Below, in pieces: positions 1 to 64,000 of a stretch of 64,000 nt of DNA; position 1 is the stretch's first letter, and every line of letters begins with the position of its first letter. Source of the stretch: Arthrobacter sp. HY1533 (lineage in GTDB: Bacteria > Actinomycetota > Actinomycetes > Actinomycetales > Micrococcaceae). The position numbers and the translations under genes were made by a program. The stretch is from NCBI RefSeq assembly GCF_027568515.1, contig NZ_JANKZF010000014.1, positions 1-64,000 of the forward strand. The letters are read 5' to 3'. The notes under the pieces are model-generated. The model was given only the letters and a program-made list of their open reading frames with translations, was not told the origin of the DNA and did not search any database.

Positions 1-185
1 TCCTGCGGTTTGCCCGTGAGGGTGGGGCCACGGAGACGTCTCCTGTTGCTGCGCGTGAGGCGGTGGCTGCCGGGATCCTGGCGGCGCAGTCGCTGCGTTC
101 CGGGGGAGGGGCCTTGGAGGTCCCGGCGTTGCCGGCGGAGCTCGTGGAGTACTTCAACAACGGGCAGGTCAAGGCCACAGCCTAA
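1..185 (+). CDS. C-terminal end of a probable Gfo/Idh/MocA-type oxidoreductase (partial)
   Basis: Only about 60 codons are inside the window; the reading frame runs from base 3 to a TAA at 183-185. The visible tail (VAAREAVAAGILAAQSLRSG, then an acidic and hydrophobic end) resembles the last helix and tail of NAD(P)-dependent Gfo/Idh/MocA sugar dehydrogenases. The catalytic and Rossmann parts lie outside, so the call rests on this C-terminal similarity alone. It is followed after about 60 bp by a glycosidase on the same strand, which would suit a sugar-processing operon. Confidence 0.45.
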   Translation, partial: LRFAREGGATETSPVAAREAVAAGILAAQSLRSGGGALEVPALPAELVEYFNNGQVKATA

Positions 186-244
186 CCACCCACCAGCACG
201 GCCGCCGCCATGGCGTTGCACCGACATTGGATTCAGGGAGAAGA

Positions 245-2596
245 ATGACGTCAATGCCATGGCCCGGCGGCCGTGCGGCCGACGGCGAGGGCGGACCGGG
301 CAACCCGCCGCCGCACAGCCGGGACAACCTTGTCCTGGCCGCCCCCATCACCGGGTGGGAGGATGCGCTGCCGCTGGGCAACGGCCTGCTCGGCGGCCTG
401 CTGTGGGGCGGCGGGAACACCCTGCGCCTGTCCCTGGACCGGGGCGACCTCTGGGACGAGCGGACCAGCGGCGGGGAAGAATGGTGGAAACACCAACCCT
501 GGCACGCCGAAATCGAGGAACCCTGCCCCTGGGGCAAGTACTACAAGGGGCTCACGCCCACCAAGCTCCCCGCCGGGCGGCTTGAAATCACCTTCCCCGA
601 GGGGTCGAGCGTCGACTCCTTCGAACTGAACCTCGCCGATGCCCAGGCCAGCGCCCGCTTCAGTGACGGTTCCTGCGTCACTGCCATCTTCAGCGCCAAC
701 GAGCCCCTCGCGCTGGTGCGCACCGCCGGCGGACCGAGGCCGGGCGTCCGGCTGGTCCCGGCAGGCTCCGGCGGCGCCGACCAGGGCGCCTTGGCGGATG
801 CGAAAAGCGACGGGGCCGTGGCCGCCCTGGGCTACCCTCCCGCGCAAACCGGCAGCTCCGCGGACATGCAGTGGTACGTGCAGGACGCCGCCGGTGGCTT
901 CCAGTACTGCGTGTGCACCGCCGGCAGGCCGGACGGCGACGGCTGGGTCATGGCCATTGCCGTCACCACGAGCAACGACTGTGCACCCGGCCAGGACCTC
1001 CTGACCCTTGCCCGGCAGAGATGCACCGAAGCACTGGACCGCGGCCACGCCGAGATTTTCAGCGGCCACGCGGCATGGTGGCGTGGCTTTTGGGCGCAAT
1101 CATCCATTGAGGTGCCCGAACCCCACCTCCAGCGCAGCCACCAGCTGACTCGGTACCTGTACGGGGCGGGCTCCCGCAAGGGCGCCCCGCCCATGCCGCT
1201 GCAGGGCGTCTGGACCGCGGACCACGGCGGACTGCCGCCGTGGAAGGGCGACTACCACAACGACCTCAACACCCAGCTGACATATTCGGCCTACCAGGCC
1301 GCCGGCAACTTCGAGGCGGGGGAGAGCTACCTGGACTTCCTGTGGGACCTGGCGCCGGCGTTCCGCCAGTTCGCCCGGGACTTCTACGGAACGGACGGAC
1401 TGGCCACCCCCGGCGTCATGTCGCTGGCCGGGCAGCCACTGGGCGGGTGGAGCCAATACTCCATGTCTCCCACCATGAGCGCATGGAATGCACAGCTCTT
1501 CCACCAGCACTGGCGGTACACGGGCAGCAGCAGTTTCCTGGCAGAACGTGCCTATCCGTGGTGCAGGGAGGTGGGGCAGTGCATGGAGGGGCTCCTGGTG
1601 GAGGACGGCGACGGAATCCTTGTGCTTCCCCGGTCCTCCTCGCCGGAAATCTTCGACAACAGCCAGAAGGCGTGGCTGCTGCCCAACAGCAACTACGACC
1701 TCATGTGCCTGAAAATGCTGTTCCTGTCCCTGCAGGAAATGGCCACTGCCCTGGGCCAACAGCCAGATGCCCGGCGCTGGCAGCAGCTGGCGGACGGGCT
1801 GGGCGACTACCATGTTGCCCCCGACGGCGAACTGCTGCTGGACCGCGAAACACCGCTGCGCGAAAGCCACCGCCACCTCTCCAACCTGATCGGCATCCAC
1901 CCCTTCAACCTCATCACCATTGAGGGAGGGGATGAGGACCGACGGCGCATCGGCGCATCCCTCGATGCCTGGGACAGCCTCGGCACCGACTGGTGGTGCG
2001 GGTACTCGTGGTCGTGGATGGGGTGCCTGCGGGCCCGGGTGGGCGACGGCGAGCAGGCCCTGAGGCACCTGGACGTCTTCACGCAGGCCTTCACTTCCCG
2101 CAACGGCTTCCACGTCAACGGCGACCAGAGCGGATCCGGTTTTTCCAAGTTCAGCTACCGCCCCTTCACCCTCGAGGGAAACTTTGCCGCCATGCAGGTG
2201 GTCCATGAAATGCTCCTGCAAAGCTGGAGCCCCACGCCGGGCACGGCCGGATCCGAAGTGGTCCGGGTGTTCCCCGCCATGCCGTGGCGCTGGCACGATG
2301 CCCGCTTCGGGGACCTCCGCGCCGAGGGCGGGCACCTGGTCTCCGCGCAGCGCGAAAACAACGCCACCACCTGGCTGAAAGTTGTGGCCGGGACGGATGG
2401 CACAGTGCGGATCCGCGACAACTTTGGCGGCCGGGAACCCCGCTGGTCCCTGCCCAGTGTCACCCGGGCCGGCAACAACTTTGAAGTGTTCCTCCTCCGC
2501 GGCCAAGCCGTGCAGGCCACCATGGACCGGCCCGCGTCGCCTCCGCCCGAGCCCGAAAATGCCGCAAGGCCCGTCATTCTCCAGGCAACGCCATGA
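245..2596 (+). CDS. GH95-like glycoside hydrolase (alpha-L-fucosidase family), cytoplasmic
   Basis: This 783-residue protein has the GH95 layout: an N-terminal beta-sandwich opening with the signature WEDALPLGNGLLGGLLWGG, then an alpha/alpha barrel from about residue 290 to 680. The barrel carries the conserved Asn-rich loop HNDLNTQ (H338-N339-D340-L341-N342), which in GH95 positions the catalytic water. GH95 enzymes remove terminal alpha-1,2-L-fucose (some act on L-galactose) from glycans; the substrate here is not proven. No signal peptide is seen, so it probably acts on imported oligosaccharides. ATG 245 was chosen over the in-frame TTG 227 because AGGGAG sits just upstream at 235-240. Its TGA overlaps the ATG of the next gene (ATGA), indicating translational coupling. 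Confidence 0.8.
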   Translation: MTSMPWPGGRAADGEGGPGNPPPHSRDNLVLAAPITGWEDALPLGNGLLGGLLWGGGNTLRLSLDRGDLWDERTSGGEEWWKHQPWHAEIEEPCPWGKYYKGLTPTKLPAGRLEITFPEGSSVDSFELNLADAQASARFSDGSCVTAIFSANEPLALVRTAGGPRPGVRLVPAGSGGADQGALADAKSDGAVAALGYPPAQTGSSADMQWYVQDAAGGFQYCVCTAGRPDGDGWVMAIAVTTSNDCAPGQDLLTLARQRCTEALDRGHAEIFSGHAAWWRGFWAQSSIEVPEPHLQRSHQLTRYLYGAGSRKGAPPMPLQGVWTADHGGLPPWKGDYHNDLNTQLTYSAYQAAGNFEAGESYLDFLWDLAPAFRQFARDFYGTDGLATPGVMSLAGQPLGGWSQYSMSPTMSAWNAQLFHQHWRYTGSSSFLAERAYPWCREVGQCMEGLLVEDGDGILVLPRSSSPEIFDNSQKAWLLPNSNYDLMCLKMLFLSLQEMATALGQQPDARRWQQLADGLGDYHVAPDGELLLDRETPLRESHRHLSNLIGIHPFNLITIEGGDEDRRRIGASLDAWDSLGTDWWCGYSWSWMGCLRARVGDGEQALRHLDVFTQAFTSRNGFHVNGDQSGSGFSKFSYRPFTLEGNFAAMQVVHEMLLQSWSPTPGTAGSEVVRVFPAMPWRWHDARFGDLRAEGGHLVSAQRENNATTWLKVVAGTDGTVRIRDNFGGREPRWSLPSVTRAGNNFEVFLLRGQAVQATMDRPASPPPEPENAARPVILQATP

Positions 2597-4572
2597 GCGC
2601 GCCTGCAGTCCGCAACCAGCACCCAGAAAGCACCCCCGGAACCATGAACTTCCCCCTACCCGACACCAATCTCAGCCCCATCACCGGATGGGGCAGGGAG
2701 CATTGGCTGCACTTTGCCGATGCGCAGCTGTTGGCCGTGCGGCCCTGGGCCAGTGCGGACCTGTCCCTCATCTTGCTGCCTGGCCGGCCCTCAGGTGCCG
2801 GTGAAGTGTCCGACGGGCTGGAAGGATTTGCCCGCACCTTCCTTGCCGCTGCATTCCGTGTTGCGGGGGAGGACGGCGGGGACCCGCACGGGCACCTGGA
2901 GCGGTACCGCCGCGGCCTGCTGGCAGGGACGGCCGGCACCTGGCCGCCCATCGTGACCCGTTCCCAGCCCATGGTCGAGGCCGCCTCCGTGGCCCTGGGC
3001 CTCCACCTCACCCGGGCATGGCTGTGGGACACGCTGACCGTTGCCGAACAGGACCAGGTGGCCGGCTGGCTGTCCGGTTCCTCCACGAGCGAGGTCAACC
3101 AAAACAACTGGGTGCTCTTTCCGCTCATCATCGCGGAGTTCCTTGCGGGGGTTGGCCGGGACCACAACGAGGGGCACATTTCCCATGGACTGGCCCGCCT
3201 CGAGGACTGGTACGTGGGCGGTGGCTGGTACCGCGACGGCGACGGCGACTTCTTCGACTACTACTGCGGCTGGGCCATGCACCTGTACCCGCTGCTGTGG
3301 CTGCGCATGCTGGAAACGCGAGACCCCGACAAGGCCGCCGCACTGCGGCCCCGCTTTGCCGCCCGGCTTGGGGAGTTCCTGCCGGACCACGTGGGATTCT
3401 TCGGCGGCAACGGATCTCCCGTTTTCCAGGGCCGCTCACTCATCTACCGCTACGCCGCCGTGGCGCCGCTGTTCATGGCCGAGCTGGCTGGCGTCCCCTC
3501 ACCCCTGTCCCCGGGCCAGCTGCGGCGCATCGCCAGCGGCGCCGCCAGGTTCTTTGCCGAAGGTGGCTCCTACGGCGCACCGGGGGAACCGCTTGGGCTC
3601 CCGTCACTGGGGTGGCAGGGCGAATTCCCTCCCATGGTCCAGTCTTACTCCGGCCCGGCCTCCCCGTTCTGGACCAGCAAGGCCTTCGTGGGCCTGCTGC
3701 TGCCCGCCGGGCACCCCGTGTGGACGGCTGTGGAGGAAGCCTCACCGGTGGAGGCAGCCGACAGCATTCGCCTGGCGCAGGGGCCGAACTTCCTGCTGGC
3801 GTCCACCGCGGCAGGCGGCATTGCCCGGGTCCTGAACCACGGCAGCGACAAGTACTACGGCCCGGGCCCGGAAAACGTGGAGTACAGCCGCCTGGCCTAC
3901 TCCAGCCACACGGCTCCCGTCTTTGATCCGCACAATGCCCTGGACAACCACATCGGCATCCTGGACAGCGCGGGCAACAGCTCCGTGCGCATGCGCATCC
4001 ACCGGCTGCCGGCAGGGGAGGACAGCATTGCCAGTTTCCACCGGCCCGTGTGGGGTCGCGACGACGAGGCCGAATCGCCGTGGCGGATCACCACCGCGAC
4101 CACCGCCGCCGGCAGTTATGAACTGCGGCTGCACGTGGTGACCCGCGCCGTTGAAAGGCACGACGGCGGCAACCCCGCCGGAGCCGCCCCGACAGTCCGC
4201 GAAGGCGGCTACGCCATCGCGGCAGACACCGTGGTTCAGTCGCTGGCCGTTGCGGCACGCCCGGGCGGCACGGCAGGGGCGAGCGCCTTCAAGGATGGGC
4301 TGCACAGCACCATTTGGCCGCTGGCGGGCTGGTCCGCGACAGGGGCGGCCGCCTCAACGGGCCTTTCACCGCTGGGGGAGCACGCCTGCGTGCCCTACCT
4401 CGAGGGTGCCTTTACTGGTTCCCGGTCCGTCTTCGCCACCCTCGTGTGCCTGGCGGGCACCGCCACGCAGGGCGTGCCGCGTGACATTGTGGTTGCCGAC
4501 GACGGCGGCAGCGTCACCGTCTCGGCCACGGCGCCCGACGGTCGGACGCTGAAGGTGTCGCTGGCCGCCTAG
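2593..4572 (+). CDS. DUF2264 family protein
   Basis: The 659-residue product matches the DUF2264 family along its length: NLSPITGWGREHW at the start, the family hallmark SDGLEGFARTFLAAAFR near residue 75-90, and the WLWDTL and YYCGWAMHLYPLLWL blocks. The N-terminal part of about 380 residues should fold as an alpha/alpha toroid, followed by a beta-rich C-terminal part, an arrangement typical of carbohydrate-active lyases or hydrolases. No biochemical activity is firmly established for the family. It shares an ATGA overlap with the GH95-like gene, so the two are co-translated and probably act on the same glycan. An alternative start is ATG 2644. No signal peptide is present. Confidence 0.85.
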   Translation: MSAPAVRNQHPESTPGTMNFPLPDTNLSPITGWGREHWLHFADAQLLAVRPWASADLSLILLPGRPSGAGEVSDGLEGFARTFLAAAFRVAGEDGGDPHGHLERYRRGLLAGTAGTWPPIVTRSQPMVEAASVALGLHLTRAWLWDTLTVAEQDQVAGWLSGSSTSEVNQNNWVLFPLIIAEFLAGVGRDHNEGHISHGLARLEDWYVGGGWYRDGDGDFFDYYCGWAMHLYPLLWLRMLETRDPDKAAALRPRFAARLGEFLPDHVGFFGGNGSPVFQGRSLIYRYAAVAPLFMAELAGVPSPLSPGQLRRIASGAARFFAEGGSYGAPGEPLGLPSLGWQGEFPPMVQSYSGPASPFWTSKAFVGLLLPAGHPVWTAVEEASPVEAADSIRLAQGPNFLLASTAAGGIARVLNHGSDKYYGPGPENVEYSRLAYSSHTAPVFDPHNALDNHIGILDSAGNSSVRMRIHRLPAGEDSIASFHRPVWGRDDEAESPWRITTATTAAGSYELRLHVVTRAVERHDGGNPAGAAPTVREGGYAIAADTVVQSLAVAARPGGTAGASAFKDGLHSTIWPLAGWSATGAAASTGLSPLGEHACVPYLEGAFTGSRSVFATLVCLAGTATQGVPRDIVVADDGGSVTVSATAPDGRTLKVSLAA

Positions 4573-4580
4573 GGGGCCGG

Positions 4581-5267
4581 TCACCGCGTCCTGACCGTCT
4601 CAAGCATGCGATCAAATTGCTGGAGGAACGCCTGGTTCGGCTGGGCGGAATCCGTTCGTGCCCAGACGAGCACGCCCTTTATGGAGCCCAAGTTGATGAC
4701 TGCGATGCGCAACGCGTATTCGGGCTGAAAACCGTAGCAACCCTCCGATTGGTCAGCGCCGATTGTTGGACAGCCCAAGGCTCCGTCCATCGCCCGCGAG
4801 GTTGTCGCGGTCATGACCGGAACTGTGGTGCCGCCGACAGAGACGGATTTTGTGTCAGAGTACGTGACGCCGGCACTGGCAAGACCTTCAAGGTATGCGG
4901 TGTAGTCGGCTGGCGGCGGAGCCGCCAGGGATTTTCCGCCGGGGTAGTATTCGGCGGGCACCATGAAGCGCACCCGATTGTTGTCATCATCCTTGGCAGA
5001 CCAGGTAAGGAAGCCGGGGCTGTCCTCTGTGGGTGTCGGATCCAGCAGCGGATCGACGGCGACCGACAGTGGCGCAGAGAAATGAACACTGTTGAACTGC
5101 GTGGCTTGTGCTGGGCTGGCGGGTGCCGATGCAGCCGACGTGGAGGCGCCGCTGCCCGATTCCATGGGGGTGCACCCCACGAGCACGAGCATGGCGACCA
5201 GCAATCCTGCGATGCCCGTGGCGGGGCGTGAGGACGGAACGTGCAAGCAACTGACTGAGGTGTTCAT
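4581..5267 (-). CDS. Putative secreted lipoprotein of unknown function
   Basis: From ATG 5267 the product is 228 residues. It begins with a basic-hydrophobic signal sequence ending in the lipobox LVLVGC (lipidated Cys32), followed by a Ser/Ala/Thr-rich linker to about residue 60. The mature part (LDPTPTEDSPGFLTWSAKDDDNNRVRF onwards) carries a later pair of cysteines (CPTIGADQSEGC). I do not recognise a domain. The open frame continues 48 codons further upstream, but that part lacks a ribosome site and would bury the lipobox. Convergent with the DUF2264 gene, 8 bp apart. Confidence 0.7.
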   Translation of the reverse strand: MNTSVSCLHVPSSRPATGIAGLLVAMLVLVGCTPMESGSGASTSAASAPASPAQATQFNSVHFSAPLSVAVDPLLDPTPTEDSPGFLTWSAKDDDNNRVRFMVPAEYYPGGKSLAAPPPADYTAYLEGLASAGVTYSDTKSVSVGGTTVPVMTATTSRAMDGALGCPTIGADQSEGCYGFQPEYALRIAVINLGSIKGVLVWARTDSAQPNQAFLQQFDRMLETVRTR

Positions 5268-5592
5268 GATGGCCTGATCCGGGGACGGCAACCAGTCCCA
5301 GGCCACCGCGTGTGCTCGCGAAAACCCTGGTTCCGGTGGTGGTGTTTTGATGGGTTGGAGGAAAGTGACTTCGAAGATGCCGATTTCATGTTTCCAAAAA
5401 CAAATATTCACGTTTTGTCGAGAGGGCGTTCCGGCAATCCAGCGCGTCGCGACACCCCAAGGCTGGCCAAATTCTGGTGGCTGCCTTCTTCCGCTGGCAA
5501 GCCTGCGGCCTTAACCTGATCGTAGGGGAAGGAACGGCGGGCAGCTTGCCTGCGTGTCACTGAGTGGTACGGGTTTCACCGTAGGGGGCCAG
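5268..5592. other. Intergenic region between divergent lipoprotein and IclR genes
   Basis: About 325 bp without a convincing gene. It is locally AT-richer around 5385-5420, which may hold the divergent promoters. I could not assign a clear -35/-10 pair or operator. Confidence 0.4.
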
Positions 5593-6396
5593 ATGGATGA
5601 CGGCACCGTGGTGGGACGGGCCTTGGAAATCATGAACGCGGTTGCCTTGCGCCTCCAGACGCCCCTCGCCGAGCTGGCGGCCAGGACCGGCATCCCGAAG
5701 CCCACCGCGCGTCGCATCGCCGAAGACCTCGTGCGGCGGCAGATTCTGGTGCGGGCGCCACACGGCTACGCCATGGGATGCGCCCTGGACCACTTCAGCC
5801 AGGCAGCGGCGTTGCAACGGATGTTCCCGGACGCCCACGAGCAACTCGTCGAGTTGCAGGCCCGCTGCGGCGGGAACGCCTGGTTCAGCGCCGTGGGGAG
5901 GACAGGAACCGCCGGCCCGGCACCTGTCGAGATGGTCCATGACGCCGGGCTCCCAGCCCCGGACGCAGCCCCGTGGCCGGATCTGACGAACCCCAAAAAC
6001 CTTGTCAACACGGCAGCAGGACACCTCGTGCTGGCGCACAGGCCGGAACTTCTGGAACAAGTCGCGCGCACCGGCCTGCCGCGGGCGACTCCCTATTCCC
6101 CCGCAACCGTCCGCCAGCTCGAGGGCATCCTGCGGCAGATACACGAGCTCGGTGCCTCGGTGGAGTCCGAACAGTACATGCTCGGCTGGCGGTGCGTGGC
6201 GGTCCAGTTCCGTGGGCCGGGCGACAGCAGGGTCATCCTCGGGGTTTCCGCACCAACCGGGCGCAGCGATCCGGCACGGATGCTGAAGGCAACCCTGCAA
6301 GCCGCAGCATCAATGCAGGCCTCCGCGGGATCGCCCCCGGCCAACACGGCGGGTCCCGGAGCCGCCATTCACACTATGGTTCCACCGGCCCCGTGA
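5593..6396 (+). CDS. IclR-family transcriptional regulator
   Basis: A 267-residue protein with an N-terminal winged HTH (about residues 5-60: VVGRALEIMNAVA, then LAELAARTGIPKPTARRIAEDL). A C-terminal effector-binding half resembles the IclR ligand domain, including a GWRCVAVQF-type strand and a VILGVSAPTGR strand. ATG 5593 is preferred over GTG 5554 because AGGGGG lies 4 nt upstream (5583-5588) and IclR proteins normally begin shortly before the HTH. The target is unknown: neighbours are a divergent lipoprotein gene and a convergent aminopeptidase gene. The last 30 residues are low-complexity and Pro/Ala-rich. Confidence 0.8.
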   Translation: MDDGTVVGRALEIMNAVALRLQTPLAELAARTGIPKPTARRIAEDLVRRQILVRAPHGYAMGCALDHFSQAAALQRMFPDAHEQLVELQARCGGNAWFSAVGRTGTAGPAPVEMVHDAGLPAPDAAPWPDLTNPKNLVNTAAGHLVLAHRPELLEQVARTGLPRATPYSPATVRQLEGILRQIHELGASVESEQYMLGWRCVAVQFRGPGDSRVILGVSAPTGRSDPARMLKATLQAAASMQASAGSPPANTAGPGAAIHTMVPPAP

Positions 6397-6418
6397 GCCC
6401 CGCCGTCGTGACCGGGCG

Positions 6419-7768
6419 TCAGGCCAGGGCTCCCATGGGGTCCCAGGCCGGCAGTGCCAGGGGCTCTGCCGCCAGGGCCTGGCGGAGTTCGGGGGAGAGC
6501 CGGTTCTTGTTCACGACCACCTCGAAGACGTACTCATCGAACCAGTTGTCGGCCATGGTGTAGAAGCCCTGGTCGCCGTTCTCGTCGCCCCAGCTGTTCT
6601 CCACACGCCAGCGGCGGGTCTGCCCCTCCAGGACATCAACTCCCGTCAGCAACATGGCATGCGTCATGGCCGACTCGCCGAACCGCACGCGGGCCTCCTT
6701 GTCCATGGCCAGCTCGGCACCGTACAGGCCGGCGTAGTCGTACAGGCCGGCGTCCCAGATGCCTTCCTTGCGGACCATCTGCGGTCCAACGTCGCAGCCA
6801 AACCAGACCGGCTCGCCGTCGAGGATGGCCTCCTTGGCGAGGCGCTTGGCCAGGGCAATGTCCACGTTGAGGTACAGCACGGGGGCTGCGCCCAGCACAT
6901 TGCCCAGGTGTTCAACGGTCAGGGTTCCGCCCTTGGGGTGCTCGGAGCGGGGGTCATCCACCAGGCACACGTACTCATCCAGCGAGATGGTGGTGTACTT
7001 GGCCAGGAATTCCTGCGGGGTCAGCACGCCCTCGCGGTGGAAAACCTTGGCGTCGTCGGTGTATTCCCATTCGAAGGACGTGGGCGGCGTGCCCAAGTGC
7101 ACGGTGAGGATGCGGTGGACCTCGGTGAGGATCCGCTCCGAGGCCGACTCAACCCCGGCGGTGTCACCGGCGGCGTTGAGTGCGCGCAGCTCGCCGGCGC
7201 CGCGGCGCAGCAGCAGGCACAGCACGGCGTTCATGCGGCCCGTGTTGGAGGAGGATTCGGTTTCCGGCATGGCTGACTTCGGCACGGCGCCGTACTTCTT
7301 GAAGATGTTCACCGCCATGTCCCACTGGCCGCCGTCGCCCATGACGTCGCGCAGCAGGTGTGCCACGAGCCGGTCGTCCTCCGGCAGCTGGGAGGTTTCC
7401 AGGATGGAGGCCAGGAAGTAGTTGGCACGCTCCAGCTTGTCGAAGTACATGGCGTAGTTCTGGGAGAACTCAAACTCCTTCACGCCCATGGTTTCCTTGG
7501 CCCCGGCACGCAGCAGGTTCAGCGCGGCAAACAGCCAGCACCGCCCTGACTTCTTCTGGTTGGTGACCTTCCAGTCGTCAATGCGGTTCGAGACCGTGGT
7601 GGTCAGGGCAGTGGCCAGCTGGTGGTCGATGGCGAGGTCGTCGACACTGACGCGCGCCACGGCATTCTGGGTGCGGCGCAGCACGGGATCGGCGGCGAAC
7701 ACTTCGTGCAGGGCCGCGAGGTGTTCGGTGGACAGGGGGGACGTGGTCACAGGTGTGAGGGGGGTCAT
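6419..7768 (-). CDS. pepC: Aminopeptidase C (bleomycin hydrolase family, C1B)
   Basis: The 449-residue product has the size and full catalytic set of PepC/bleomycin hydrolase cysteine peptidases: Cys77 in NQKKSGRCWLFAALN, His370 in MTHAMLLTGV and Asn391 in VENSWGDENGDQGF. These are cytoplasmic, usually hexameric aminopeptidases that trim peptides with broad specificity. No signal peptide is present. ATG 7768 is chosen; the open frame extends 55 codons upstream, but that stretch is not family-like. Single gene, convergent with the IclR gene and divergent from the DUF4091 gene. Confidence 0.93.
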   Translation of the reverse strand: MTPLTPVTTSPLSTEHLAALHEVFAADPVLRRTQNAVARVSVDDLAIDHQLATALTTTVSNRIDDWKVTNQKKSGRCWLFAALNLLRAGAKETMGVKEFEFSQNYAMYFDKLERANYFLASILETSQLPEDDRLVAHLLRDVMGDGGQWDMAVNIFKKYGAVPKSAMPETESSSNTGRMNAVLCLLLRRGAGELRALNAAGDTAGVESASERILTEVHRILTVHLGTPPTSFEWEYTDDAKVFHREGVLTPQEFLAKYTTISLDEYVCLVDDPRSEHPKGGTLTVEHLGNVLGAAPVLYLNVDIALAKRLAKEAILDGEPVWFGCDVGPQMVRKEGIWDAGLYDYAGLYGAELAMDKEARVRFGESAMTHAMLLTGVDVLEGQTRRWRVENSWGDENGDQGFYTMADNWFDEYVFEVVVNKNRLSPELRQALAAEPLALPAWDPMGALA

Positions 7769-7865
7769 ACGTTCCGTTCTATCGCCTTTCGCGGGCCGGG
7801 GCAAGACGGGCACGGGCACCGCCTGCGGCCCCGCCGTAACACTTCTGTGACCTGTCCGCGGCATG

Positions 7866-7874
7866 TGATACTTT
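7866..7874 (+). promoter_or_regulatory. Candidate extended -10 promoter for the GH123-like/GH20 pair
   Basis: TGATACTTT forms an extended -10 (TG-n-TACTTT) about 50 bp before the TTG start at 7924. The -35 region (TGTGAC near 7846) is weak. It lies in the divergent gap between pepC and the glycosidase genes. Confidence 0.35.
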
Positions 7875-7923
7875 CCGGGGCTGCAGGCCGCCCCCCAACC
7901 ACACAAAGACAAAGGCGCCCCAC

Positions 7924-9621
7924 TTGAATTCACAGCACGTCCCGTTCGCCAACGATTCCTGGGCGTTCCTGATCGCCGATTCCCTGGAGAAGGTCCACCC
8001 CGACACGGACCCGCGGCCCCGCGACCCGTCCGTGCCCATGTCCACGTTTCTGGGCGAAACTCTCTCCTTCCAGGTGGCCATCCGCCCGCCGCTTCTCCGC
8101 TCCTTCCGCCCCACGAGCGGCCTGACGCTCAGCGTTGGCGGCGCATTGGGGGCCAACGCCGCCATCCACCAGGCCGAGCTGGTGCCCTGCGCGCTCGCAG
8201 CCTTCCCTGACCATGACGGCGGCTACGACCGCGACACCCCGGGCCTCTACCCGGACCTGCTGCGCCCCAGGCCCGACGGCGGCATCAAGCCCCTGATCGG
8301 CGGCTGGACCTCGGCCTGGATCGACATCACGGTGGACGACGGGGCGCTGGCAGGCAGCCATGAAGTTCCCGTCAGCGTCACCTCGGCCACGGGCCAGACG
8401 CTTTTCCAGGACACCATCACCATCACCGTCCTGGGCCGCCGCCTGCCCGAGCTGGCCATCGTCAATTCCCACTGGTTCCACTGCGACGGCCTGGCGAGCT
8501 ATTACGGCGTCGAGGTTTTCAGCGAGGAACACTGGGACGCGATTGATGCGTTCATTGCCTCGGCCGCGGACATGGGCGTCAACTCCCTGCTCACCCCCAC
8601 GTGGACGCCGCCGCTGGACACTGCCGTTGGCGGCGAGCGCCTGCCCACCCAGCTCATTGGCATCACGGACGACGGCGGGGAGTACAGTTTCGACTTCAGC
8701 CTCCTGGAGCGCTGGCTCGGCATCTGTGCGCGCCACGGCATCAAGCACCTGGAGATCGCCCACCTGTTCACCCAGTGGGGGGCCGGCTTCACCCCTGCCA
8801 TCTACGTCACCACGGAATCTGGCAGTGAACGGCGTTTTGGCTGGGATGTGCCGGCCACGGACCCCTCCTACCGCACGCTCATGGCCGCGCTCCTGCCGGA
8901 ACTGCGTGCCGTGCTGGCCCGGCACTGGTCGCTGGAGAAGGTGTTCTTCCACATCTCCGACGAACCGCACGGGGAGGAGGCACTGGCCAGCTACCTGGCC
9001 GCCAAGGCAGTTGTGGCGGACCTGCTTGAGGGGCTCGAGGTGGTGGATGCCCTCAGTGACTACGCCTTTTACACCAGCGGTGCGGTGCCCCGCCCGATAG
9101 TGGCGACGGACGCCGTCGGGCCTTTCATGGACGCCGGCATGGACAGGCTGTGGGTGTACTACTGCACGGCGCAGGAGGTGGGCGTTGCCAACCGCTTCAT
9201 CGCCATGCCGTCGGCCCGGAACCGGGTCCTGGGCCACCAGTTGTTCGCCATGAACTGCTCGGGATTCCTGCACTGGGGGTTCAACTTCTACAACAACGTC
9301 CATTCCGTGAGCCCCATCGACCCCTTCCAGGACACCTGCGCCGGGGGCGGCTTCCAGGGCGGGGACTCCTTCATGGTCTACCCGGGCACCTCAGGCACTC
9401 CGTGGGCGTCGATCCGCTACAAGGTCTTTGCCCAGGCCATGGCCGACCACCGGGCCTTCACCCTGCTGGAGGAACTCGCCGGCCGGGACGCCGTCATGGA
9501 CATCATCAACCACAACGGCCAGGGCGGGCCGCTGGCCATGGACAGCTTCGACTACGACCCCGTCCACTACCTGCGCAGCCGCGAACTGGTCAACGCGGCC
9601 ATTGCGGCGGCCACACCGTGA
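7924..9621 (+). CDS. DUF4091 / GH123-like glycoside hydrolase
   Basis: The 565-residue product resembles DUF4091 proteins, which correspond to the catalytic half of GH123 beta-N-acetylgalactosaminidases. An N-terminal beta domain (to about residue 170) is followed by a TIM-barrel with NSHWFHCDGLASYY and the acid pair D346-E347 in FHISDEPHG. In GH123 such an Asp-Glu pair performs substrate-assisted cleavage of beta-HexNAc. DUF4091 as a whole is little characterised, so the substrate is inferred. No signal peptide: a cytoplasmic enzyme. The TTG start at 7924 is used; ATG 8038 would cut into the N-terminal domain. Directly followed by a GH20 gene. Confidence 0.75.
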   Translation: MNSQHVPFANDSWAFLIADSLEKVHPDTDPRPRDPSVPMSTFLGETLSFQVAIRPPLLRSFRPTSGLTLSVGGALGANAAIHQAELVPCALAAFPDHDGGYDRDTPGLYPDLLRPRPDGGIKPLIGGWTSAWIDITVDDGALAGSHEVPVSVTSATGQTLFQDTITITVLGRRLPELAIVNSHWFHCDGLASYYGVEVFSEEHWDAIDAFIASAADMGVNSLLTPTWTPPLDTAVGGERLPTQLIGITDDGGEYSFDFSLLERWLGICARHGIKHLEIAHLFTQWGAGFTPAIYVTTESGSERRFGWDVPATDPSYRTLMAALLPELRAVLARHWSLEKVFFHISDEPHGEEALASYLAAKAVVADLLEGLEVVDALSDYAFYTSGAVPRPIVATDAVGPFMDAGMDRLWVYYCTAQEVGVANRFIAMPSARNRVLGHQLFAMNCSGFLHWGFNFYNNVHSVSPIDPFQDTCAGGGFQGGDSFMVYPGTSGTPWASIRYKVFAQAMADHRAFTLLEELAGRDAVMDIINHNGQGGPLAMDSFDYDPVHYLRSRELVNAAIAAATP

Positions 9622-9638
9622 AAGGAAATACCGCTGCC

Positions 9639-11111
9639 ATGAACGGCACCACCATTTCAGCCACAGCCAACGCGCCCGTCGTGGTGCCCTCGCTCCAGCG
9701 CTGGGAGTCCGGGCCCGGGACCACCACCCTGCGTGCGGGCTTCGGCGTCGGACATCCCGAAGAGCTCGCCGGGGTGGCGCAGACGTTGCTGGCCGACATT
9801 GCCGAGGTCGCAGGCCTGGCGGGCGGCACCGGTCCGGACGAAGGTGCCGGGATGGTCACCCTGGCGCTGGATCCGGAGTTGGACCTTGGCACCGGCAACG
9901 CCACTGCGCCGGGCGAAGGCTATGTGCTGGAGATTGACGGTGGCGGCGTGCGCATCACGGCGCGCACGGCCACCGGCGTGTACTGGGGCACGCGCAGCCT
10001 GCTGCAAATGCTGGCGGCCTCCACCACGCTGCCGGCCGGCACCGCAACGGACTGGCCCAACTATCCCGTGCGCGGCTTCATGCTGGACGTGGGGCGCCGC
10101 TTTGCCCGCCTCGAGGCGCTGCGCGACTACATCCGACTCCTGAGCTGGTACAAGCTCAACACCTTTATGGTGCACCTGAACGACAACGAAATCACCAAGG
10201 ACACCAAGCGCAGCTGGGACGATGCGCAGCATGGCTTCCGGCTGGCCTCCGACTCACCCTGGCTGGCCGGCCTTGCGGCGGAAGACGGTGCCTACAGCCG
10301 CGCCGAGTGGGACTCATTCGAGGACCTGGCCGAACAGCGGCACGTGCGGCTGGTGCCCGAGATCGACGTGCCGGCGCACTCGCGCTCCTTCATCCGCTGG
10401 CGCCCGGAGCTGGGCTTGAACGGCGGGGACTCGGACATGCTGGACCTGCAAAAGCCGGAGACCGTGGAACTGGTCAAGGACGTTTTTGCGGAGTTCGTGC
10501 CGTGGTTCCGCGGCCCCGCCGTCCACTTTGGCGCCGACGAATACGCCCGCGGGCACTCGGAGACGTACCGCGGATTCTTCAACGCCGTCAGCACGCACCT
10601 GCGCTCGCTTGGCAAGGACCCCGTGGCTTGGGGCAGCCTGAGCGTCATGTCCGACGGGGCCGGGGCTCCGGGGCCGGATGGCTACAACCGCGATGTGACC
10701 ATTTGTGCCTGGAACAAGGGCTGGTACAGCGGCCAGGCCGCCGTCGCCGACGGCTACAACGTCATCAACACCGACGACGACCTGCTCTACATTGTGCCGT
10801 TCGCCGACTACTACCACGGCCAGGGACTGGACGCCCGGGAACTTTTCGAGGGCTGGGAGCCGCACATCTTCGGCACCGGGCACAACCTGTACCCGGGCCA
10901 CCCGCAGCTGCTGGGGGCGGCCTCCGCCGTGTGGAACGACCTGGTCCTGCTGGACTACGACGAACGCGCCGTCTACCAGCTCGTGAAGCCGTCGTTCGGG
11001 GTGCTGGCGCAGAAGATGTGGGCCGGCGCAGTTGCCGGACTGGGCTATGAGGAGTTCATGGACCGCAACGCCGCGGTGGCCGGCTGGCCCGGCGGCACGT
11101 TCCTGGACTGA
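9639..11111 (+). CDS. GH20 beta-N-acetylhexosaminidase-like protein
   Basis: The 490-residue product shows the GH20 arrangement: a small N-terminal alpha/beta domain (GH20b-like, about 1-135), then the TIM barrel starting at YPVRGFMLDVGRRFARLEALRDYI. The catalytic pair is D300-E301 in VHFGADEY, where the usual motif is HxGGDE, so Gly is replaced by Ala. Other conserved elements are VPEIDVPAHSRSF and, near the end, W/Y substrate-binding residues. GH20 enzymes release terminal beta-GlcNAc or beta-GalNAc. No signal peptide, hence intracellular. ATG 9639 follows AAAGGAAA (9621-9627); GTG 9618 overlapping the upstream TGA is an alternative. Probably an operon with the GH123-like gene. Confidence 0.85.
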   Translation: MNGTTISATANAPVVVPSLQRWESGPGTTTLRAGFGVGHPEELAGVAQTLLADIAEVAGLAGGTGPDEGAGMVTLALDPELDLGTGNATAPGEGYVLEIDGGGVRITARTATGVYWGTRSLLQMLAASTTLPAGTATDWPNYPVRGFMLDVGRRFARLEALRDYIRLLSWYKLNTFMVHLNDNEITKDTKRSWDDAQHGFRLASDSPWLAGLAAEDGAYSRAEWDSFEDLAEQRHVRLVPEIDVPAHSRSFIRWRPELGLNGGDSDMLDLQKPETVELVKDVFAEFVPWFRGPAVHFGADEYARGHSETYRGFFNAVSTHLRSLGKDPVAWGSLSVMSDGAGAPGPDGYNRDVTICAWNKGWYSGQAAVADGYNVINTDDDLLYIVPFADYYHGQGLDARELFEGWEPHIFGTGHNLYPGHPQLLGAASAVWNDLVLLDYDERAVYQLVKPSFGVLAQKMWAGAVAGLGYEEFMDRNAAVAGWPGGTFLD

Positions 11112-12083
11112 CTAGCCCCCGGCCAGCTCCGCCATGATCTCCTGCAGGGCCGCAGCCACCATGAGCACCGAGCGCCGCTTGAGGTTTTCCGGCCGGACCA
11201 GCAAGTCGATCCGCCGCTGCGTGTTGATGCCCGACAACGGCCGCAGCACCACGCCCGGGTTCAGCGCCGGGCTGGAGGTGTACCGCGGCAGCAGCCCGAT
11301 CACGTCCCCCGTGGACACCAGGGCGGCAACCGTTGAATAGTCGTTGATGCGGTGCACCACCTCCACGGGCCGGCTCGCCATGGCGCCCACGGCCACCAGC
11401 ACGTCGGCGGGGGAGTAGCCGCTGCGGCTGCTGACCCAGGGGTGGCCCACGACGTCGGCCGCGGACAGCGATTGCCGCCCCGCCAGCGGGTGCCCTGCCG
11501 CCACCGCCACGTCCAGCGGCTCGTGCGCCAGCGGAATGACGCGGACCCGGTCCTCGGGCCACGGCGGGCTGTGGTCCATGCGGTGGGCCAGCACCAGGTC
11601 GTAGCTGGCCGTCAGGGCCGGGAAGCCGTGCTGGGCCACGTCCTCGTCGGAGAACTTGACTCGCGGCACGGCCGGCGCTGCGGCGGGGGACGGGGACCCG
11701 GCGTCGGACGCGCCAGTTGCCGCCGGCTGCTGCGACATCGCAGCCAGGCGGCGCACAAGCGGAGCGAACAGCGCCTGCCCGGCACTGTGGAAGCCGCTGA
11801 TGGTGACAGTGCCGCCGGCATCCTCCTGGTAGGCGCCAATGGCGGCCTTCGCGGCGGCCATGGCGTCGATGACTTCGGCGCCGGCCGTGGCGAGTACCTG
11901 GCCGGCCTCCGTCAGCACCAGATTGCGGCCCTCACGGCGGGTCAGCTGCGTGCCCACCTGGCGCTGCAGCAGCGATATTTGCTGGGACACGGCGGACGGC
12001 GTGACGGAGAGGGTGTCGGCCACGGCCTTGACGCTGCCCAGTTCGCCCAGCTCCCGGAGCATGTGAAGTTGGTGGAGTTCCAT
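11112..12083 (-). CDS. LysR-family transcriptional regulator, probable regulator of tdh-kbl
   Basis: A 323-residue LysR protein with an N-terminal HTH at residues 1-60 (HMLRELGELGSVKAVADTL, then VTPSAVSQQISLLQ) and a C-terminal periplasmic-binding-like effector domain. A Ser/Ala/Pro-rich insertion sits near residues 130-150. It is divergent from tdh, separated by 139 bp, the classic layout for a LysR activator of the adjacent operon. Its own start is probably leaderless: TAGGCT (minus strand, 12090-12095) lies 6 nt before the ATG. Its stop directly abuts the GH20 stop. Confidence 0.85.
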   Translation of the reverse strand: MELHQLHMLRELGELGSVKAVADTLSVTPSAVSQQISLLQRQVGTQLTRREGRNLVLTEAGQVLATAGAEVIDAMAAAKAAIGAYQEDAGGTVTISGFHSAGQALFAPLVRRLAAMSQQPAATGASDAGSPSPAAAPAVPRVKFSDEDVAQHGFPALTASYDLVLAHRMDHSPPWPEDRVRVIPLAHEPLDVAVAAGHPLAGRQSLSAADVVGHPWVSSRSGYSPADVLVAVGAMASRPVEVVHRINDYSTVAALVSTGDVIGLLPRYTSSPALNPGVVLRPLSGINTQRRIDLLVRPENLKRRSVLMVAAALQEIMAELAGG

Positions 12084-12112
12084 CCCTCCAGCCTACAGTT
12101 TAGGCGCGGCTT

Positions 12113-12165
12113 AATCGACGATGGAGAAATGATCGATTGTGCTAAACGGTTTTGCGGGTTGTAAT
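12113..12165 (+). promoter_or_regulatory. tdh promoter with LysR-type inverted repeat
   Basis: An inverted repeat AATCGA (12113-12118) / TCGATT (12133-12138) overlaps a -35-like TTGTGC (12137-12142). With a 17-bp spacer the latter precedes the -10-like TGTAAT (12160-12165). The overlap of the right arm with -35 fits activation by the divergent LysR protein. The tdh start lies 57 bp further on. Confidence 0.5.
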
Positions 12166-12222
12166 TGACATCAAACCTCCCCGCCCGCAGCACCTGAGCA
12201 CCACGAAAGCACGGCACCCTCC

Positions 12223-13272
12223 ATGAAAGCTTTGTACAAGTCCGGCGCACACGCCGGCTTCGAACTCGTCGAACGCCCCGAACCGGAAACCGGCCTGCGG
12301 GACGTCAAGATCAAGGTTGCCACCACTGGCCTGTGCGGCACCGACCTGCACATCCTGGCCTGGGATGCCTGGGCCGCCTCAACCATCAACGCCCCGCTCA
12401 TTGCGGGCCACGAATTCTACGGCGAAGTGGTTGAAGTGGGCGCCGAGGTCAACAACGTCAAGGTGGGCGACAAGGTCTCCGGCGAAGGCCACGTGGTCTG
12501 CGGCATGTGCCGCAACTGCCGCGCCGGGCGCCGCCACATGTGCATCAACACCATCTCCGTGGGCGTGCAGCGCGACGGCGCGTTTGCCGAGTACGTTGTC
12601 ATCCCCGAATCCAACGTCTGGGTGCACCACGACCCCTCCATCACCCCCGAACTCGGCGCCATCTTCGACCCGCTGGGCAACGCCGTCCACACCGCGCTGA
12701 GCTTTGGCCTGGTGGGCGAAGACGTCCTCATCACGGGTGCCGGCCCCATCGGCCTGATGGCCATCGCCGTGGCCCGCCACGCCGGCGCCCGCAAGATCGC
12801 CATCACCGACGTCTCCGAACCGCGCCTGGCCATGGCCGAGGCCATGGGCGCAGACCTGGCCGTCAACGTCGCCACCACGCGCCTGAAGGAAGCACAGCAG
12901 CAGCTGGGCATGCGCGAGGGCTTCGACATCGGCCTGGAAATGTCCGGCCACCCCACCGCCCTGCCGGAAATGATCGACAACATGAACCACGGCGGCCGCA
13001 TCGCCATGCTGGGCCTGCCGAGCCAGTCCATCGACATCAACTGGGGCAAGGTTGTCACGCACATGCTGACCCTCAAGGGCATCTACGGCCGCGAAATGTT
13101 CGAGACCTGGTACGCCATGAGCGCCATGCTCTCCTCCAACCCGGTCCTGCGCAAAGCCGTCGCCAGTGTTGTCACCGACGTCCTGCCCGCCACAGAATGG
13201 GAGCAGGCCTTCGAGATCGCCAAGTCCGGCCGCGGCGGCAAAGTTGTCCTGGACTGGTCAGTCTTCTCCTAA
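12223..13272 (+). CDS. tdh: L-threonine 3-dehydrogenase
   Basis: A 349-residue zinc alcohol dehydrogenase with the Tdh pattern: catalytic zinc ligands Cys38, His63 and Glu64 ([20 protein letters not shown]). The four structural-zinc cysteines are C93, C96, C99 and C107 in [17 protein letters not shown]. The NAD-binding GAGPIGLMA loop and the family block [15 protein letters not shown] are also present. It oxidises threonine to 2-amino-3-ketobutyrate in the cytosol. The next gene, kbl, cleaves that unstable product, so tdh-kbl form the two-step threonine-to-glycine plus acetyl-CoA route. Confidence 0.96.
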
Positions 13273-13292
13273 GCACCTCCTTCCTTCCCAGC

Positions 13293-13323
13293 ACGACGGC
13301 GGAACCTTTCGTCCCGCCGTCGT
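13293..13323 (+). other. Hairpin in the tdh-kbl intergenic gap
   Basis: Perfect 10-bp arms ACGACGGCGG / CCGCCGTCGT around an 11-nt loop, with no T-tract. It may tune the tdh:kbl ratio by mRNA processing or partial termination. Confidence 0.5.
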
Positions 13324-13353
13324 CCGCCCCTTACGAACCACCCAGGAGTCCCC

Positions 13354-14556
13354 ATGTACACCTCCATGAAAGCCGCGCTCACCGACGAGCTGGCCGAAAT
13401 CCGCACCGCCGGCCTGTTCAAGACCGAACGCCAAATCACCTCCGCCCAGTCCAGCCACGTGCAGGCAGGCCCGCTGGACGGCGCCACCGCCCCCGTGCTG
13501 AACTTCTGCGCCAACAACTACCTTGGCCTGGCCGACCACCCCGCCATCATCGACGCCGCCAAGACCGCCATGGACGAGCGCGGCTTCGGCATGGCCAGCG
13601 TCCGCTTCATCTGCGGCACCCAGGACCTGCACCTGCAGCTGGAATCCGCCGTCTCGGCATTCCTGGGCACCGAGGACACCATCCTCTTCTCCTCCTGCTT
13701 CGACGCCAACGGCGGTGTGTTCGAGTCCCTGTTCGGGGCGCAGGACGCCATCATCTCCGACTCCCTGAACCACGCCTCCATCATTGACGGCATCCGCCTG
13801 TCCAAGGCCGCGCGCTTCCGCTACGCCAACCAGGACATGGCAGACCTGGAAGTCCAGCTCCAGGCAGCTGCCGCCATGAACGACGGCGCCGGCGCCCGCC
13901 GCACCATCATCGTCACCGACGGTGTCTTCTCCATGGACGGCTTCCTGGCACCCCTGGAGGCCATCTGCGATTTGGCCGACAAGTACGACGCCCTGGTCAT
14001 GGTTGACGACTCCCACGCCGTGGGCTTCATGGGCGCCACCGGTGCCGGAACGCCCGAGCACGCAGGCGTCTCCGACCGCGTGGACATCTACACCGGCACC
14101 TTCGGCAAGGCCCTGGGCGGGGCATCCGGCGGCTACGTTGCAGGCCGCGGCGAGATCGTCGCCATGCTGCGCCAAAAGGCACGCCCCTACCTGTTCTCCA
14201 ACTCCCTGGCCCCCGCCATCGTTGCCGCCACCTTGAAGGCCCTGGAGCTCGTGGCAGGCTCCGGCGAGCTGCGCACCAAGCTGTTTGAGAACGCCAACTT
14301 GTTCCGCAGCCGCATGACCGAGGAAGGCTTCGAGCTGCTCCCCGGCGAGCACGCAATCGTCCCCGTCATGTTTGGCAACGCCGTTGAGGCCGCCCGCGTG
14401 GCCAACGCCATGCTGGATCACGGCGTGTTCGTCACGGCGTTCAGCTTCCCCGTGGTCCCGCGCGGCGCCGCCCGCATCCGCGTGCAGCTCTCGGCAGCCC
14501 ACAGCGCCGACGACGTCGAGGCCTGCGTCCGCGCGTTCGTCGCCGCCCGCGGCTAG
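13354..14556 (+). CDS. kbl: 2-amino-3-ketobutyrate CoA ligase (glycine C-acetyltransferase)
   Basis: A 400-residue alpha-oxoamine synthase with all Kbl hallmarks: [14 protein letters not shown] near the N-terminus, [12 protein letters not shown] and the PLP-binding lysine K252 in [15 protein letters not shown]. It splits 2-amino-3-ketobutyrate with CoA to glycine and acetyl-CoA as a cytosolic PLP homodimer. It lies 81 bp downstream of tdh on the same strand. Confidence 0.96.
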
Positions 14557-14575
14557 AGGGCCGGCAAATACCTGA

Positions 14576-14615
14576 ACTTGTGCGCACATCCCGGGTCCGG
14601 GGTGTGCGCACAAGT
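14576..14615. repeat. Long intergenic hairpin (class 1 element), downstream of kbl
   Basis: Arms ACTTGTGCGCACATCCC (14576-14592) and GGGGTGTGCGCACAAGT (14599-14615) pair over 17 bp with one G-T, around a 6-nt loop. No T-run follows. It starts 20 bp after the kbl stop. It belongs with the hairpins at 26.06, 41.56, 47.50 and 50.79 kb. Confidence 0.75.
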
Positions 14616-14697
14616 GTTTATGCACACCGCCAGCTGCGGGCCATGCGCATATCTGCAGCTCCCGCGGGGTACACGCCCGGCGTGGCAGGATAAAACC

Positions 14698-15468
14698 ATG
14701 ACTTTTGCCTGGGACATCCGTGCACGCGTGCAATTCGAGGGCGACGCCCATGTCCAGGAGGACAGCTGCGGCTTCAACGGCCCCAACGCCTGGATCATCG
14801 ACGGCGCCACCACGCTGCTTGAGCCCCTGGACCTGCCCGCCGCGTCCAACCCGCAGTGGCTGGCGCAGAAACTAACTCAGGCGCTGGGTGCAGCCACCGA
14901 GTCCGGCGTCGGCGCCGTGCTGGCGGATGCACTTGCTGCCGTCGATGCGGCCGCTTCACCGCTGGTGGGGGATGAGCGCGTGCGCTTCCCGAGCGCCGCC
15001 ATCACCGTGGCGCAGCTGAACGCCGACGGCGTGGAAATCGCCAGCCTTGCCGACTGCACAATGGTGGTCCGCACGCACGACGGCGCCACCCACCTGGTCC
15101 GCGCCGAGCTGGCGGACGCGGGCATCACCGCCGTTGAGCCCGCCGAACGGCTGGCGCAGCTCAAGCGAGACCGCGAAATGCGCAACACTCCCGGCCGGCT
15201 CTGGGTGGCACGGCGCGAAGCCGAAGCGGCGGACCACGCCCATGTGGTCCAGCTGGGACGGCCCGAGCTCATGGTCATGGCCACCGACGGGGCGTGGCGC
15301 GCCGTGGACCTGGGGATCGTCAGCGGCCCCGAGGAATTCCTGGCCCGCACGGCGACCACCGTCGACGCACTGGGCCTGCTGCACGAGCTGCGCGTGCGCC
15401 AGGGCGAAATCGACGAGGTGGCCGACGACGCCACGATCCTCACGCTCGCTCCGCGGACCGGTGATTGA
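14698..15468 (+). CDS. PP2C-like protein phosphatase family protein
   Basis: The 256-residue product looks like a short metal-dependent PP2C phosphatase: an N-terminal QEDSCGFNGPNAWIIDGAT, where the usual DG metal motif appears as IDGAT, then ATDGAWRAVD in the middle. The C-terminal VADDATILTL gives the terminal DDxT aspartates. The GG after the first DG, typical of true PP2C enzymes, is missing, so activity is uncertain. ATG 14698 is used, with GGCAGGA upstream. The final codons and stop lie in a repeat-derived segment (15458-15482) shared with the next gene, whose TTG start overlaps this TGA. Confidence 0.65.
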   Translation: MTFAWDIRARVQFEGDAHVQEDSCGFNGPNAWIIDGATTLLEPLDLPAASNPQWLAQKLTQALGAATESGVGAVLADALAAVDAAASPLVGDERVRFPSAAITVAQLNADGVEIASLADCTMVVRTHDGATHLVRAELADAGITAVEPAERLAQLKRDREMRNTPGRLWVARREAEAADHAHVVQLGRPELMVMATDGAWRAVDLGIVSGPEEFLARTATTVDALGLLHELRVRQGEIDEVADDATILTLAPRTGD

Positions 15469-15482
15469 CCTTGTCGAAATCC
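15458..15482 (+). repeat. Half copy of the GATTGAGC repeat family, inside a gene junction
   Basis: This 25-bp segment matches one arm of the palindromic repeat at 30999-31023 (reverse complement) at 24 of 25 positions; the only change is GATTGACC versus GATTGAGC. It provides the last codons and TGA of the PP2C-like gene and the TTG start with the first five codons of the APH-like gene. Confidence 0.7.
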
Positions 15483-16400
15483 AACCACCGCATCGGCTGG
15501 GCCCAGCTGCCACCCCACGTCCGCGCCGGGGTTGAGGACATCCTGGGCGACACCGTCGTGTCAGCCGTGTCCCAGCCCGGCGGGTTCTCGCCCGGATCTG
15601 CCGACCGCGTGGTCTTGGCCTCGGGCCGCCGCGCCTTCGTCAAGGCCGTGAGCGCGGACGTCAACGCCACCTCGGCCACCCTGCACCGGCGCGAGGCAGG
15701 CATTTCCGCAGCCCTCCCGCCGGATACCCCGGCCCCCGCCTTCCTCGGCACGTACGACGACGGCACCTGGGTTGCGCTGGCACTGGCCGACGTCGCGGGC
15801 CGGCACCCGCAGGAACCCTGGGCCGAAAACGAGCTGCGCTGCGTTCTGGACACGCTGGCGCAGGTGGCGCAGCGTCCCGTGCCGGAGGGGCTCGGACTGC
15901 CGCGCAACGAGGACGAACTTAGCGGGGAGTTTCTGGGCTGGGACAAGCTGGCGGAGCAGCCCATGGACGGCATAGACCCCTGGGCTGCAGCCCACCTGGG
16001 CGAGCTGGCGGAACTGGCCCGCGCGGGCCTGGGATCGCTCGCCGGCAACTCGCTGGTCCACGGCGACCTGCGTGCCGACAACATCCTGCTGGCCGGGGGA
16101 GCCGCCATCCTGCTTGACTGGCCATGGGCCACCGTGGGCTCTTCGTGGTTTGATGCGCTGGGAGTGCTGATCAACGCCAAGACGCTGGCGCCGGAATCCG
16201 ACATTGAACACTGGATTGAAACGCATCCGGCGTTCCGCGGGGCCACCCCGGAAGCCATCAACGGGGTCCTGGCCGGATTCATCGGCTACTTCCTGGACAT
16301 GTCCCGCATGCCTGCGCCCGCCGGCATCCCCACCCTGCGCGCCTTCCAAAGGAAGCAGGGGGATGCGGTCCTCGGCTGGCTGGCGCAGCGGCTGTCCTGA
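15465..16400 (+). CDS. Aminoglycoside phosphotransferase (APH)-fold kinase-like protein
   Basis: A 311-residue APH/choline-kinase-fold protein. Lys in RRAFVKAVS is the likely ATP lysine, the catalytic loop is HGDLRADN (D201), and LLDWPWA is the DFG-equivalent metal site. The substrate is unknown; the family phosphorylates aminoglycosides, homoserine, choline or other small hydroxylated molecules. The TTG start at 15465 overlaps the PP2C stop (TTGA); TTG 15471 is an alternative. The overlap suggests co-translation with the phosphatase-like protein. Confidence 0.7.
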   Translation: MTLSKSNHRIGWAQLPPHVRAGVEDILGDTVVSAVSQPGGFSPGSADRVVLASGRRAFVKAVSADVNATSATLHRREAGISAALPPDTPAPAFLGTYDDGTWVALALADVAGRHPQEPWAENELRCVLDTLAQVAQRPVPEGLGLPRNEDELSGEFLGWDKLAEQPMDGIDPWAAAHLGELAELARAGLGSLAGNSLVHGDLRADNILLAGGAAILLDWPWATVGSSWFDALGVLINAKTLAPESDIEHWIETHPAFRGATPEAINGVLAGFIGYFLDMSRMPAPAGIPTLRAFQRKQGDAVLGWLAQRLS

Positions 16401-16463
16401 CGCCTGACTCTTTCTGCTCGTAACGAAGCATCTTTTTTCACCGAGGTGCATAGGCTGGATCGA

Positions 16464-18341
16464 ATGGGCACCATGGGGGAATTCTTTTCAAGAACACGGC
16501 AGTCGGCACGCGCGCGGTGGCAGCTTTTGCAGCTGCTGAAGCTGGACGGCCGGCGCAGCATGGCCCTGGCCCTGCTCAGCGCGGTCACGGCAGTGGTGCC
16601 GGGTGCCACCGCCCTCGCCACCGGATGGCTGGCCGCCACCTTGGCCGTGCCGGGCGGCCTGACCCTGGCGGCAGCCGCCGGCCCGCTCAGCGCCCTGGCC
16701 GTACTGCTCATTGCGCAGGAAGTTGCGCAGTCCCTGAGATTTTCCCTGGCCGCCACCATCTCGGCCATCATCGATGCGGACATCCGCTCCCGGGTGCGGC
16801 TGAAGTTCCAGGCATCCGAACTCTCCACGATTGAATCTGCGGCCTTTGGCGACGATGCCTCGCGTGCCTCAGAACTGGCCAACCTGAACGGCTTCATCCG
16901 CTCCGCCGGGCAGGCGGCCACCCAGCAGCTGGTCTTCATCTTCCGCATCGCGGCCATCGTCAGCAGCGCCGCAGTGGTGGCCCACTTCTCCTGGTGGCTG
17001 GCGGCCGGGCTGGTCGCGGCCGGGCTCATCACGAGGGTCTTTGCGCTGCGCGCGTTTCTGCAAAACTCCACGGTCCGGGACACACGCGAAATGCACCGGC
17101 GCCGGGCCGCCTACTGGACCGAGCTGGGCACCGACCCGGGGGCCGGCAAGGAGGTGCGGATGTTCGGGCTCGGTGACTGGGTTGCGGGGCGCCGCCGTGC
17201 CGAGATGGGGGAGTACCTCGGTGAGGTGACAGCGGCCAGGGAGGCCATGTTCAAGGCGAACTGGATCCTTGCCGTTCCCCGGATGGCGGCCGCTGCGGCC
17301 GCACTCGCGCTGCCCGGCCTGGCCGTGGCCAACGGCGAGGCCGGCATCTCCGTGCTGGTCCAGACCTCCGTGGCAGGCCTGGCCGTGCTGGCCAACAGCC
17401 ACCTAGGCTCCGAGGCCATTCAGATCTCCTTCGGCATGCGGGCGCTGGAGGCCATGAACCGGCTCACCGACTCCTTCGGCCCCAGCGTGGCGTCTGCTGG
17501 CACCGGGGCGGTTCCGGCAGGGACCCGCAACGATGTTGACGTGCGGGGCATTTCCTACACCTACCCGCAGGGCCCCCGGCCCGTGCTGGCCGACTTTTCC
17601 CTATCCATCCCACACCACCAGGTTCTCGCCATCGTGGGCCGCAACGGCATCGGCAAGACCACGCTCATCAAGCTGCTCACGGGACTCTACCGGCCGGACG
17701 GGGGAACGATTGTTGCCGGAGGGCTCCGCGTGGACGGCCCGGGACGCACGCAATGGCAGCGGCGGTGCGCCGTGGTCTTCCAGGACTTCAACCGCTACCC
17801 GTTGTCTCTGGCGGACAACGTTGCCATGGAGGCGCCGGAACACCGCACCGACATTGAGGGAATCAGGATGGCGCTGGAACAAGCCGGTGCCGCGCCGATC
17901 CTGCACACCCTGCCCGAAGGCCTGGACACCCTGCTGAGCCGCCAACGCTCCGGCGGGACGGACCTGTCCGGCGGACAGTGGCAAAAGATTGCCCTGGCCC
18001 GCGCCCTGTTCGCCGTGGCCCATGGACGGGACTTCCTGGTCCTGGACGAGCCCACGGCGCAACTGGACGTCCAGGCAGAGGCCGACTTCTTCCAAAACCT
18101 GGTCGACGCCGTGCGCGGCAAAGCCACAGTGGTGCTGATTTCACACCGCCTCTCCACCGTCCGCCCGGCCGACAGGATAGTGGTCCTGGACAGGGAAGGG
18201 GTGGCAGAGGACGGAACGCACCAGGAACTGATGGAACGCGGCGGCAACTACGCCTCCGCGTTCGCCCTCCAGGCCCACCGGTTCACGGCAGGCACCCCGT
18301 CCGACGCCGAAGACGCAGAACAGGAGTCCGCACGTGGCTGA
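16464..18341 (+). CDS. ABC exporter half-transporter (TMD-NBD), subunit 1
   Basis: A 625-residue protein with an N-terminal six-helix membrane domain (to about residue 340) and a C-terminal nucleotide-binding domain. The latter has Walker A VGRNGIGKTT (K398), signature DLSGGQ, Walker B FLVLDEPTAQLD and the switch histidine in SHRLSTV. It overlaps by 8 bp the next half-transporter, so the two very probably form a heterodimeric exporter; the cargo is unknown. ATG 16464 is preferred because TAGGCT (16451-16456) lies 7 nt upstream, the leaderless pattern seen elsewhere here; GTG 16446 is possible. Confidence 0.82.
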   Translation: MGTMGEFFSRTRQSARARWQLLQLLKLDGRRSMALALLSAVTAVVPGATALATGWLAATLAVPGGLTLAAAAGPLSALAVLLIAQEVAQSLRFSLAATISAIIDADIRSRVRLKFQASELSTIESAAFGDDASRASELANLNGFIRSAGQAATQQLVFIFRIAAIVSSAAVVAHFSWWLAAGLVAAGLITRVFALRAFLQNSTVRDTREMHRRRAAYWTELGTDPGAGKEVRMFGLGDWVAGRRRAEMGEYLGEVTAAREAMFKANWILAVPRMAAAAAALALPGLAVANGEAGISVLVQTSVAGLAVLANSHLGSEAIQISFGMRALEAMNRLTDSFGPSVASAGTGAVPAGTRNDVDVRGISYTYPQGPRPVLADFSLSIPHHQVLAIVGRNGIGKTTLIKLLTGLYRPDGGTIVAGGLRVDGPGRTQWQRRCAVVFQDFNRYPLSLADNVAMEAPEHRTDIEGIRMALEQAGAAPILHTLPEGLDTLLSRQRSGGTDLSGGQWQKIALARALFAVAHGRDFLVLDEPTAQLDVQAEADFFQNLVDAVRGKATVVLISHRLSTVRPADRIVVLDREGVAEDGTHQELMERGGNYASAFALQAHRFTAGTPSDAEDAEQESARG

Positions 18342-20130
18342 GCAAACCCTCAAGGAAAACAAGGTGCGGACCAGGGGCGTCACCCGCCACATCATGGGCC
18401 TGGGCTGGCGCGTGGACAGGAAGTCCACGGTGGCGATCCTGGTCCTCATTGCCGTGGGCGCGTCCCTGAACAGCCTGGGCGCCATCGCGCAGCGCTGGAT
18501 TGTGGACGCGGCAGGCGCCCAGCTGGTGGCCGGTGTGGTCATGGCGGCCCTGCTGGGCGGTGCCGTGGTGGGCATTGGCGGTGCGGCTGACTGGATCCAG
18601 CGCTACCGCCAGGGCCACCTGATTGACCTCATCGAGGTCAGTGTCAACGACGAAATCCTGGCCACCGCCGGGAGCATTCCCACCCTGGCCCACCTTGAGC
18701 GCTCGGATTTCCTGGACAAGGTGTCCCTGCTGCGAAGTTCCGTGCGCGACCTCAGCAGCGGCGGCTGGGCCATGGCCGCAGGGGCCGGGGCACTGGTCAG
18801 CGTGGGCTTTTCCGTTGTGCTGCTCATGCAGGTCCATCCGCTGCTGGGCCTGCTTGCCCCCGTGTCCCTGGTTCCCTTGTGGGCGGCCAACCGGGCCACA
18901 GCGTACGAAGCTGGTGCGAGGCGCGAAACAGCCGAACTGGAACGCCACGAGGCAGCCCTCCACAAGCTCCTTTTGGACCCGGCAGCGGCCAAGGAAATCC
19001 AGCTCTCCGGTTCCGCCGGCGAACTCGATGCCCAGGCCCGCCAGGCCTCGGACCAGGTCATCGCGGTCCGGGCCCGGGCCAGGACCCGTGCCATGGGGTT
19101 GAACCTGCTCTCGTGGTCGGCTTTTGCCGCCGCCTACATCGCGGCCCTGGTGCTGCTGGCGCAACTCGTGGCCGGCGGCAGGGCCGGCGTTGGCGACGTC
19201 ATGCTGGTCATCACCCTCGCCTCCACGCTGCGGTTCCAGGTCCGCCAGATCGTGGAGGAGTACACCCGCATTGCCGATGCCAGGCTGGCCACCGAGCACT
19301 ACCTGTGGCTCATGGACTATGCCGACAGGCAGCGCCACACAGGCACGGTGCCCGTTCCGGAGACGCTTGGCAGCGGCATCAAGCTGACGGACCTGAGTTT
19401 CAGCTACCCCGGAACCGACGTGGAGGTCCTCTCCGGCATCAACCTGGACTTCCCCGCTGGTTCCACCGTGGCCCTGGTGGGCATCAACGGGGCTGGCAAG
19501 ACCACGCTCGTGAAGCTCCTGACGGGGATGTACACCCCGGACCGCGGCAGCATCACCGTTGACGGCACCGAGCTGGCAGGGCTGCACCTGGAGGGCTGGA
19601 GGCAGCGCACCGCCGGCGCGTTCCAGGACTTCGTCAATTTCCAGCTGAAGGTGGGCACGGCCATCGGTGTGGGGGACCTGCCCCGGAGCGCCGATGCGGG
19701 CGCCATTGCCGCTGCGGCCCAGGCGTCGGGTGCGGACGCCGTCATCGGCACGCTTGCCAACGGGCCGGCCACGCAGCTGGGGCTGCACTACGGCGGCGTG
19801 CAGCTGTCCGCCGGCCAGGCCCAGAAGGTGGCACTGGCCAGGGGGCTCATGCGGCAGGCGCCGCTGCTGCGCGTTCTCGACGAGCCGACCGCAGCCATGG
19901 ACCCGCAGTCCGAGGACGAGCTGTACCGGCGGTTCGTGGACCAGGCCACGGGGGCAAACGGCATGGTCACTGTCCTGGTATCGCACCGCTTCTCAACGGT
20001 GCGGATGGCAGATGAAATTGTGGTGATCTCCAAGGGCCGGGTGGCCGAACGGGGAAACCACCAGGCGCTCATGGACAACGGGGCGGAGTACGCCCGGCTC
20101 TACCAGGCCCAGGCCGGCGGATACAGCTAG
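18334..20130 (+). CDS. ABC exporter half-transporter (TMD-NBD), subunit 2 with LSAGQ signature
   Basis: A 598-residue partner of the preceding gene with the same TMD-NBD order. Walker A is VGINGAGKTT (K389), Walker B is LRVLDEPTAAMD and the H-loop is SHRFSTV. Its signature reads QLSAGQ instead of LSGGQ, while subunit 1 keeps the canonical motif; such asymmetry is common in heterodimeric exporters with one degenerate ATP site. GTG 18334 follows CAGGAG (18321-18326). No peptide precursor, peptidase or immunity gene is next to it, so the substrate cannot be inferred. Confidence 0.82.
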   Translation: MAEQTLKENKVRTRGVTRHIMGLGWRVDRKSTVAILVLIAVGASLNSLGAIAQRWIVDAAGAQLVAGVVMAALLGGAVVGIGGAADWIQRYRQGHLIDLIEVSVNDEILATAGSIPTLAHLERSDFLDKVSLLRSSVRDLSSGGWAMAAGAGALVSVGFSVVLLMQVHPLLGLLAPVSLVPLWAANRATAYEAGARRETAELERHEAALHKLLLDPAAAKEIQLSGSAGELDAQARQASDQVIAVRARARTRAMGLNLLSWSAFAAAYIAALVLLAQLVAGGRAGVGDVMLVITLASTLRFQVRQIVEEYTRIADARLATEHYLWLMDYADRQRHTGTVPVPETLGSGIKLTDLSFSYPGTDVEVLSGINLDFPAGSTVALVGINGAGKTTLVKLLTGMYTPDRGSITVDGTELAGLHLEGWRQRTAGAFQDFVNFQLKVGTAIGVGDLPRSADAGAIAAAAQASGADAVIGTLANGPATQLGLHYGGVQLSAGQAQKVALARGLMRQAPLLRVLDEPTAAMDPQSEDELYRRFVDQATGANGMVTVLVSHRFSTVRMADEIVVISKGRVAERGNHQALMDNGAEYARLYQAQAGGYS

Positions 20131-20133
20131 TCC

Positions 20134-20186
20134 CCACGCCCTCCCACAAATCGCTGGCGCGATTTCCGGGTCCCGCAGGCGCGTGG
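20134..20186. terminator. Nested hairpin between convergent genes
   Basis: An inner stem AAATCGC/GCGATTT (20148-20154, 20159-20165) sits inside an outer CCACGC/GCGTGG (20134-20139, 20181-20186). It lies between the ABC operon and the convergent acyltransferase gene; no T-tract. Confidence 0.4.
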
Positions 20187-20203
20187 CCCCATCCTGGCGG
20201 TTC

Positions 20204-21865
20204 CTAGCCCGTTGCCAGCTTGAACGCGGCCTCCGGGCGGTGCACGCCGCGCGGCCTGTAGCCCAGGGCCTCGGACTCACCCAGCAAATCCGCCAGATAC
20301 CAGATGATGGCCAGCCACATCTCCGTGCCCTGGAGGCCCGGAAGCGATTCGGCCGTCCCATCGGCTGCAAAGCTGAACGGCATGCCTTCGCCCGGCACCC
20401 AATGCCCCAGCGCGGCATCCAGTTGTTCCCTGGCCCACGCCAGCACCTCCTGCCGCCTGTGGCCGGTCTGCTGGCCGGCCAGCCACAGCGGGTGAGCCAC
20501 GTCCAGGACATTGCACGCATTCTGCCGCCCGGGGGCAAAATGGCGCGGATCGCCCGAATGCCCCAGCACGGTGTCCACAAGTTTCCCAGGGTAGGGAATG
20601 GGCAGCCCGAACTGGGCAAAGGTTCCGCGCGTCAGCCTGTAGAAGCCGTTGACAGTCTGCAACAGGGATCCTTCTGCCGGGTCTCCCCACGCACCGGTAG
20701 AGGGACTGGCATTGCCCAGCAGCCAACCAAAAAGGGCGTTCGCCGGGCTCCGGTCCCCGGTGCCCCGCGCAAGGTTCCAGTGGCTGGCCGTGCCCCAGGC
20801 GTCGATCCAGGCCCCGGCGCCCCAGGCGTTTTTCTGCCACGGCAGTTTTGCCAAGGCATCCACGAGGCCGGGGGCATCCATCTGTGCCACCGCGTGGATG
20901 GGGTGGGCAAACCGGCTGCCCAGCAGGTCAAGAGCGTAGCCCACGGACAGGACATGGTACGTGGCGGCGCCGGTGCCAAAGGCGAGGGGGCCGGCGTCGG
21001 GCGTGCCATCTGCACAGTACTCGGGAACCAGGCCCGTGACGGGATCCTGCAGGGACTGCAGCCGGGCCACATGGCCGGCGTGGGTGAGCTGGGCCGGTGC
21101 TGTGCCCAGCAGCAGTTCCGCAAGTTCGACGGCGTCGCAGTGCGCCCGGACCGTGGGCGCGGCACCGGGCGAATCGGCATACAAGCCGCCGTTGCGGGCG
21201 GGATCCCAACAGCGGGCAATCAGGGCGGGGGCATCCTGGCGGACCATGGCGCCGAAGTCCGCCAGCCTCGCCGCCAGTGGGGCTGGCTTGGCGGCTCCAA
21301 CCTCCCGCCTGTCACGCAGGTGCCGGGCCGGGTTGCCGCCAACAATTGACCAGTCCGCCACGTCCCGGGTCACGATGGCGCCCGCGGCGAGCACGGCGTG
21401 GGAACCGACGGTGACGCCGTCCAGGACCGTGACATTGGAGCCGATCCAGACGTCGTCGCCAATCGTGATGCCCTTGACGGTGAGTTTCTGCCTATAGACC
21501 GGCTCATCCGGGTGCATGGAGTGGTTGAAGGCAATGATGGAGGTGTGCGCGCCAATCCGCACCGCATCACCAATGCGCACCTTGCCGCGGATCACTGTGA
21601 AGGGGTTGACTGTGGTGTTGGCGCCAAGATGCACATGGTCGGTGATGTAGGCGTGGGCGGCAACGTAGGAGTTGTCGCCGATGTGGAATTCCACGGGGTC
21701 GATGTTGGCGTGTGGGGAGAGGAAAACCTGCTCGCCAATGGAGACGCCGGGGGTTTCCTTCAGCTCGCCCTGGTGCTGCAACTGGCGACGCTGTTCCTCC
21801 TCCGAGGCCGAGGGCCAGAACAGCCAGGGAGAGTAGTCGAACTTCAAGGGCGAGGAATAGCTCAT
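20204..21865 (-). CDS. Hexapeptide acyltransferase fused to a C-terminal alpha/alpha-barrel-like domain
   Basis: This 553-residue protein has two parts. Residues about 45-195 form a left-handed beta-helix acetyltransferase of the maltose/galactoside O-acetyltransferase type (HIGDNSYVAAHAYI, GAHTSIIAFNHS, IGDDVWIGSNVTVLDGVTVG, GGNPAR). Residues about 215-545 are helical and rich in Trp and His (NAWGAGAWIDAWGTASHW, GTEMWLAIIWYLADLL), as in alpha/alpha-toroid sugar enzymes; I cannot assign a family. Its ATG overlaps the stop of the upstream FGE gene (ATGA), so it is translated together with that gene. The role is unknown; acetylation or processing of a glycan is a guess. Confidence 0.65.
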   Translation of the reverse strand: MSYSSPLKFDYSPWLFWPSASEEEQRRQLQHQGELKETPGVSIGEQVFLSPHANIDPVEFHIGDNSYVAAHAYITDHVHLGANTTVNPFTVIRGKVRIGDAVRIGAHTSIIAFNHSMHPDEPVYRQKLTVKGITIGDDVWIGSNVTVLDGVTVGSHAVLAAGAIVTRDVADWSIVGGNPARHLRDRREVGAAKPAPLAARLADFGAMVRQDAPALIARCWDPARNGGLYADSPGAAPTVRAHCDAVELAELLLGTAPAQLTHAGHVARLQSLQDPVTGLVPEYCADGTPDAGPLAFGTGAATYHVLSVGYALDLLGSRFAHPIHAVAQMDAPGLVDALAKLPWQKNAWGAGAWIDAWGTASHWNLARGTGDRSPANALFGWLLGNASPSTGAWGDPAEGSLLQTVNGFYRLTRGTFAQFGLPIPYPGKLVDTVLGHSGDPRHFAPGRQNACNVLDVAHPLWLAGQQTGHRRQEVLAWAREQLDAALGHWVPGEGMPFSFAADGTAESLPGLQGTEMWLAIIWYLADLLGESEALGYRPRGVHRPEAAFKLATG

Positions 21866-22854
21866 GCGGGCGCCACCGTCCTGAAGCCCAGGTTGCCGCT
21901 GGCCGACTCCGGAGAGTTGGAGCTGCGCGCGGCCAGCCGGTAGCGGTTGCAATAGGAGTCGTGGCACAGGTAGGAGCCGCCGCGCATGACCCGTCCGCGG
22001 CCAATCGTGGGACCGGCCGGGTCCTCCACGGTGCCCTGGGCCAGGCAGCCCTTGTAGTACTTGGGCAGGAACCAGTCGGCGCACCACTCCCACACATTGC
22101 CGCTGGTCTGGAACAGGCCATAGCCGTTGGGCTCGAAGCTGTCCACCGGTGCGGTGGTGAGGAAGCCGTCGTCGAGCGTGTTTTGCGTGGGGAAGGTGCC
22201 CTGCCAAATGTTGCAGCGGTGCAGCTGCGCGCCGTCGTCCGCCGTGCCATGGAGTTCATTGCCCCAGGGGTAGCGGGCCTGGGCCATGCCTCCGCGGGCC
22301 GCATACTCCCACTGCGCCTCCGTGGGCAGGGCACGCCCGGCCCAGGCACAGTAGGCCAGGGCATCCGTGTGCGAGACCTGGGTGACGGGGTGGTCCGGGA
22401 TGTCCTGCCATGACGATTGCGGCCCGGCCGGGTGGGCCCAGTCAGCTCCGCGGACATTCAACCACCAGGGTGTGCCGGCGGCCGTGCCCAGGATGTCCGC
22501 CGCGTCGGCCTGCACGGCCAGGTGGAACACCGCCGAGGTGCCGTACAGTTCCGACTCCGTCCGGTAGCCGGTGGCGTCAACAAATGCGGCAAAGGCGGCA
22601 TTGCTGACGGCAGTGGTGTCGATGCTGAAGCCAGAGATCCGCACCTCGTGGACGGGCCCCTCGCCGTCCGCCGGGTAGCCCTCATCGAAGGGGTCGCCCA
22701 TGGCAAAGGTGCCGCCGGGGATGGCCACTTCCAGGTGGCCGTGGCCGGATGCCCGGGAGGGCTTGGCCGGCACGCTGGGAGAGAAGAGCTGGGCACCGGC
22801 GGGCGCGTGGTCCCCGTGGCCGGCGCGGCCGCCGGGACTGCAACAACTGGACAC
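21862..22854 (-). CDS. Formylglycine-generating enzyme (sulfatase-activating)
   Basis: The 330-residue product is a full FGE-sulfatase domain protein. It keeps the two copper-binding catalytic cysteines at the canonical spacing, C297 and C302 in SYLCHDSYCNRYR, plus GNVWEWCADWF, VMRGGSYLC and the N-terminal SCCSP element seen in actinobacterial FGEs. These enzymes convert the Cys of CxPxR in type I sulfatases to formylglycine using oxygen. The cysteine pair distinguishes it from EgtB-like oxygenases. GTG 22854 follows AAGGAG with 5-nt spacing; the much longer open frame upstream is antisense to the oxidoreductase gene. No sulfatase lies in the window. Confidence 0.88.
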   Translation of the reverse strand: MSSCCSPGGRAGHGDHAPAGAQLFSPSVPAKPSRASGHGHLEVAIPGGTFAMGDPFDEGYPADGEGPVHEVRISGFSIDTTAVSNAAFAAFVDATGYRTESELYGTSAVFHLAVQADAADILGTAAGTPWWLNVRGADWAHPAGPQSSWQDIPDHPVTQVSHTDALAYCAWAGRALPTEAQWEYAARGGMAQARYPWGNELHGTADDGAQLHRCNIWQGTFPTQNTLDDGFLTTAPVDSFEPNGYGLFQTSGNVWEWCADWFLPKYYKGCLAQGTVEDPAGPTIGRGRVMRGGSYLCHDSYCNRYRLAARSSNSPESASGNLGFRTVAPA

Positions 22855-22962
22855 GGGTTCTCCTTGCAAGCAGGCATCTGGGATTCCCACCAGTCTAGGC
22901 TTCCGGCGCGGCGAAACCGCCCCGGTTGGCGCGTGGCGGCGCAAGTGTGCCACCATGGCGCC

Positions 22963-24048
22963 ATGGATGCACAGGTACTGGTCATTGGCGGAGGAATTGC
23001 CGGGCTCTCGCTCGCATGGGCGCTGGCGCCCCACACGCGGGTTGTTGTGGCGGAGGCCGAGGAAACCCTGGCCCACCACACCTCCTCCCGTTCGGCCCGG
23101 CAGATGCAGCCCAGCTACGGCCCGGCAGCCATCCAGGAACTGACGCACCGCAGCATCGCCATGGTGCGGGACATCTCCGGCGCGCTCGCAGCCCCCATCC
23201 TGGCACCCCGGCCACTGTTGACCCTGGGCACTGCCGCCGAGGTGGCCCGGCTGTTGGCCACCCACAGTCAGCTGCAGCGCGTTGACCACGCAGAAACGCT
23301 GCGGCTGAGCCCCGACGTCCGCCCTGACATCTTCCAGGAGGCAGCCCTGGACGGCACCGCCATGGAGGTGGACGTCCCCTCCCTCATTGAGTTCTACCGC
23401 AGCCGGGCAGTGGCCGCGGGGGCCGTGGTCCTCACGGGTGCGCCCGTGGCCTCGGCCACCGCAACGGACGGCGGCTTTGAGGTGGTGGCGGGGGAGCATG
23501 TGATCACCGCGGCCACCGTGGTCAACGCGGCCGGTGCTTGGGCCGATGCCGTGGCTGCCATGTTCGGGGTGCGCCCGCGCGGGCTGGTGCCCCACCGGCG
23601 CAGCGTGGCAATCGTGTCCACTCGGGAGCCCGTCAACCCGTCCGGGCCCATGGTGGAACCGGCCGACGAGTCCTATTACTACCGCCCCGACGGGGAGCAC
23701 CTGCTCATCTCGCCGTGCGAATCGGTCCCCGCCGAGGCAGGCGACGCGCAGGTGGTTCAGGCGGACATCGCCCAACTCATCCACCGCATTGACGCCGTGA
23801 CCACCCTGGGGATTTCCGGCGTCGTGCGCTCCTGGACGGGGCTGCGCACCCACCCCGCCGACGGCCTGCCCGTGGTGGGGTTCGACGCCGGTGTGCCCGG
23901 CTTCTTCTGGCTGGCCGGACAGGGCGGCTACGGAATCCAGACCTCCGCGGCCCTGGCCACGCTCGCAGCGCGGCTCATCACGGGGCAGCTGCCGGGCGAA
24001 GATGCAGAGCTGGCCGCGGCCCTGAGCCCGCAGCGGCCAGGGCTTTAA
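22963..24048 (+). CDS. FAD-dependent amino acid oxidase/dehydrogenase-like (DAO family)
   Basis: A 361-residue flavoprotein of the DAO superfamily. It has the N-terminal FAD Rossmann motif VLVIGGGIAGLSLAWAL, an HHTSSRSARQMQPSYG loop, VVNAAGAWAD in the middle and a C-terminal WTGLRTHPADGLPVVGFD plus GQGGYGIQTS. These are the arrangement of glycine oxidase/D-amino-acid dehydrogenase relatives. The substrate is not determinable. It is divergent from the FGE gene and convergent with lysE-like, with no clear operon partner. Confidence 0.8.
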   Translation: MDAQVLVIGGGIAGLSLAWALAPHTRVVVAEAEETLAHHTSSRSARQMQPSYGPAAIQELTHRSIAMVRDISGALAAPILAPRPLLTLGTAAEVARLLATHSQLQRVDHAETLRLSPDVRPDIFQEAALDGTAMEVDVPSLIEFYRSRAVAAGAVVLTGAPVASATATDGGFEVVAGEHVITAATVVNAAGAWADAVAAMFGVRPRGLVPHRRSVAIVSTREPVNPSGPMVEPADESYYYRPDGEHLLISPCESVPAEAGDAQVVQADIAQLIHRIDAVTTLGISGVVRSWTGLRTHPADGLPVVGFDAGVPGFFWLAGQGGYGIQTSAALATLAARLITGQLPGEDAELAAALSPQRPGL

Positions 24049-24058
24049 CGCAGCGGGC

Positions 24059-24703
24059 CTAGCTCGTGGCGCCCGAAGCCATGACGCCCACGCCCAGCAC
24101 GGCCAGGATGCCGCTGCTGATGCGCTCAATGAGTGAATTGACCTTGGGCTTGCGCAGCCACTTCATGGCCCGGTAGGCAATGAAGGCAATGGCTGTCAGG
24201 TACAGGAAGCCGATCACGGCCAGGGTCAGGCCCAGGACCATCGCCATGGCGAGCGTGTTGGCACCCTGGGGGATGAACTGGGGGACCACGGCCAGGTAGA
24301 ACAGCCCCACCTTGGGGTTCAGCAGCGTGGACAGCAGGCCCGCGCCAAATCCGGCACGCTTGCTGTAGACCAGCGGCTGGGTTCCCTCGCCGTCGGCGGC
24401 AATGCCTTCCTTGGCCGCCTTGCGGGCCTTCAGGAACGAGGAGACACCCAGGTACAACAGGTACAGGCCGCCGGCAATCTTGATCCAGCGGAACACCTCG
24501 GCAGACTGCTCCAGGATGGCTGCAAGGCCCAGGCCCACCAGTGCCGCCCACACCAGCGCGCCCACGCCAGAGCCGGCCGCGGCGGCAATGCCGGCACCCA
24601 CGCGGTTGAGGGAAATCCGCAGCACCATGAAGGTGTCCGGGCCCGGGATAAGGGCGAGCATGAGGCACAGGCCGGCAAAGGCCACAAGGGAAACAAGGGT
24701 CAT
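24059..24703 (-). CDS. LysE/RhtB-family amino acid exporter
   Basis: A 214-residue membrane protein with about six hydrophobic segments and the family signature LIPGPDTFMVLRISLNRVGAGIAAAAG near the N-terminus. The central STLLNPKVGLFYLAVVPQF is the conserved NPK block. LysE/RhtB proteins export amino acids or related metabolites by proton antiport. ATG 24703 is the first Met of the hydrophobic protein; the open frame upstream is antisense to hutI and not family-like. Confidence 0.88.
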   Translation of the reverse strand: MTLVSLVAFAGLCLMLALIPGPDTFMVLRISLNRVGAGIAAAAGSGVGALVWAALVGLGLAAILEQSAEVFRWIKIAGGLYLLYLGVSSFLKARKAAKEGIAADGEGTQPLVYSKRAGFGAGLLSTLLNPKVGLFYLAVVPQFIPQGANTLAMAMVLGLTLAVIGFLYLTAIAFIAYRAMKWLRKPKVNSLIERISSGILAVLGVGVMASGATS

Positions 24704-24827
24704 GGGTACATTGTCCGGTGCGGTGCCACCTGCCCGCAAGCCGCTCTGGGCGCCACCGTCTGACATGCCAGACGCCCAAGCCGGCCCGGGACGCCCGTGG
24801 TGTGCGGCGCCGTCGTAGGCTGTGGGC

Positions 24828-26051
24828 ATGAGTGAACTGATCAGCAACATTGGCGAATTGATGACCCAGGACGGTGAACACGGCACCCTGAAGGATGCGG
24901 CCGTGGTGCTGGAGGGGGAGCGGATCGCCTGGATCGGGCCCGCCGCCAACGCGCCGGCCGCCGACACCGCCACTGATGCGCAGGGCCGCGCCGTGCTGCC
25001 GGGGTGGGTGGATTCACACACGCACCTGGTGTTTGCCGGCGACCGGACGGCGGAATTTGAGGCGCGCATGGCCGGGCAGAGCTACAGCGCCGGCGGCATC
25101 GCGGTCACCATGGACGCCACCCGCGCGGCAGGGGACTACGAGCTCACCCGGCTGGGGCTGGGCCGTGTGGCCGAGGCAGTTTCGCAGGGCACCACCTACC
25201 TGGAGACGAAAACCGGCTACGGGCTGGACGTGGACAATGAGGCCCGCAGCGCCCGCATCGCCTCCACCGTGGCCGACGAGGTCACCTATCTCGGCGCGCA
25301 CCTGGTGCCGGCCGGCATGGACGCCGACGAGTACACGGAGCTGGTCTGCACCGAGATGCTTGCCGCCGTGCGCCCCTACGCCAAGTGGGCCGACGTTTTC
25401 TGCGAGCGAGGTGCCTTCACCCCGGAGCAGTCCCGCCGCGTGCTGGAGGCCTGCCGCGACGCCGGGCTGGGCCTGCGCGTGCACGGCAACCAGTTGGGCC
25501 CGGGGGCGGGCGTGGCACTGGCCGTGGAACTTGGCGCGGCGAGCGTGGACCACGTGAACTTCCTGACGGACGACGACGTGGCACTCCTTGCGCAGTCATG
25601 GTCCGGTTGGGATGCGGGGGCCAATGCGGGGCGCGGGGCGGGTGTGCGCGGGACCGTCGCCACAGTGCTGCCGGCCTGTGACCTGTCCACCAGGGCGCCG
25701 CTGGCACCCGCGCGGCAACTGCTCGACGCCGGCGTGCAGCTGGCCATGGCGTCCAACGCCAACCCGGGAACGTCGTACACCTCCTCCATGGCATTCTGTG
25801 TGACCACTGCCGTGCTGCAGATGGGCCTGAGCGTGCGCGAGGCCGTGCGGGCCGCCACCTACGGCGGGGCGCTGGCCCTGGGCCGTGAGTCCGGGGTTGA
25901 TGCCGACGGGCAGCGGGCCGTGGGCACGATTGCCGTGGGCCACCGCGCCGACCTCCACATGCTCAAGGCACCCTCGGCCACTCATTTGGCCTACCGGCCC
26001 GGGATCCCGCTGACGGCAGCCGTGTGGCGGGCAGGCGTGCGCGAGGTCTAG
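24828..26051 (+). CDS. hutI: Imidazolonepropionase
   Basis: The 407-residue amidohydrolase matches HutI: metal ligands in WVDSHTHLVFAGDR, substrate residues in ETKTGYGLDVDNE, HGNQLGPGAGVALAVELGAAS followed by VDH, and MASNANPGTSYTSSM. It opens the imidazolone ring of 4-imidazolone-5-propionate to N-formimino-glutamate in histidine degradation. hutU, hutH and hutG are not adjacent. ATG 24828 lies 6 nt after TAGGCT (24816-24821), suggesting a leaderless transcript; GTG 24822 is the alternative. Confidence 0.93.
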   Translation: MSELISNIGELMTQDGEHGTLKDAAVVLEGERIAWIGPAANAPAADTATDAQGRAVLPGWVDSHTHLVFAGDRTAEFEARMAGQSYSAGGIAVTMDATRAAGDYELTRLGLGRVAEAVSQGTTYLETKTGYGLDVDNEARSARIASTVADEVTYLGAHLVPAGMDADEYTELVCTEMLAAVRPYAKWADVFCERGAFTPEQSRRVLEACRDAGLGLRVHGNQLGPGAGVALAVELGAASVDHVNFLTDDDVALLAQSWSGWDAGANAGRGAGVRGTVATVLPACDLSTRAPLAPARQLLDAGVQLAMASNANPGTSYTSSMAFCVTTAVLQMGLSVREAVRAATYGGALALGRESGVDADGQRAVGTIAVGHRADLHMLKAPSATHLAYRPGIPLTAAVWRAGVREV

Positions 26052-26058
26052 TCCTTAA

Positions 26059-26133
26059 ACAACCAACCCGCAGTAGTGGCTGAGAAAGTCGCGATTTTCG
26101 CTTGTTTCTCGGCCACTACTGCGGGTTGGTTGT
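26059..26133. repeat. Long intergenic hairpin (class 1 element) between hutI and GH101
   Basis: Arms 26059-26087 and 26105-26133 pair over 29 bp with one G-T (outer end ACAACCAACCCGCAGTAG), around a 17-nt loop. It fills the gap between two convergent genes and probably acts as a bidirectional terminator or 3' stabiliser. No T-run. Confidence 0.8.
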
Positions 26134-26154
26134 GCTGTCAGGCGTCCTGCCGGG

Positions 26155-29100
26155 CTACGGTGTGCAGGCCGTGTCCGCCGGGCGGGTGGCGGGGGCGAAA
26201 CCGGTGGCTGCCGTCCCGCCAGTGCCATAGACGCGCATCTCGGCGGCCGCGGCGAACTGCAGCCCATTGATGGCGTTGTTGGCCTGGAACTTCACAAACT
26301 TGGCCGCAACGGCCGGGAACGTGATGTTTTGCATGGCCGTGGTGTCCGCCAGGTTTCCGGTGGCCGCCTGGGTCCAGGTGGTGCCGTCCATGGAGGTGAA
26401 GACGGTGTAGCCCTTCACCTTGCCGTTCTGGCCGCCGGACTGGCGCCCCTGGTAGCCAAAGCCGCTGACCGTGTAGGCGCCGTTGAGGTTCAGCTGCACC
26501 CAGTGGGGGTAGTTGGTGATGGTGGGGTCGTACTGGGTGTGCCAGATGCTGCCCAGGTCCCCGTCCAGCACATTGGCCACGGGTCCCTCACCGGGGCCGG
26601 AGTCCAGGTTCTGCGAGTCCGCGCTGGCCGTCATGGCCGAGGTCGGGACCATGGCCGCGGTGGCCACGTGCAGATTTGAATCCGAATCCACGCTCTTGGT
26701 GGCGCACTCGTTGAAGTAGACGGCCGCGGGGTGGATCACTGCCGTGGTGCCGGCGGCCCCGGCCGGCGCGGTGATGAGCCAGGTGGTGGTGGCCGTGGCA
26801 CCAGGCTTGAGCGTGCCCACCAGGTTGCCGTCCTTGGTGGCGACCTGGGCCGACCAGCCGGCGGGCAGGGTGCCCAGCGACATGGCCACATTCGTGGCGT
26901 CAGTGCTCTCATTGTTCGTGAACGTGGTCACGTAGCTGTTGCTGGTGCCCGGGTTCAGGTCCGCGTTGGCGGGCCCTGCCACGGAGGCGCAGGAGGCCCC
27001 TCCGGTGACGGCACCGAGATCGGTCACCGTGAAGTCGTCGATCACGAAGTCGGCCCCGTTGGCGGAGCCGGTCTTGCGCAGGCCCACCCAGTTGTCGCCG
27101 CAGCCGGCCGTGAAGGTCCGCGAGTAACTTGCGGTGTCCAGCGCCGGCGCCATGGCTTCGGCCTTGAGGTCCTTCGAGGCCAGCTTTCCGCCGACCACGG
27201 TGTCCGCGCCTGTGACCCACTGCCACTGGCCGGCCACGTTGGTCTGGTACTTGAAGGACACCGTGTAGGAGTGGCCCGCCGTGAAGGGAACCGTTGCCGG
27301 AACTGTCCTGTACACCAGTCCCGTGTTTTCCTCATGCGACTTTAGGGAGGAGTCCCCGTTGAGGACGTCATCCACTGCCTGGCCGTTGAGGGTGCCGGAG
27401 TTGTAGGGGCTGTAGGTGTTCTTCCATTCCTTTTGGGAGTAGGGGGCGTGCAGGATGCTGACGCTGGTGCGGGGGTCGGTGGATCCGCCGGCGTCGCCCT
27501 TCATGAAAGGACCCCAGCCGGGCTGGTTGCCCTCGAAGTTGGCACTGGCCACGAGCTTTCCGGGGCTGTTCGCCGCAACTGCCACCGGCGTCGTGGTGTC
27601 TTCCATGATGCGTACATCATCCAGTGTCACCGCGGCGTCGCCGGCCACTGCGCTGATGGACACGTCCACTTTTTGGTTGACTGGGGCGGTGAACTGCACC
27701 GATGCCCGCTGTGAGTAGCTGCCCTGCTTGGCATCGGCGGCCACCTGGTTCTTCGCCGGGGTGATGTCGAAGGTGTTGGACGCACTCAGGTCCTTGCCTG
27801 TGACGCTGAGTGTGACGGCCCGGCGGCTGCCGGCGGCGATCTCGACGTTGGCGCTGAGCGTGTACGTCTTGCCCTTGTCGAGCTTCTTGACGTTCTGGGA
27901 GATGGACGACGCCGAGGTCCCCAGGACAGCCACGTTGTCACCAATGGCGGTGCGTGCCACGGCGGCGCCGCCTGTGGCGTTCCAGGCGTCCAGGTTGCCG
28001 GCGTTGAAGCCGGGATCCACCAGCGGGGAGCCGTCGCCGTAGTTGGCGTTCTTGTTCACGGGCTGGTTGCCGTTGGGTGCCAGCACGTAGGCCACTGCCT
28101 TGTCCCCGGTCAGCGTGACGGTGCCGTTGTTGTTGATGACATCGGCGACCTTGGTGCGCCCCTGGTCGGTGAGCTTGTACAGCGTGAAGTTGCGCTTGCC
28201 CGCAAACTGGCTGGTCAGCGTGAAGGTGGTGGTGCCGCCGGCCGCCGAGTAGAAGTACATCTTGTTGGCGTCGGTGGGGGAGGTGGTCTTGGAGTTGTTG
28301 GCCGCATCCTGCCAGGGCAGCAGGTAAGTGCCGCCGTCCAGGACAACGGCGTTGCCCATGGTGATCTGGCGTTGGCCGTTGACCATGTTGATGGCCACCC
28401 CGTCCGTCAGTGTTGCTGACTTGCCAATGTCCCAGTTGGTGACTTCAAAGTGCTGGATGAACTTGGTGGGCAGGTTGTTGACCCAGATGTTGTTGTAGAA
28501 CGCATTGAAGTCGTCCTGGCCCGTCCATCCTTCGAAGTCCTTGAGCTGGGCGCCGCCCAGGAGGGGATCGGTGTTCCAGACATCACGCTGGGTGTTGGCG
28601 ATGAACCTGGCAATGTTGGAGTTGATGCCCTTGTTCGTGGCGCCTCCGTAGTTCTTGTCATTGGCCCAGTGCGACCAGATGGAGTTGCCCTCGAACTTGT
28701 AGGCCCACTCGCTGGCCACCTCGAAGCCCATGGCGCGCAGCCCGGTGGCGAGCTGGTCGGCCAGCCATCCGCTGGAGTAGTAGGCGTCAATGTAGACAGT
28801 CTTGATGCCGGGGGCTTCCTTGCGGAGCTCGGCGAAGCGGTCCAGGATGGCCCCGGTGCCCAGGTCCTTGCGTTGGTCGATGTGGTAGGACTGGTTCAGC
28901 CAGTCCCAGCCGTTGACCTGCCCGGAGATCATGCCTTCGCTGAAGCTCTTGGCCTGCGGGTAGGCCTCGGTCACGTTGACGTGGACCGCCACATCGGCGT
29001 TGTAGTCTGCGCCCTTGGCGGCCAGGGTATTGAGGTCCGCCAGGCCGCCGGCCCGGGTGTTGTAGTCCCCGCCGTAGTCCGGGTGGCCGGAGTCGTGGCC

Positions 29101-30750
29101 CTCATTCGCGTAGCCCTTTTCCAGGACCCACTGGCCAAGATCGTCCGTGGACTGGGAAATCCGCTTGACGTTGTCAAGGGTCTTCAGGAACGGGTTGGTG
29201 GCCTCGGAGGCGAAGTTGAACGGGATGTGCTGGACCACTCGCTCCGGGACCCTGTTGGCGCCCAGGGGCTCGGTCATGGCTGTCCGGTACGCCATGGCGC
29301 CGTCCTCCCAGGTGACCTTGCCGTCTGCGTTGGCGTCGGCGGAAAGGACCACTGTGGTCTTGGGCAGCGTGTAGAACTGCACGCGGGGATCGGTGGCACC
29401 CTTGGCTGCGTAAGTGTAGTTGCCCACTGACAGTTCGGCGCGCTTGGCGCCGTTGCCAGCGTCGAGGATCCGGGACTGCAGGCGCGTGTTCCAGTTGGTG
29501 TTGGAATCCTGGGCGGAGTCGTCCGTGGCATTCGTCATGAGCCCGGCGGAGAGCTGGGAGTTGCTGACAAAACCGTAGGGGGTGCCGACGTCGGCCGGGT
29601 CAAGCTTGGTGCTGCCGGTGACGGAGGTGAACTGGTCGGCAGTGGTGGTGGAGTCGGTGGAAATCTTGGTCCGGGCAAGCTGTGCCGCGGCATCGCTGGA
29701 ATCGACAGACACCAGGGACTGGTTGGGGATTGCCAACTGGTCAAGTGTCGTGGCGGCGCTTCCAGAAATCTTGGTGACCGCGAACTCCACCGTGTTGGCG
29801 GCGGTTGCCGTGATGGCCGATTCGATGGTCAGGTTCGGGAAATCGGCAAACGTGGACGTGTAGTTGGCCGTTGCGCCAGCGGAGGTCATGGTGGTGGTTG
29901 CCGCGTAGTTCTTGCCGTTGAGGGTGAAGTTCACCAGCTTGTCGGCCTGGCCTGCCAGGGCCTTGCCGCCGAGCGTGTAGGAGATGACCTGCGGGAATTC
30001 CTTGCCCACCGCAACGGAGAGGCCCTTGCCGTTGGTGATGGTGATGGGCGTTGCCGGATCGGCCGGGGGCGCTGGCGGAACGGGCGCGGGGGTCGTGTCA
30101 CCGGTGGCTCGCACGCGCAGTTCCGAGGCGGAGACGTTGTTGCTGCCGTTGACGGTGCTGTCGGCCTCGAATTTCACGTAGCGGGCCTTGACCGGGTTGT
30201 CGAAGAGGATGGTCTGGACCTGGGTGTTTGAGGCAGGCTGGGCCAAGCTGCCCGCCGCGACGGGTGCACCCCAGTCGCCGGCCGGGTTGCTTGCCACGGT
30301 GCGGTCGTCGGTGACGAAGACCTTGAAGTTTTTGACGGGGCCGTTGGCCTGGTTCTTGACCGAGTAGTCCAGTCCCGTGAGGGTGAAGGACCCGCCAGCG
30401 TCCCAGGAGATCCAGTGCGGCAGGGGATCGGCCACGCCGACGCCGTCCACCACCTTGTAGGCGACTGTCCATTGCGAGGCGTAGTCGTTGTCGAAGGCCC
30501 CGGCAGCCGTGCCGTCCAGGGCGGGCGGGGCGGGGTACGCCGGCGACTGCGAGTCGGTGCCCATGAGCGTGTACTGCGACGGCGTGACGGGCGTGCCCGA
30601 GGGGTCCGGTGCAGCCTGTGCGGTGGCCCCCATGCCAACGCTGAGGCCTGCAAGGAGCGCCACTGTGGCTGCCGTTGCAATGGTTTTGTGAAAAGCCCGG
30701 CCATTGTGGGCCGGAGTTGGCCGTTGGCTGGGTGTGGTGGGTGGAATCAC
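26155..30750 (-). CDS. Secreted GH101 endo-alpha-N-acetylgalactosaminidase with terminal discoidin-like domains
   Basis: GTG 30750 (AAGGA 7 nt upstream) gives 1531 residues. A signal peptide ends near AQA46. An F5/8-type (CBM32-like) domain spans about 50-220, then the GH101 core with super-sandwich and TIM barrel. The candidate nucleophile is D655 (TVYIDAYYSSGW) and the acid/base E681 (ASEWAYKFEG). Beta-rich modules follow, including an NEW3-like stretch with CASVAGPANADLNPGTSNSY, and a final F5/8 domain (about 1390-1510; DGDLGSIWHTQY, PHWVQLNL). GH101 enzymes release Gal-beta-1,3-GalNAc (core 1) from Ser/Thr. There is no LPXTG-like anchor, so it is probably released into the medium. The open frame extends 107 codons upstream through a repeat, which I reject. 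Confidence 0.9.
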   Translation of the reverse strand: MIPPTTPSQRPTPAHNGRAFHKTIATAATVALLAGLSVGMGATAQAAPDPSGTPVTPSQYTLMGTDSQSPAYPAPPALDGTAAGAFDNDYASQWTVAYKVVDGVGVADPLPHWISWDAGGSFTLTGLDYSVKNQANGPVKNFKVFVTDDRTVASNPAGDWGAPVAAGSLAQPASNTQVQTILFDNPVKARYVKFEADSTVNGSNNVSASELRVRATGDTTPAPVPPAPPADPATPITITNGKGLSVAVGKEFPQVISYTLGGKALAGQADKLVNFTLNGKNYAATTTMTSAGATANYTSTFADFPNLTIESAITATAANTVEFAVTKISGSAATTLDQLAIPNQSLVSVDSSDAAAQLARTKISTDSTTTADQFTSVTGSTKLDPADVGTPYGFVSNSQLSAGLMTNATDDSAQDSNTNWNTRLQSRILDAGNGAKRAELSVGNYTYAAKGATDPRVQFYTLPKTTVVLSADANADGKVTWEDGAMAYRTAMTEPLGANRVPERVVQHIPFNFASEATNPFLKTLDNVKRISQSTDDLGQWVLEKGYANEGHDSGHPDYGGDYNTRAGGLADLNTLAAKGADYNADVAVHVNVTEAYPQAKSFSEGMISGQVNGWDWLNQSYHIDQRKDLGTGAILDRFAELRKEAPGIKTVYIDAYYSSGWLADQLATGLRAMGFEVASEWAYKFEGNSIWSHWANDKNYGGATNKGINSNIARFIANTQRDVWNTDPLLGGAQLKDFEGWTGQDDFNAFYNNIWVNNLPTKFIQHFEVTNWDIGKSATLTDGVAINMVNGQRQITMGNAVVLDGGTYLLPWQDAANNSKTTSPTDANKMYFYSAAGGTTTFTLTSQFAGKRNFTLYKLTDQGRTKVADVINNNGTVTLTGDKAVAYVLAPNGNQPVNKNANYGDGSPLVDPGFNAGNLDAWNATGGAAVARTAIGDNVAVLGTSASSISQNVKKLDKGKTYTLSANVEIAAGSRRAVTLSVTGKDLSASNTFDITPAKNQVAADAKQGSYSQRASVQFTAPVNQKVDVSISAVAGDAAVTLDDVRIMEDTTTPVAVAANSPGKLVASANFEGNQPGWGPFMKGDAGGSTDPRTSVSILHAPYSQKEWKNTYSPYNSGTLNGQAVDDVLNGDSSLKSHEENTGLVYRTVPATVPFTAGHSYTVSFKYQTNVAGQWQWVTGADTVVGGKLASKDLKAEAMAPALDTASYSRTFTAGCGDNWVGLRKTGSANGADFVIDDFTVTDLGAVTGGASCASVAGPANADLNPGTSNSYVTTFTNNESTDATNVAMSLGTLPAGWSAQVATKDGNLVGTLKPGATATTTWLITAPAGAAGTTAVIHPAAVYFNECATKSVDSDSNLHVATAAMVPTSAMTASADSQNLDSGPGEGPVANVLDGDLGSIWHTQYDPTITNYPHWVQLNLNGAYTVSGFGYQGRQSGGQNGKVKGYTVFTSMDGTTWTQAATGNLADTTAMQNITFPAVAAKFVKFQANNAINGLQFAAAAEMRVYGTGGTAATGFAPATRPADTACTP

Positions 30751-30838
30751 TTGAATGTCCTTGGGTTCAGGGGATTGGACGTGTGAATGGGGCTCAGAGC
30801 GGCCGGCGCGCAGCTTGACGCAAGCGGCGGACGGTGAG

Positions 30839-30852
30839 TGTGATCCATAACA
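30839..30852 (-). promoter_or_regulatory. Palindromic operator-like motif upstream of GH101 (1531 aa)
   Basis: TGTGATCCATAACA, 89 bp before the start codon, is 13/14 identical to the perfect-armed TGTTATCCATAACA in front of the second GH101 gene. In both places a GTATC follows a few bases later on the plus strand. Confidence 0.55.
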
Positions 30853-30967
30853 TTTTGAGTATCCGCCCGCGTGATTCAAATTACAAGGGTTCGACGGAAG
30901 GTTCATGGAAGCTGCTGCGGTCAGCGGGGTCCGGGTGTGCGCGAGGTTTAGCGACTGCCCCGGGACC

Positions 30968-31023
30968 CCGGTGATCGAGCTTGTCGAGATCCGGTGCTGG
31001 ATTTCGACAAGCTCAATCACCGG
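30968..31023. repeat. Palindromic GATTGAGC-family repeat, complete copy
   Basis: Two 25-bp arms (30968-30992 and 30999-31023) are inverted copies with two G-T type differences, around a 6-nt loop. The arm core is GAGCTTGTCGARATCC. A partial further copy (AGGCTCGACCACC) follows to 31040. Same family as 53702-53847 and 15458-15482. Confidence 0.8.
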
Positions 31024-31040
31024 GAACAGGCTCGACCACC

Positions 31041-31092
31041 AAAAAAGGGCGCCGGGCTTGAATTTCTTCAAGTCCGGCGCCCTTGCTTTTTT
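31041..31092. terminator. Bidirectional Rho-independent terminator of the wall-anchored GH101 gene
   Basis: Arms 31045-31062 and 31067-31084 pair over 18 bp with one G-T (AAGGGCGCCGG outer end) and a TTTC loop. An A6 run on the left and a T6 run on the right make it functional in both directions. On the minus strand it ends the 31116-36524 gene. Confidence 0.85.
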
Positions 31093-31115
31093 GGGCTTAT
31101 TGCCCGGGGTGGTGG

Positions 31116-34100
31116 CTAGCCGTGCGTGCGTCGGCGGCGGACCAGGATGGTTGCCGCGCCTCCGAACAGGGCCAGCAGTGCGATGGCGAGGATCGGCAGG
31201 ACGCCGTTGGCGCCGGTGCTGGCCAGGTCATCTGCCGATGCCGCCGTGGTGGCAGCTCCCGCGGTGGCGGGCTGGCTGGCGGTGCCGCCGGTGACCGTCA
31301 GCGCGATGCTGAACTTGGCCGGCTTGCCGTCGGTGCCGGTGCCTGCAATGACCACCGTGTGCTTGCCTGCCGGTACATTGGCGGGCAGCTTGGCGGTCAA
31401 GGTGACTGAACCGTCCTTGGCGACTACCGCTGTGCCCAGCAGGACAGGCTTGGAGTGCAGCGTGAACGTGGCCTTCGTGCCGGGCTTGAAGTTCTTGCCG
31501 GTGATGGTCAGTTCCCCGCCCGGTGCCACGGTGGTGGCACTGATGCTGCCGCCGGCAGCACCGGTGGGAGCCGTCGACGCCGTCGCGCTGGCGCTCGGCG
31601 AGGCCGAGGCTGTGGCCGAAGCAGTTGCACTCGGGGTGGCCGAAGCCGTTGCCGAAGGCGTCGCGCTCGGCGTTGCCGAGGGCGTTGCGCTGGGCGTTGC
31701 CGACGGTGTGGCCGAGGGCGTTGCTGACGGGGTTGCCGACGGCGTAGCGCTCGGTGTGGCCGAAGGCGTGGCCGTGGGTGTGGCGGTCGGAACCGTGGTG
31801 CCGCAGCTGAACTTGGCATCTGCCCAGTCAGCCCACTCGTCACCGTTCAGCCCGCCGACTTTGATCTTGGCAACGTTCAGGTCGATGTAGCGGACACCCG
31901 TCACATCGGCGGTGAACTTGTAGCCAGCGTCGTCCACGGTCAGTTCGGGGGAGGTGGCAAGGTTCTTGCCATCGCCCACAGCCGTGAACACCACGTGGCC
32001 GCGGTGCGCCTTGGGCAGCTTCGCGTCGTCAATGCCAACAACGGCACTGAAGCTGGTGCACTGGGCGCCGAGGTAGAAGCGGATGCTGGAATCGGCGTGC
32101 ACGCCAAGACCCTTGGGGTAGGTCTTGGCGTCGATGATGATGGCAGCGCCGTCACCCTTGCCGTTTTCACCGTTGTTCAGGTCCCGTTCAACCGGGCCCC
32201 ACTCGTTCACGGGGGTGCCCACAAACTCAAGGTCGCTGGCGAAGCTGTCCTTCGTGGGTGCGGGCGGCGGGGCACCGACCGTGCTGATGGCAACGGAGCC
32301 CGTGGCTGCCTTGCTGTTCTTGTCGGTGCCTGCAACGTTGATGGTTCCTGCCCCCAGGGCGGCATCGGCTGCCACCTTGTAGGTGTACGTTGCAATGCCT
32401 TCTGCATTGGCCGTGGCCTTGCCCAGTTCGGTGTTGCCGAGTGAGAACGTGGCCTCGGTGGCTGCCTTCAGCTCGCCAACGGTGACCGTGTAGGACTTGC
32501 CCTGCTCCAGCGGGCCCGCGGGGTTGATGGCCGGGGCCAACGCCAGTGCAGGCGCATCGTCGGAGCAAATGAACTTGGCATCGGCCCAGTCGGCCCAGTC
32601 GTTGCCGTTGAGGTCCGCGGTGGGGTCAACCACCAGTTCCACGTAACGTGAACCCTTCAGGTCCACGTTGATGGGCAGCGCGGCAGAGGTTGCCGTGAGC
32701 AGGCCGGAGTTGTAGATCTCATTTCCGTCCCCGAGGATCTTGAAGATCACCGAGCCGCGGGTGGCCTGCTTGTCGTCAATGCCGATGACTGCCTTGAACG
32801 CGCTGCACTGGGAACCAACAAAGTACTTGATGTTGGAGGGTGCGTGGACGCCCAGGCCCTTGGCGTAGAGCTGGTTGTCCAGCATGATGCCCTGGCCGTC
32901 CTTCTCGCCCTGTTCTCCGTTGTTGAAGTCCTTCTCGGCGGGTCCCCATCCGTTGGTGGGGGTGCCGATCCACTGCATGTCGGAGGCGAAGGTGTCCTTG
33001 GTGGGCGGGTTGGGCATGGTGTAAACACCCAGTGTCGCCTCGGCCGTGCGGGAACCAACCGGGGCAACCGTGGTGGTGTACGTGGACTTGGCCTTGATGG
33101 TGTAGTTGCCATCGGCTGTTGCCGGGGCATCCACTGCCCACTTGGTGACCAGCTTGCCGCCGGGTGCCAGCGTTGCCGCGGTGTTGGCCGTGGTGGCCGT
33201 GGCAGTCCAGCCCTCGGGCAGTTCCAGGCTCACCTTGGCGTTCGAGACGCCGGCGGGCTCGTTGGAGACCAGCGTGGTGGTGAACTCGTTCGGTGCATCC
33301 TGCTCAATGATGGGTCCGGTCTGTCCCAGCGACAGCTGCGCACAGGCGGGGGTGTTGGTGGATGCGCCGAGGTCGCGGATCAGCAGGTTGTCCAGCGAGA
33401 AGTCCGTGGCAACGGAACCGTTGCGCAGCAGGCCAACGTAGCTGTCGCCACAGGCAGATGCGGTGAAGTTCTGCACCCAGCGGGTGGTCTCCTGCTTCAT
33501 GGGGATGGGCGTGGACTGGGTCTGGACCGCACCGGCTGCGCCGTCGTAGCCGCCAACCCAGGTGTATTCGTTGGCCTTGGAGGCCTGGTAGTCGAAGGAG
33601 ATTTCGTAGTCGCGGCCCGGCTTGAAGGCCATGGTGGCGGGGGTGGTCCGGTAGGCCAGTCCGCTGTTTTCCTCATGTGAGAGCAGGCTGAACTTGCCGT
33701 CAAGGACGTTGTCCGTCAGCTTGCCGTTCCAGCCCTTCTGCGTGTACGGGGCGTGGATCGGTGCCAGGTGCGTGCGCGGGTCGGTCTTGCCGCCGGCATT
33801 GCCCTTCACAAACGGGCCCCAGCCCTGGTCCACGTTCTCGAAGTCCTCGGCCAGCACCACGCCGGCGGGGGCGCCGTCCACCACATCGGCGGCGGTGACG
33901 TGCTGGGTCTTGACGACGCGGAAGTCATCAATCAGCACGGCCGTCGCCCCGGCGGGGGCGGAGAAGGTGACAGTCGGCCTGTCGCCGTCGTTCTTCACAT
34001 CGATCAGCACACGCACACGCTGGGTGAAGGTGCTGTTCTTCTGGTCCGCAGCCACCGTGTTGAACAGTGCCGAGGAGTTGGTGGTGTTCGTGACGGCGGG

Positions 34101-36524
34101 CTGGCCGGAAACTGTTGCGGAGAGTGTGGTCTCACGCTTGCCGCGCGGGTAGCTTTCCTGCGAGTTGGCAGAGGGGTCAATTTCAACCCAGGCGCTCACG
34201 GAGTAGGTGCCCTTCGTCAGGCCGTCGAGCTGCTGGGTAATGCCCGACGCCGTTGCGCCGAGTTTCGCGGCCGTCAGGCCCTTGGCGGAGGTGCTCAGGG
34301 TGACATCGCCTGTGGCGTTCCAGGCGGCGAGGTTGCCGGAGTTGAATCCGGGGTCCTTGATTCCCGTGCCCTGGCCCCATGCGGTGGCCGTGTTGTCCGG
34401 AACCGTTGCGAGTGCGGAGGTGGGTGCGAGCACGTAGGCGGTGTTGGCCTTCGGGTTGAGCGTGATGCCGCCGCCAACAACGTTGACGGGGCCCACGAGC
34501 TTGCGGCCCTGGGGTGTCAGCTCGTAGACGTTCAGCGCTGCCTGGGTGGCGAATTCGGGGGTCAGCTTCCAGTTCTGAGTGCCGCCGGCCAGACTGTAGT
34601 TGTACAGCTTGCCCTGCTTGTCCACGTCGTGGCTGGCTTCCTCGCCGAATTCAACGAGTTCACTGGACCAGGGCAGCAGGTAGTTGTGGCCGTCCAGGAC
34701 CTTCACGCCGTCCTGGGTGATGACGCGATCCTCCAGCGAGTTGCCGGTGACGCTCACGTTGTTTTCCAGCTTGATGGCGTCAGGGGTCCAGGACTTGATT
34801 TCCTGCTGCTGCAGGAACTTGGCGGGAACGTTGTTGTCCCACACGTTCTTCAGGAACGCGTTGTAGTCGTTCTGGCCTGTCCAGCCCTGCCACTCCACCA
34901 GGTGAGGGGTGCCCAGGCGCGGGTCCGGGTTCCAGGTGTCACGCTGGGTGTTCTGGGCAAAGCGCAGGATCTGCGAGTTCCAGCCCTTGTTTGCCGTGCC
35001 ACCGTATTTTTCATCCACGGCCCAGTGTGACCAGGTGTTGTTGCGGACCATGTAGTTGGCCCACTCGGAGGAAACGGAGTAGCCGGCCTCGATCATGTTG
35101 CGCTGCAGGCGCTCGCCAACCCAGCCCGTCTCGTAGTAGACGTCAATGTAGTTGGTGGTCAGGTTGTCATTGACGTTGCCGGCCATGCCGCTGATGCGGG
35201 TCTTCTGGTCACCGGAGAGAACGTCGCGGCGCTGGTCAATGAAGTAGGCCTGTTCCAGCCAGTTCCAGTTCTTGGCCGGGGGCTGGCTGATGAAGGTGTC
35301 GCTGAACGCCTTGGACGCGGGGTAGGCCTCGGTGTTGTTCATGTGCACGCTGAATGTGGCACCGTACTTCTTGGACTGTTCCAGCAGCGTGTTCATGTCC
35401 TTCAGGCCGCCGGCACGTTCATTCCAGTTGTCATTGAAGTCCGTGTTGGCGGAGTCGTGGCCTTCGGAGGTGAAGCCCTTCAGGAGGTTCAGCTGGCCCA
35501 GGCCGTCGGTGGCCAGGGACACGTGCTTGACGTCGTCCAGGGTGCGCAGGAACGGGTTGGTTGCCTGGCTGGCGAAGTTGAACGGGATGGTCTGGACGAC
35601 GCGGTTCTTGACATCCTCCCAGCCGTAGGGCTTGATCTGGATGTCGCGGGAGGCGACGGCGCCATCCTGCCAGTTGACGGTGCCGTCGGCGTTCGCGTCG
35701 GCGGTGATGACCACCTTGGCCATGGGCAGCGGTTCGGTCTCCGTGGAGTCTTTGGCCCGGTACAGCCAGGCGCCGGAGGAAATGCCAACCTTCTTGTTGG
35801 CGCCGTCGGTCTTGACCTGGCGCCAGAAGCGTCCCTGATCCGCGGCGGAGAGGGTCTTTTCGGCAGCGCTGTAGGCGCCGTCGTACATCGAGTTGGACTC
35901 GAAGCCTGCGGCCAGCTCCGCCGTGTTGGCAATGGCCACCATGGAGGTCTTGGCTGCTGCGTCCACCGCTGCGGCCGCGTCGATGGCGGTGATGGTGTCG
36001 CCGCTCTTGGCCCGGTCAACCGACACGACGGCCGTGGCCAGGCTTGCGCCGGCCTGCGTGGAGGACAGGGTCACCAGGTCCTGGTCCATGATCTGGATCC
36101 GGTTGACCTTGGCGGCACCGGTCTCCTTGATCTCCGTGATGTTGAAGGTCAGGACGTTGCCCTCCACGGAGAGCTTGGCCTTCATGCTTACCCCGGCCAT
36201 GCCGGGAACGGTGATGTCATAGGCGATCGACTTCTTGTCGCCGCTGACCGCGGAGGTCACGGTGACCGCCTGGTCCACGCCGTTGATGCGCATCTGGGTG
36301 GCGACGGCGGTGGCGCCTGTCATGGACTTGCCGGCGAGTGTGTACTTCAGCGCCTGGGGGAACGCGGTGGAGACCTCCACGGACAACGGCCCGGAGGTGA
36401 TCACCTCCGTTCCCGGCGCCGCGAGGGCCGGCATGGCTGCAGCGATGGGAACGATGGTGCCGGCCAGGACGGCGCCGGCAACCCCCATCCCCATCCACTT
36501 GCGGTGGTGTCGAGCGAGTGACAT
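31116..36524 (-). CDS. Cell-wall-anchored GH101 endo-alpha-N-acetylgalactosaminidase with two NPCBM domains
   Basis: ATG 36524 (AAGGAG 7 nt upstream) gives 1802 residues. A signal peptide (MSLARHHRKWMGMGVAGAVL, ending near ALA) leads to the GH101 core, with candidate nucleophile D461 (NYIDVYYETGW) and acid/base E487 (SSEWANYMV). Beta modules follow, then an NEW3-like domain, two NPCBM domains (about 1175-1318 and 1420-1575; KGLGVHAPSNIKYFVG and KGLGVHADSSIRFYLG) and a (S/T-A-T-P) linker (about 1576-1655). An Ig-like domain and the sorting signal LASTG (1767-1771), hydrophobic helix and RRRRTHG tail close the protein. The LAXTG form suits class E sortases of actinobacteria. It cleaves core 1 O-glycans at the cell surface, unlike its unanchored neighbour. 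Confidence 0.92.
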   Translation of the reverse strand: MSLARHHRKWMGMGVAGAVLAGTIVPIAAAMPALAAPGTEVITSGPLSVEVSTAFPQALKYTLAGKSMTGATAVATQMRINGVDQAVTVTSAVSGDKKSIAYDITVPGMAGVSMKAKLSVEGNVLTFNITEIKETGAAKVNRIQIMDQDLVTLSSTQAGASLATAVVSVDRAKSGDTITAIDAAAAVDAAAKTSMVAIANTAELAAGFESNSMYDGAYSAAEKTLSAADQGRFWRQVKTDGANKKVGISSGAWLYRAKDSTETEPLPMAKVVITADANADGTVNWQDGAVASRDIQIKPYGWEDVKNRVVQTIPFNFASQATNPFLRTLDDVKHVSLATDGLGQLNLLKGFTSEGHDSANTDFNDNWNERAGGLKDMNTLLEQSKKYGATFSVHMNNTEAYPASKAFSDTFISQPPAKNWNWLEQAYFIDQRRDVLSGDQKTRISGMAGNVNDNLTTNYIDVYYETGWVGERLQRNMIEAGYSVSSEWANYMVRNNTWSHWAVDEKYGGTANKGWNSQILRFAQNTQRDTWNPDPRLGTPHLVEWQGWTGQNDYNAFLKNVWDNNVPAKFLQQQEIKSWTPDAIKLENNVSVTGNSLEDRVITQDGVKVLDGHNYLLPWSSELVEFGEEASHDVDKQGKLYNYSLAGGTQNWKLTPEFATQAALNVYELTPQGRKLVGPVNVVGGGITLNPKANTAYVLAPTSALATVPDNTATAWGQGTGIKDPGFNSGNLAAWNATGDVTLSTSAKGLTAAKLGATASGITQQLDGLTKGTYSVSAWVEIDPSANSQESYPRGKRETTLSATVSGQPAVTNTTNSSALFNTVAADQKNSTFTQRVRVLIDVKNDGDRPTVTFSAPAGATAVLIDDFRVVKTQHVTAADVVDGAPAGVVLAEDFENVDQGWGPFVKGNAGGKTDPRTHLAPIHAPYTQKGWNGKLTDNVLDGKFSLLSHEENSGLAYRTTPATMAFKPGRDYEISFDYQASKANEYTWVGGYDGAAGAVQTQSTPIPMKQETTRWVQNFTASACGDSYVGLLRNGSVATDFSLDNLLIRDLGASTNTPACAQLSLGQTGPIIEQDAPNEFTTTLVSNEPAGVSNAKVSLELPEGWTATATTANTAATLAPGGKLVTKWAVDAPATADGNYTIKAKSTYTTTVAPVGSRTAEATLGVYTMPNPPTKDTFASDMQWIGTPTNGWGPAEKDFNNGEQGEKDGQGIMLDNQLYAKGLGVHAPSNIKYFVGSQCSAFKAVIGIDDKQATRGSVIFKILGDGNEIYNSGLLTATSAALPINVDLKGSRYVELVVDPTADLNGNDWADWADAKFICSDDAPALALAPAINPAGPLEQGKSYTVTVGELKAATEATFSLGNTELGKATANAEGIATYTYKVAADAALGAGTINVAGTDKNSKAATGSVAISTVGAPPPAPTKDSFASDLEFVGTPVNEWGPVERDLNNGENGKGDGAAIIIDAKTYPKGLGVHADSSIRFYLGAQCTSFSAVVGIDDAKLPKAHRGHVVFTAVGDGKNLATSPELTVDDAGYKFTADVTGVRYIDLNVAKIKVGGLNGDEWADWADAKFSCGTTVPTATPTATPSATPSATPSATPSATPSATPSATPSATPSATPSATPSATASATPSATASATASASPSASATASTAPTGAAGGSISATTVAPGGELTITGKNFKPGTKATFTLHSKPVLLGTAVVAKDGSVTLTAKLPANVPAGKHTVVIAGTGTDGKPAKFSIALTVTGGTASQPATAGAATTAASADDLASTGANGVLPILAIALLALFGGAATILVRRRRTHG
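31600..31797 (-). repeat. Low-complexity coding repeat (SATP linker)
   Basis: Degenerate 12-bp units encode about nine consecutive SATP tetrapeptides, flanked by TATP and SATA variants. They form an extended, probably wall-spanning stalk between the second NPCBM and the Ig-like domain. Copy number may vary between strains by slippage. Confidence 0.75.
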
Positions 36525-36630
36525 CAAGAACTCCTTGAACAACTTTGTTACGGGCAAGCGGCGTTTTGCGCGCTTGGCTGATGGCGCGTATGGCTGGACG
36601 GGGGAGTGCCGGCTATGAGCTGGATCACTC

Positions 36631-36644
36631 TGTTATCCATAACA
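36631..36644 (-). promoter_or_regulatory. Palindromic operator-like motif upstream of the wall-anchored GH101
   Basis: TGTTATCCATAACA has perfect 6-bp arms around CC and lies 107 bp before the start codon. A degenerate second copy (core TATGGAT) lies at 36651-36664. The same motif precedes the other GH101 gene, suggesting one shared regulator. Confidence 0.6.
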
Positions 36645-36781
36645 TCGTATCAGTATGGATTATTTGCGAGCCGGGCGACAAGTCATTTTGCTTGCGTGGC
36701 CCTTTTGTTTCGCCCCGTAGGCGTGGAGCGGGACTGGTGAAGTTTGGCGTAACAATGATTGAACTTGACGTTTTGATCTCA

Positions 36782-36815
36782 TAAATGATCATTTAGTGCT
36801 AGTATTGATGTCAAT
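36782..36815 (+). promoter_or_regulatory. agaS promoter with two palindromes
   Basis: A perfect 14-bp palindrome TAAATGATCATTTA (36782-36795) lies immediately upstream of an extended -10 TGCTAGTAT (36797-36805). A second palindrome, ATTGATGTCAAT (36804-36815), overlaps its downstream edge. These are good candidate operators for the DeoR protein encoded at the operon's end. Confidence 0.55.
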
Positions 36816-36878
36816 GACCCGTTTCCCGCCGGGACTTGCGCGGCCGGGATGAAAAACACTCAAGGAGAAATGCACAGC

Positions 36879-37784
36879 ATGAGCGAGAACAACCAGCTTG
36901 GCCCCTTCATGGACGCCGAACTCACCAGCCAGCCGGACGTTTGGACGCAGGCAATTGCCCAGGCCAAGAGTGAAAATCTGCTGCCCGCCGACGGCGCCCG
37001 CGTGGCCGTGATTGGCTGCGGCACCTCCTGGTTCATGGCCCAGAGCTACGCCACCGCCCGTGAAACCGCCGGCAAGGGCGTCACCGATGCCTTCGCGGCC
37101 TCGGAAGCCTTCCTGGGTGCCGACCGCGGCTACGACGCCGTCATCGCCATCACGCGCTCCGGCACCACCACCGAGGTGCTGGAAATCCTCACGGCCATCC
37201 AGGGCACCGTGCGCACCGTTGCCCTGGTGGGCGACACCTCCTCGCCGATCATGGCGCTGGCCGATGCCGTCGTCGAGCTTCCCTACGCCGACGAGCAGTC
37301 AGTGGTCCAGACCCGCTTCGCCACCACCGCACTGACCTACCTGCTGACCAGCATCGGCGTGGACCTCAGCGACGCCGTCGAGGATGCCAAGCTGGCCGTG
37401 GTTGCCCCCGTCGAGCAGGAACTCATTGACGCCGAGCAGTTCACCTTCCTGGGCACCGGCTGGACCGTGGGCCTGGCCCACGAGGCCGGTTTGAAGATGC
37501 GCGAAGCCGTGCAGGGCTGGACCGAGTCCTACCCCGCCAAGGAATACCGCCACGGACCGATCTCCATCGCCGCCCCGAACCGCGTCACCTGGATGTTCGG
37601 CGAGCAGCCCGAGGGCCTGGACCGCGACATGGTCAAGACCGGCGCGCTGTACATCAACACCACCGTGCACCCGCTGGCCGAACTGGCCCGCGTCCACCGC
37701 GTCACCCTCGAGCGCGCCCGCGCCCGTGGCATGAACCCGGACCTGCCGCGCAACCTGACACGTTCGGTCATCCTGGACGCATAG
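36879..37784 (+). CDS. AgaS-like SIS-domain galactosamine-6-phosphate isomerase/deaminase
   Basis: A 301-residue protein with two SIS domains. The first has VAVIGCGTSWFMAQSYA and AITRSGTTTEVLEI; the second has FLGTGWTVGLAHEAGLKMRE and SYPAKEYRHGP, the phosphosugar-binding signatures of the AgaS/GlmS-C group. In GalNAc catabolism AgaS converts galactosamine-6-phosphate to tagatose-6-phosphate and ammonia. The downstream PfkB kinase and class II aldolase fit exactly this product. ATG 36879 is chosen because AAGGAG (36862-36867) is too close to ATG 36870. A terminator directly follows, separating it partly from the rest of the cluster. Confidence 0.82.
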   Translation: MSENNQLGPFMDAELTSQPDVWTQAIAQAKSENLLPADGARVAVIGCGTSWFMAQSYATARETAGKGVTDAFAASEAFLGADRGYDAVIAITRSGTTTEVLEILTAIQGTVRTVALVGDTSSPIMALADAVVELPYADEQSVVQTRFATTALTYLLTSIGVDLSDAVEDAKLAVVAPVEQELIDAEQFTFLGTGWTVGLAHEAGLKMREAVQGWTESYPAKEYRHGPISIAAPNRVTWMFGEQPEGLDRDMVKTGALYINTTVHPLAELARVHRVTLERARARGMNPDLPRNLTRSVILDA

Positions 37785-37809
37785 TCCCCGCGGGATCCGG
37801 CTAAAATGT

Positions 37810-37851
37810 CAGGCGCCCCACTTTTTTCACCAAGTGGGGTGCCTGCTTTTT
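37810..37851 (+). terminator. Rho-independent terminator after agaS-like gene
   Basis: Arms CAGGCGCCCCACTT (37810-37823) and AAGTGGGGTGCCTG (37832-37845) form a 14-bp stem with one G-T, followed by C and T5. It lies inside the putative catabolic operon, so it probably lowers, rather than abolishes, expression of the downstream kinases. Confidence 0.85.
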
Positions 37852-37909
37852 GCCCAACCCCAAGCTGTCCCTCTTTGCCCAGTGCGCCGCCCTTAAAGAA
37901 ACAGAGTCC

Positions 37910-38887
37910 ATGAACACCTTGACAAACCCTGCCGGCGAAACCGGTGCCCCGACCACTGATGCCAACGGCAGCGGCGTGGTCCTGGCCTTCGACATTGGCG
38001 GCACGGACATGAAGGTCGGCATCGTGCGCGGCGGGCCCGACGGCGACGGCGTGGAGGTTGTGGACGTGCAGCGCCACCCCACGCCCCTGGAGGCCGGCCG
38101 CACGGGCGAGAGCGTGTGCGAGCGGATCGTGGAGCTCACCGGCGAATACCGTGCGGCACACCCGGAACTGATCATCTCCGCCGTGGGCGTGACGGTGCCC
38201 GGAATTGTTGACGAGGACGCCGGCATCGGCATCTACTCGGCCAACCTGGGCTGGAAGGACTTCCCCTTCACATCCACCCTGACCGCGGCCCTGGGCCTGC
38301 CCGTCGGGTTCGGGCACGACGTCAGCATGGCCGGGGAGGCGGAATTCCGCCTCGGCGCGGCCGTGGGCAAGACGGACGTGCTGATCCTTGTCATCGGCAC
38401 CGGCATTGCCGGCGCCGTGCTGTGCGACGGCCACCGCGTGGCCGGCGGCGGCTACGCCGGGGAGATCGGCCACGCCATGGTGCCCGCCCCCGGCGGCGGC
38501 ATGGCCATCATGGAGTCCCTCGGTTCGGCCGGCGCCATTGCCCGCCGCTACACCGAGGCCACCGGCACGGCAGTGTCCGGCGCCCGCGACGTCCTGGCAC
38601 TCGCGGGGGAGGGCGACGCCGCGGCGAAGGCCGTCTGGACCGATGCCATCGACGCCCTGGCCTTCAGCATTGCCCAGTGCGTGTCCATCCTGGGCACGGA
38701 AACCGTTGTCCTCGGCGGCGGGCTGTCCATGGCCGGGCCGGTGCTCTTCGACGCCCTGGCCGCGCGGGTTGACGAACTGCTCACCTTCCACCGCCGCCCC
38801 GAATACGTGCACGCCGCTCTCGGCGAGAACGCGGGCCTGATCGGCTCCGCGCTCAAGGCCCGCAGCCTTGTCGGGACGCACGCATGA
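37910..38887 (+). CDS. ROK-family sugar kinase (candidate GalNAc/galactosamine kinase)
   Basis: A 325-residue ROK kinase with the ATP phosphate motif AFDIGGTDMKVGIV, the catalytic Asp in GFGHDVSMAGEAEF, and ILVIGTGIAGAVLCDG. The zinc-binding segment usual after GEIGH (CxCGxxGCxE) is replaced by a cysteine-free PAPGGGMAIMESLGS. This is rare among glucokinase-type ROK proteins and suggests a divergent substrate group. Context implies phosphorylation of GalNAc or galactosamine, not shown by sequence. ATG 37910 is used; upstream in-frame codons lie in the terminator. Its stop overlaps the PfkB start (ATGA). Confidence 0.78.
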   Translation: MNTLTNPAGETGAPTTDANGSGVVLAFDIGGTDMKVGIVRGGPDGDGVEVVDVQRHPTPLEAGRTGESVCERIVELTGEYRAAHPELIISAVGVTVPGIVDEDAGIGIYSANLGWKDFPFTSTLTAALGLPVGFGHDVSMAGEAEFRLGAAVGKTDVLILVIGTGIAGAVLCDGHRVAGGGYAGEIGHAMVPAPGGGMAIMESLGSAGAIARRYTEATGTAVSGARDVLALAGEGDAAAKAVWTDAIDALAFSIAQCVSILGTETVVLGGGLSMAGPVLFDALAARVDELLTFHRRPEYVHAALGENAGLIGSALKARSLVGTHA

Positions 38888-39843
38888 ACAACCTGGTCCT
38901 GACCGTCACGCCCAACCCGGCCGTCGACGTCACGTACACCGTGGCCGGAGTCAACCTGGGCTCCTCGCACCGCGTGCCAACGCCGCTGCACAGGGCCGGG
39001 GGCAAGGGCCTGAACGTGTCCCGCGTGGCTCAGCAGCTGGGCCACCCCACGCTGGCCATCGCCACAGCCGGCGGCACCTCCGGCGAGGAACTGCGCCAGG
39101 ACCTGGACGCGGCCGGCATCGCACACCACCTGGTGCCCGTCGCCGCAGCCACCCGGCGCACCGTGGCCCTGGTGGACACAGCGGACAACAACACCACAAG
39201 CATCTTCAACGAAGTTGGCCCGGCCCTGTCCGGCGCCGAATGGCAGGCCCTGGCCGCGGCCGTGGTGGACAACCTTGCAGGCGTCCAGACGTCCGACGGC
39301 GTGAGCCGCCCGGGCGTGCTGGTGGGCTCGGGCTCCCTCCCAGACCAGGCCCCCGCCGACTTCTACCCCGCACTCGTGGCACTGGCCCACGCTGCCGGGG
39401 TCCCGGCCATCATCGACACCTCCGGCGCCGGCATCCTGGCCGCCGCCAGGGCCGGGGCGGACCTGCTCAAGCCCAACAACCACGAGCTGCTGGAAGCCGT
39501 GGGGGAGCCAGACCTGCCCACGGCCGCCCGCAAGCTCATGGACCTCGGCGCCAAGCGCGTCCTGGTGAGCGTTGGCGAGGAAGGCATGCTCGCCTTCAGC
39601 GCCGATGCACCCGGCTACATCCAGGCCAAGCTCCCGGCACCGCTGAGCGGCAACCCCACGGGCGCGGGCGACGCTGCGGTGAGCGCGGCCGCCGTCGCGC
39701 TTGCCAACGGCGTCACCGACTTGCGCGAGATTTTGGTCCAGGCCACCGCCTGGAGCGCAGCCGCAGTCCTCATGCCAGGCGCCGGGGAAATTTCCCCCGA
39801 GTATGCCGAACTGGCCAAGCAACTCATCATCACAGACCACTAA
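38884..39843 (+). CDS. PfkB-family kinase, probable tagatose-6-phosphate kinase
   Basis: A 319-residue PfkB protein of the 1-phosphofructokinase/LacC subgroup: LTVTPNPAVDVTYTV at the N-terminus, RAGGKGLNVSRVAQQLG (substrate Gly-rich motif), LLKPNNHEL, and the anion-hole/catalytic PTGAGDA near residue 260. In this context it should phosphorylate tagatose-6-phosphate to the 1,6-bisphosphate; 1-phosphofructokinase activity is the alternative. Translationally coupled to the ROK kinase (ATGA) and 13 bp before the aldolase. Confidence 0.82.
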   Translation: MNNLVLTVTPNPAVDVTYTVAGVNLGSSHRVPTPLHRAGGKGLNVSRVAQQLGHPTLAIATAGGTSGEELRQDLDAAGIAHHLVPVAAATRRTVALVDTADNNTTSIFNEVGPALSGAEWQALAAAVVDNLAGVQTSDGVSRPGVLVGSGSLPDQAPADFYPALVALAHAAGVPAIIDTSGAGILAAARAGADLLKPNNHELLEAVGEPDLPTAARKLMDLGAKRVLVSVGEEGMLAFSADAPGYIQAKLPAPLSGNPTGAGDAAVSAAAVALANGVTDLREILVQATAWSAAAVLMPGAGEISPEYAELAKQLIITDH

Positions 39844-39856
39844 GGACCGAAACTTC

Positions 39857-40705
39857 ATGGCTTTGACCAACACCCGCGACATCATGGACCTGGCCGCCAA
39901 GGCCGGCACGGGCCAGGGCGCGTTCAACGTGATCCACCTGGAAACCATCGAGGGGCTCATCGGCGGCGCCGAGGCAGCCGGACTGCCCGTGATCTTGCAG
40001 ATTTCCGAGAACTGCGCCAAGTTCCACGGCGGGCTGGAGCCCGTGGCCGCCGCCACCCTGGCCGCCGCCCGGCGCGCAAGCGTTCCCGTTGCCGTGCACC
40101 TGGACCACGCCGAGTCCGAGGACCTGGCCTATGAGGCCGTGGACCTGGGCTTCGGCTCGGTCATGTACGACGGCGCGCACTTCGAGTACGAGCAAAACGT
40201 TGAGGTTACTGCCCGCGTGGCCGCCTACGCCCACGAGCGCGGCGTGTACGTTGAGGCCGAACTGGGCAAGGTGGGCGGCAAGGACGGCGCACACGCCCCC
40301 GGCGTGCTGACCGACCCGGCCGAGGCCGCCGCATTTGTGGCCGCCACCGGCGTCGACGCGCTGGCCGTGGCCGTGGGTTCCTCGCACGCCATGACCGAGC
40401 GCAGCGCCGCCCTGAACCTGGCCCGCATTGCCGAGTTGAAGGCCGCCCTTGAAGTTCCGCTCGTGTTGCACGGCTCCTCAGGCGTTTCGGATGCGAACAT
40501 TGTTGCAGCGATTGCGGCCGGAATGACCAAGATCAACGTCTCCACCCACCTGAACGGCTTCTTCACCCGCGCCGTGCGGGAGTTCCTGGATGCCAACCCG
40601 GCCGTGGTGGATTCACGCAAGTACCTGGGGGCCGGCCGCGACGCGCTGGTTCCCGAAGTGTCGCGGCTGCTGGCGCTGTTTGCCGGCACCGAAGCAGCCA
40701 ACTAA
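39857..40705 (+). CDS. Class II aldolase, probable tagatose-1,6-bisphosphate aldolase
   Basis: A 282-residue zinc-dependent aldolase of the FbaA/GatY/KbaY family: catalytic Asp and zinc His in VAVHLDHAESEDL, EAELGKVGGKDG, the Gly/His loop VLHGSSGVSDANI and the phosphate site TKINVSTHL. The length equals KbaY/GatY (about 284), shorter than typical FbaA. It splits tagatose- or fructose-1,6-bisphosphate to DHAP and glyceraldehyde-3-phosphate. ATG 39857 follows AAGGA (39842-39846). The pathway position after PfkB supports the tagatose assignment. Confidence 0.85.
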   Translation: MALTNTRDIMDLAAKAGTGQGAFNVIHLETIEGLIGGAEAAGLPVILQISENCAKFHGGLEPVAAATLAAARRASVPVAVHLDHAESEDLAYEAVDLGFGSVMYDGAHFEYEQNVEVTARVAAYAHERGVYVEAELGKVGGKDGAHAPGVLTDPAEAAAFVAATGVDALAVAVGSSHAMTERSAALNLARIAELKAALEVPLVLHGSSGVSDANIVAAIAAGMTKINVSTHLNGFFTRAVREFLDANPAVVDSRKYLGAGRDALVPEVSRLLALFAGTEAAN

Positions 40706-40740
40706 ACGAGACGGCGGCACATGCCGCCCAGGAGTGGTAG

Positions 40741-41532
40741 ATGAACAGAACAGAACGGCTCACCGCAATCTTGGACATCCTCGCCGCCGACGGGCAGGTG
40801 GAGGTCGAGGAGATTGTCGACAAGCTGGCCGTTTCCCCGGCCACGGCCCGGCGCGACCTGGACTCGCTGGCCAATGAGCGGCTGCTCACGCGCACGCGCG
40901 GCGGTGCCACCAGCGGCTCTGTTTCCTACGACCTGCCCGGGCGGTACAACCGCGACGACTTCGCCGTGCAAAAGCAGCAGATCGCGCATGCGGCCAGCGC
41001 CCTGATCCCCAAGGGTGCTGTCATCGGCCTGTGCGGCGGCACCACCAGCACGGCCCTGGCCCAGGTGCTCTCCACCCGCGAGGACCTCATGGAGCACTCC
41101 AACAGGCCCACGCTGACGGTGGTCACCAACGCGATCAACATTGCCGCGCAGTTGGCCATCCGGCCCAACTTCAAGATCATGGTGACCGGCGGGATCGTGA
41201 ACCCGCGCTCCTACGAGCTGGTGGGCCCCTATGCCGACTCGATCCTGTCACGTGTTGCCCTGGACTTCGCCTTCATCGGCGTCAACGGCCTGGAGCCGGG
41301 CGCCGGACCCACAATCAACGACGAGGGCGAGGCTTCGGTCAATTCCAAGATGGCCCGGCGCGCCTCCGAGGCGTACATCCTGGCTGACTCCTCCAAGATC
41401 GGCAAGCGGGCCTTCGCCACGATGGACCAGACCAACTTTGGCAACATCATCACTGACTCCGGGATCACCCCGGCACAGCTGCAGGCGTTCGAGGACGCCG
41501 GCACCAATGTGATTGTGGCCCCCGAGCTCTAA
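40741..41532 (+). CDS. DeoR-family regulator of the GalNAc cluster
   Basis: A 263-residue DeoR protein with an N-terminal HTH (RTERLTAILDILAADGQVEVEEI, then SPATARRDLDSLANERLLTRTRGGA) and a C-terminal sugar-phosphate sensor domain (LIPKGAVIGLCGGTTSTALA, DFAFIGVNGLEP, ADSSKIGKRAF). It closes the agaS-to-aldolase cluster, like AgaR in enterobacteria. Its likely inducer is a phosphorylated intermediate. The palindromes in front of agaS are plausible sites. Confidence 0.85.
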   Translation: MNRTERLTAILDILAADGQVEVEEIVDKLAVSPATARRDLDSLANERLLTRTRGGATSGSVSYDLPGRYNRDDFAVQKQQIAHAASALIPKGAVIGLCGGTTSTALAQVLSTREDLMEHSNRPTLTVVTNAINIAAQLAIRPNFKIMVTGGIVNPRSYELVGPYADSILSRVALDFAFIGVNGLEPGAGPTINDEGEASVNSKMARRASEAYILADSSKIGKRAFATMDQTNFGNIITDSGITPAQLQAFEDAGTNVIVAPEL

Positions 41533-41555
41533 AACCCCGCGAACCCTGCGCTGAA

Positions 41556-41603
41556 CTCGCACTTGTGGCCCCCATCCCGCAGGATGGGGGCCACAAGTGC
41601 GAG
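41556..41603. repeat. Long intergenic hairpin (class 1 element) between DeoR and efeB
   Basis: Perfect 22-bp arms (41556-41577 and 41582-41603, core CGCACTTGTGGCCCCCAT) around the tetraloop CGCA. It lies exactly between convergent stops and probably terminates both transcripts. No T-run. Confidence 0.85.
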
Positions 41604-41613
41604 CCCACGCGTG

Positions 41614-42903
41614 TCAGGCGAAGAATTCCTTGCCGTAGTAGCTTCCGGCCGCCGGCAGCCCGCCCGGGACGGCGAAAACTCCGGAGCCAACGTGCCGGAT
41701 GTACTCGTTGAGCCGGTCCATGCCGCCAAGCTTGCGCTGGAGTGCAATGAACTGCTCCGGGTCCTTCTGAAAGCTCAGGAACATCAGCCCCGCATCGAGG
41801 CGCCCGAAGGAATCGAGCCCGTCGGTGAAGTTGTAGCCGCGGCGCAGGATCTTGGTGCCGCCGTTGTTTTCATGCGCGGCCAGGGCAATGTGGGAGTCCG
41901 CCGGGATGGCGGGCGTGTCCGCCGGGCCGCCGGCCAAGGCCGCATGGAAGTCGGGGGCGTCGTGCTCCTTCACCCCTGACAGCGGGGCGCCCTCGAGCTT
42001 GTTGCGCCCGAAGATGCTTTGCTGGTCGCCGATCGAGTCCTCATCCCAGGTCTCGATCATCATGTGGATCTTGCGTGCCACCAGGTAGCTGCCGCCTGCC
42101 ATCCACGGTTGCTTGGCCTCATCGCCCACCCACACGTGCTGCGCGAAATCCTCCGGCTCCTTGATGTTGCGGGTGCCGTCCTTGAAGCCCATGAGGTTGC
42201 GCGGGGTGCTCTGGTTTGCCCCGGCGGAGGCGCGGCCAAAGCCCAGCACGGTCCACCGGGTCTTCACGGCAGTGCGGGCCATGCGGGCCAGGTTTCGCAC
42301 CGCATGGTAGGCCACCTGGGGATCGTTGGAGCAGGCCTGGATGCACAGGTCCCCGCCGGTCATGGCCGGGTTCAGCGACTCGCCCGCCATGGCCGGCAGC
42401 TGGGTGAATCCGGCCGGCTTGAACTTTTCCAGCCCAAAGCGGCCGTCAAACAGCGAGGGCCCGAACCCCAGCGTCAGCGTCAGGCCCTGCGGGCCCAGGT
42501 CCGTGGCCTCGCCAGTGTCCACGGGAATGGCGTGCTCGCGGGAGGGCTCCACCTTGCCCACGGCTGAGCCCGCTGTCATCTCCGACATGGCCGCCGACCA
42601 CTTGGCCAGCACCAGTTGCAGCTCCACGGCGGTCAGCGCCGTGACGTCGAAGGCAGTGAAGACAAGGTGGTCCTGCGGGGGAGTATCGATGCCGGCCTGG
42701 TGCTCCCCGTAGAAGGGGTAGGCCAGGGCGGCCCGCTCCGCTTCCCGGTCGACGGCGGGAGCCGCCGCCGGTGCCATGGCGGAGGCTGCCGCGGCGGCGC
42801 CGCCGGCACCGATGAGAAGGCCGCCGGCCCCCGCAACGGCGGCGGAACCGGAGAAGAACGTGCGGCGCGAGACGCCGGGCGTTGCGGGTGATGGACTTTC
42901 CAT
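41614..42903 (-). CDS. efeB: Deferrochelatase/DyP-type peroxidase EfeB
   Basis: A 429-residue Tat-exported DyP-type heme peroxidase. The N-terminus has the twin-arginine SRRTFFSG, then an Ala-rich h-region. The family motif is GFKDGTRN, the proximal heme His lies in ADSHIALAAHENNG and the C-terminal block is ILRRGYNF. EfeB works with EfeU and EfeO in ferrous iron uptake and is reported to draw iron from heme. Its ATG immediately follows the efeO stop, so the genes are co-transcribed in the order efeU-efeO-efeB. Confidence 0.93.
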   Translation of the reverse strand: MESPSPATPGVSRRTFFSGSAAVAGAGGLLIGAGGAAAAASAMAPAAAPAVDREAERAALAYPFYGEHQAGIDTPPQDHLVFTAFDVTALTAVELQLVLAKWSAAMSEMTAGSAVGKVEPSREHAIPVDTGEATDLGPQGLTLTLGFGPSLFDGRFGLEKFKPAGFTQLPAMAGESLNPAMTGGDLCIQACSNDPQVAYHAVRNLARMARTAVKTRWTVLGFGRASAGANQSTPRNLMGFKDGTRNIKEPEDFAQHVWVGDEAKQPWMAGGSYLVARKIHMMIETWDEDSIGDQQSIFGRNKLEGAPLSGVKEHDAPDFHAALAGGPADTPAIPADSHIALAAHENNGGTKILRRGYNFTDGLDSFGRLDAGLMFLSFQKDPEQFIALQRKLGGMDRLNEYIRHVGSGVFAVPGGLPAAGSYYGKEFFA

Positions 42904-44118
42904 TTAGACCGTTGCCACCTTTTCGGAGATCTTGGCCAGGGGTGCCTGCAGTGCCTGGATCAGCTGCGTGAGCTTGGCGGCGTCGGTCTTCTTCAGCTCC
43001 TCCGTGTAGGGCTTCCAGCCGCCCAGGGCGGCGGGGTCCTTGTAGTCCGCCAGGGCGGTGGTGACGGTCTCGAACTGCGTGGCAATCTGCTCAGTCAGCG
43101 TGGCGTCAATTTCCTTCAGCGCCGGCTTGAGGTACTCGAAGGCCTGCTGTGAGCCCTCAACATTGGCGGCGAAGTCCACCAGGTCGAGCTTGGAGTAGGC
43201 CTCCTCCTCGCCGGTGATCTTGGAGGACTGGACCTCCTCGAGCAGTCCGCTGGCGCCGTTGGCCAGTTCCTCGGGCTTGTACTCAAGCTCCGCCGTCAGG
43301 GTCTTCAGCGTGCCCACGTTCTTCACAATCCCGGCGGCCAGGGCCTTGGACTTCTCCGTGATGGCCTTGGCCTCGAACAGGTCCTCTTCCAGCGGGTGGA
43401 AGCCTGTCCATTCGGCGCCAGGCTCGACGTCGGCCACGCGAAGATCGAGTGCGGGGTCGAGGTCAGGGAAGCTCTCGGCCACCGGTTCAATGCGCTCGAA
43501 GAAGGGGCGTGCCGCGGCGTACGCCTGCTGGCTGGCGGCCACATCGCCGGAATCCACGGCCTTTTGCAGGGCTGCGGCGGCCAGGACCAGGCTGTCCACC
43601 TGGCCCGAAACGTACTTGGCGTAGCCCTCGGTGCCTTCCTTGAGCAGCCCGGCCACGCCGCCGGCGGCTGCCGGTGCGGCGTCCCCCGTCACGGTGAACG
43701 GCTTCGTCTCGGTGGTGGCGCCGGGGCAGTACAGCTGGTATTCGCCGCCGGCCAGGGTGACGGTGAAGTTGACGGCCTTCAGTCCGGGGATGATGTTCTC
43801 GCGCTCGCCCAGGATGCGCTTGTCGCTGAGCAGCTCCACCTCGCTGACGCCGGAGGCGTCCTTGTTGGAGATGGTGAACGTGACAGGCCCGGCGGGGGCT
43901 GTGCTGAAATCGGGGACGCACTGGTCCTTGCCGTCCACCTGCTCCACACTGACGGTGATCTGCGCGGCGCCGTTGCTCACGGGTGCCGCATCGCCCTTGG
44001 GCGCTGCGGATTCGGCGGTGGAGGCCGCGCCACCGCAACCGGCCAGGGCCAGGGACAACACCACTGCGCCGGCGGCGAAGGCTGGTGCGGTGCGGCGGAA
44101 GGTGGGGGAGGTGTTCAT
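42904..44118 (-). CDS. efeO: EfeO, iron-binding lipoprotein (cupredoxin plus M75 imelysin-like)
   Basis: A 404-residue lipoprotein: signal peptide with lipobox LALAGCGG, a cupredoxin-like domain (about 50-145, with the late Cys in YQLYCPG) and a C-terminal M75 imelysin-like domain. The latter contains the HxxE motif in WTGFHPLEEDLFEAK. EfeO delivers extracytoplasmic iron to the EfeU permease. ATG 44118 is preceded by AAAGGA. It sits between efeU and efeB. Confidence 0.93.
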   Translation of the reverse strand: MNTSPTFRRTAPAFAAGAVVLSLALAGCGGAASTAESAAPKGDAAPVSNGAAQITVSVEQVDGKDQCVPDFSTAPAGPVTFTISNKDASGVSEVELLSDKRILGERENIIPGLKAVNFTVTLAGGEYQLYCPGATTETKPFTVTGDAAPAAAGGVAGLLKEGTEGYAKYVSGQVDSLVLAAAALQKAVDSGDVAASQQAYAAARPFFERIEPVAESFPDLDPALDLRVADVEPGAEWTGFHPLEEDLFEAKAITEKSKALAAGIVKNVGTLKTLTAELEYKPEELANGASGLLEEVQSSKITGEEEAYSKLDLVDFAANVEGSQQAFEYLKPALKEIDATLTEQIATQFETVTTALADYKDPAALGGWKPYTEELKKTDAAKLTQLIQALQAPLAKISEKVATV

Positions 44119-44211
44119 GGTGTCCTTTGAATGGGTGTGGTCCGGCCCGGGCCGGTGCGGAAAAGGGGTGCACAAAGCCGCCCGCCGGTGGCGGGCGGCG
44201 GGGTGGGAAAA

Positions 44212-45798
44212 TTACGGTGAGGGGGCTGTGGCCAGCAGCTGGCGCCGGTTGCGGCGGGCGGAAAGCAGCAGGGCAGCGGCGGCGGTGATGAAGACGGCCG
44301 GCAGCAGGCGGGACCACAGCACGTTCTCGGAACGGGCGGCCTCGATGGTGTTCAGTTCGTTGACGGCGGCGCTGACGTGCTCGGCCGGAACATGCCAGCC
44401 GCCGTCGCCGGCCACGGCAATGGTGCGCGGGTTTGCCAGGCCGCCGCCGCTGAGTGTCAGGGCTGTGCCTTCGGAGTTGACGGCGTCAATGACGGCGCCG
44501 CCGGCCAGCCACACAGTGACGTCGCCCTTGTGGGCCCAGGTGGCGGCGAAGGGGCCGGGGTTGCTCGTGGCGCTGATGCCCACGGGCATGCGTCCGCCGT
44601 TGAGGGCGATGAGCTCCTTGACGGACACTTCCGCCGGCTCATTGGCTGCCGGTGCCGGGGCTGCTGCGGTGTAGACGTTGGCCGTTCGCCCGGCATGGGA
44701 TTCGGTGCCGTGGCCGGTCAACGCCAGGCTGCTTTCGGTGCCGTTGGCGGCCGTGACAATCAACGTCTGTGGGCTGGTGGTTGCGGCGGCCTGGGCGTCG
44801 GCGGCCGCCGCAGCAGCGCCGTTCTGTGCCAGCCGCAGCGTTGCGGCAGCGGTGCCCGCCGAGGTGACGGCCGGCGTCGTGCCCGTGGAAACTGAAGGGG
44901 CAGGGACGGCCAGCGGTGCGGCGATGGCCAGTGCCACGGCCGCCAGGGCGAGGGTGCCGGCGCCGGCAAGCTGCAGGCGGGGCAGGGCCGCGGCGGAGGG
45001 CTTGCGCTTCTGGGGCCACAGGATGAAAGCGAGCATGGGGACCAGGTAGAGGGCCCAGCCCAGCAGCTCGACCGCGCGGGGGTCGGCCGGGATGCCGAAG
45101 ACGCCGGTCAGGATGGCGGCGCGGGCACTGCCGTTGGGGGCCAGCCAGGTCAGGTCCACCGTGGCGCCCTGGCCGGTGTTGAGCCAGCCGGCCTCGTGCG
45201 CGGTCCGCAGCGATTTCATGACCAGCCCCGCGGCGACAAAGACCAGGAACACCCCGGTGGCCTTGAAGAACTTGGCCAGGTTGAGCTTGATGGCGCCGCG
45301 GAACAGCAGGAAGCCGATTCCGGAGGCGATGGCCAGGCCCAGCACAGCGCCGGCGCCGGCCGCGAGCGGGCTCAGCGAGGACTGGAATGCGGCCACCATG
45401 AAGACGGCTGTTTCCACGCCCTCGCGCAGGACCGCCAGGAAGGCCATGCCGGCCAGGGCAAACACGGAGCCGCCCTTCAAGGCAGAGCCGGCGTGGGCTT
45501 CCAGAGTGGATTTCATGGAGCGGGCGTTCTTGCTCATCCACAGGATCATGAACGTCACGATGACCACGGCCGCGGCACCAATGACGGTTTCCATGGCTTC
45601 CTGCTGTTGCTGGGGGAGCGCGGCCGAGACAAGTTCCAGGGTGATGCCCACCAGGGCGCTGAGCAGCACGGCAGCACCGACGCCCAGCCACATGGGCTTG
45701 AGGGATTTTTCGTTGCGCCGCAGGAAGGCTGCGATCATGCCCACGATGAGGGCGGCCTCGAGGCCTTCACGCAGGCCGATGACCAAAGTAGCAAGCAC
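44212..45798 (-). CDS. efeU: EfeU, FTR1-type iron permease with long C-terminal extension
   Basis: The 528-residue product has the seven-helix FTR1 core with both iron motifs, REGLEAAL at residue 10 and REGVETAVF near residue 125. Unlike E. coli EfeU (about 276 residues), it carries a C-terminal extension of about 240 residues. This extension is Ala/Thr-rich with an exposed domain (TLIVTAANGTESSLALTGHG onwards), and a last membrane helix precedes a basic tail (SARRNRRQL). The GTG start at 45798 follows GGAG. A DtxR/IdeR-like box 51 bp upstream suggests iron repression. Confidence 0.9.
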   Translation of the reverse strand: MLATLVIGLREGLEAALIVGMIAAFLRRNEKSLKPMWLGVGAAVLLSALVGITLELVSAALPQQQQEAMETVIGAAAVVIVTFMILWMSKNARSMKSTLEAHAGSALKGGSVFALAGMAFLAVLREGVETAVFMVAAFQSSLSPLAAGAGAVLGLAIASGIGFLLFRGAIKLNLAKFFKATGVFLVFVAAGLVMKSLRTAHEAGWLNTGQGATVDLTWLAPNGSARAAILTGVFGIPADPRAVELLGWALYLVPMLAFILWPQKRKPSAAALPRLQLAGAGTLALAAVALAIAAPLAVPAPSVSTGTTPAVTSAGTAAATLRLAQNGAAAAAADAQAAATTSPQTLIVTAANGTESSLALTGHGTESHAGRTANVYTAAAPAPAANEPAEVSVKELIALNGGRMPVGISATSNPGPFAATWAHKGDVTVWLAGGAVIDAVNSEGTALTLSGGGLANPRTIAVAGDGGWHVPAEHVSAAVNELNTIEAARSENVLWSRLLPAVFITAAAALLLSARRNRRQLLATAPSP

Positions 45799-45848
45799 CC
45801 AAATGCTCCGGGTTCCTAGACGTTTGGCGCAGGGGTCTGCCCCTGCAC

Positions 45849-45867
45849 TCAGGCAAGGCTACCCTTT
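45849..45867 (-). promoter_or_regulatory. DtxR/IdeR-like iron box upstream of efeU
   Basis: TCAGGCAAGGCTACCCTTT matches the 19-bp IdeR/DtxR consensus TTAGGTTAGGCTAACCTAA at 13 positions, including the AGGCTA centre. Located 51 bp before the efeU start. Confidence 0.6.
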
Positions 45868-45929
45868 CATGGGGGAAAAACAATAATTAGGCCATTGAAT
45901 TGTTGCCTAATGAAACGTGGTGGTCCGGC

Positions 45930-46607
45930 TCACCAGATGTGCTCGGGCGCGTCCAGGACCGTCTTGCCGGGGTCGGCGGCCGTCCATTGCTCAAAGGCCG
46001 TGTCCAGCACGTAGCGGTCCCCGGACTTGAGCAGGGTGCGCGTGGCGGCGTTCTCGGGGTTGTTCAGCGACTCGAAGTACTCCACGGACCAGTGGAACCA
46101 GCGCATGCAGAACAGGCGCATGGTCAGCCCGTGGGTGACGAACAGGGCATTGGGTGCGTAGTTGGGCTTGGCCCACTGCCGGAACAGGGTCTCCATGAAC
46201 GATGACACGCGGTCGTAGACGTCCGAACCCGATTCGCCCTCCCGGAAGCGGTAAAAGAAATGCCCGTAGGCGTTGCGGAGTTCCTTTTGGTCGGCAATCT
46301 CCGCGGGGTTTTGGAAGTTGGCCCAGTCCTGCTCGCGCAGCCGCGGCTCCTCCATGGTCGACTCCACAAGGTCGCCGAGGTTCATCGCCTCAAGGGTCTG
46401 GTAGGCGCGCAGGTACGGGGAAACGTAGACGCGCACCTTTTGCCCGTCCAGCTGCCGGCGCACCCGCTCCCCGGCTGCCCGGGCCTGCTCCACGCCGAGC
46501 TCCGTCAGCGGGATCCGGTAGTCGGGAATCCGGTTGTAGATGGTCTGGTCTACGTTGGCGGCCGACTGCCCGTGCCTGACCATGATGATTTGCCGAGGTG
46601 CACCCAT
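45930..46607 (-). CDS. Histidine phosphatase family (phosphoglycerate mutase-like) protein
   Basis: A 225-residue protein with the catalytic RHG motif at the N-terminus (IIMVRHGQSAANVDQTIYNR), SPYLRAYQTLEAM, acidic REQDWANF and the second histidine in FVTHGLTMRLFCMRW. It is a phosphomonoesterase of the branch-1 histidine phosphatase superfamily; the substrate is unknown. ATG 46607 lies 7 nt after TAAGCT (minus strand 46615-46620), fitting a leaderless transcript. The frame upstream overlaps the divergent protease gene and is rejected. Confidence 0.85.
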   Translation of the reverse strand: MGAPRQIIMVRHGQSAANVDQTIYNRIPDYRIPLTELGVEQARAAGERVRRQLDGQKVRVYVSPYLRAYQTLEAMNLGDLVESTMEEPRLREQDWANFQNPAEIADQKELRNAYGHFFYRFREGESGSDVYDRVSSFMETLFRQWAKPNYAPNALFVTHGLTMRLFCMRWFHWSVEYFESLNNPENAATRTLLKSGDRYVLDTAFEQWTAADPGKTVLDAPEHIW

Positions 46608-46655
46608 GCCAGAGAGCTTATGCGAAAACGCCCCGGGCGCGGCATGATTGCAGTC

Positions 46656-47474
46656 ATGAGCGAACCAGTTCCCGCCACCTCCCCGCACCGCGGCGTTGCC
46701 CCGGCCCCCGCCCCGCCCGGTCCGGACAATCCCGGCGGCGTCCGGTCGCGGCGGCGGCTCATCACCGAGGTGCTGCTGGTGCTGGGAGTCTCACTGGGGC
46801 AGTCTGCCGTGTACTCGGTGGTTTCGCTGCTGGACAAGATGAGCCGGGCACCCATTGCCCAGGGAACCTCCACGCTGAACGCGGTGCGCAACAACCGCGA
46901 ATTCTTCGACTTCACCTACCAAATCCTGGACATCTTCTTCGCCCTGGTGCCGGTCATGCTGGTGTTCTACCTGCTGGCCGAGCCCGGGAAGTCGGTGTTC
47001 CGGCAGATTGGCCTGGACTTGCGGCACCCGGTCCGAGACGGGCTGGGCGCGCTGGGGCTGCTGGTGGTCATTGGCGTGCCGTCGCTGGGGCTTTATGCCG
47101 CCGGGCGGGCATTGGGTGTGACCACCGAGATCATTCCCAGCGCCCTGAACCAGTACTGGTGGACTGTGCCCGTGCTGGTGCTCTCCGCCATCCGGGCCGG
47201 CGTGCTGGAGGAGGTCATCCTCAACGGCTACCTGCTGGGGCGGTTGGAGAAAATTGGGCTGGGGGCATGGTCCGCGATCCTGCTCAGCGCCCTGCTGCGG
47301 GGCAGCTACCACCTGTACCAGGGGTTCGGACCTTTCATTGGCAACTTTGCCATGGGCCTGCTGTTCGGCTGGGTGTACAAGAAGTGGGGCAGGGTGGCGC
47401 CGCTCGTGGTGGCGCACGCCCTGGTGGACATCGCGGCCTTCACGCTGGGGCCGGCGCTGGGCTTCGGCGGCTGA
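46656..47474 (+). CDS. CPBP-family intramembrane metalloprotease
   Basis: A 272-residue membrane protein with a Pro-rich N-terminal tail and about seven hydrophobic segments. The CPBP/Abi motifs are EEVILNGYLLGRL (motif 1, with Asn where the EExxxR arginine is usual), LRGSYHLYQG (second His) and VVAHALVD (third). Such proteins are CAAX/Rce1-like proteases; the target is unknown. ATG 46656 sits 7 nt after CATGAT (46643-46648), a leaderless-type spacing. Confidence 0.82.
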   Translation: MSEPVPATSPHRGVAPAPAPPGPDNPGGVRSRRRLITEVLLVLGVSLGQSAVYSVVSLLDKMSRAPIAQGTSTLNAVRNNREFFDFTYQILDIFFALVPVMLVFYLLAEPGKSVFRQIGLDLRHPVRDGLGALGLLVVIGVPSLGLYAAGRALGVTTEIIPSALNQYWWTVPVLVLSAIRAGVLEEVILNGYLLGRLEKIGLGAWSAILLSALLRGSYHLYQGFGPFIGNFAMGLLFGWVYKKWGRVAPLVVAHALVDIAAFTLGPALGFGG

Positions 47475-47502
47475 CGGCCGCCGGAGCCTTGACCGCCGGG
47501 TC

Positions 47503-47555
47503 AGTATGCAGCTATGGCGGCTTAGACCGGGTCTAAACCGCCATAGCTGCATACT
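47503..47555. repeat. Long intergenic hairpin (class 1 element) between CPBP and VOC genes
   Basis: Arms 47503-47527 and 47531-47555 (outer end AGTATGCAGCTATGGCGG) pair over 25 bp with one mismatch and a 3-nt loop, between convergent genes. No T-run. Confidence 0.8.
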
Positions 47556-47579
47556 CGAGCTGGGGGTGGAGCAGGAACG

Positions 47580-48218
47580 CTAGATCGTGACCGGGCCGTG
47601 CTCCGTCTCGAACGTCACGGACATGATGCCCGGGGTGCCGCGCGGGGCAATCCACTCCACGGCGACGTCGTCCAGGGGTGCCTCAACCGGCTCGCCCAGC
47701 CATTCGGTGACGCGCTCGGCGCTGCCGGCGATGGTCAGCGAGGAAAGCTTGACGTTGGAGGGACGGGCCAGGGAGGGGTGCAGCGTGGGGTCGCCCTCCC
47801 ACTTGAGCATGTAGGGGACCTGCGGGTCGGCGATCAGGCCCTTGATGCCGATCTGCTGCCAGATAAGTTCCTGGCCGTCGGGGAACTTGCGGTTTCCGGG
47901 GACTGCGCTGCGGCCCAGGCGTTCCTCGAAAGGTGCGAGGTCATCAACTGCAACGCACCAGCCCATCCAGCCGCCGCCGGCAGCCGAGCGTGCCTTGACG
48001 GCCTGGCCGAACGGGGCCTTGTCCGAGGCGGGGTGGTCCAGGCACTCGACGATCTCGAGATAGTGGTGGTCCGTGAGGGGGATGATCATATTGCGGGTGC
48101 CAAAGCGAGGGTGGATTCCACCCTTCACCGCCTTGACCCCGAGGGCGGTCGCGATTCGCTCCGTGGTGGCAGCCAATCCGTCTGATTCACTGGCGTAAGA
48201 AACATGATCCATTCGCAT
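47580..48218 (-). CDS. VOC-family (glyoxalase-like domain) protein
   Basis: A 212-residue protein whose N-terminal MDHVSYASESDGLAATTERIATAL and central HHYLEIVECLDHP are typical of the glyoxalase-like (PF13468-type) VOC fold, with metal-ligand-like His and Glu in these strands. The second half repeats the fold loosely (VKLSSLTIAGSAERVTEWL). The function is unknown; VOC proteins include dioxygenases, isomerases and resistance proteins. ATG 48212 is a possible alternative start. Confidence 0.75.
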   Translation of the reverse strand: MRMDHVSYASESDGLAATTERIATALGVKAVKGGIHPRFGTRNMIIPLTDHHYLEIVECLDHPASDKAPFGQAVKARSAAGGGWMGWCVAVDDLAPFEERLGRSAVPGNRKFPDGQELIWQQIGIKGLIADPQVPYMLKWEGDPTLHPSLARPSNVKLSSLTIAGSAERVTEWLGEPVEAPLDDVAVEWIAPRGTPGIMSVTFETEHGPVTI

Positions 48219-48332
48219 GTGATCATCTTGGCACTTTGTGTTCTGGCTCTCGACTTAGTGTTACCTTAGCCACATGGGACGTCTGATCAGGGGCGTGTTT
48301 TCCGGCCCCTCGGGTGGGGCAGAATTGGTGAT

Positions 48333-50774
48333 GTGACCCAGACTTTGCCAGCCCCGCTGTCCCTGCCCGCCGCCGCCGCCCAGGCCGAGCGCATCATTGC
48401 CGCCATCGCCGCGGAGCTGGGCGTTCGCCCGGCACAGGTCCGTGCCGCGGTGGCCCTCATGGACGACGGCGCGAGCGTCCCGTTCATTGCCCGGTACAGA
48501 AAAGAAGCCACGGGCACGCTGGACGACGCCCAGCTCCGCGACCTTGAGGAACGGCTGCGGTACCTGCGTGAACTGGAGGCCCGCCGCGTTGTGGTGCTGG
48601 AAACCATCCACGCAGCCGGCAAGCTGACGGACTCCCTGCGGCGCTCAGTGGAGGCGGCCGCCACGAAGTCCGAGCTGGAAGATTTGTACCTGCCGTACAA
48701 GTCCACGCGCAAGACCAAGGCAGACGCCGCCCGCGAGGCGGGGCTGGAACCCCTCCTCGATGCCCTGCTGGCTGACCCGTCCCGCTTCCCCGCAGTGGAG
48801 GCTGACACCTTTGTGGATGCGGGGCGCGGTGTGGCCACGGCCGACGACGCCCTGGCCGGTGCCCGGGCCATCCTCATCGAGCGTGCAGGTCAGGACGCCG
48901 TGCTCGTGGGCGAACTGCGCGAACGGCTCTGGAAGAAGGGCCGCCTGCGCTCGGCCGTGAAGGCCGGAAAGGACACCGAGGGCGAGAAGTTCAAGGACTA
49001 CTTTGACTTTGCCCAGCCGCCGCACACGCTGCCCAGCCACCGCGTGCTGGCGCTGCTGCGCGGCGAAAAGGAGGGCGTGCTGAGCCTGGACTTGGCCGAG
49101 GCAGACCCCCGCGATGCCGACGCCCAGGCACAGGCCCGGGCCGGGTACGAAAACGCCGTGGCCCACTCCCTGGGCATCGCCGAGTCCGGCCGTGCCGCCG
49201 ACACCTGGCTCATGACCAGCGCCCGGCTGGCATGGCGCACCCGCATCCTGACCCGCCTCTCGGTTGACCTGCGGGTGCGGCTGTTCCAAAGCGCCGAAGA
49301 GGAATCCGTGCGTGTGTTTGCCGCCAACCTCCGCGACGTGCTGCTGGCCGCGCCCGCCGGAAACCGGGCAACCCTGGGCCTGGACCCGGGTCTGCGCACC
49401 GGCACCAAGGTGGCCGTGGTGGACGGCACCGGCAAGGTGGCGGCCACCGAGACCATTTACCCGCACGCCCCGGCACGCAAGTGGACCGAGTCCCTCGCCA
49501 CCCTGGTCCGCTTGGCGCAAAGGCACCATGTTGAGCTCATCGCCATTGGCAACGGAACGGCCAGCCGCGAGACCGACAAGCTGGCTGCCGAACTCGTGGC
49601 GGAGCTCAAGCGGCTGAATCCGGAGAGCAAGGTCACCAAGCTGGTGGTCTCCGAGGCCGGGGCCTCCGTGTACTCCGCCTCCGCCCTGGCCGGCGCCGAG
49701 CTGCCCGGCATGGACGTCTCCCTGCGCGGCGCCGTGTCCATTGCCCGCCGCCTGCAGGACCCGCTGGCCGAGCTGGTCAAGATCGACCCCAAGTCCATCG
49801 GTGTTGGGCAGTACCAGCACGACCTCACGCCGGCCAAGCTGGAACGCTCCCTCGGTGCCGTGGTGGAGGACTGCGTGAACGCCGTGGGCGTTGACCTGAA
49901 CACGGCCTCGCCCGCGCTCCTGGCGAGGGTGGCCGGCGTCGGACCCCTCCTGAGCGAAAACATCGTAGCCCACCGCAACGAGCACGGCCCGTTCAGCAAG
50001 CGCCGCGAACTGCTCAAGGTGGCCCGCCTGGGTCCCAAGGCCTATGAGCAGTGCGCCGGCTTCCTGCGCATCACCGGGGGAGCTGAACCCCTGGATTCCT
50101 CCAGCGTGCACCCGGAAGCGTACGGCGTGGCCCGCAAGATCCTCGCCGCCGTGGGTGCCAAGCCGGGCCAGATTGCCGGCGGTGTGGGTGCCGTGGCCTC
50201 CGTGAACCCGGCCGACTTTGTGGACGGCGACTTTGGCCTGCCCACAGTGGCGGACATTGTGGCCGAACTGCAGAAGCCGGGCCGCGACCCCCGCCCCCGC
50301 TTCGAAACAGCCACTTTCACCGACGGCATCGAAAAGATCACCGACCTGCGCCCCGGCATGATCCTGGAGGGAACCGTCTCCAACGTGGCCGCGTTTGGCG
50401 CGTTCGTTGACATTGGTGTGCACCAGGACGGGCTGGTCCACGTCTCGGCCATGAGCAACACCTTTGTCTCGGACCCCCACAGCGTGGTCAAGTCCGGCCA
50501 GGTGGTGCGCGTGAAGGTGCTCGAGGTGGAGCCTGAACGCAAGCGCATCTCGCTGACCCTGCGCCTGGATGACGAGGCCAAGTCCGCGGAGCGGGTGGCG
50601 AATGACGCCGGCTCCCGCAGTTCCGCACGTGGCCCCCGCCCGGGCGGCGGCCAAGGCCAGGGCCGCGGGCAGCAGGCCGGCCGCCCGCCGCGTCCGGGCA
50701 ACGCTGCGCCGGCGGCAGGCAACGCCAACACGGCCATGGCCGAGGCCCTGCGCCGGGCGGGCCTGGGCAAGTAG
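48333..50774 (+). CDS. tex: Tex-family RNA-binding transcription accessory protein
   Basis: The 813-residue product is full-length Tex. It has an N-terminal helical/HtH part (ASVPFIARYRKEATGTLDDAQLRDLEERLRYLRELEARR), a YqgF/RNase H-like domain (LGLDPGLRTGTKVAVVDG) and tandem helix-hairpin-helix (LNTASPALLARVAGVGP). A C-terminal S1 domain (about 665-735) follows, then a Gly/Arg-rich tail. Tex binds nucleic acids and affects transcription and stress tolerance. The GTG start at 48333 lies 7 nt after CAGAAT, again leaderless-like. Confidence 0.93.
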   Translation: MTQTLPAPLSLPAAAAQAERIIAAIAAELGVRPAQVRAAVALMDDGASVPFIARYRKEATGTLDDAQLRDLEERLRYLRELEARRVVVLETIHAAGKLTDSLRRSVEAAATKSELEDLYLPYKSTRKTKADAAREAGLEPLLDALLADPSRFPAVEADTFVDAGRGVATADDALAGARAILIERAGQDAVLVGELRERLWKKGRLRSAVKAGKDTEGEKFKDYFDFAQPPHTLPSHRVLALLRGEKEGVLSLDLAEADPRDADAQAQARAGYENAVAHSLGIAESGRAADTWLMTSARLAWRTRILTRLSVDLRVRLFQSAEEESVRVFAANLRDVLLAAPAGNRATLGLDPGLRTGTKVAVVDGTGKVAATETIYPHAPARKWTESLATLVRLAQRHHVELIAIGNGTASRETDKLAAELVAELKRLNPESKVTKLVVSEAGASVYSASALAGAELPGMDVSLRGAVSIARRLQDPLAELVKIDPKSIGVGQYQHDLTPAKLERSLGAVVEDCVNAVGVDLNTASPALLARVAGVGPLLSENIVAHRNEHGPFSKRRELLKVARLGPKAYEQCAGFLRITGGAEPLDSSSVHPEAYGVARKILAAVGAKPGQIAGGVGAVASVNPADFVDGDFGLPTVADIVAELQKPGRDPRPRFETATFTDGIEKITDLRPGMILEGTVSNVAAFGAFVDIGVHQDGLVHVSAMSNTFVSDPHSVVKSGQVVRVKVLEVEPERKRISLTLRLDDEAKSAERVANDAGSRSSARGPRPGGGQGQGRGQQAGRPPRPGNAAPAAGNANTAMAEALRRAGLGK

Positions 50775-50784
50775 CGCCAGTGCC

Positions 50785-50849
50785 GCCGTGAACTCGCATT
50801 GCTTGCCCCTTTGCCGCGCCCGAAGCGGTAAGCAATGCGAGCTCACGGC
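50785..50849. repeat. Long intergenic hairpin (class 1 element) downstream of tex
   Basis: Arms GCCGTGAACTCGCATTGCTT (50785-50804) and 50830-50849 pair over 20 bp with one mismatch. The stem extends a few pairs further inward. It starts 11 bp after the tex stop and could terminate tex before the metY leader. Confidence 0.75.
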
Positions 50850-50984
50850 CGGGCGCAGGGGGGGTGTGTCATTCATAAATTCGCCCCGCGCCATTTGTAT
50901 GGTGAGATTTCAAGCACATGTTCGGCCAAGGTCATAAACTCGTCACATTCTTGCGTCTGCCGCGGCTGATCTTCCACACTGGAT

Positions 50985-51094
50985 GCAGGTCATGAGTGTC
51001 AGCGACAAGCCCCGGCTCGCTGACCGGCAACCCTCCTTCCGCGGTGGGGTGCCCCGGGTGAAGACCTGGCACCGAGCCGTCCGGTTCCGGTGCA
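50985..51094 (+). ncRNA. SAM-IV riboswitch
   Basis: The leader of metY matches the actinobacterial SAM-IV aptamer. The closing stem CAGGTC/GACCTG joins 50986-50991 to 51063-51068. The core contains TCATGAGTG, CAAGCCCCGGCT, GCTGACCGGCAACCCTCC and GTGGGGTGCCCCGGGTGA. The extra 3' hairpin GCACCG/CGGTGC (51069-51074, 51088-51093) distinguishes SAM-IV from SAM-I. It senses S-adenosylmethionine and controls methionine synthesis genes. Confidence 0.88.
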
Positions 51095-51119
51095 AGCGCG
51101 GGCCATCGAGTCTTTAAGG

Positions 51120-51151
51120 CCCTTCACGCATGCTGCGTTGGAGGGTTTTTT
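51120..51151 (+). terminator. Riboswitch-controlled intrinsic terminator before metY
   Basis: An imperfect hairpin (CCCTTCACGCA against TGCGTTGGAGGG) with a TGC loop is followed by T6 (51146-51151), 26 nt after the aptamer and 32 nt before metY. It implies transcription attenuation when SAM is bound. Confidence 0.75.
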
Positions 51152-51183
51152 GGCGCAGGCCTCTAGTGTGAAGGAATTCAGCC

Positions 51184-52500
51184 ATGAGCAACGGTTGGTC
51201 ATTTGAAACCCGTCAGATCCACGTAGGCCAGGAGCCGGACGTCACCACTGGTGCACGCGCCCTGCCGATCTACCAGACAACATCCTTTGTTTTCCCCTCC
51301 GCCGAGAGCGCCGCAGCGCGGTTTGCCCTGGCCGAGCTGGAACCGATCTACACCCGCATCGGCAACCCCACCCAGGATGCAGTGGAGCAGCGCATTGCCA
51401 GTCTGGAAGGCGGCGTGGCAGCACTGCTGCTCGCCTCCGGCCAAGCAGCAACAACGTTCGCCATCTTGAACCTGGCCGAGGCCGGGGACCACATTGTTTC
51501 AAGCCCCAGCATCTACGGCGGCACGTACAACCTGTTCGCGCACAGCCTGAAGAAGCTCGGCATTGAGGTCACGTTCGTCTCCGACGCCGACAACCTGGAC
51601 GAATGGCGTGCGGCCGTCCGCCCCAACACCAAGGCCTTCTTCGGCGAGGTTGTCTCCAACCCGCGCCAGGACGTGCTGGACATTGAAAACATCAGCGCCA
51701 TCGCCCACGAGGCCGGCGTGCCGCTGCTGGTGGACAACACGCTGGCCACCCCGTACCTGATCCGTCCGCTGGAATGGGGTGCCGACATTGTCATCCACTC
51801 CGCGACCAAGTACCTTGGCGGCCACGGCAGCGCCATCGCCGGTGTGATTGTCGACGGCGGCAAGTTCGACTTCGCCGCGAACCCGGAGAAGTTCCCCGGC
51901 TTCAACACCCCGGATGTCACCTACAACGGCCTGGTGTACGCCCGCGATTTGGGCGTGGGCAGCGCACTCGGCGCCAACTTGGCCTACATCCTCAAGGCAC
52001 GTGTGCAGTTGCTGCGTGACCTCGGCTCTGCCGTGGCACCGTTCAACGCCTTCCTCATTGCCCAGGGCATCGAGACGCTCAGCCTGCGCGTTGAGCGCCA
52101 CGTGAGCAACGCCGTCGCCGTGGCCGAATGGCTCGAGACGAACGAGAACGTGGAGGCCGTGGCCTACGCGGGCATCCCGTCCAGCCCCTGGTTTGAGCGT
52201 GGCCGCAAGTACGGCCCCAAGGGCACCGGCGCCGTCATCGCCTTTGACATCAAGGGCGGCGCCGAGGCCGGCAAGCGCTTTGTGGACGGCCTGGAACTGC
52301 ACTCCCACGTGGCCAACATTGGCGACGTGCGCTCCCTGGTCATCCACCCGGCGTCGACCACCCACGCACAGCTCTCACCCGAGCAGCAGCTGGCCGCCGG
52401 CGTGCGCCCCGGCCTGGTCCGCCTCTCCGTGGGCATCGAGAACATCGCGGACATCATCGCCGACCTCGAAGCCGGATTCCGCGCAGCAAAATCGGCGTGA
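51184..52500 (+). CDS. metY: O-acetylhomoserine aminocarboxypropyltransferase (sulfhydrylase)
   Basis: A 438-residue Cys/Met-metabolism PLP enzyme of the MetY type: RQIHVGQEPDVTTGARALPIYQTTSF, EPIYTRIGNPT and PLP lysine K209 in HSATKYLGGHG. The long MetY-specific insert has NPEKFPGFNTPDVTYNGL, and SLVIHPASTTHAQL comes near the end. It makes homocysteine from O-acetylhomoserine and sulfide. Controlled by the SAM-IV leader; 6 bp before metX, which supplies its substrate. Confidence 0.95.
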   Translation: MSNGWSFETRQIHVGQEPDVTTGARALPIYQTTSFVFPSAESAAARFALAELEPIYTRIGNPTQDAVEQRIASLEGGVAALLLASGQAATTFAILNLAEAGDHIVSSPSIYGGTYNLFAHSLKKLGIEVTFVSDADNLDEWRAAVRPNTKAFFGEVVSNPRQDVLDIENISAIAHEAGVPLLVDNTLATPYLIRPLEWGADIVIHSATKYLGGHGSAIAGVIVDGGKFDFAANPEKFPGFNTPDVTYNGLVYARDLGVGSALGANLAYILKARVQLLRDLGSAVAPFNAFLIAQGIETLSLRVERHVSNAVAVAEWLETNENVEAVAYAGIPSSPWFERGRKYGPKGTGAVIAFDIKGGAEAGKRFVDGLELHSHVANIGDVRSLVIHPASTTHAQLSPEQQLAAGVRPGLVRLSVGIENIADIIADLEAGFRAAKSA

Positions 52501-52506
52501 TTTTCC

Positions 52507-53703
52507 ATGAGCCAAGTGATTCGGCCGGAAGCGGGGACCAGCGTGTTTTCGTCAGGCATTGACAGCGGGACGGCCCCGGCTGCCCCCTGGTCGGCGGCAG
52601 TCGGCCAGGGCGGCGGCCTGCTGCGCTCGATTCAGATCGGCGCGCTGCCCCTGGAGGCAGGGGGAGAGCTGCCGCAGGTCACCATGGCCTTTGAATGCTG
52701 GGGCACGCTGAATGCGGCCGGCGACAATGCCGTCCTCATTCAGCACGCCCTGACCGGCAGCACCCACGTCAGCCGTGGCGACTCGGAAGAGGACGGCTGG
52801 TGGGAGGGGCTGGTTGGCCCCGGCGAGACCATCGACACCGACAAGTACTTTGTGGTGTGTGCCAACATGCTCGGCGGCTGCTACGGCAGCACCGGGCCCT
52901 CCAGCATTGCCGCCGACGGGCAGCCGTACGGTTCGCGCTTCCCGTTTGTCACCATCCGCGACTCGGTCCTGGCGGAGGGACGGCTGGCCGACGCCCTGGG
53001 CATCACCTCCTGGCACGCCGTCATTGGCGGTTCCATGGGCGGTGCCCGGGCGCTCGAGTGGGCCGTGAGTTTCCCTGAACGGGTGCGGCGCTGCGCCGTG
53101 GTGGCATCCTGCGCGGCCAGCACGGCCGAGCAGATTGCCCTGGCACAGGCGCAGGTGCTCGCCATCCGGCAGGACCCCAACTTTGCCGGCGGCGACTACT
53201 ACGACGGCGCAGCCCCCACCGCCGGCTTGGGGCTGGCCCGGCGGATTGCGCACATCAGCTACCGCTCGGAGGCTGAGATGGGTGCCCGTTTTGGCCGCAA
53301 TGCCCAGGACGACGGCGGCACCATCAGCCATGCGCGCAACCGCGGTGACGCGGGGGGCCTGTACCAGGTGGAAAGCTACCTGGACCACCAGGCCCGCAAG
53401 CTCGTGGGCCGCTTCGACGCCAACAGCTACATAGCCATCACAGAGGCCCTCATGAGCCACGATGTCTCACGTGGACGCGGCAGCATGGAGGAATCGTTGC
53501 AGGCTGTGGCCGGCGTGGAATTCCTTGTCGCGGCCGTCAACAGCGACCGGCTGTACTTCCCGGCGCAGTCCGAGGCGTTGGCCCGGGCCCTGCCCGGGGA
53601 CGTTTCGGTGGGACGGATTGATTCACCGATCGGCCACGACGGCTTCCTTACGGAGGTGGCCGCCGTGGGCGAGCTGCTGCGGGAGTCGTTCTTCACCGAC
53701 TAG
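52507..53703 (+). CDS. metX: Homoserine O-acetyltransferase
   Basis: A 398-residue alpha/beta hydrolase-fold acyltransferase. The nucleophile is S176 in GGSMGGARALEWA, with the oxyanion/family segment VLIQHALTGSTHV. The remaining triad is the Asp in AVNSDRLYFPAQ and the His in IGHDGFLTE. It acetylates homoserine from acetyl-CoA (a succinyl preference cannot be fully excluded). Second gene of metYX; its stop codon overlaps the first base of a tandem repeat array. Confidence 0.93.
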   Translation: MSQVIRPEAGTSVFSSGIDSGTAPAAPWSAAVGQGGGLLRSIQIGALPLEAGGELPQVTMAFECWGTLNAAGDNAVLIQHALTGSTHVSRGDSEEDGWWEGLVGPGETIDTDKYFVVCANMLGGCYGSTGPSSIAADGQPYGSRFPFVTIRDSVLAEGRLADALGITSWHAVIGGSMGGARALEWAVSFPERVRRCAVVASCAASTAEQIALAQAQVLAIRQDPNFAGGDYYDGAAPTAGLGLARRIAHISYRSEAEMGARFGRNAQDDGGTISHARNRGDAGGLYQVESYLDHQARKLVGRFDANSYIAITEALMSHDVSRGRGSMEESLQAVAGVEFLVAAVNSDRLYFPAQSEALARALPGDVSVGRIDSPIGHDGFLTEVAAVGELLRESFFTD

Positions 53704-53847
53704 CGGTGGTCGAGCCTGTCGAGACCAGGCGGTGGATTTCGACAGGCTCAATCACCGAACAGCGGTGGTCGAGCCTGTTGAGACCCGGAAGCGGATTTCG
53801 ACAGGCTCAATCACCGAACAGCGGTGGTCGAGCCTGTTGAGACCCGG
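53702..53847. repeat. Tandem array of the GATTGAGC-family repeat, 59-bp period
   Basis: Two full 59-bp units begin at 53702 and 53761 and a truncated third at 53820. Each full unit is itself palindromic: GGTGGTCGAGCCTGT on one side and ACAGGCTCAATCACC on the other. Units 1 and 2 differ by a few bases (GTCGAGACC versus GTTGAGACCC). The array exactly fills the space between the stops of metX and the convergent gene at 53851. Confidence 0.85.
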
Positions 53848-53850
53848 CGC

Positions 53851-54312
53851 CTAGAAGGTCTTGAAGATGGCCTCGCGGTGGGCTGCGTACTGCTCTGCCG
53901 TGACCTGGCCTGCGCGGCGGGCGGCGTCGAGCGCATCCAACTGGCGCTTGAGTTCGGCCTCCATGCGCATGCGCTCATTGGCGAAGCCAGTTGCCTGGTA
54001 GCCGAAGGGGTTGTCGTAGCTTTTCATGGGCACGCCGTTCAGCAGCGTGCCTGAGTATTGGGCGCCGGGGGAGGGCTTGGCCGTGGACCTTTGCTGCTGT
54101 GCCGCGCCGTTGCGGCCGGCCTGGTTCGCCTGGGGGCGCTGGAGCTGCGGCGCGTGTGCGTTGGGGTTGGCCTGTTGCGCACGCTTCTTGCGGTTGGCGG
54201 CCCGGAAGAAGGCACTGAGCAGGGCCAGGGCAATGAACGCGAAGAAAATGAACGGCTGCACGGAAAACGACGTGGAGCTGTCCGCCGCCATGGGAACCAG
54301 CAGTACGGTCAC
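53851..54312 (-). CDS. Small membrane protein with C-terminal SHOCT-like segment
   Basis: A 153-residue protein with one N-terminal hydrophobic helix (PFIFFAFIALALLSAFF), a basic stop-transfer (RAANRKKR) and a Gln/Ala/Pro-rich linker. The end (MRMEAELKRQLDALDAARRA, then GQVTAEQYAAHREAI) resembles the short C-terminal SHOCT domain. GTG 54312 follows GAGGTG. The function is unknown; SHOCT tails are often found on small envelope proteins. Confidence 0.65.
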   Translation of the reverse strand: MTVLLVPMAADSSTSFSVQPFIFFAFIALALLSAFFRAANRKKRAQQANPNAHAPQLQRPQANQAGRNGAAQQQRSTAKPSPGAQYSGTLLNGVPMKSYDNPFGYQATGFANERMRMEAELKRQLDALDAARRAGQVTAEQYAAHREAIFKTF

Positions 54313-54363
54313 AATGCACCTCTTCTATGGGTGGCGTGCAATGATGCCGCGCCTGACCCCATC

Positions 54364-55044
54364 CTAGACCGCTTGCACGCTCGCGGCGCCGAGGCCGACG
54401 GCGGGCAGCAGCACGCCGTCGATCAGCGAAAGCAGGAAGTCCCTGTCCACGGGTTTTTTCAGCACCAGCACGCGGAATGCGGCCATCGACGGCGTCACCA
54501 GGGCCAGCGTCTCCACATCGCAGTCGGCAGGGATTTCCCCGCGCTCCATGGCCCGTCGCAGGAAGATGCGGTTCACAGCAACCCGCGGATCCACGATCGC
54601 GGCGGTGGCCATGTCCACCAGCTCGGGGGAGCTGTTCAGCATGGACATGAGGCCGGCCATGATCTGCAGCTTGCGTTCGCCGTCCTCGATGGAATGCGGC
54701 TTGACCATGGCCACCAGATCCCCGCGCAGCGACCCCGTGTCGGGCAGGCGGGCGGGGTCCGTATCGACCTTTTTCAGGCAGGCGACGGCGTCCAGCACCA
54801 GTTCCGCCTTGGACGGCCAGCGCCGGTACAACGTGGCCTTGCCGGCCTTGGCCCGTGCCGCCACCATGTCGATGGTCATGCCGTCGTAGCCGGTCTCGGC
54901 CAGGACGGCCAGGGCCGCCTCGAGGATTTCGGGGTCGCGCGTGTGGTCGCGCTTGCGCCCGAGCTTGGCAGGCGCCTTGCGGGCGCGGCCAAGCTCGTCG
55001 GCGGGTCCGGGTGCGGGCTCGTCGTTGGTGCGCGGTTGCGTCAT
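54364..55044 (-). CDS. TetR-family transcriptional repressor
   Basis: A 226-residue TetR protein. After a charged N-terminal tail comes the HTH (PEILEAALAVLAETGYDGMT, then VAARAKAGKATLYRRWPSKAELV), followed by a helical ligand domain. ATG 55044 follows AAGGAG with 9-nt spacing, better than ATG 55092. Divergent from an MFS exporter 103 bp away, the standard arrangement for drug-inducible efflux; the inducer is unknown. Confidence 0.87.
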   Translation of the reverse strand: MTQPRTNDEPAPGPADELGRARKAPAKLGRKRDHTRDPEILEAALAVLAETGYDGMTIDMVAARAKAGKATLYRRWPSKAELVLDAVACLKKVDTDPARLPDTGSLRGDLVAMVKPHSIEDGERKLQIMAGLMSMLNSSPELVDMATAAIVDPRVAVNRIFLRRAMERGEIPADCDVETLALVTPSMAAFRVLVLKKPVDRDFLLSLIDGVLLPAVGLGAASVQAV

Positions 55045-55134
55045 CGCGGCAGGCTCCTTGGTGCTCTTGTTTTGAAGATGTGAACTTCCCATTAATTCTG
55101 AAACTCATCATATCCGAAACTGGTCAGTGTCGTA

Positions 55135-55140
55135 TATAGT
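55135..55140 (+). promoter_or_regulatory. -10 element of the MFS gene (leaderless)
   Basis: TATAGT ends 7 nt before ATG 55148, so the transcript should start at or next to the start codon. The -35 region is poor, and the TetR operator probably overlaps it. Confidence 0.5.
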
Positions 55141-55147
55141 GGCGGCT

Positions 55148-56704
55148 ATGTCCAACATTTCAACCCTTGCCCCGGTTCCGGGCAACGTGCCAGCCGTGTC
55201 CTCACGCCGCTGGTGGACCCTGACCACCGTGGCCCTGGCACAGCTGATGGTGGTGCTTGATTCCACGGTGGTCAACATTGCGCTGCCGTCCGCGCAGCAC
55301 GACCTCGGCTTCAGCAACGGCGACCGACAGTGGATCATCACGGCCTACTCCCTGGCCTTCGGCAGCCTGCTGCTGCTGGGTGGGCGGCTCTCGGATTTGA
55401 TGGGCCGCAAACGCACCTTCATCATCGGCCTGATCGGATTCGCCGGTGCGTCGGCCCTCGGCGGCGCGGCCGGCAGCTTCGGCATGCTCGTGTTTGCCCG
55501 CGCACTGCAAGGCGCGTTCGGCGCCCTGCTTGCCCCGACGGCCCTGGCCGTGTTGACCACCACGTTCACCGTTCCCAAGGAACGCGCCCGCGCCTTTGGT
55601 GTCTTTGGTGCCATCGCCGGTGCCGGCGGTGCAGTGGGCCTGCTGCTGGGCGGCTACCTGACGCAAGACTTCAACTGGCGCTGGAACCTCTACATCAACG
55701 TTTTCATCGCCATCTTTGCCGTGTTTGGCGCCATCGCCTTTGTGAGCCACACGCACATTGAGGGCCCGCGCCCCAAGCTGGACATCCCCGGCACCGTCCT
55801 GGTCTCCGGCGCCCTCTTCGGCCTGGTGTACGGCTTCTCCAACGCCGAAACCGACGGCTGGGACTCGCCGAACACCTGGGGCATGCTGGCCGGTGCCGCG
55901 GTCCTGATGACGGCGTTCATATTGTGGCAGCGCCGGGCCGCCCATCCCATCCTGCCGCTGCACATCATCCTGGACCGCAACCGCGGTGCCGCCTACGCTT
56001 CGGTGCTGATTGCCGGCGCGGGAATGTTTGGGATCTTCCTGTTCGTCACGTACTACGTCCAGACATCCCTGCACTATTCGCCGATCCAAACGGGTGTGGG
56101 CTTCCTGCCCATGATCGGCATGCTGGTCCTGGCCGCCCAGCTGTCCACGAACATCTTCCTGCCGCGGTTCGGGCCCAAGGTCATGGTCCCCATCGGCATG
56201 GTGCTGGCCGCCGGAGGCATGGTCTACCTGACGCACCTGGGGCTGGACAGCACTTACGCCCGGGACCTCCTGCCGCCCCTGATGATCATTGGCTTTGGCA
56301 TTGGCTCCATCATGCCGGCGTCCATCCAGACCGCGACCTACGGGGTTGACCGCCAGTTTGCCGGAGTGGCCTCCGCCATGGTCAACACGAGCCAGCAGAT
56401 TGGCGGCTCCATCGGCACGGCACTGCTGAACACCCTGGCCGCCACGGCTGCCACCAGCTACCTGTCCGGACACCTGCCGCCCACCGCTGAAACTGCGGCC
56501 CAGGCGGCCGTGCACAGTTATGCAGTTGCGTACTGGTGGGGTGCGGGCTTCTTCGCCTTTGGCGCCGTCATGTCCGCACTTGTCTTCCGGCGCCGCGGGC
56601 ACGGCCAGACGCTGGGAACCGAGCACCCCGACGCCGGGGATGCAGAAACGCCGGCCGCCGAGGAACACGCGGCCCGCCACCGGGCCGAAGGGCAGCCGGC
56701 CTAG
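55148..56704 (+). CDS. MFS multidrug-type exporter (DHA2, 14 TM)
   Basis: A 518-residue major facilitator of the EmrB/QacA group. The first helix ends with the family motif LDSTVVNIALPSAQ, followed by QWIITAYSLAFGSLLLLGGRLSDLMGRKR (motif A with GRLSDLMGRKR) and GGAVGLLLGGYLT (motif C-like). About fourteen hydrophobic segments precede an acidic hydrophilic tail. It probably exports hydrophobic drugs by proton antiport under the divergent TetR. Its stop overlaps the stop of the convergent GDSL gene by 3 bp. Confidence 0.9.
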   Translation: MSNISTLAPVPGNVPAVSSRRWWTLTTVALAQLMVVLDSTVVNIALPSAQHDLGFSNGDRQWIITAYSLAFGSLLLLGGRLSDLMGRKRTFIIGLIGFAGASALGGAAGSFGMLVFARALQGAFGALLAPTALAVLTTTFTVPKERARAFGVFGAIAGAGGAVGLLLGGYLTQDFNWRWNLYINVFIAIFAVFGAIAFVSHTHIEGPRPKLDIPGTVLVSGALFGLVYGFSNAETDGWDSPNTWGMLAGAAVLMTAFILWQRRAAHPILPLHIILDRNRGAAYASVLIAGAGMFGIFLFVTYYVQTSLHYSPIQTGVGFLPMIGMLVLAAQLSTNIFLPRFGPKVMVPIGMVLAAGGMVYLTHLGLDSTYARDLLPPLMIIGFGIGSIMPASIQTATYGVDRQFAGVASAMVNTSQQIGGSIGTALLNTLAATAATSYLSGHLPPTAETAAQAAVHSYAVAYWWGAGFFAFGAVMSALVFRRRGHGQTLGTEHPDAGDAETPAAEEHAARHRAEGQPA

Positions 56705-57516
56705 CTGCCCGCCCCCGGCATTGTTGTTCCCGGACCGGCCACGGGTCCGGGCGTGGGGCGCTTGGCCGTGATGCCGTCGCCGGAGGACTGGTGGCGCAGC
56801 CGGCGCAGCACCCAGGGGAACAGGAATTCCCTGGCCCAGACCAGGTCTTCGGCCCGGGCGGCCTGCCACTTTTGCGGCGGCAGCGGGGTCGGTTCCAGCG
56901 GCACCAGGGAATGGTGGACGTTCAGTGCCTGCAGGGCCATGATGGCGATGGTGTGGTGGCCCAGGGGTGAGAAGTGCAGCCGGTCGCCGTCCCACATCTG
57001 CGGGTCCGAAAGCTGGCGCAGGGACCACATGTCCCCCACAATGGCGTCGTGCCGGGCGGCGATGGTGCGCAGGTTCTCGTTGTAGATGGCCACGCGGCCG
57101 CGGATCAGGCCCAGCACAGGGGTGTCGCGGATGTCGGGGCCGTTGAGGATCAGCACATTGGCCCCGGCCGCCGTCATGCGTCCAACGGCCGCGTCGAGCT
57201 GCTCGGCCAGGGCGTCGGGGTCCGAGCCGGGCCGGATCAGGTCGTTGCCGCCGGCGGAGATGCTGATGAGGTCCGGCTTGAGCGCAAGCGCCGGCTCCAG
57301 CTGTTCGCCCAGGATCTGGCCCAGCAGGCGTCCGCGGATGGCCAGGTTGGCGTACTTGAAGTCCTCGGATCCGTGGCTGAGTTCCTCCGCGACCCGGTCA
57401 GCCCAGCCGCGGAATCCGCCCGGGCTTGAAGGTTCGGCGTCGCCGATGCCCTCGGTAAATGAGTCGCCCATGGCGACGTATCGGTTCCAGGGATGTTGCG
57501 TCAAAGAATCACTCAC
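56701..57516 (-). CDS. SGNH/GDSL hydrolase
   Basis: A 271-residue esterase-type SGNH hydrolase with all four blocks: nucleophile S19 in YVAMGDSFTEG, the block II Gly in ANLAIRGRL, Asn in SAGGNDLI, and the Asp-His pair in DGDRLHFSPLGHHTIA. No signal peptide. It is likely a cytosolic lipase/acylesterase with unknown substrate. GTG 57516 gives the family-typical distance to GDS; upstream frame residues overlap the divergent esterase promoter. Confidence 0.88.
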   Translation of the reverse strand: MSDSLTQHPWNRYVAMGDSFTEGIGDAEPSSPGGFRGWADRVAEELSHGSEDFKYANLAIRGRLLGQILGEQLEPALALKPDLISISAGGNDLIRPGSDPDALAEQLDAAVGRMTAAGANVLILNGPDIRDTPVLGLIRGRVAIYNENLRTIAARHDAIVGDMWSLRQLSDPQMWDGDRLHFSPLGHHTIAIMALQALNVHHSLVPLEPTPLPPQKWQAARAEDLVWAREFLFPWVLRRLRHQSSGDGITAKRPTPGPVAGPGTTMPGAGS

Positions 57517-57608
57517 ACTTACATACTGCCCGGTAACAACGTGTTTTCGCCAGTGCCCGGAGGGGTCCTGCTTTTGGGGCGGCGCGGCGTGCATGGAAAG
57601 ATGTGGGC

Positions 57609-58250
57609 ATGAGTGAAACCCCCACAGTCCTTTGGTCACGCCCCGAAAACGAACGCCCCGGAACACCGCTGCTGGTGATTCTGCACGGCTACGGCGCGGA
57701 CGAGGAAGACTTGTTTTCGCTGGCTTCCCAGCTCCCCGCCGAGTTCACTGTGGCCTCGGTCCGGGCGCCGATGCAGGCCGGCCCGGGCTACTCCTGGTTC
57801 CCGCTGGCCAGCGATCTCAGCTACTCGGCGGAAGTAGTCGCGGAGTCGGCCGCCGCCCTCGAAACGTGGATTGACTCGGTCCGCGGGGCGCACACCTCGG
57901 TGGTCCTGCTGGGCTTCTCCCAGGGCATGTGCATGGCCACCTCGCTGCTGCGTCACCGCCCCTCCGACTACGCCGCCGTGGTGGGCCTGTCCGGATTCGT
58001 GGTCGATGCCCAGGACCACCCGTACTTTGACGACGCCGCCGTTGCCGCCGCCAAGCCGGAGGTTTTCTGGGGCCGCGACCAGGCCGACCCCGTGGTCCCG
58101 CAGTTCGCGGTCGAGGCCACCAACGCGTGGATGCACGGCCACGTCAAGCTCACCAAGGTCCTCTACGCGGGGATCCTCCACGGCATCAATGCCCAGGAAA
58201 TTGCACATGTGGGCGAGTTCCTGCAGTACAAGGTCCTGAACGCCAAGTAG
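57609..58250 (+). CDS. Phospholipase/carboxylesterase-type alpha/beta hydrolase
   Basis: A 213-residue protein of the acyl-protein thioesterase/carboxylesterase (PF02230) type: LVILHGYGADEEDL forms the oxyanion region, S104 in LGFSQGM is the nucleophile, the Asp lies in GRDQADPVVP and the His in AGILHGIN. The size matches the family (about 210-220). The physiological ester is unknown. ATG 57609 is preceded by the same 16 bases (TGTGGGC around the ATGAGTGAA) found at the hutI start; GTG 57603 is possible. Confidence 0.88.
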   Translation: MSETPTVLWSRPENERPGTPLLVILHGYGADEEDLFSLASQLPAEFTVASVRAPMQAGPGYSWFPLASDLSYSAEVVAESAAALETWIDSVRGAHTSVVLLGFSQGMCMATSLLRHRPSDYAAVVGLSGFVVDAQDHPYFDDAAVAAAKPEVFWGRDQADPVVPQFAVEATNAWMHGHVKLTKVLYAGILHGINAQEIAHVGEFLQYKVLNAK

Positions 58251-58270
58251 TGGCATCGACTTAAAGCACG

Positions 58271-58299
58271 ACGGCGGGCACCCCTTGGGTGCCCGCCGT
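58271..58299. terminator. Bidirectional hairpin terminator
   Basis: Perfect 13-bp arms ACGGCGGGCACCC / GGGTGCCCGCCGT with a 3-nt loop. It sits between the convergent esterase and S4 genes; T-tracts are weak (TCGTTG to the right, CTTTAAG on the other strand). Confidence 0.8.
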
Positions 58300-58317
58300 T
58301 CGTTGCGTCGGGGTGGG

Positions 58318-58548
58318 CTATGCGCCCGTGGTGATGCGGACGGTTTCGCCGTTGACCGTCACGGTGTCGCCATGGTGGAGCTGGCGGCCGCGGCGTTCGT
58401 CGATCTCGCCGTTGACCTTGACCAGGCCGGCCTTGATGATGTCGGTGGCCTCAACGCCGTCCTCGACCAGGCTGGCAAGCTTGAGCAGCTGGCCCAGTCG
58501 GATCATGTCGTCGCGGATGGGGATGTCAATGATCTCGTGTGAACTCAT
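58318..58548 (-). CDS. S4-domain RNA-binding protein
   Basis: A 76-residue protein that is almost entirely an S4 fold: IRLGQLLKLASLVEDGVEAT, IIKAGLVKVNGEIDERRGRQL and HGDTVTVNGETVRI. It resembles the free-standing S4 proteins of the YbcJ/YaaA type, presumed to bind structured RNA. ATG 58548 lies 6 nt after CACAAT (minus strand 58555-58560), consistent with a leaderless transcript. Confidence 0.88.
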   Translation of the reverse strand: MSSHEIIDIPIRDDMIRLGQLLKLASLVEDGVEATDIIKAGLVKVNGEIDERRGRQLHHGDTVTVNGETVRITTGA

Positions 58549-58660
58549 GGATCAATTGTGCCGCATGGGCCGCCCTTTCATTTCGCCAATCCCATTCCGG
58601 TGCCCAGTCCCGGCTGCTGTAGCGTAGGGGGACTCATTGGAAGTCCGCGAGGAGGTTCAC

Positions 58661-59662
58661 TTGGCTGCCGTCGGTTCCTCGGCGCCCCGCGCCCACCTGA
58701 GCCCCTTGGTGGGCATCCCCCTGGCGGTTGCCGCCGGGCTTGCCATCCCTCTCCAGGGCCGGGTCAACGGTGCGCTGGGGGCAAGGCTCGACGACGGGAT
58801 TGCCGCCGCGGTGGTCAGCTTCACCGTGGGCCTGTTGATCATGGTGGCCATCTCTCTGCTGCTCCCGCGCGGCCGCGCCGGACTGGCGGCAGTGGTTCCT
58901 GCCATCCGGGCCCGGAAGTTCCCGCCCTGGTACCTGCTGGCCGGGGTCATTGGGGCGTTTTTCGTCATGAGCCAGGGCCTGACCATTTCGGTGCTCGGCG
59001 TGGCGCTGTTCACCGTCTCCACGGTGACCGGCCAGATGGCGAGCGGGCTGCTGGTGGACCGCCTGGGCATGGGGCCGGCTGGCAAGAGGCGAATTACCGG
59101 CATGCGCGTGCTCGGCGCGGTGCTGACCGTTGCCGCCGTCGTCTGGGCCGTCTCGCCGCGCTTTGGCGATGGCCCCGGCGTCGGGAACCTGCTCCTGCCC
59201 CTGCTGCTCCCTGTGGCCGCGGGGTTCCTGCAGAGTTTCCAGCAGGCCATGAACGGCACCCAGACACTCCACTACGGAACGCCCATCACGGCCACATTCG
59301 TCAACCTGCTCACCGGCAGCGTGGTGCTGTGGATTGCGTGGCTGGCCAAGGCCGGGCTGGCGGGGGCGGGCAACCCGCTGCCGGGGGAGTGGTGGTACTA
59401 CCTGGGTGGGCCCCTGGGCTGCATTTACATTGGTGTGGGCGCCGTGCTTGTGCGCAGCCTGGGGATCTTGTTGACCGGGCTGGGCTTGATCGCCGGCCAG
59501 TTGCTCGGGTCCCTGGCCCTTGACCTTGTGCTGCCGACTCCCGGGTCGCAGGTGGCGGTGGCCACGGTGCTGGGAACATTGTTGACCTTGGCTGCGATTG
59601 TGGTGGCCACGCTGCCCTGGCCCAGGGTTGTCCGCAGGTCGGTTGGAAAACAAAGCCCCTGA
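58661..59662 (+). CDS. YdcZ/DUF606-type DMT-superfamily transporter
   Basis: A 333-residue membrane protein with about ten hydrophobic helices in two homologous halves (GIPLAVAAGLAIPLQGRVNGALGAR and LLLPVAAGFLQSFQQAMNG). This is the hallmark of fused YdcZ (DUF606) proteins of the drug/metabolite transporter superfamily. The substrate is unknown. TTG 58661 is chosen because GGAGG lies 5 nt upstream (58651-58655). Confidence 0.82.
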   Translation: MAAVGSSAPRAHLSPLVGIPLAVAAGLAIPLQGRVNGALGARLDDGIAAAVVSFTVGLLIMVAISLLLPRGRAGLAAVVPAIRARKFPPWYLLAGVIGAFFVMSQGLTISVLGVALFTVSTVTGQMASGLLVDRLGMGPAGKRRITGMRVLGAVLTVAAVVWAVSPRFGDGPGVGNLLLPLLLPVAAGFLQSFQQAMNGTQTLHYGTPITATFVNLLTGSVVLWIAWLAKAGLAGAGNPLPGEWWYYLGGPLGCIYIGVGAVLVRSLGILLTGLGLIAGQLLGSLALDLVLPTPGSQVAVATVLGTLLTLAAIVVATLPWPRVVRRSVGKQSP

Positions 59663-59791
59663 CCACCCGTGCTGAGGTTCGAGCTGACGGCGTCATTGAA
59701 TGCATTGCAACACGGGGTCATTCAACGCTTGCGGGGAATGTGCGCGGTAGCTTGGTTCCAACCATTGCCCGCACCGAAGGAGCCATCAGCG

Positions 59792-60856
59792 ATGCCCAGC
59801 ACCCCCGAATTGTTTGTCAGCGGCTACACCGAGGACGGCCAAGGCGCCGGACCCGGCCTTGCCCGCTTCGCCCTGGCGGACGACGGCACGGTGGGGGAGC
59901 AGACGGCCGCAGCCCCGGGAATGTCCAACCCCTCCTTCCTGTCCATGGCCGGAGGCGTGCTGCTGGCTGCTGAGGAATTGGCACAGGGGAACGTAGTCGC
60001 GTTGGATCCCCAGACGCTGGAGATTCTGGGCAGGACCTCCAGCCGCGGCGCCGACACCTGCCACGTGGCCCTCATCGACGGGTTCGTGTGGGCAGCAAAC
60101 TACAGCTCGGGCAACACCTCTGTCACCCCGCTGGCCCAGCTGCTGGACGGGTCAGCGCCCGAAGCGCCGGAACTGTTGTCGCATCCGGGAAGCGGGCCCG
60201 TTGCGGACCGGCAGGGCGAATCCCATGCGCACCAGGTGCTCGGCACGCAATGGGGGACAGTGCTTGTGGCCGACCTGGGTGCCGACCGTGTGGATGAGTA
60301 TTCCGCCTCGTCCAGGGTGCGGCTGGAGTCCGCGGAGCTGCCGCCCGGCACCGGCCCACGCCACATGGCCCTGAAGGGGGATTTCCTGCTGGTGGCCGGC
60401 GAGCTGGACGGGCACCTCCACGTGCTGCAGCGAACTCCTGTAGCGCACGTGCAGCCCGGGAACGGGGAATCCAACGGCGGTGGCCACTTCTGGCGCTGGC
60501 TGTTCAGAACGCCCTTGGCGGAAAGTGCCGCGGACATCGCGGCGGCGGGGGAGTTCTTCCCGTCCCACATCGAACTGTCCCCCGATGGCAGGCTTCTTTA
60601 CGCGGCCGTCCGCGGCCCCAACACGGTCGTGGCCCTGGATGTGTCGGACTTGCCGGCCCGGCCGAAGCTCCTGGGGCTGGTGCCCAGCGGCGGCAACTGG
60701 CCGCGGCACTTCGCCGTGGCCAACAACAAGATGTACGTGGCGAACCAGCTCTCCAACAATATTGCGGTCCTGGAACTTGATGCAGCGGGCCTCCCGGGTG
60801 TGGTCCCAACCCAGTTGGTGGATTTCGGCAGCCCCGCGTGCATTGTGCCGGCATGA
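59792..60856 (+). CDS. Lactonase-family beta-propeller protein (6-phosphogluconolactonase type)
   Basis: A 354-residue seven-bladed-propeller lactonase (PF10282 type): LFVSGYTEDG at the start, ANYSSGNTSVTPL, HAHQVLGTQWGTVLVADLGADRV, GTGPRHMAL and HIELSPDGRLLYAAVRGPNTV (family active-site and blade motifs). It may hydrolyse 6-phosphogluconolactone or another sugar lactone in the cytosol. ATG 59792 follows GAAGGAG (59776-59782) with 9-nt spacing. Confidence 0.87.
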   Translation: MPSTPELFVSGYTEDGQGAGPGLARFALADDGTVGEQTAAAPGMSNPSFLSMAGGVLLAAEELAQGNVVALDPQTLEILGRTSSRGADTCHVALIDGFVWAANYSSGNTSVTPLAQLLDGSAPEAPELLSHPGSGPVADRQGESHAHQVLGTQWGTVLVADLGADRVDEYSASSRVRLESAELPPGTGPRHMALKGDFLLVAGELDGHLHVLQRTPVAHVQPGNGESNGGGHFWRWLFRTPLAESAADIAAAGEFFPSHIELSPDGRLLYAAVRGPNTVVALDVSDLPARPKLLGLVPSGGNWPRHFAVANNKMYVANQLSNNIAVLELDAAGLPGVVPTQLVDFGSPACIVPA

Positions 60857-60964
60857 GCGGCGAACAGCTGAATTGACAGGGCAGGCCGGGAGCCGGGATT
60901 CGTGTCCTATGATGAATGCGCGCCTTGACCATGGGAGTCGGGCGATTTCTTCCAAAGGGGTTCC

Positions 60965-61831
60965 GTGGAAAGCACCGCCGGGAAGCGGCAACGAATCGAG
61001 GAAGCCGAAGCCCTGCTTGAACGGGCCCACGCCATCCCGTCCGGAGTCTTTGGCCGCTACGAATGCGAGCCAGGTTGGACGTGGAAGCCGCGCTTCAGTG
61101 ACTTTGACCTGTGGTGGGTGCTGCACGGCTACGGCCATGCCAGGATCAATGGGGAACCCGAGATCCGCATTGAGCCGGGGACCTTGCTGCTCCTGCGCCC
61201 GGGTGACACAGGTGATTTCCGGCAGGACCCGCAGGCGCCGCTGACCGTTTTGTCCAGCCACTTTGAACTGCTGGACATGGCCACGGGCCTGCCGCTGGAG
61301 CTGGACGGCCGGCACTTCCCCCGCCGCCGGCACCTGGTGAATGACAAAGGGCAGATTTCAGATCTCATGACCCGCCTTGTCCGTTCGCGCAGCGAGCCGT
61401 CCCTGTTCCGTTCGCTGGTCTCCCGGGGCTTGCTGCTGGAACTGCTGGCAGTGGTCTACAAGCTCGACGCCGCGGCCGACGGCGTCCAGCCGGAAATCGA
61501 CCACCGCCTCAACTCCGCCCTGGCCATCATCGGTGCCCGGCCGTCGCAGCGCCTGGCCCTGGGGGAGGTTGCCGCGGCGGCCGGTTTGTCGCCCAAGGAG
61601 TTGAGCGGGCTGTTTGTTCGGCAACTGGGTGTCACCTTCCGCCGCCACACGGTGGATGTGCGGATGGAACGGGCCCAATTTCTCCTCAATGGAACGGATC
61701 TCAGCGTGGGGCAAATTGCCCGGTCGCTTGGCTACCCGGACCAATTCCTGTTCAGCCGGCAGTTCCGGGCCAAGTTCGGCATGCCGCCGAGCCAGTACCG
61801 TGATTCAGTGCATAATTTGGGTCTTTCATGA
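60965..61831 (+). CDS. AraC-family transcriptional regulator
   Basis: A 288-residue AraC protein. An N-terminal cupin-like sensor (WWVLHGYGHARINGEPEIRI, PGTLLLLRPGD) is followed by the double HTH from about residue 190 (LALGEVAAAAGLSPKELSGLF, VGQIARSLGYPDQFLFSRQF, then FGMPPSQYR). GTG 60965 is preceded by AAAGGGG. It lies 87 bp upstream of the PhyH-SMP30 pair on the same strand and probably activates it, perhaps in response to a sugar-like ligand. Confidence 0.88.
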   Translation: MESTAGKRQRIEEAEALLERAHAIPSGVFGRYECEPGWTWKPRFSDFDLWWVLHGYGHARINGEPEIRIEPGTLLLLRPGDTGDFRQDPQAPLTVLSSHFELLDMATGLPLELDGRHFPRRRHLVNDKGQISDLMTRLVRSRSEPSLFRSLVSRGLLLELLAVVYKLDAAADGVQPEIDHRLNSALAIIGARPSQRLALGEVAAAAGLSPKELSGLFVRQLGVTFRRHTVDVRMERAQFLLNGTDLSVGQIARSLGYPDQFLFSRQFRAKFGMPPSQYRDSVHNLGLS

Positions 61832-61876
61832 CATGTACTGCCGCAGGCGTGCGCCCATAGTGTGAATGTCACTGGC

Positions 61877-61895
61877 CCGCGGGAACGTCCCGCGG
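61877..61895 (+). other. Leader hairpin upstream of the PhyH gene
   Basis: Perfect arms CCGCGGGA/TCCCGCGG with an ACG loop, ending 23 bp before the PhyH start and just upstream of its ribosome site (ACAGGAGA). It might modulate translation or serve as a regulator site. Confidence 0.45.
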
Positions 61896-61918
61896 AACTG
61901 ACCACAGGAGATAGACAC

Positions 61919-62767
61919 ATGTCACTGGCACGAGTGGACGATCTTGGCGGCGCATATGCCGACAGCCTCTACGCCACGGACGTCCTTGCGAACACGGTTG
62001 GCAATTTGCCGGCCGTCGACGTGGACGCCATTGAGGAATACCGGGCGCTGGGATTCCTGTCCGTGCGCGAAGCGCTCACACCGCAGGAGAACCAGCAGGC
62101 CCTGGCGGGGCTGAGGCACCTCATCGACAACCCCAAGGATGGGGTCGACCTCCAGTTTGAGGCATGGGCCCAGGACCAGCTGGCGCAGCTGCACGGCGAT
62201 GACCGCATGGACGCCGTCCGCAAGCTCCAGAAGTTCACCCATGCCGAAGACCGCCTGCTGGGCATCGCCAACCATCCAGGCATACTGCGCACGGTCAAGG
62301 CCATCATCGGCACCGACGACATTGTGCTGCTGCAGGACATGGCCCTCCTGAAGCCTCCGGGCGGTGGGCGCGAAAAGCCCTGGCACCAGGACAAGGCGTT
62401 CTTCAACCTCGACCTGGACGCCACCATCGTTGGAGTCTGGATTGCCCTGGATGCGGCAACCCCGGAAAACGGCTGCATGCATGTCATTCCCGGATCCCAC
62501 CGGGAGGGCCCCATTCCGCACTTCAAGCGGCGGGACTGGCAAATCTGTGACACCGACGTGGACACGGCCCGCAACGTGGCTGTTCCCCTTGATCCGGGTG
62601 GCCTGCTCTTTTTTGACGGCTACATCCACCACGGAACACCCCAAAACAGGACGGCCACCCGCCGTCGTGCCTTGCAGTTCCACTACGTCGCCCGCGACGT
62701 GCTGCGCATTACCGAGGAAGAACGCCTGGCCGTCTTTGGCCTGGAAGGACGTGGGGCAGAATGCTGA
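61919..62767 (+). CDS. PhyH-family Fe(II)/2-oxoglutarate dioxygenase
   Basis: A 282-residue phytanoyl-CoA dioxygenase-fold protein. The facial triad is H156-x-D158 in KPWHQDKAFF with a distal His (H237 or H238) in DGYIHHGTPQN, and Arg in TATRRRALQF should bind 2-oxoglutarate. ENGCMHVIPGSHREG is the family signature. The substrate is unknown. ATG 61919 follows ACAGGAGA. It overlaps the SMP-30-like gene by 7 bp, so the two act together; the AraC gene precedes. Confidence 0.87.
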   Translation: MSLARVDDLGGAYADSLYATDVLANTVGNLPAVDVDAIEEYRALGFLSVREALTPQENQQALAGLRHLIDNPKDGVDLQFEAWAQDQLAQLHGDDRMDAVRKLQKFTHAEDRLLGIANHPGILRTVKAIIGTDDIVLLQDMALLKPPGGGREKPWHQDKAFFNLDLDATIVGVWIALDAATPENGCMHVIPGSHREGPIPHFKRRDWQICDTDVDTARNVAVPLDPGGLLFFDGYIHHGTPQNRTATRRRALQFHYVARDVLRITEEERLAVFGLEGRGAEC

Positions 62768-63744
62768 GCGCACCCGCCAAGAACCGCGTGGTCACCATCG
62801 CCGGAGACGATTTCTCATGGCATGAGCTTGCGCTGGAGGAGCCCAACGAGGCGTCCTGGGCGCATCCCGGGGCCGCTGCTGGCCCGGACGGGGCACTTCA
62901 CATCGCAGGCGCCACGGGCCAGGAGATCATCTCGATCGGCGCTGACGGCACCATCTCCCGCGTCCGCCTTTCGACCACGGAGGCCCATGGCCTGGCCGTG
63001 GACCACCGGCAGTCTTTGTGGGTGGTCGACAACGGCCACAAGCCAGTGCCGAACGGCCTCAGCTACCAAGGCGAAAAGGTCCAGGGCAGGGTGCTGCGGG
63101 TTGGTTTCGACGGCGTCGAGCAGCAGTCATTGGCGGCCCCGGGACGGCTTCCCTGGCACCCGTGCAGCGTTGCCGTGCACGACCATGGACATGGTTCCGG
63201 CGGGCAGGTCTGGGTCGCGGACGGCTATGGGCAGAGCCTGGTGCACGCCTTCGACCGCGATGGCAGCCACCTGTGGACGACGGACGGCAGCGACAGCGGA
63301 CTTGCGTTCAGCACCCCTCACGGCATCCTGGTTGACGACTGGGGGCCGGAACCACGGCTCCTGGTGGCGGACCGGGGCAACCGGCGCATTGTTGCGCTGG
63401 GGATGGATGGCGGGGTGCTCGGGACGCTGGGTTCGGGGGTGCTCACGAGCCCGTCCGGGCTGGCCTTGCGGGAGGGGAAACTCTGGGTGACGGAACTCCA
63501 CGGATCACTGAAGGTTCTTGACCTGCAGGGAGAGCTCCTGGACAGCCTCGGCGCGGACTTCACGGAACGTTCGCCGGGGTGGCCCAACGCGCTTCGGGAC
63601 GGGGCCACTGTTGCGCCCCCAACCCCCGCCCTGCAGTTCAGCAGCCCCCACGGCATTGCCGCCTCAACCACGGGAGATGTGCTCGTCGGTGAATGGCGGA
63701 TCGGCGGGCGGGTCGTGCTGCTGCGGCCGGCAGGCGACAGTTGA
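62761..63744 (+). CDS. SMP-30/NHL-type beta-propeller protein
   Basis: A 327-residue propeller with repeated blades of the SMP-30/NHL type: AAGPDGALHIAGATGQEIISI, HGLAVDHRQSLWVVDNGH, GQVWVADGYGQSLVHAF, TPHGILVDDW, LLVADRGNRRIVAL, SPSGLALREGKLWVTEL and SSPHGIAASTTGDVLV. It could be a sugar lactonase or a binding protein; metal ligands are not certain. No signal peptide. Translationally coupled to PhyH (7-bp overlap). Confidence 0.78.
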   Translation: MLSAPAKNRVVTIAGDDFSWHELALEEPNEASWAHPGAAAGPDGALHIAGATGQEIISIGADGTISRVRLSTTEAHGLAVDHRQSLWVVDNGHKPVPNGLSYQGEKVQGRVLRVGFDGVEQQSLAAPGRLPWHPCSVAVHDHGHGSGGQVWVADGYGQSLVHAFDRDGSHLWTTDGSDSGLAFSTPHGILVDDWGPEPRLLVADRGNRRIVALGMDGGVLGTLGSGVLTSPSGLALREGKLWVTELHGSLKVLDLQGELLDSLGADFTERSPGWPNALRDGATVAPPTPALQFSSPHGIAASTTGDVLVGEWRIGGRVVLLRPAGDS

Positions 63745-63811
63745 CGGCTAGGGATGGTTGCCGAGGCTGGCCCAAGACAATGGAATCACCGCCCGGACCG
63801 GCACCGACTGC

Positions 63812-64000
63812 TCATCGCAGCGTCGCCGTGAACGACGGCACGTCGCATGTCCAGCCGTTCTCACCTCCAACGTGGATGCCGGCGTAGTTGCCCGAGCCTC
63901 TGTATTTTGTGCCGCTGACCGTCCCGGTGAGGTGCACAACGGTTGACTGCAACCCGGACACGTCGACGTCCCAGATCCCGCCGTTCTCAACGGCGGTGCC
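63812..64000 (-). CDS. C-terminal end of an unrecognised protein (partial)
   Basis: A frame on the minus strand is open from the window edge to TGA at 63812-63814 (62 codons). The visible end is beta-strand-like (IWDVDVSGLQSTVVHLTGTV, then GSGNYAGIHVGGENGWTCDV) with high GC at third positions. It looks like the last strands of a sugar-binding or hydrolase beta domain, but I cannot name a family from this fragment. Confidence 0.5.
   Translation of the reverse strand, partial: GTAVENGGIWDVDVSGLQSTVVHLTGTVSGTKYRGSGNYAGIHVGGENGWTCDVPSFTATLR

What the first reader, a model, noticed from the sequence alone, without database searches (positions are those of the whole stretch)
245..41532. A 41-kb region enriched for mucin-type/host glycan breakdown in an Arthrobacter-like genome
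Within 41 kb lie a GH95-like fucosidase, a DUF2264 protein, a GH123-like and a GH20 hexosaminidase (all without signal peptides), and a formylglycine-generating enzyme. Two secreted GH101 endo-alpha-GalNAcases and a GalNAc-type catabolic cluster follow. The families fit defucosylation, removal of beta-HexNAc, activation of sulfatases, release of core 1 disaccharide and GalNAc use. Such a set is expected in gut commensals, not in free-living Micrococcaceae. Importer, sulfatase, sialidase and galacto-N-biose phosphorylase are absent here and would have to be elsewhere.
Basis: partly seen in the sequence, partly recalled or inferred. Interest (0 to 1): 0.7.

Follow-up and report, generated by a model that had tools for sequence, protein, structure and literature searches.

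The report
Soil bacterium's mucin-sugar regulon

Summary
The listed genes are present, but they form two systems. (A) Two GH101 endo-alpha-GalNAcases lie beside a GalNAc catabolic operon. A palindrome, TGTTATNNATAACA, precedes 20 of 21 GH101 genes of the genus exactly and the last with one mismatch. It has 67 exact sites in 23 genus genomes (reversed control: none). 64 lie at five gene classes: GH101 (20), cytosolic GH35 beta-galactosidase, usually divergent from a LacI gene (21), importer gene ngcE (21), an M66/StcE-type protease (1), a secreted GH95 (1). Best reading: a LacI-type regulon for mucin-type O-glycoproteins, which supplies protease, importer and galactosidase missing from the window. 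(B) The left glycosidases (GH95-like, DUF2264/GH154, GH123, GH20) continue past the contig edge into an ABC importer, GH110 and GH123_N; relatives add LacI, Gfo/Idh/MocA and sometimes a sulfatase. No palindrome lies at these genes. The GH95-like protein belongs to a sub-family with an altered catalytic residue, seen mostly in free-living bacteria. GH101 is not unexpected here: 16 of 23 genus and 36 of 295 family genomes have it. Binding, induction and substrates are inferred, not shown.

The parts
36631..36644 (.). Perfect palindrome TGTTATCCATAACA, predicted LacI-type operator of GH101 no. 2
30839..30852 (.). TGTGATCCATAACA (1 mismatch), predicted operator of GH101 no. 1
31116..36557 (-). GH101 no. 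2 (type 2): GH101 catalytic domain, two NPCBM domains, C-terminal LASTG sorting-type tail (tail read by eye, sortase link recalled)
26155..31071 (-). GH101 no. 1 (type 1), two F5/8 type C domains; ORF over-long, likely start near 30750
36757..36793 (+). AT-rich element recognisable, with variation, in the 13 aligned regions (window included) in front of the GalNAc operon; candidate DeoR site
36849..37784 (+). SIS-domain sugar-phosphate deaminase/isomerase (GlmD-like, far below the equivalog cut-off); ATG near 36879
37850..38887 (+). ROK-family sugar kinase, proposed GalNAc kinase
38884..39843 (+). PfkB-family hexose kinase (TIGR03168 over cut-off), proposed tagatose-6-P kinase
39701..40705 (+). 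Class II ketose-bisphosphate aldolase (TIGR00167 over cut-off); likely start near 39857
40741..41532 (+). DeoR-family regulator (AgaR model 141 bits, below cut-off 260)
1..176 (+). 3' end of a Gfo/Idh/MocA gene; first 127 bases identical to the end of contig C36 (cluster B)
227..2596 (+). GH95-like protein, cluster B, sub-family with Asp to Glu change
2593..4572 (+). DUF2264 / former GH154 protein, cluster B
5554..6396 (+). IclR-family regulator, cluster B surroundings
7924..9621 (+). GH123 beta-N-acetylgalactosaminidase-like, no signal peptide seen by eye, cluster B
9639..11111 (+). GH20 hexosaminidase-like, cluster B
21862..22800 (-). Formylglycine-generating enzyme (SYLCHDSYCNRY motif), a neighbour conserved at this place in genomes with and without cluster B

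Best explanation
System A is a LacI-type regulon for mucin-type O-glycoproteins. Outside the cell an M66/StcE-type protease, a secreted GH95 and one or two GH101 endo-alpha-GalNAcases (one with a sorting tail) open the glycoprotein and release Gal-beta-1,3-GalNAc. NgcEFG imports it. A cytosolic GH35 splits it, which would make a GH112 phosphorylase unnecessary. GalNAc then passes through the ROK kinase, a NagA-like deacetylase encoded elsewhere (C30), the SIS deaminase, the PfkB kinase and the aldolase, under the neighbouring DeoR protein. The LacI protein next to GH35 is proposed to repress the target genes by binding TGTTATNNATAACA until an imported sugar releases it. Shown: the gene families, the palindrome and its placement across 23 genomes, and a LacI ortholog in 23 of 23 (one, G143, with a stop inside). 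Inferred: LacI binding, the inducer, the imported sugar, GH35 specificity, and use on real mucin. System B is a separate intracellular glycosidase cluster behind its own ABC importer, acting on another, probably sulfated or uronic, HexNAc-, fucose- or galactose-containing oligosaccharide.
For: Palindrome found by aligning 13 GalNAc-operon upstream regions. Own genome: 4 exact sites in 4.3 Mb, control 0: GH101; ngcE (TIGR03851, 587.6 bits, cut-off 399.65); GH35 divergent from LacI; M66+TagA protease with HELGHSYGLGH. Genus: 67 exact sites in 23 genomes, control 0 in 23: GH101 20, GH35 21, ngcE 21, M66 1, secreted GH95 1, other 3. Of the 21 GH101 genes in the genus 20 have an exact site and the window's no. 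1 a 1-mismatch site. G128 and G170, without an exact GH35 site, have a 1-mismatch one, making GH35 23 of 23; LacI is divergent from GH35 in 22 of these, not in G143. LacI ortholog 71-100% in 23 of 23. Own secreted GH95 has a 1-mismatch site about 58 bp upstream, its G239 ortholog an exact one. M66 ortholog of G202 has a 1-mismatch site; that of G255, which lacks GH101, has none. In G143, where GH101 lies about 4.7 kb from the SIS gene, the site stays with GH101. Cluster B continues across the contig edge and has no such site at its own glycosidase or importer genes.
Against: No expression, binding or enzyme data. The 20 GH101 sites are partly by construction, since the pattern was derived there. 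The ngcE sites lie 296-402 bp upstream of the start, far for a repressor. An RpiR gene is beside ngcE in 21 of 21 loci and could be the binder. NgcE is named for GlcNAc/chitobiose, not galacto-N-biose. G202 and G052, which have GH101, have no exact ngcE site. The LacI match of G143 has a stop inside and is not divergent from GH35. M66 full-length orthologs exist in only 4 of 23 genomes, and that of G247, which has GH101, shows only a 3-mismatch site. The NagA-like protein is below its cut-off and shows no palindrome near its start. Three of 67 sites lie at other genes (SBP_bac_5, LuxR-type response regulator, F5/8C-ricin protein). In G221 a gene with a 1-mismatch site lies inside cluster B. 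No sialidase search was made.
Confidence: 0.72

Rival explanations
1. The palindrome is bound by the RpiR-family regulator beside ngcE, or by another amino-sugar regulator, and the set is a general amino-sugar (GlcNAc/GalNAc) regulon in which O-glycans are only one source.
For: RpiR beside ngcE in 21 of 21 loci; NgcE equivalog is a GlcNAc/chitobiose binder; the 7 of 23 genomes without GH101 all keep an exact ngcE site.
Against: GH35 carries the site in 23 of 23 genomes and LacI is divergent from it in 22; outer TG/CA with a central CG (29 of 67) fits LacI-family operators (recalled); several members (GH101, M66, GH35) point to Gal-GalNAc glycoproteins.
Confidence: 0.2
2. One reading: one 41-kb host-glycan island, with left glycosidases and GH101 acting together on mucin.
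For: Proximity in the window; in G263 the GH95 ortholog lies about 15 kb and in G221 its broken ortholog about 18 kb from GH101; in G221 a gene with a 1-mismatch palindrome lies inside cluster B; GH110, GH123 and GH20 families could act on blood-group or GalNAc-bearing glycans (recalled).
Against: Separate importer and, in relatives, separate LacI; no shared operator at the B glycosidases; independent gain and loss; GH95 ortholog and GH101 1 Mb apart in G239.
Confidence: 0.12
3. Cluster B degrades a sulfated or uronic polysaccharide of environmental origin (algal, plant or glycosaminoglycan) rather than mucin.
For: GH154-type proteins are proposed uronate dehydratases (PMC12269599); sulfatase in G231 and its ortholog in G221; GH110 present; the 80 best of 166 GH95 relatives are mostly Verrucomicrobia, Planctomycetes, Armatimonadetes and Bacteroidetes such as Pedobacter, several from lakes by title.
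Against: No unsaturated uronyl hydrolase (GH88/GH105) among the cluster proteins scanned; GH95 neighbourhoods across phyla share few families; no sulfatase next to it in the window or in G263; the substrate cannot be read from sequence; nearest GH123 structures are named beta-GalNAcases.
Confidence: 0.5

Closest known systems
Bifidobacterial GH101 plus galacto-N-biose pathway (recalled)
   Same: Secreted GH101 releases core 1 disaccharide, which is imported and used
   Different: No GH112 match in the genome (though no control rang); a cytosolic GH35 and a tagatose-type GalNAc route instead; different importer family and operator
aga/gam GalNAc operons with AgaR (recalled; S. pneumoniae AgaR paper PMC5018945 seen only as listing and start of abstract)
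   Same: Deaminase, tagatose-6-P-type kinase, aldolase and a DeoR regulator
   Different: Deaminase is nearest GlmD in NCBIfam, ROK kinase and ABC import instead of PTS, deacetylase not in the operon, GH101 beside it
B. thetaiotaomicron PUL BT4240-50 (PMC11992087, passages read)
   Same: O-glycoprotein processing with a GalNAc kinase
   Different: The paper says GH101 is not annotated in B. theta; here a LacI-type operator and ABC import in an actinobacterium
StcE/TagA M66 mucinases (recalled)
   Same: PF10462 and TagA domains, HExxHxxGxxH motif
   Different: Ricin-B lectin and DUF7507 domains; activity untested

Membership tests
GH101 endo-alpha-N-acetylgalactosaminidase | PF12905 catalytic domain with the flanking GH101 domains | tested here: met
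   415 and 366 bits over cut-off 25, plus PF18080, PF17451, PF17974 and PF21466
GH101 endo-alpha-N-acetylgalactosaminidase | Catalytic Asp and Glu | tested here: inconclusive
   YID and SEW motifs seen; assignment rests on recall of the pneumococcal enzyme
GH95 alpha-fucosidase (window 227-2596) | PF22124 domain, acid Glu and base Asn | tested here: met
   180 bits; E and N in 77 of 77 aligned rows; residue roles recalled
GH95 alpha-fucosidase (window 227-2596) | Asp that activates the base (QIDGN) | tested here: not met
   Glu in 76 of 77 rows, one gap; Asp in both other own GH95s; so called GH95-like
GH154 / DUF2264 | PF10022 domain | tested here: met
   and (8oi4, 9o4u, 9nwf)
GH154 / DUF2264 | Uronate dehydratase activity | not testable with these tools
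   proposed for the family in PMC12269599
M66 StcE-type mucinase | PF10462 domain and zinc motif HExxHxxGxxH | tested here: met
   motif as family mark recalled
LacI-family regulon | One operator shared by targets and by the promoter region of the regulator, conserved across genomes | tested here: met
   LacI beside the site in 22 of 23 genomes, not in G143
LacI-family regulon | The regulator binds the operator | not testable with these tools
   needs a binding assay
Bifidobacterial galacto-N-biose pathway | GH112 phosphorylase | tested here: inconclusive
   no match in own genome, but no control genome rang
Formylglycine-generating enzyme | FGE-type sequence including the paired active-site cysteines | tested here: met
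   397 bits to 6muj, SYLCHDSYCNRY aligned; role of the cysteines recalled
aga GalNAc operon | AgaA deacetylase in the operon | tested here: not met
   the adjacent amidohydrolase is HutI; NagA-like protein at C30, below cut-off

The most novel reading that the evidence does not exclude
Arthrobacter as a genus has a LacI-controlled regulon for mucin-type O-glycoproteins that runs from an M66 protease and endo-alpha-GalNAcases through NgcEFG import and GH35 cleavage to tagatose-type GalNAc catabolism, without GH112, so free-living soil actinobacteria are an unrecognised class of O-glycoprotein consumers.
Probability: 0.5. Interest if true: 0.72.

Novelty: new variant of a known kind. Interest (0 to 1): 0.6.

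Why it matters
Mucin O-glycan breakdown is studied mainly in gut and pathogenic bacteria (general knowledge). A conserved operator linking GH101, an M66 protease, an importer and GH35 in soil Arthrobacter would give a testable non-gut model, suggest GH35 as a replacement for galacto-N-biose phosphorylase, and offer the palindrome as a search key for further O-glycan enzymes, such as the uncharacterised F5/8C-ricin proteins found behind it.

Tried and rejected
Amidohydrolase 24822-26051 as the missing GalNAc-6-P deacetylase: rejected, it is HutI. FGE as part of a mucin desulfation unit: not supported, because it sits at this place also in genomes without the GH95 ortholog. The window GH95 as the defucosylating enzyme of the GH101 system: rejected in favour of the secreted GH95 on C10. 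Gene neighbourhoods of 80 GH95 relatives (the best 80 of 166) as a guide to the substrate of cluster B: led nowhere firm, since the families vary by phylum; a GH95 frame was counted in 76 of the 80 loci. A gapped DeoR pattern scan used a wrong spacing, missed even the window's own element, and its empty result is not used; the element is placed. Paper searches listed no report of this regulon in Arthrobacter in the held library; subscription papers are mostly not held. Passages were read in PMC12269599 and PMC11992087 only; the others were seen as listings with starts of abstracts. No structure prediction was run.
Full report
1. Observation. The listed genes are present. The window is the start of contig C68, 163,502 bases long, of a 4.3-Mb genome in 68 contigs.

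2. How unusual is GH101 here? PF12905 is found in 36 of 295 family genomes, own included, and in 16 of the 23 of the same genus. The place between hutI and the SIS gene holds one of two GH101 types that are about 42% identical. Type 1 is there in five relatives (G182, G270, G096, G143, G221). Type 2 is there in seven (G024, G211, G247, G291, G202, G263, G239), and three more (G113, G284, G052) have type 2 beside SIS with hutI not checked. The window holds both in tandem. Whether that is insertion or ancestral tandem with loss cannot be told: GH101 no. 1 and the flanking SIS gene are about equally diverged from the type-1 species.

3. Operator. Aligning 13 upstream regions of the SIS gene showed a 14-base palindrome, TGTTATNNATAACA, on the GH101 side and a separate AT-rich element next to the SIS gene (36757-36793). 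In the window the palindrome is perfect at 36631 and has one mismatch at 30839, between the two GH101 genes; a third, 2-mismatch match at 28128 lies inside GH101 no. 1. Chance expectation for up to 2 mismatches is 0.14 per window. In G231, which has the SIS operon but no GH101, no exact site lies there. In G143, where GH101 is about 4.7 kb from SIS, the site is with GH101. So the palindrome goes with GH101 rather than with the GalNAc operon.

4. Regulon. The genome has 4 exact sites, reversed control 0. The other three lie at ngcE with two permease genes (C10), between a GH35 beta-galactosidase and a divergent LacI gene (C43), and in front of an M66/TagA protease with a ricin-B lectin (C66; the site is 18 bp before the over-long ORF and about 0.2 kb before the likely start). 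Genus-wide there are 67 exact sites in 23 genomes, control 0 in 23. I compared the surroundings of all 67 with the proteins of the own sites: GH101 20, GH35 21, ngcE 21, M66 1, secreted GH95 1, other 3. The pattern came from GH101 upstream regions, so those 20 are partly circular; the other 44 classed sites are not. G128 and G170 have a 1-mismatch site at their GH35/LacI pair, so GH35 has a site in 23 of 23 genomes; LacI is divergent from GH35 in 22 of them. The LacI ortholog is in 23 of 23 genomes at 71-100% identity, in G143 with a stop inside. Central bases are CG in 29 of 67. The own secreted GH95 (C10) has a 1-mismatch site about 58 bp upstream.

5. Against. The ngcE sites are 296-402 bp upstream of the start, and G202 and G052 have none that is exact. 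RpiR is beside ngcE in 21 of 21 loci. M66 orthologs are full length in 4 of 23 genomes; besides the own one, G202 has a 1-mismatch site, G247 a 3-mismatch one and G255 none, and G255 also lacks GH101. The NagA-like protein (209.9 bits, cut-off 225.65) is elsewhere and shows no palindrome near its start. No GH112 was found, but the search had no ringing control. In G221 a secreted F5/8C-ricin gene with a 1-mismatch site lies inside cluster B.

6. Cluster B. In G231 it runs GH123_N, GH110, two permeases, SBP, LacI, Gfo/Idh/MocA, GH95, 2-hydroxyacid dehydrogenase, DUF2264, sulfatase, PepC, then, after other genes, GH123 and GH20. G263 has the part from GH123_N to GH95, with FGE in it, and then PepC; G221 has GH123_N, importer, LacI, Gfo/Idh/MocA, a broken GH95 and a sulfatase 92% identical to that of G231, but no GH110 in the stretch. 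In the window's genome contig C36 carries GH123_N, GH110, two permeases and the SBP (84% to G263). C36 and C68 share an exact 127-base end from a Gfo/Idh/MocA gene, and contig C8 ends in the start of such a gene beside gatCAB and a second ABC importer. The order C8, C36, C68 is inferred from these ends and from relatives; the cluster's LacI was not found in the own stretches. GH110 best matches 8yk3 (431 bits); GH123 best matches 8k2l, named a beta-N-acetylgalactosaminidase (419 bits). DUF2264 matches 8oi4 and two proteins named glucuronate dehydratases, in line with the proposal that GH154 are uronate dehydratases (PMC12269599, passages). The GH95-like protein has Glu for the usual Asp in 76 of 77 aligned rows. 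Of its relatives the 80 best of 166 are listed: four actinobacteria, otherwise mainly Verrucomicrobia, Planctomycetes, Armatimonadetes and Bacteroidetes, free-living as far as titles tell. The own-genome sulfatase search gave 7 places, one weak; of the five whose surroundings were fetched, the nearest to the G231 cluster sulfatase is at C16:478350, 67%.

7. Verdict. Two systems. The GH101 part is a probable LacI regulon for mucin-type O-glycoproteins; the left part is a separate importer-linked glycosidase cluster of unsettled substrate.

Noticed in passing
L253:661-3927 (-) and L066:3791-6091 (-): Secreted-looking F5/8C plus ricin-B proteins with no catalytic Pfam match lie behind an exact (G263) or 1-mismatch (G221) palindrome; possibly unknown O-glycan enzymes.
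   Followed up: partly
window 227-2596 and L111-L190: GH95-like sub-family with Glu in place of the usual Asp in 76 of 77 aligned rows.
   Followed up: partly
L196:4184-12420, L197:2186-10820: G202 and G113 carry a third GH101 type with a palindrome; beside it in G202 lies a beta-helix protein (weakly LnbX-like, LAVTG tail), in G113 a protein with a similar start that was not scanned.
   Followed up: no
window 1-176, L082:9635-9808, L191:6-110: Gfo/Idh/MocA gene apparently in two copies, breaking the assembly into C8, C36 and C68.
   Followed up: partly
L082:18-1697 and L062:13897-15579: 560-aa lipoprotein-type solute-binding protein of cluster B: own copy has no NCBIfam match and one marginal PDB match, G263 copy no Pfam match.
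   Followed up: no
L066, near 6400-7600: G221 carries a broken ortholog of the GH95-like gene at the corresponding place.
   Followed up: no
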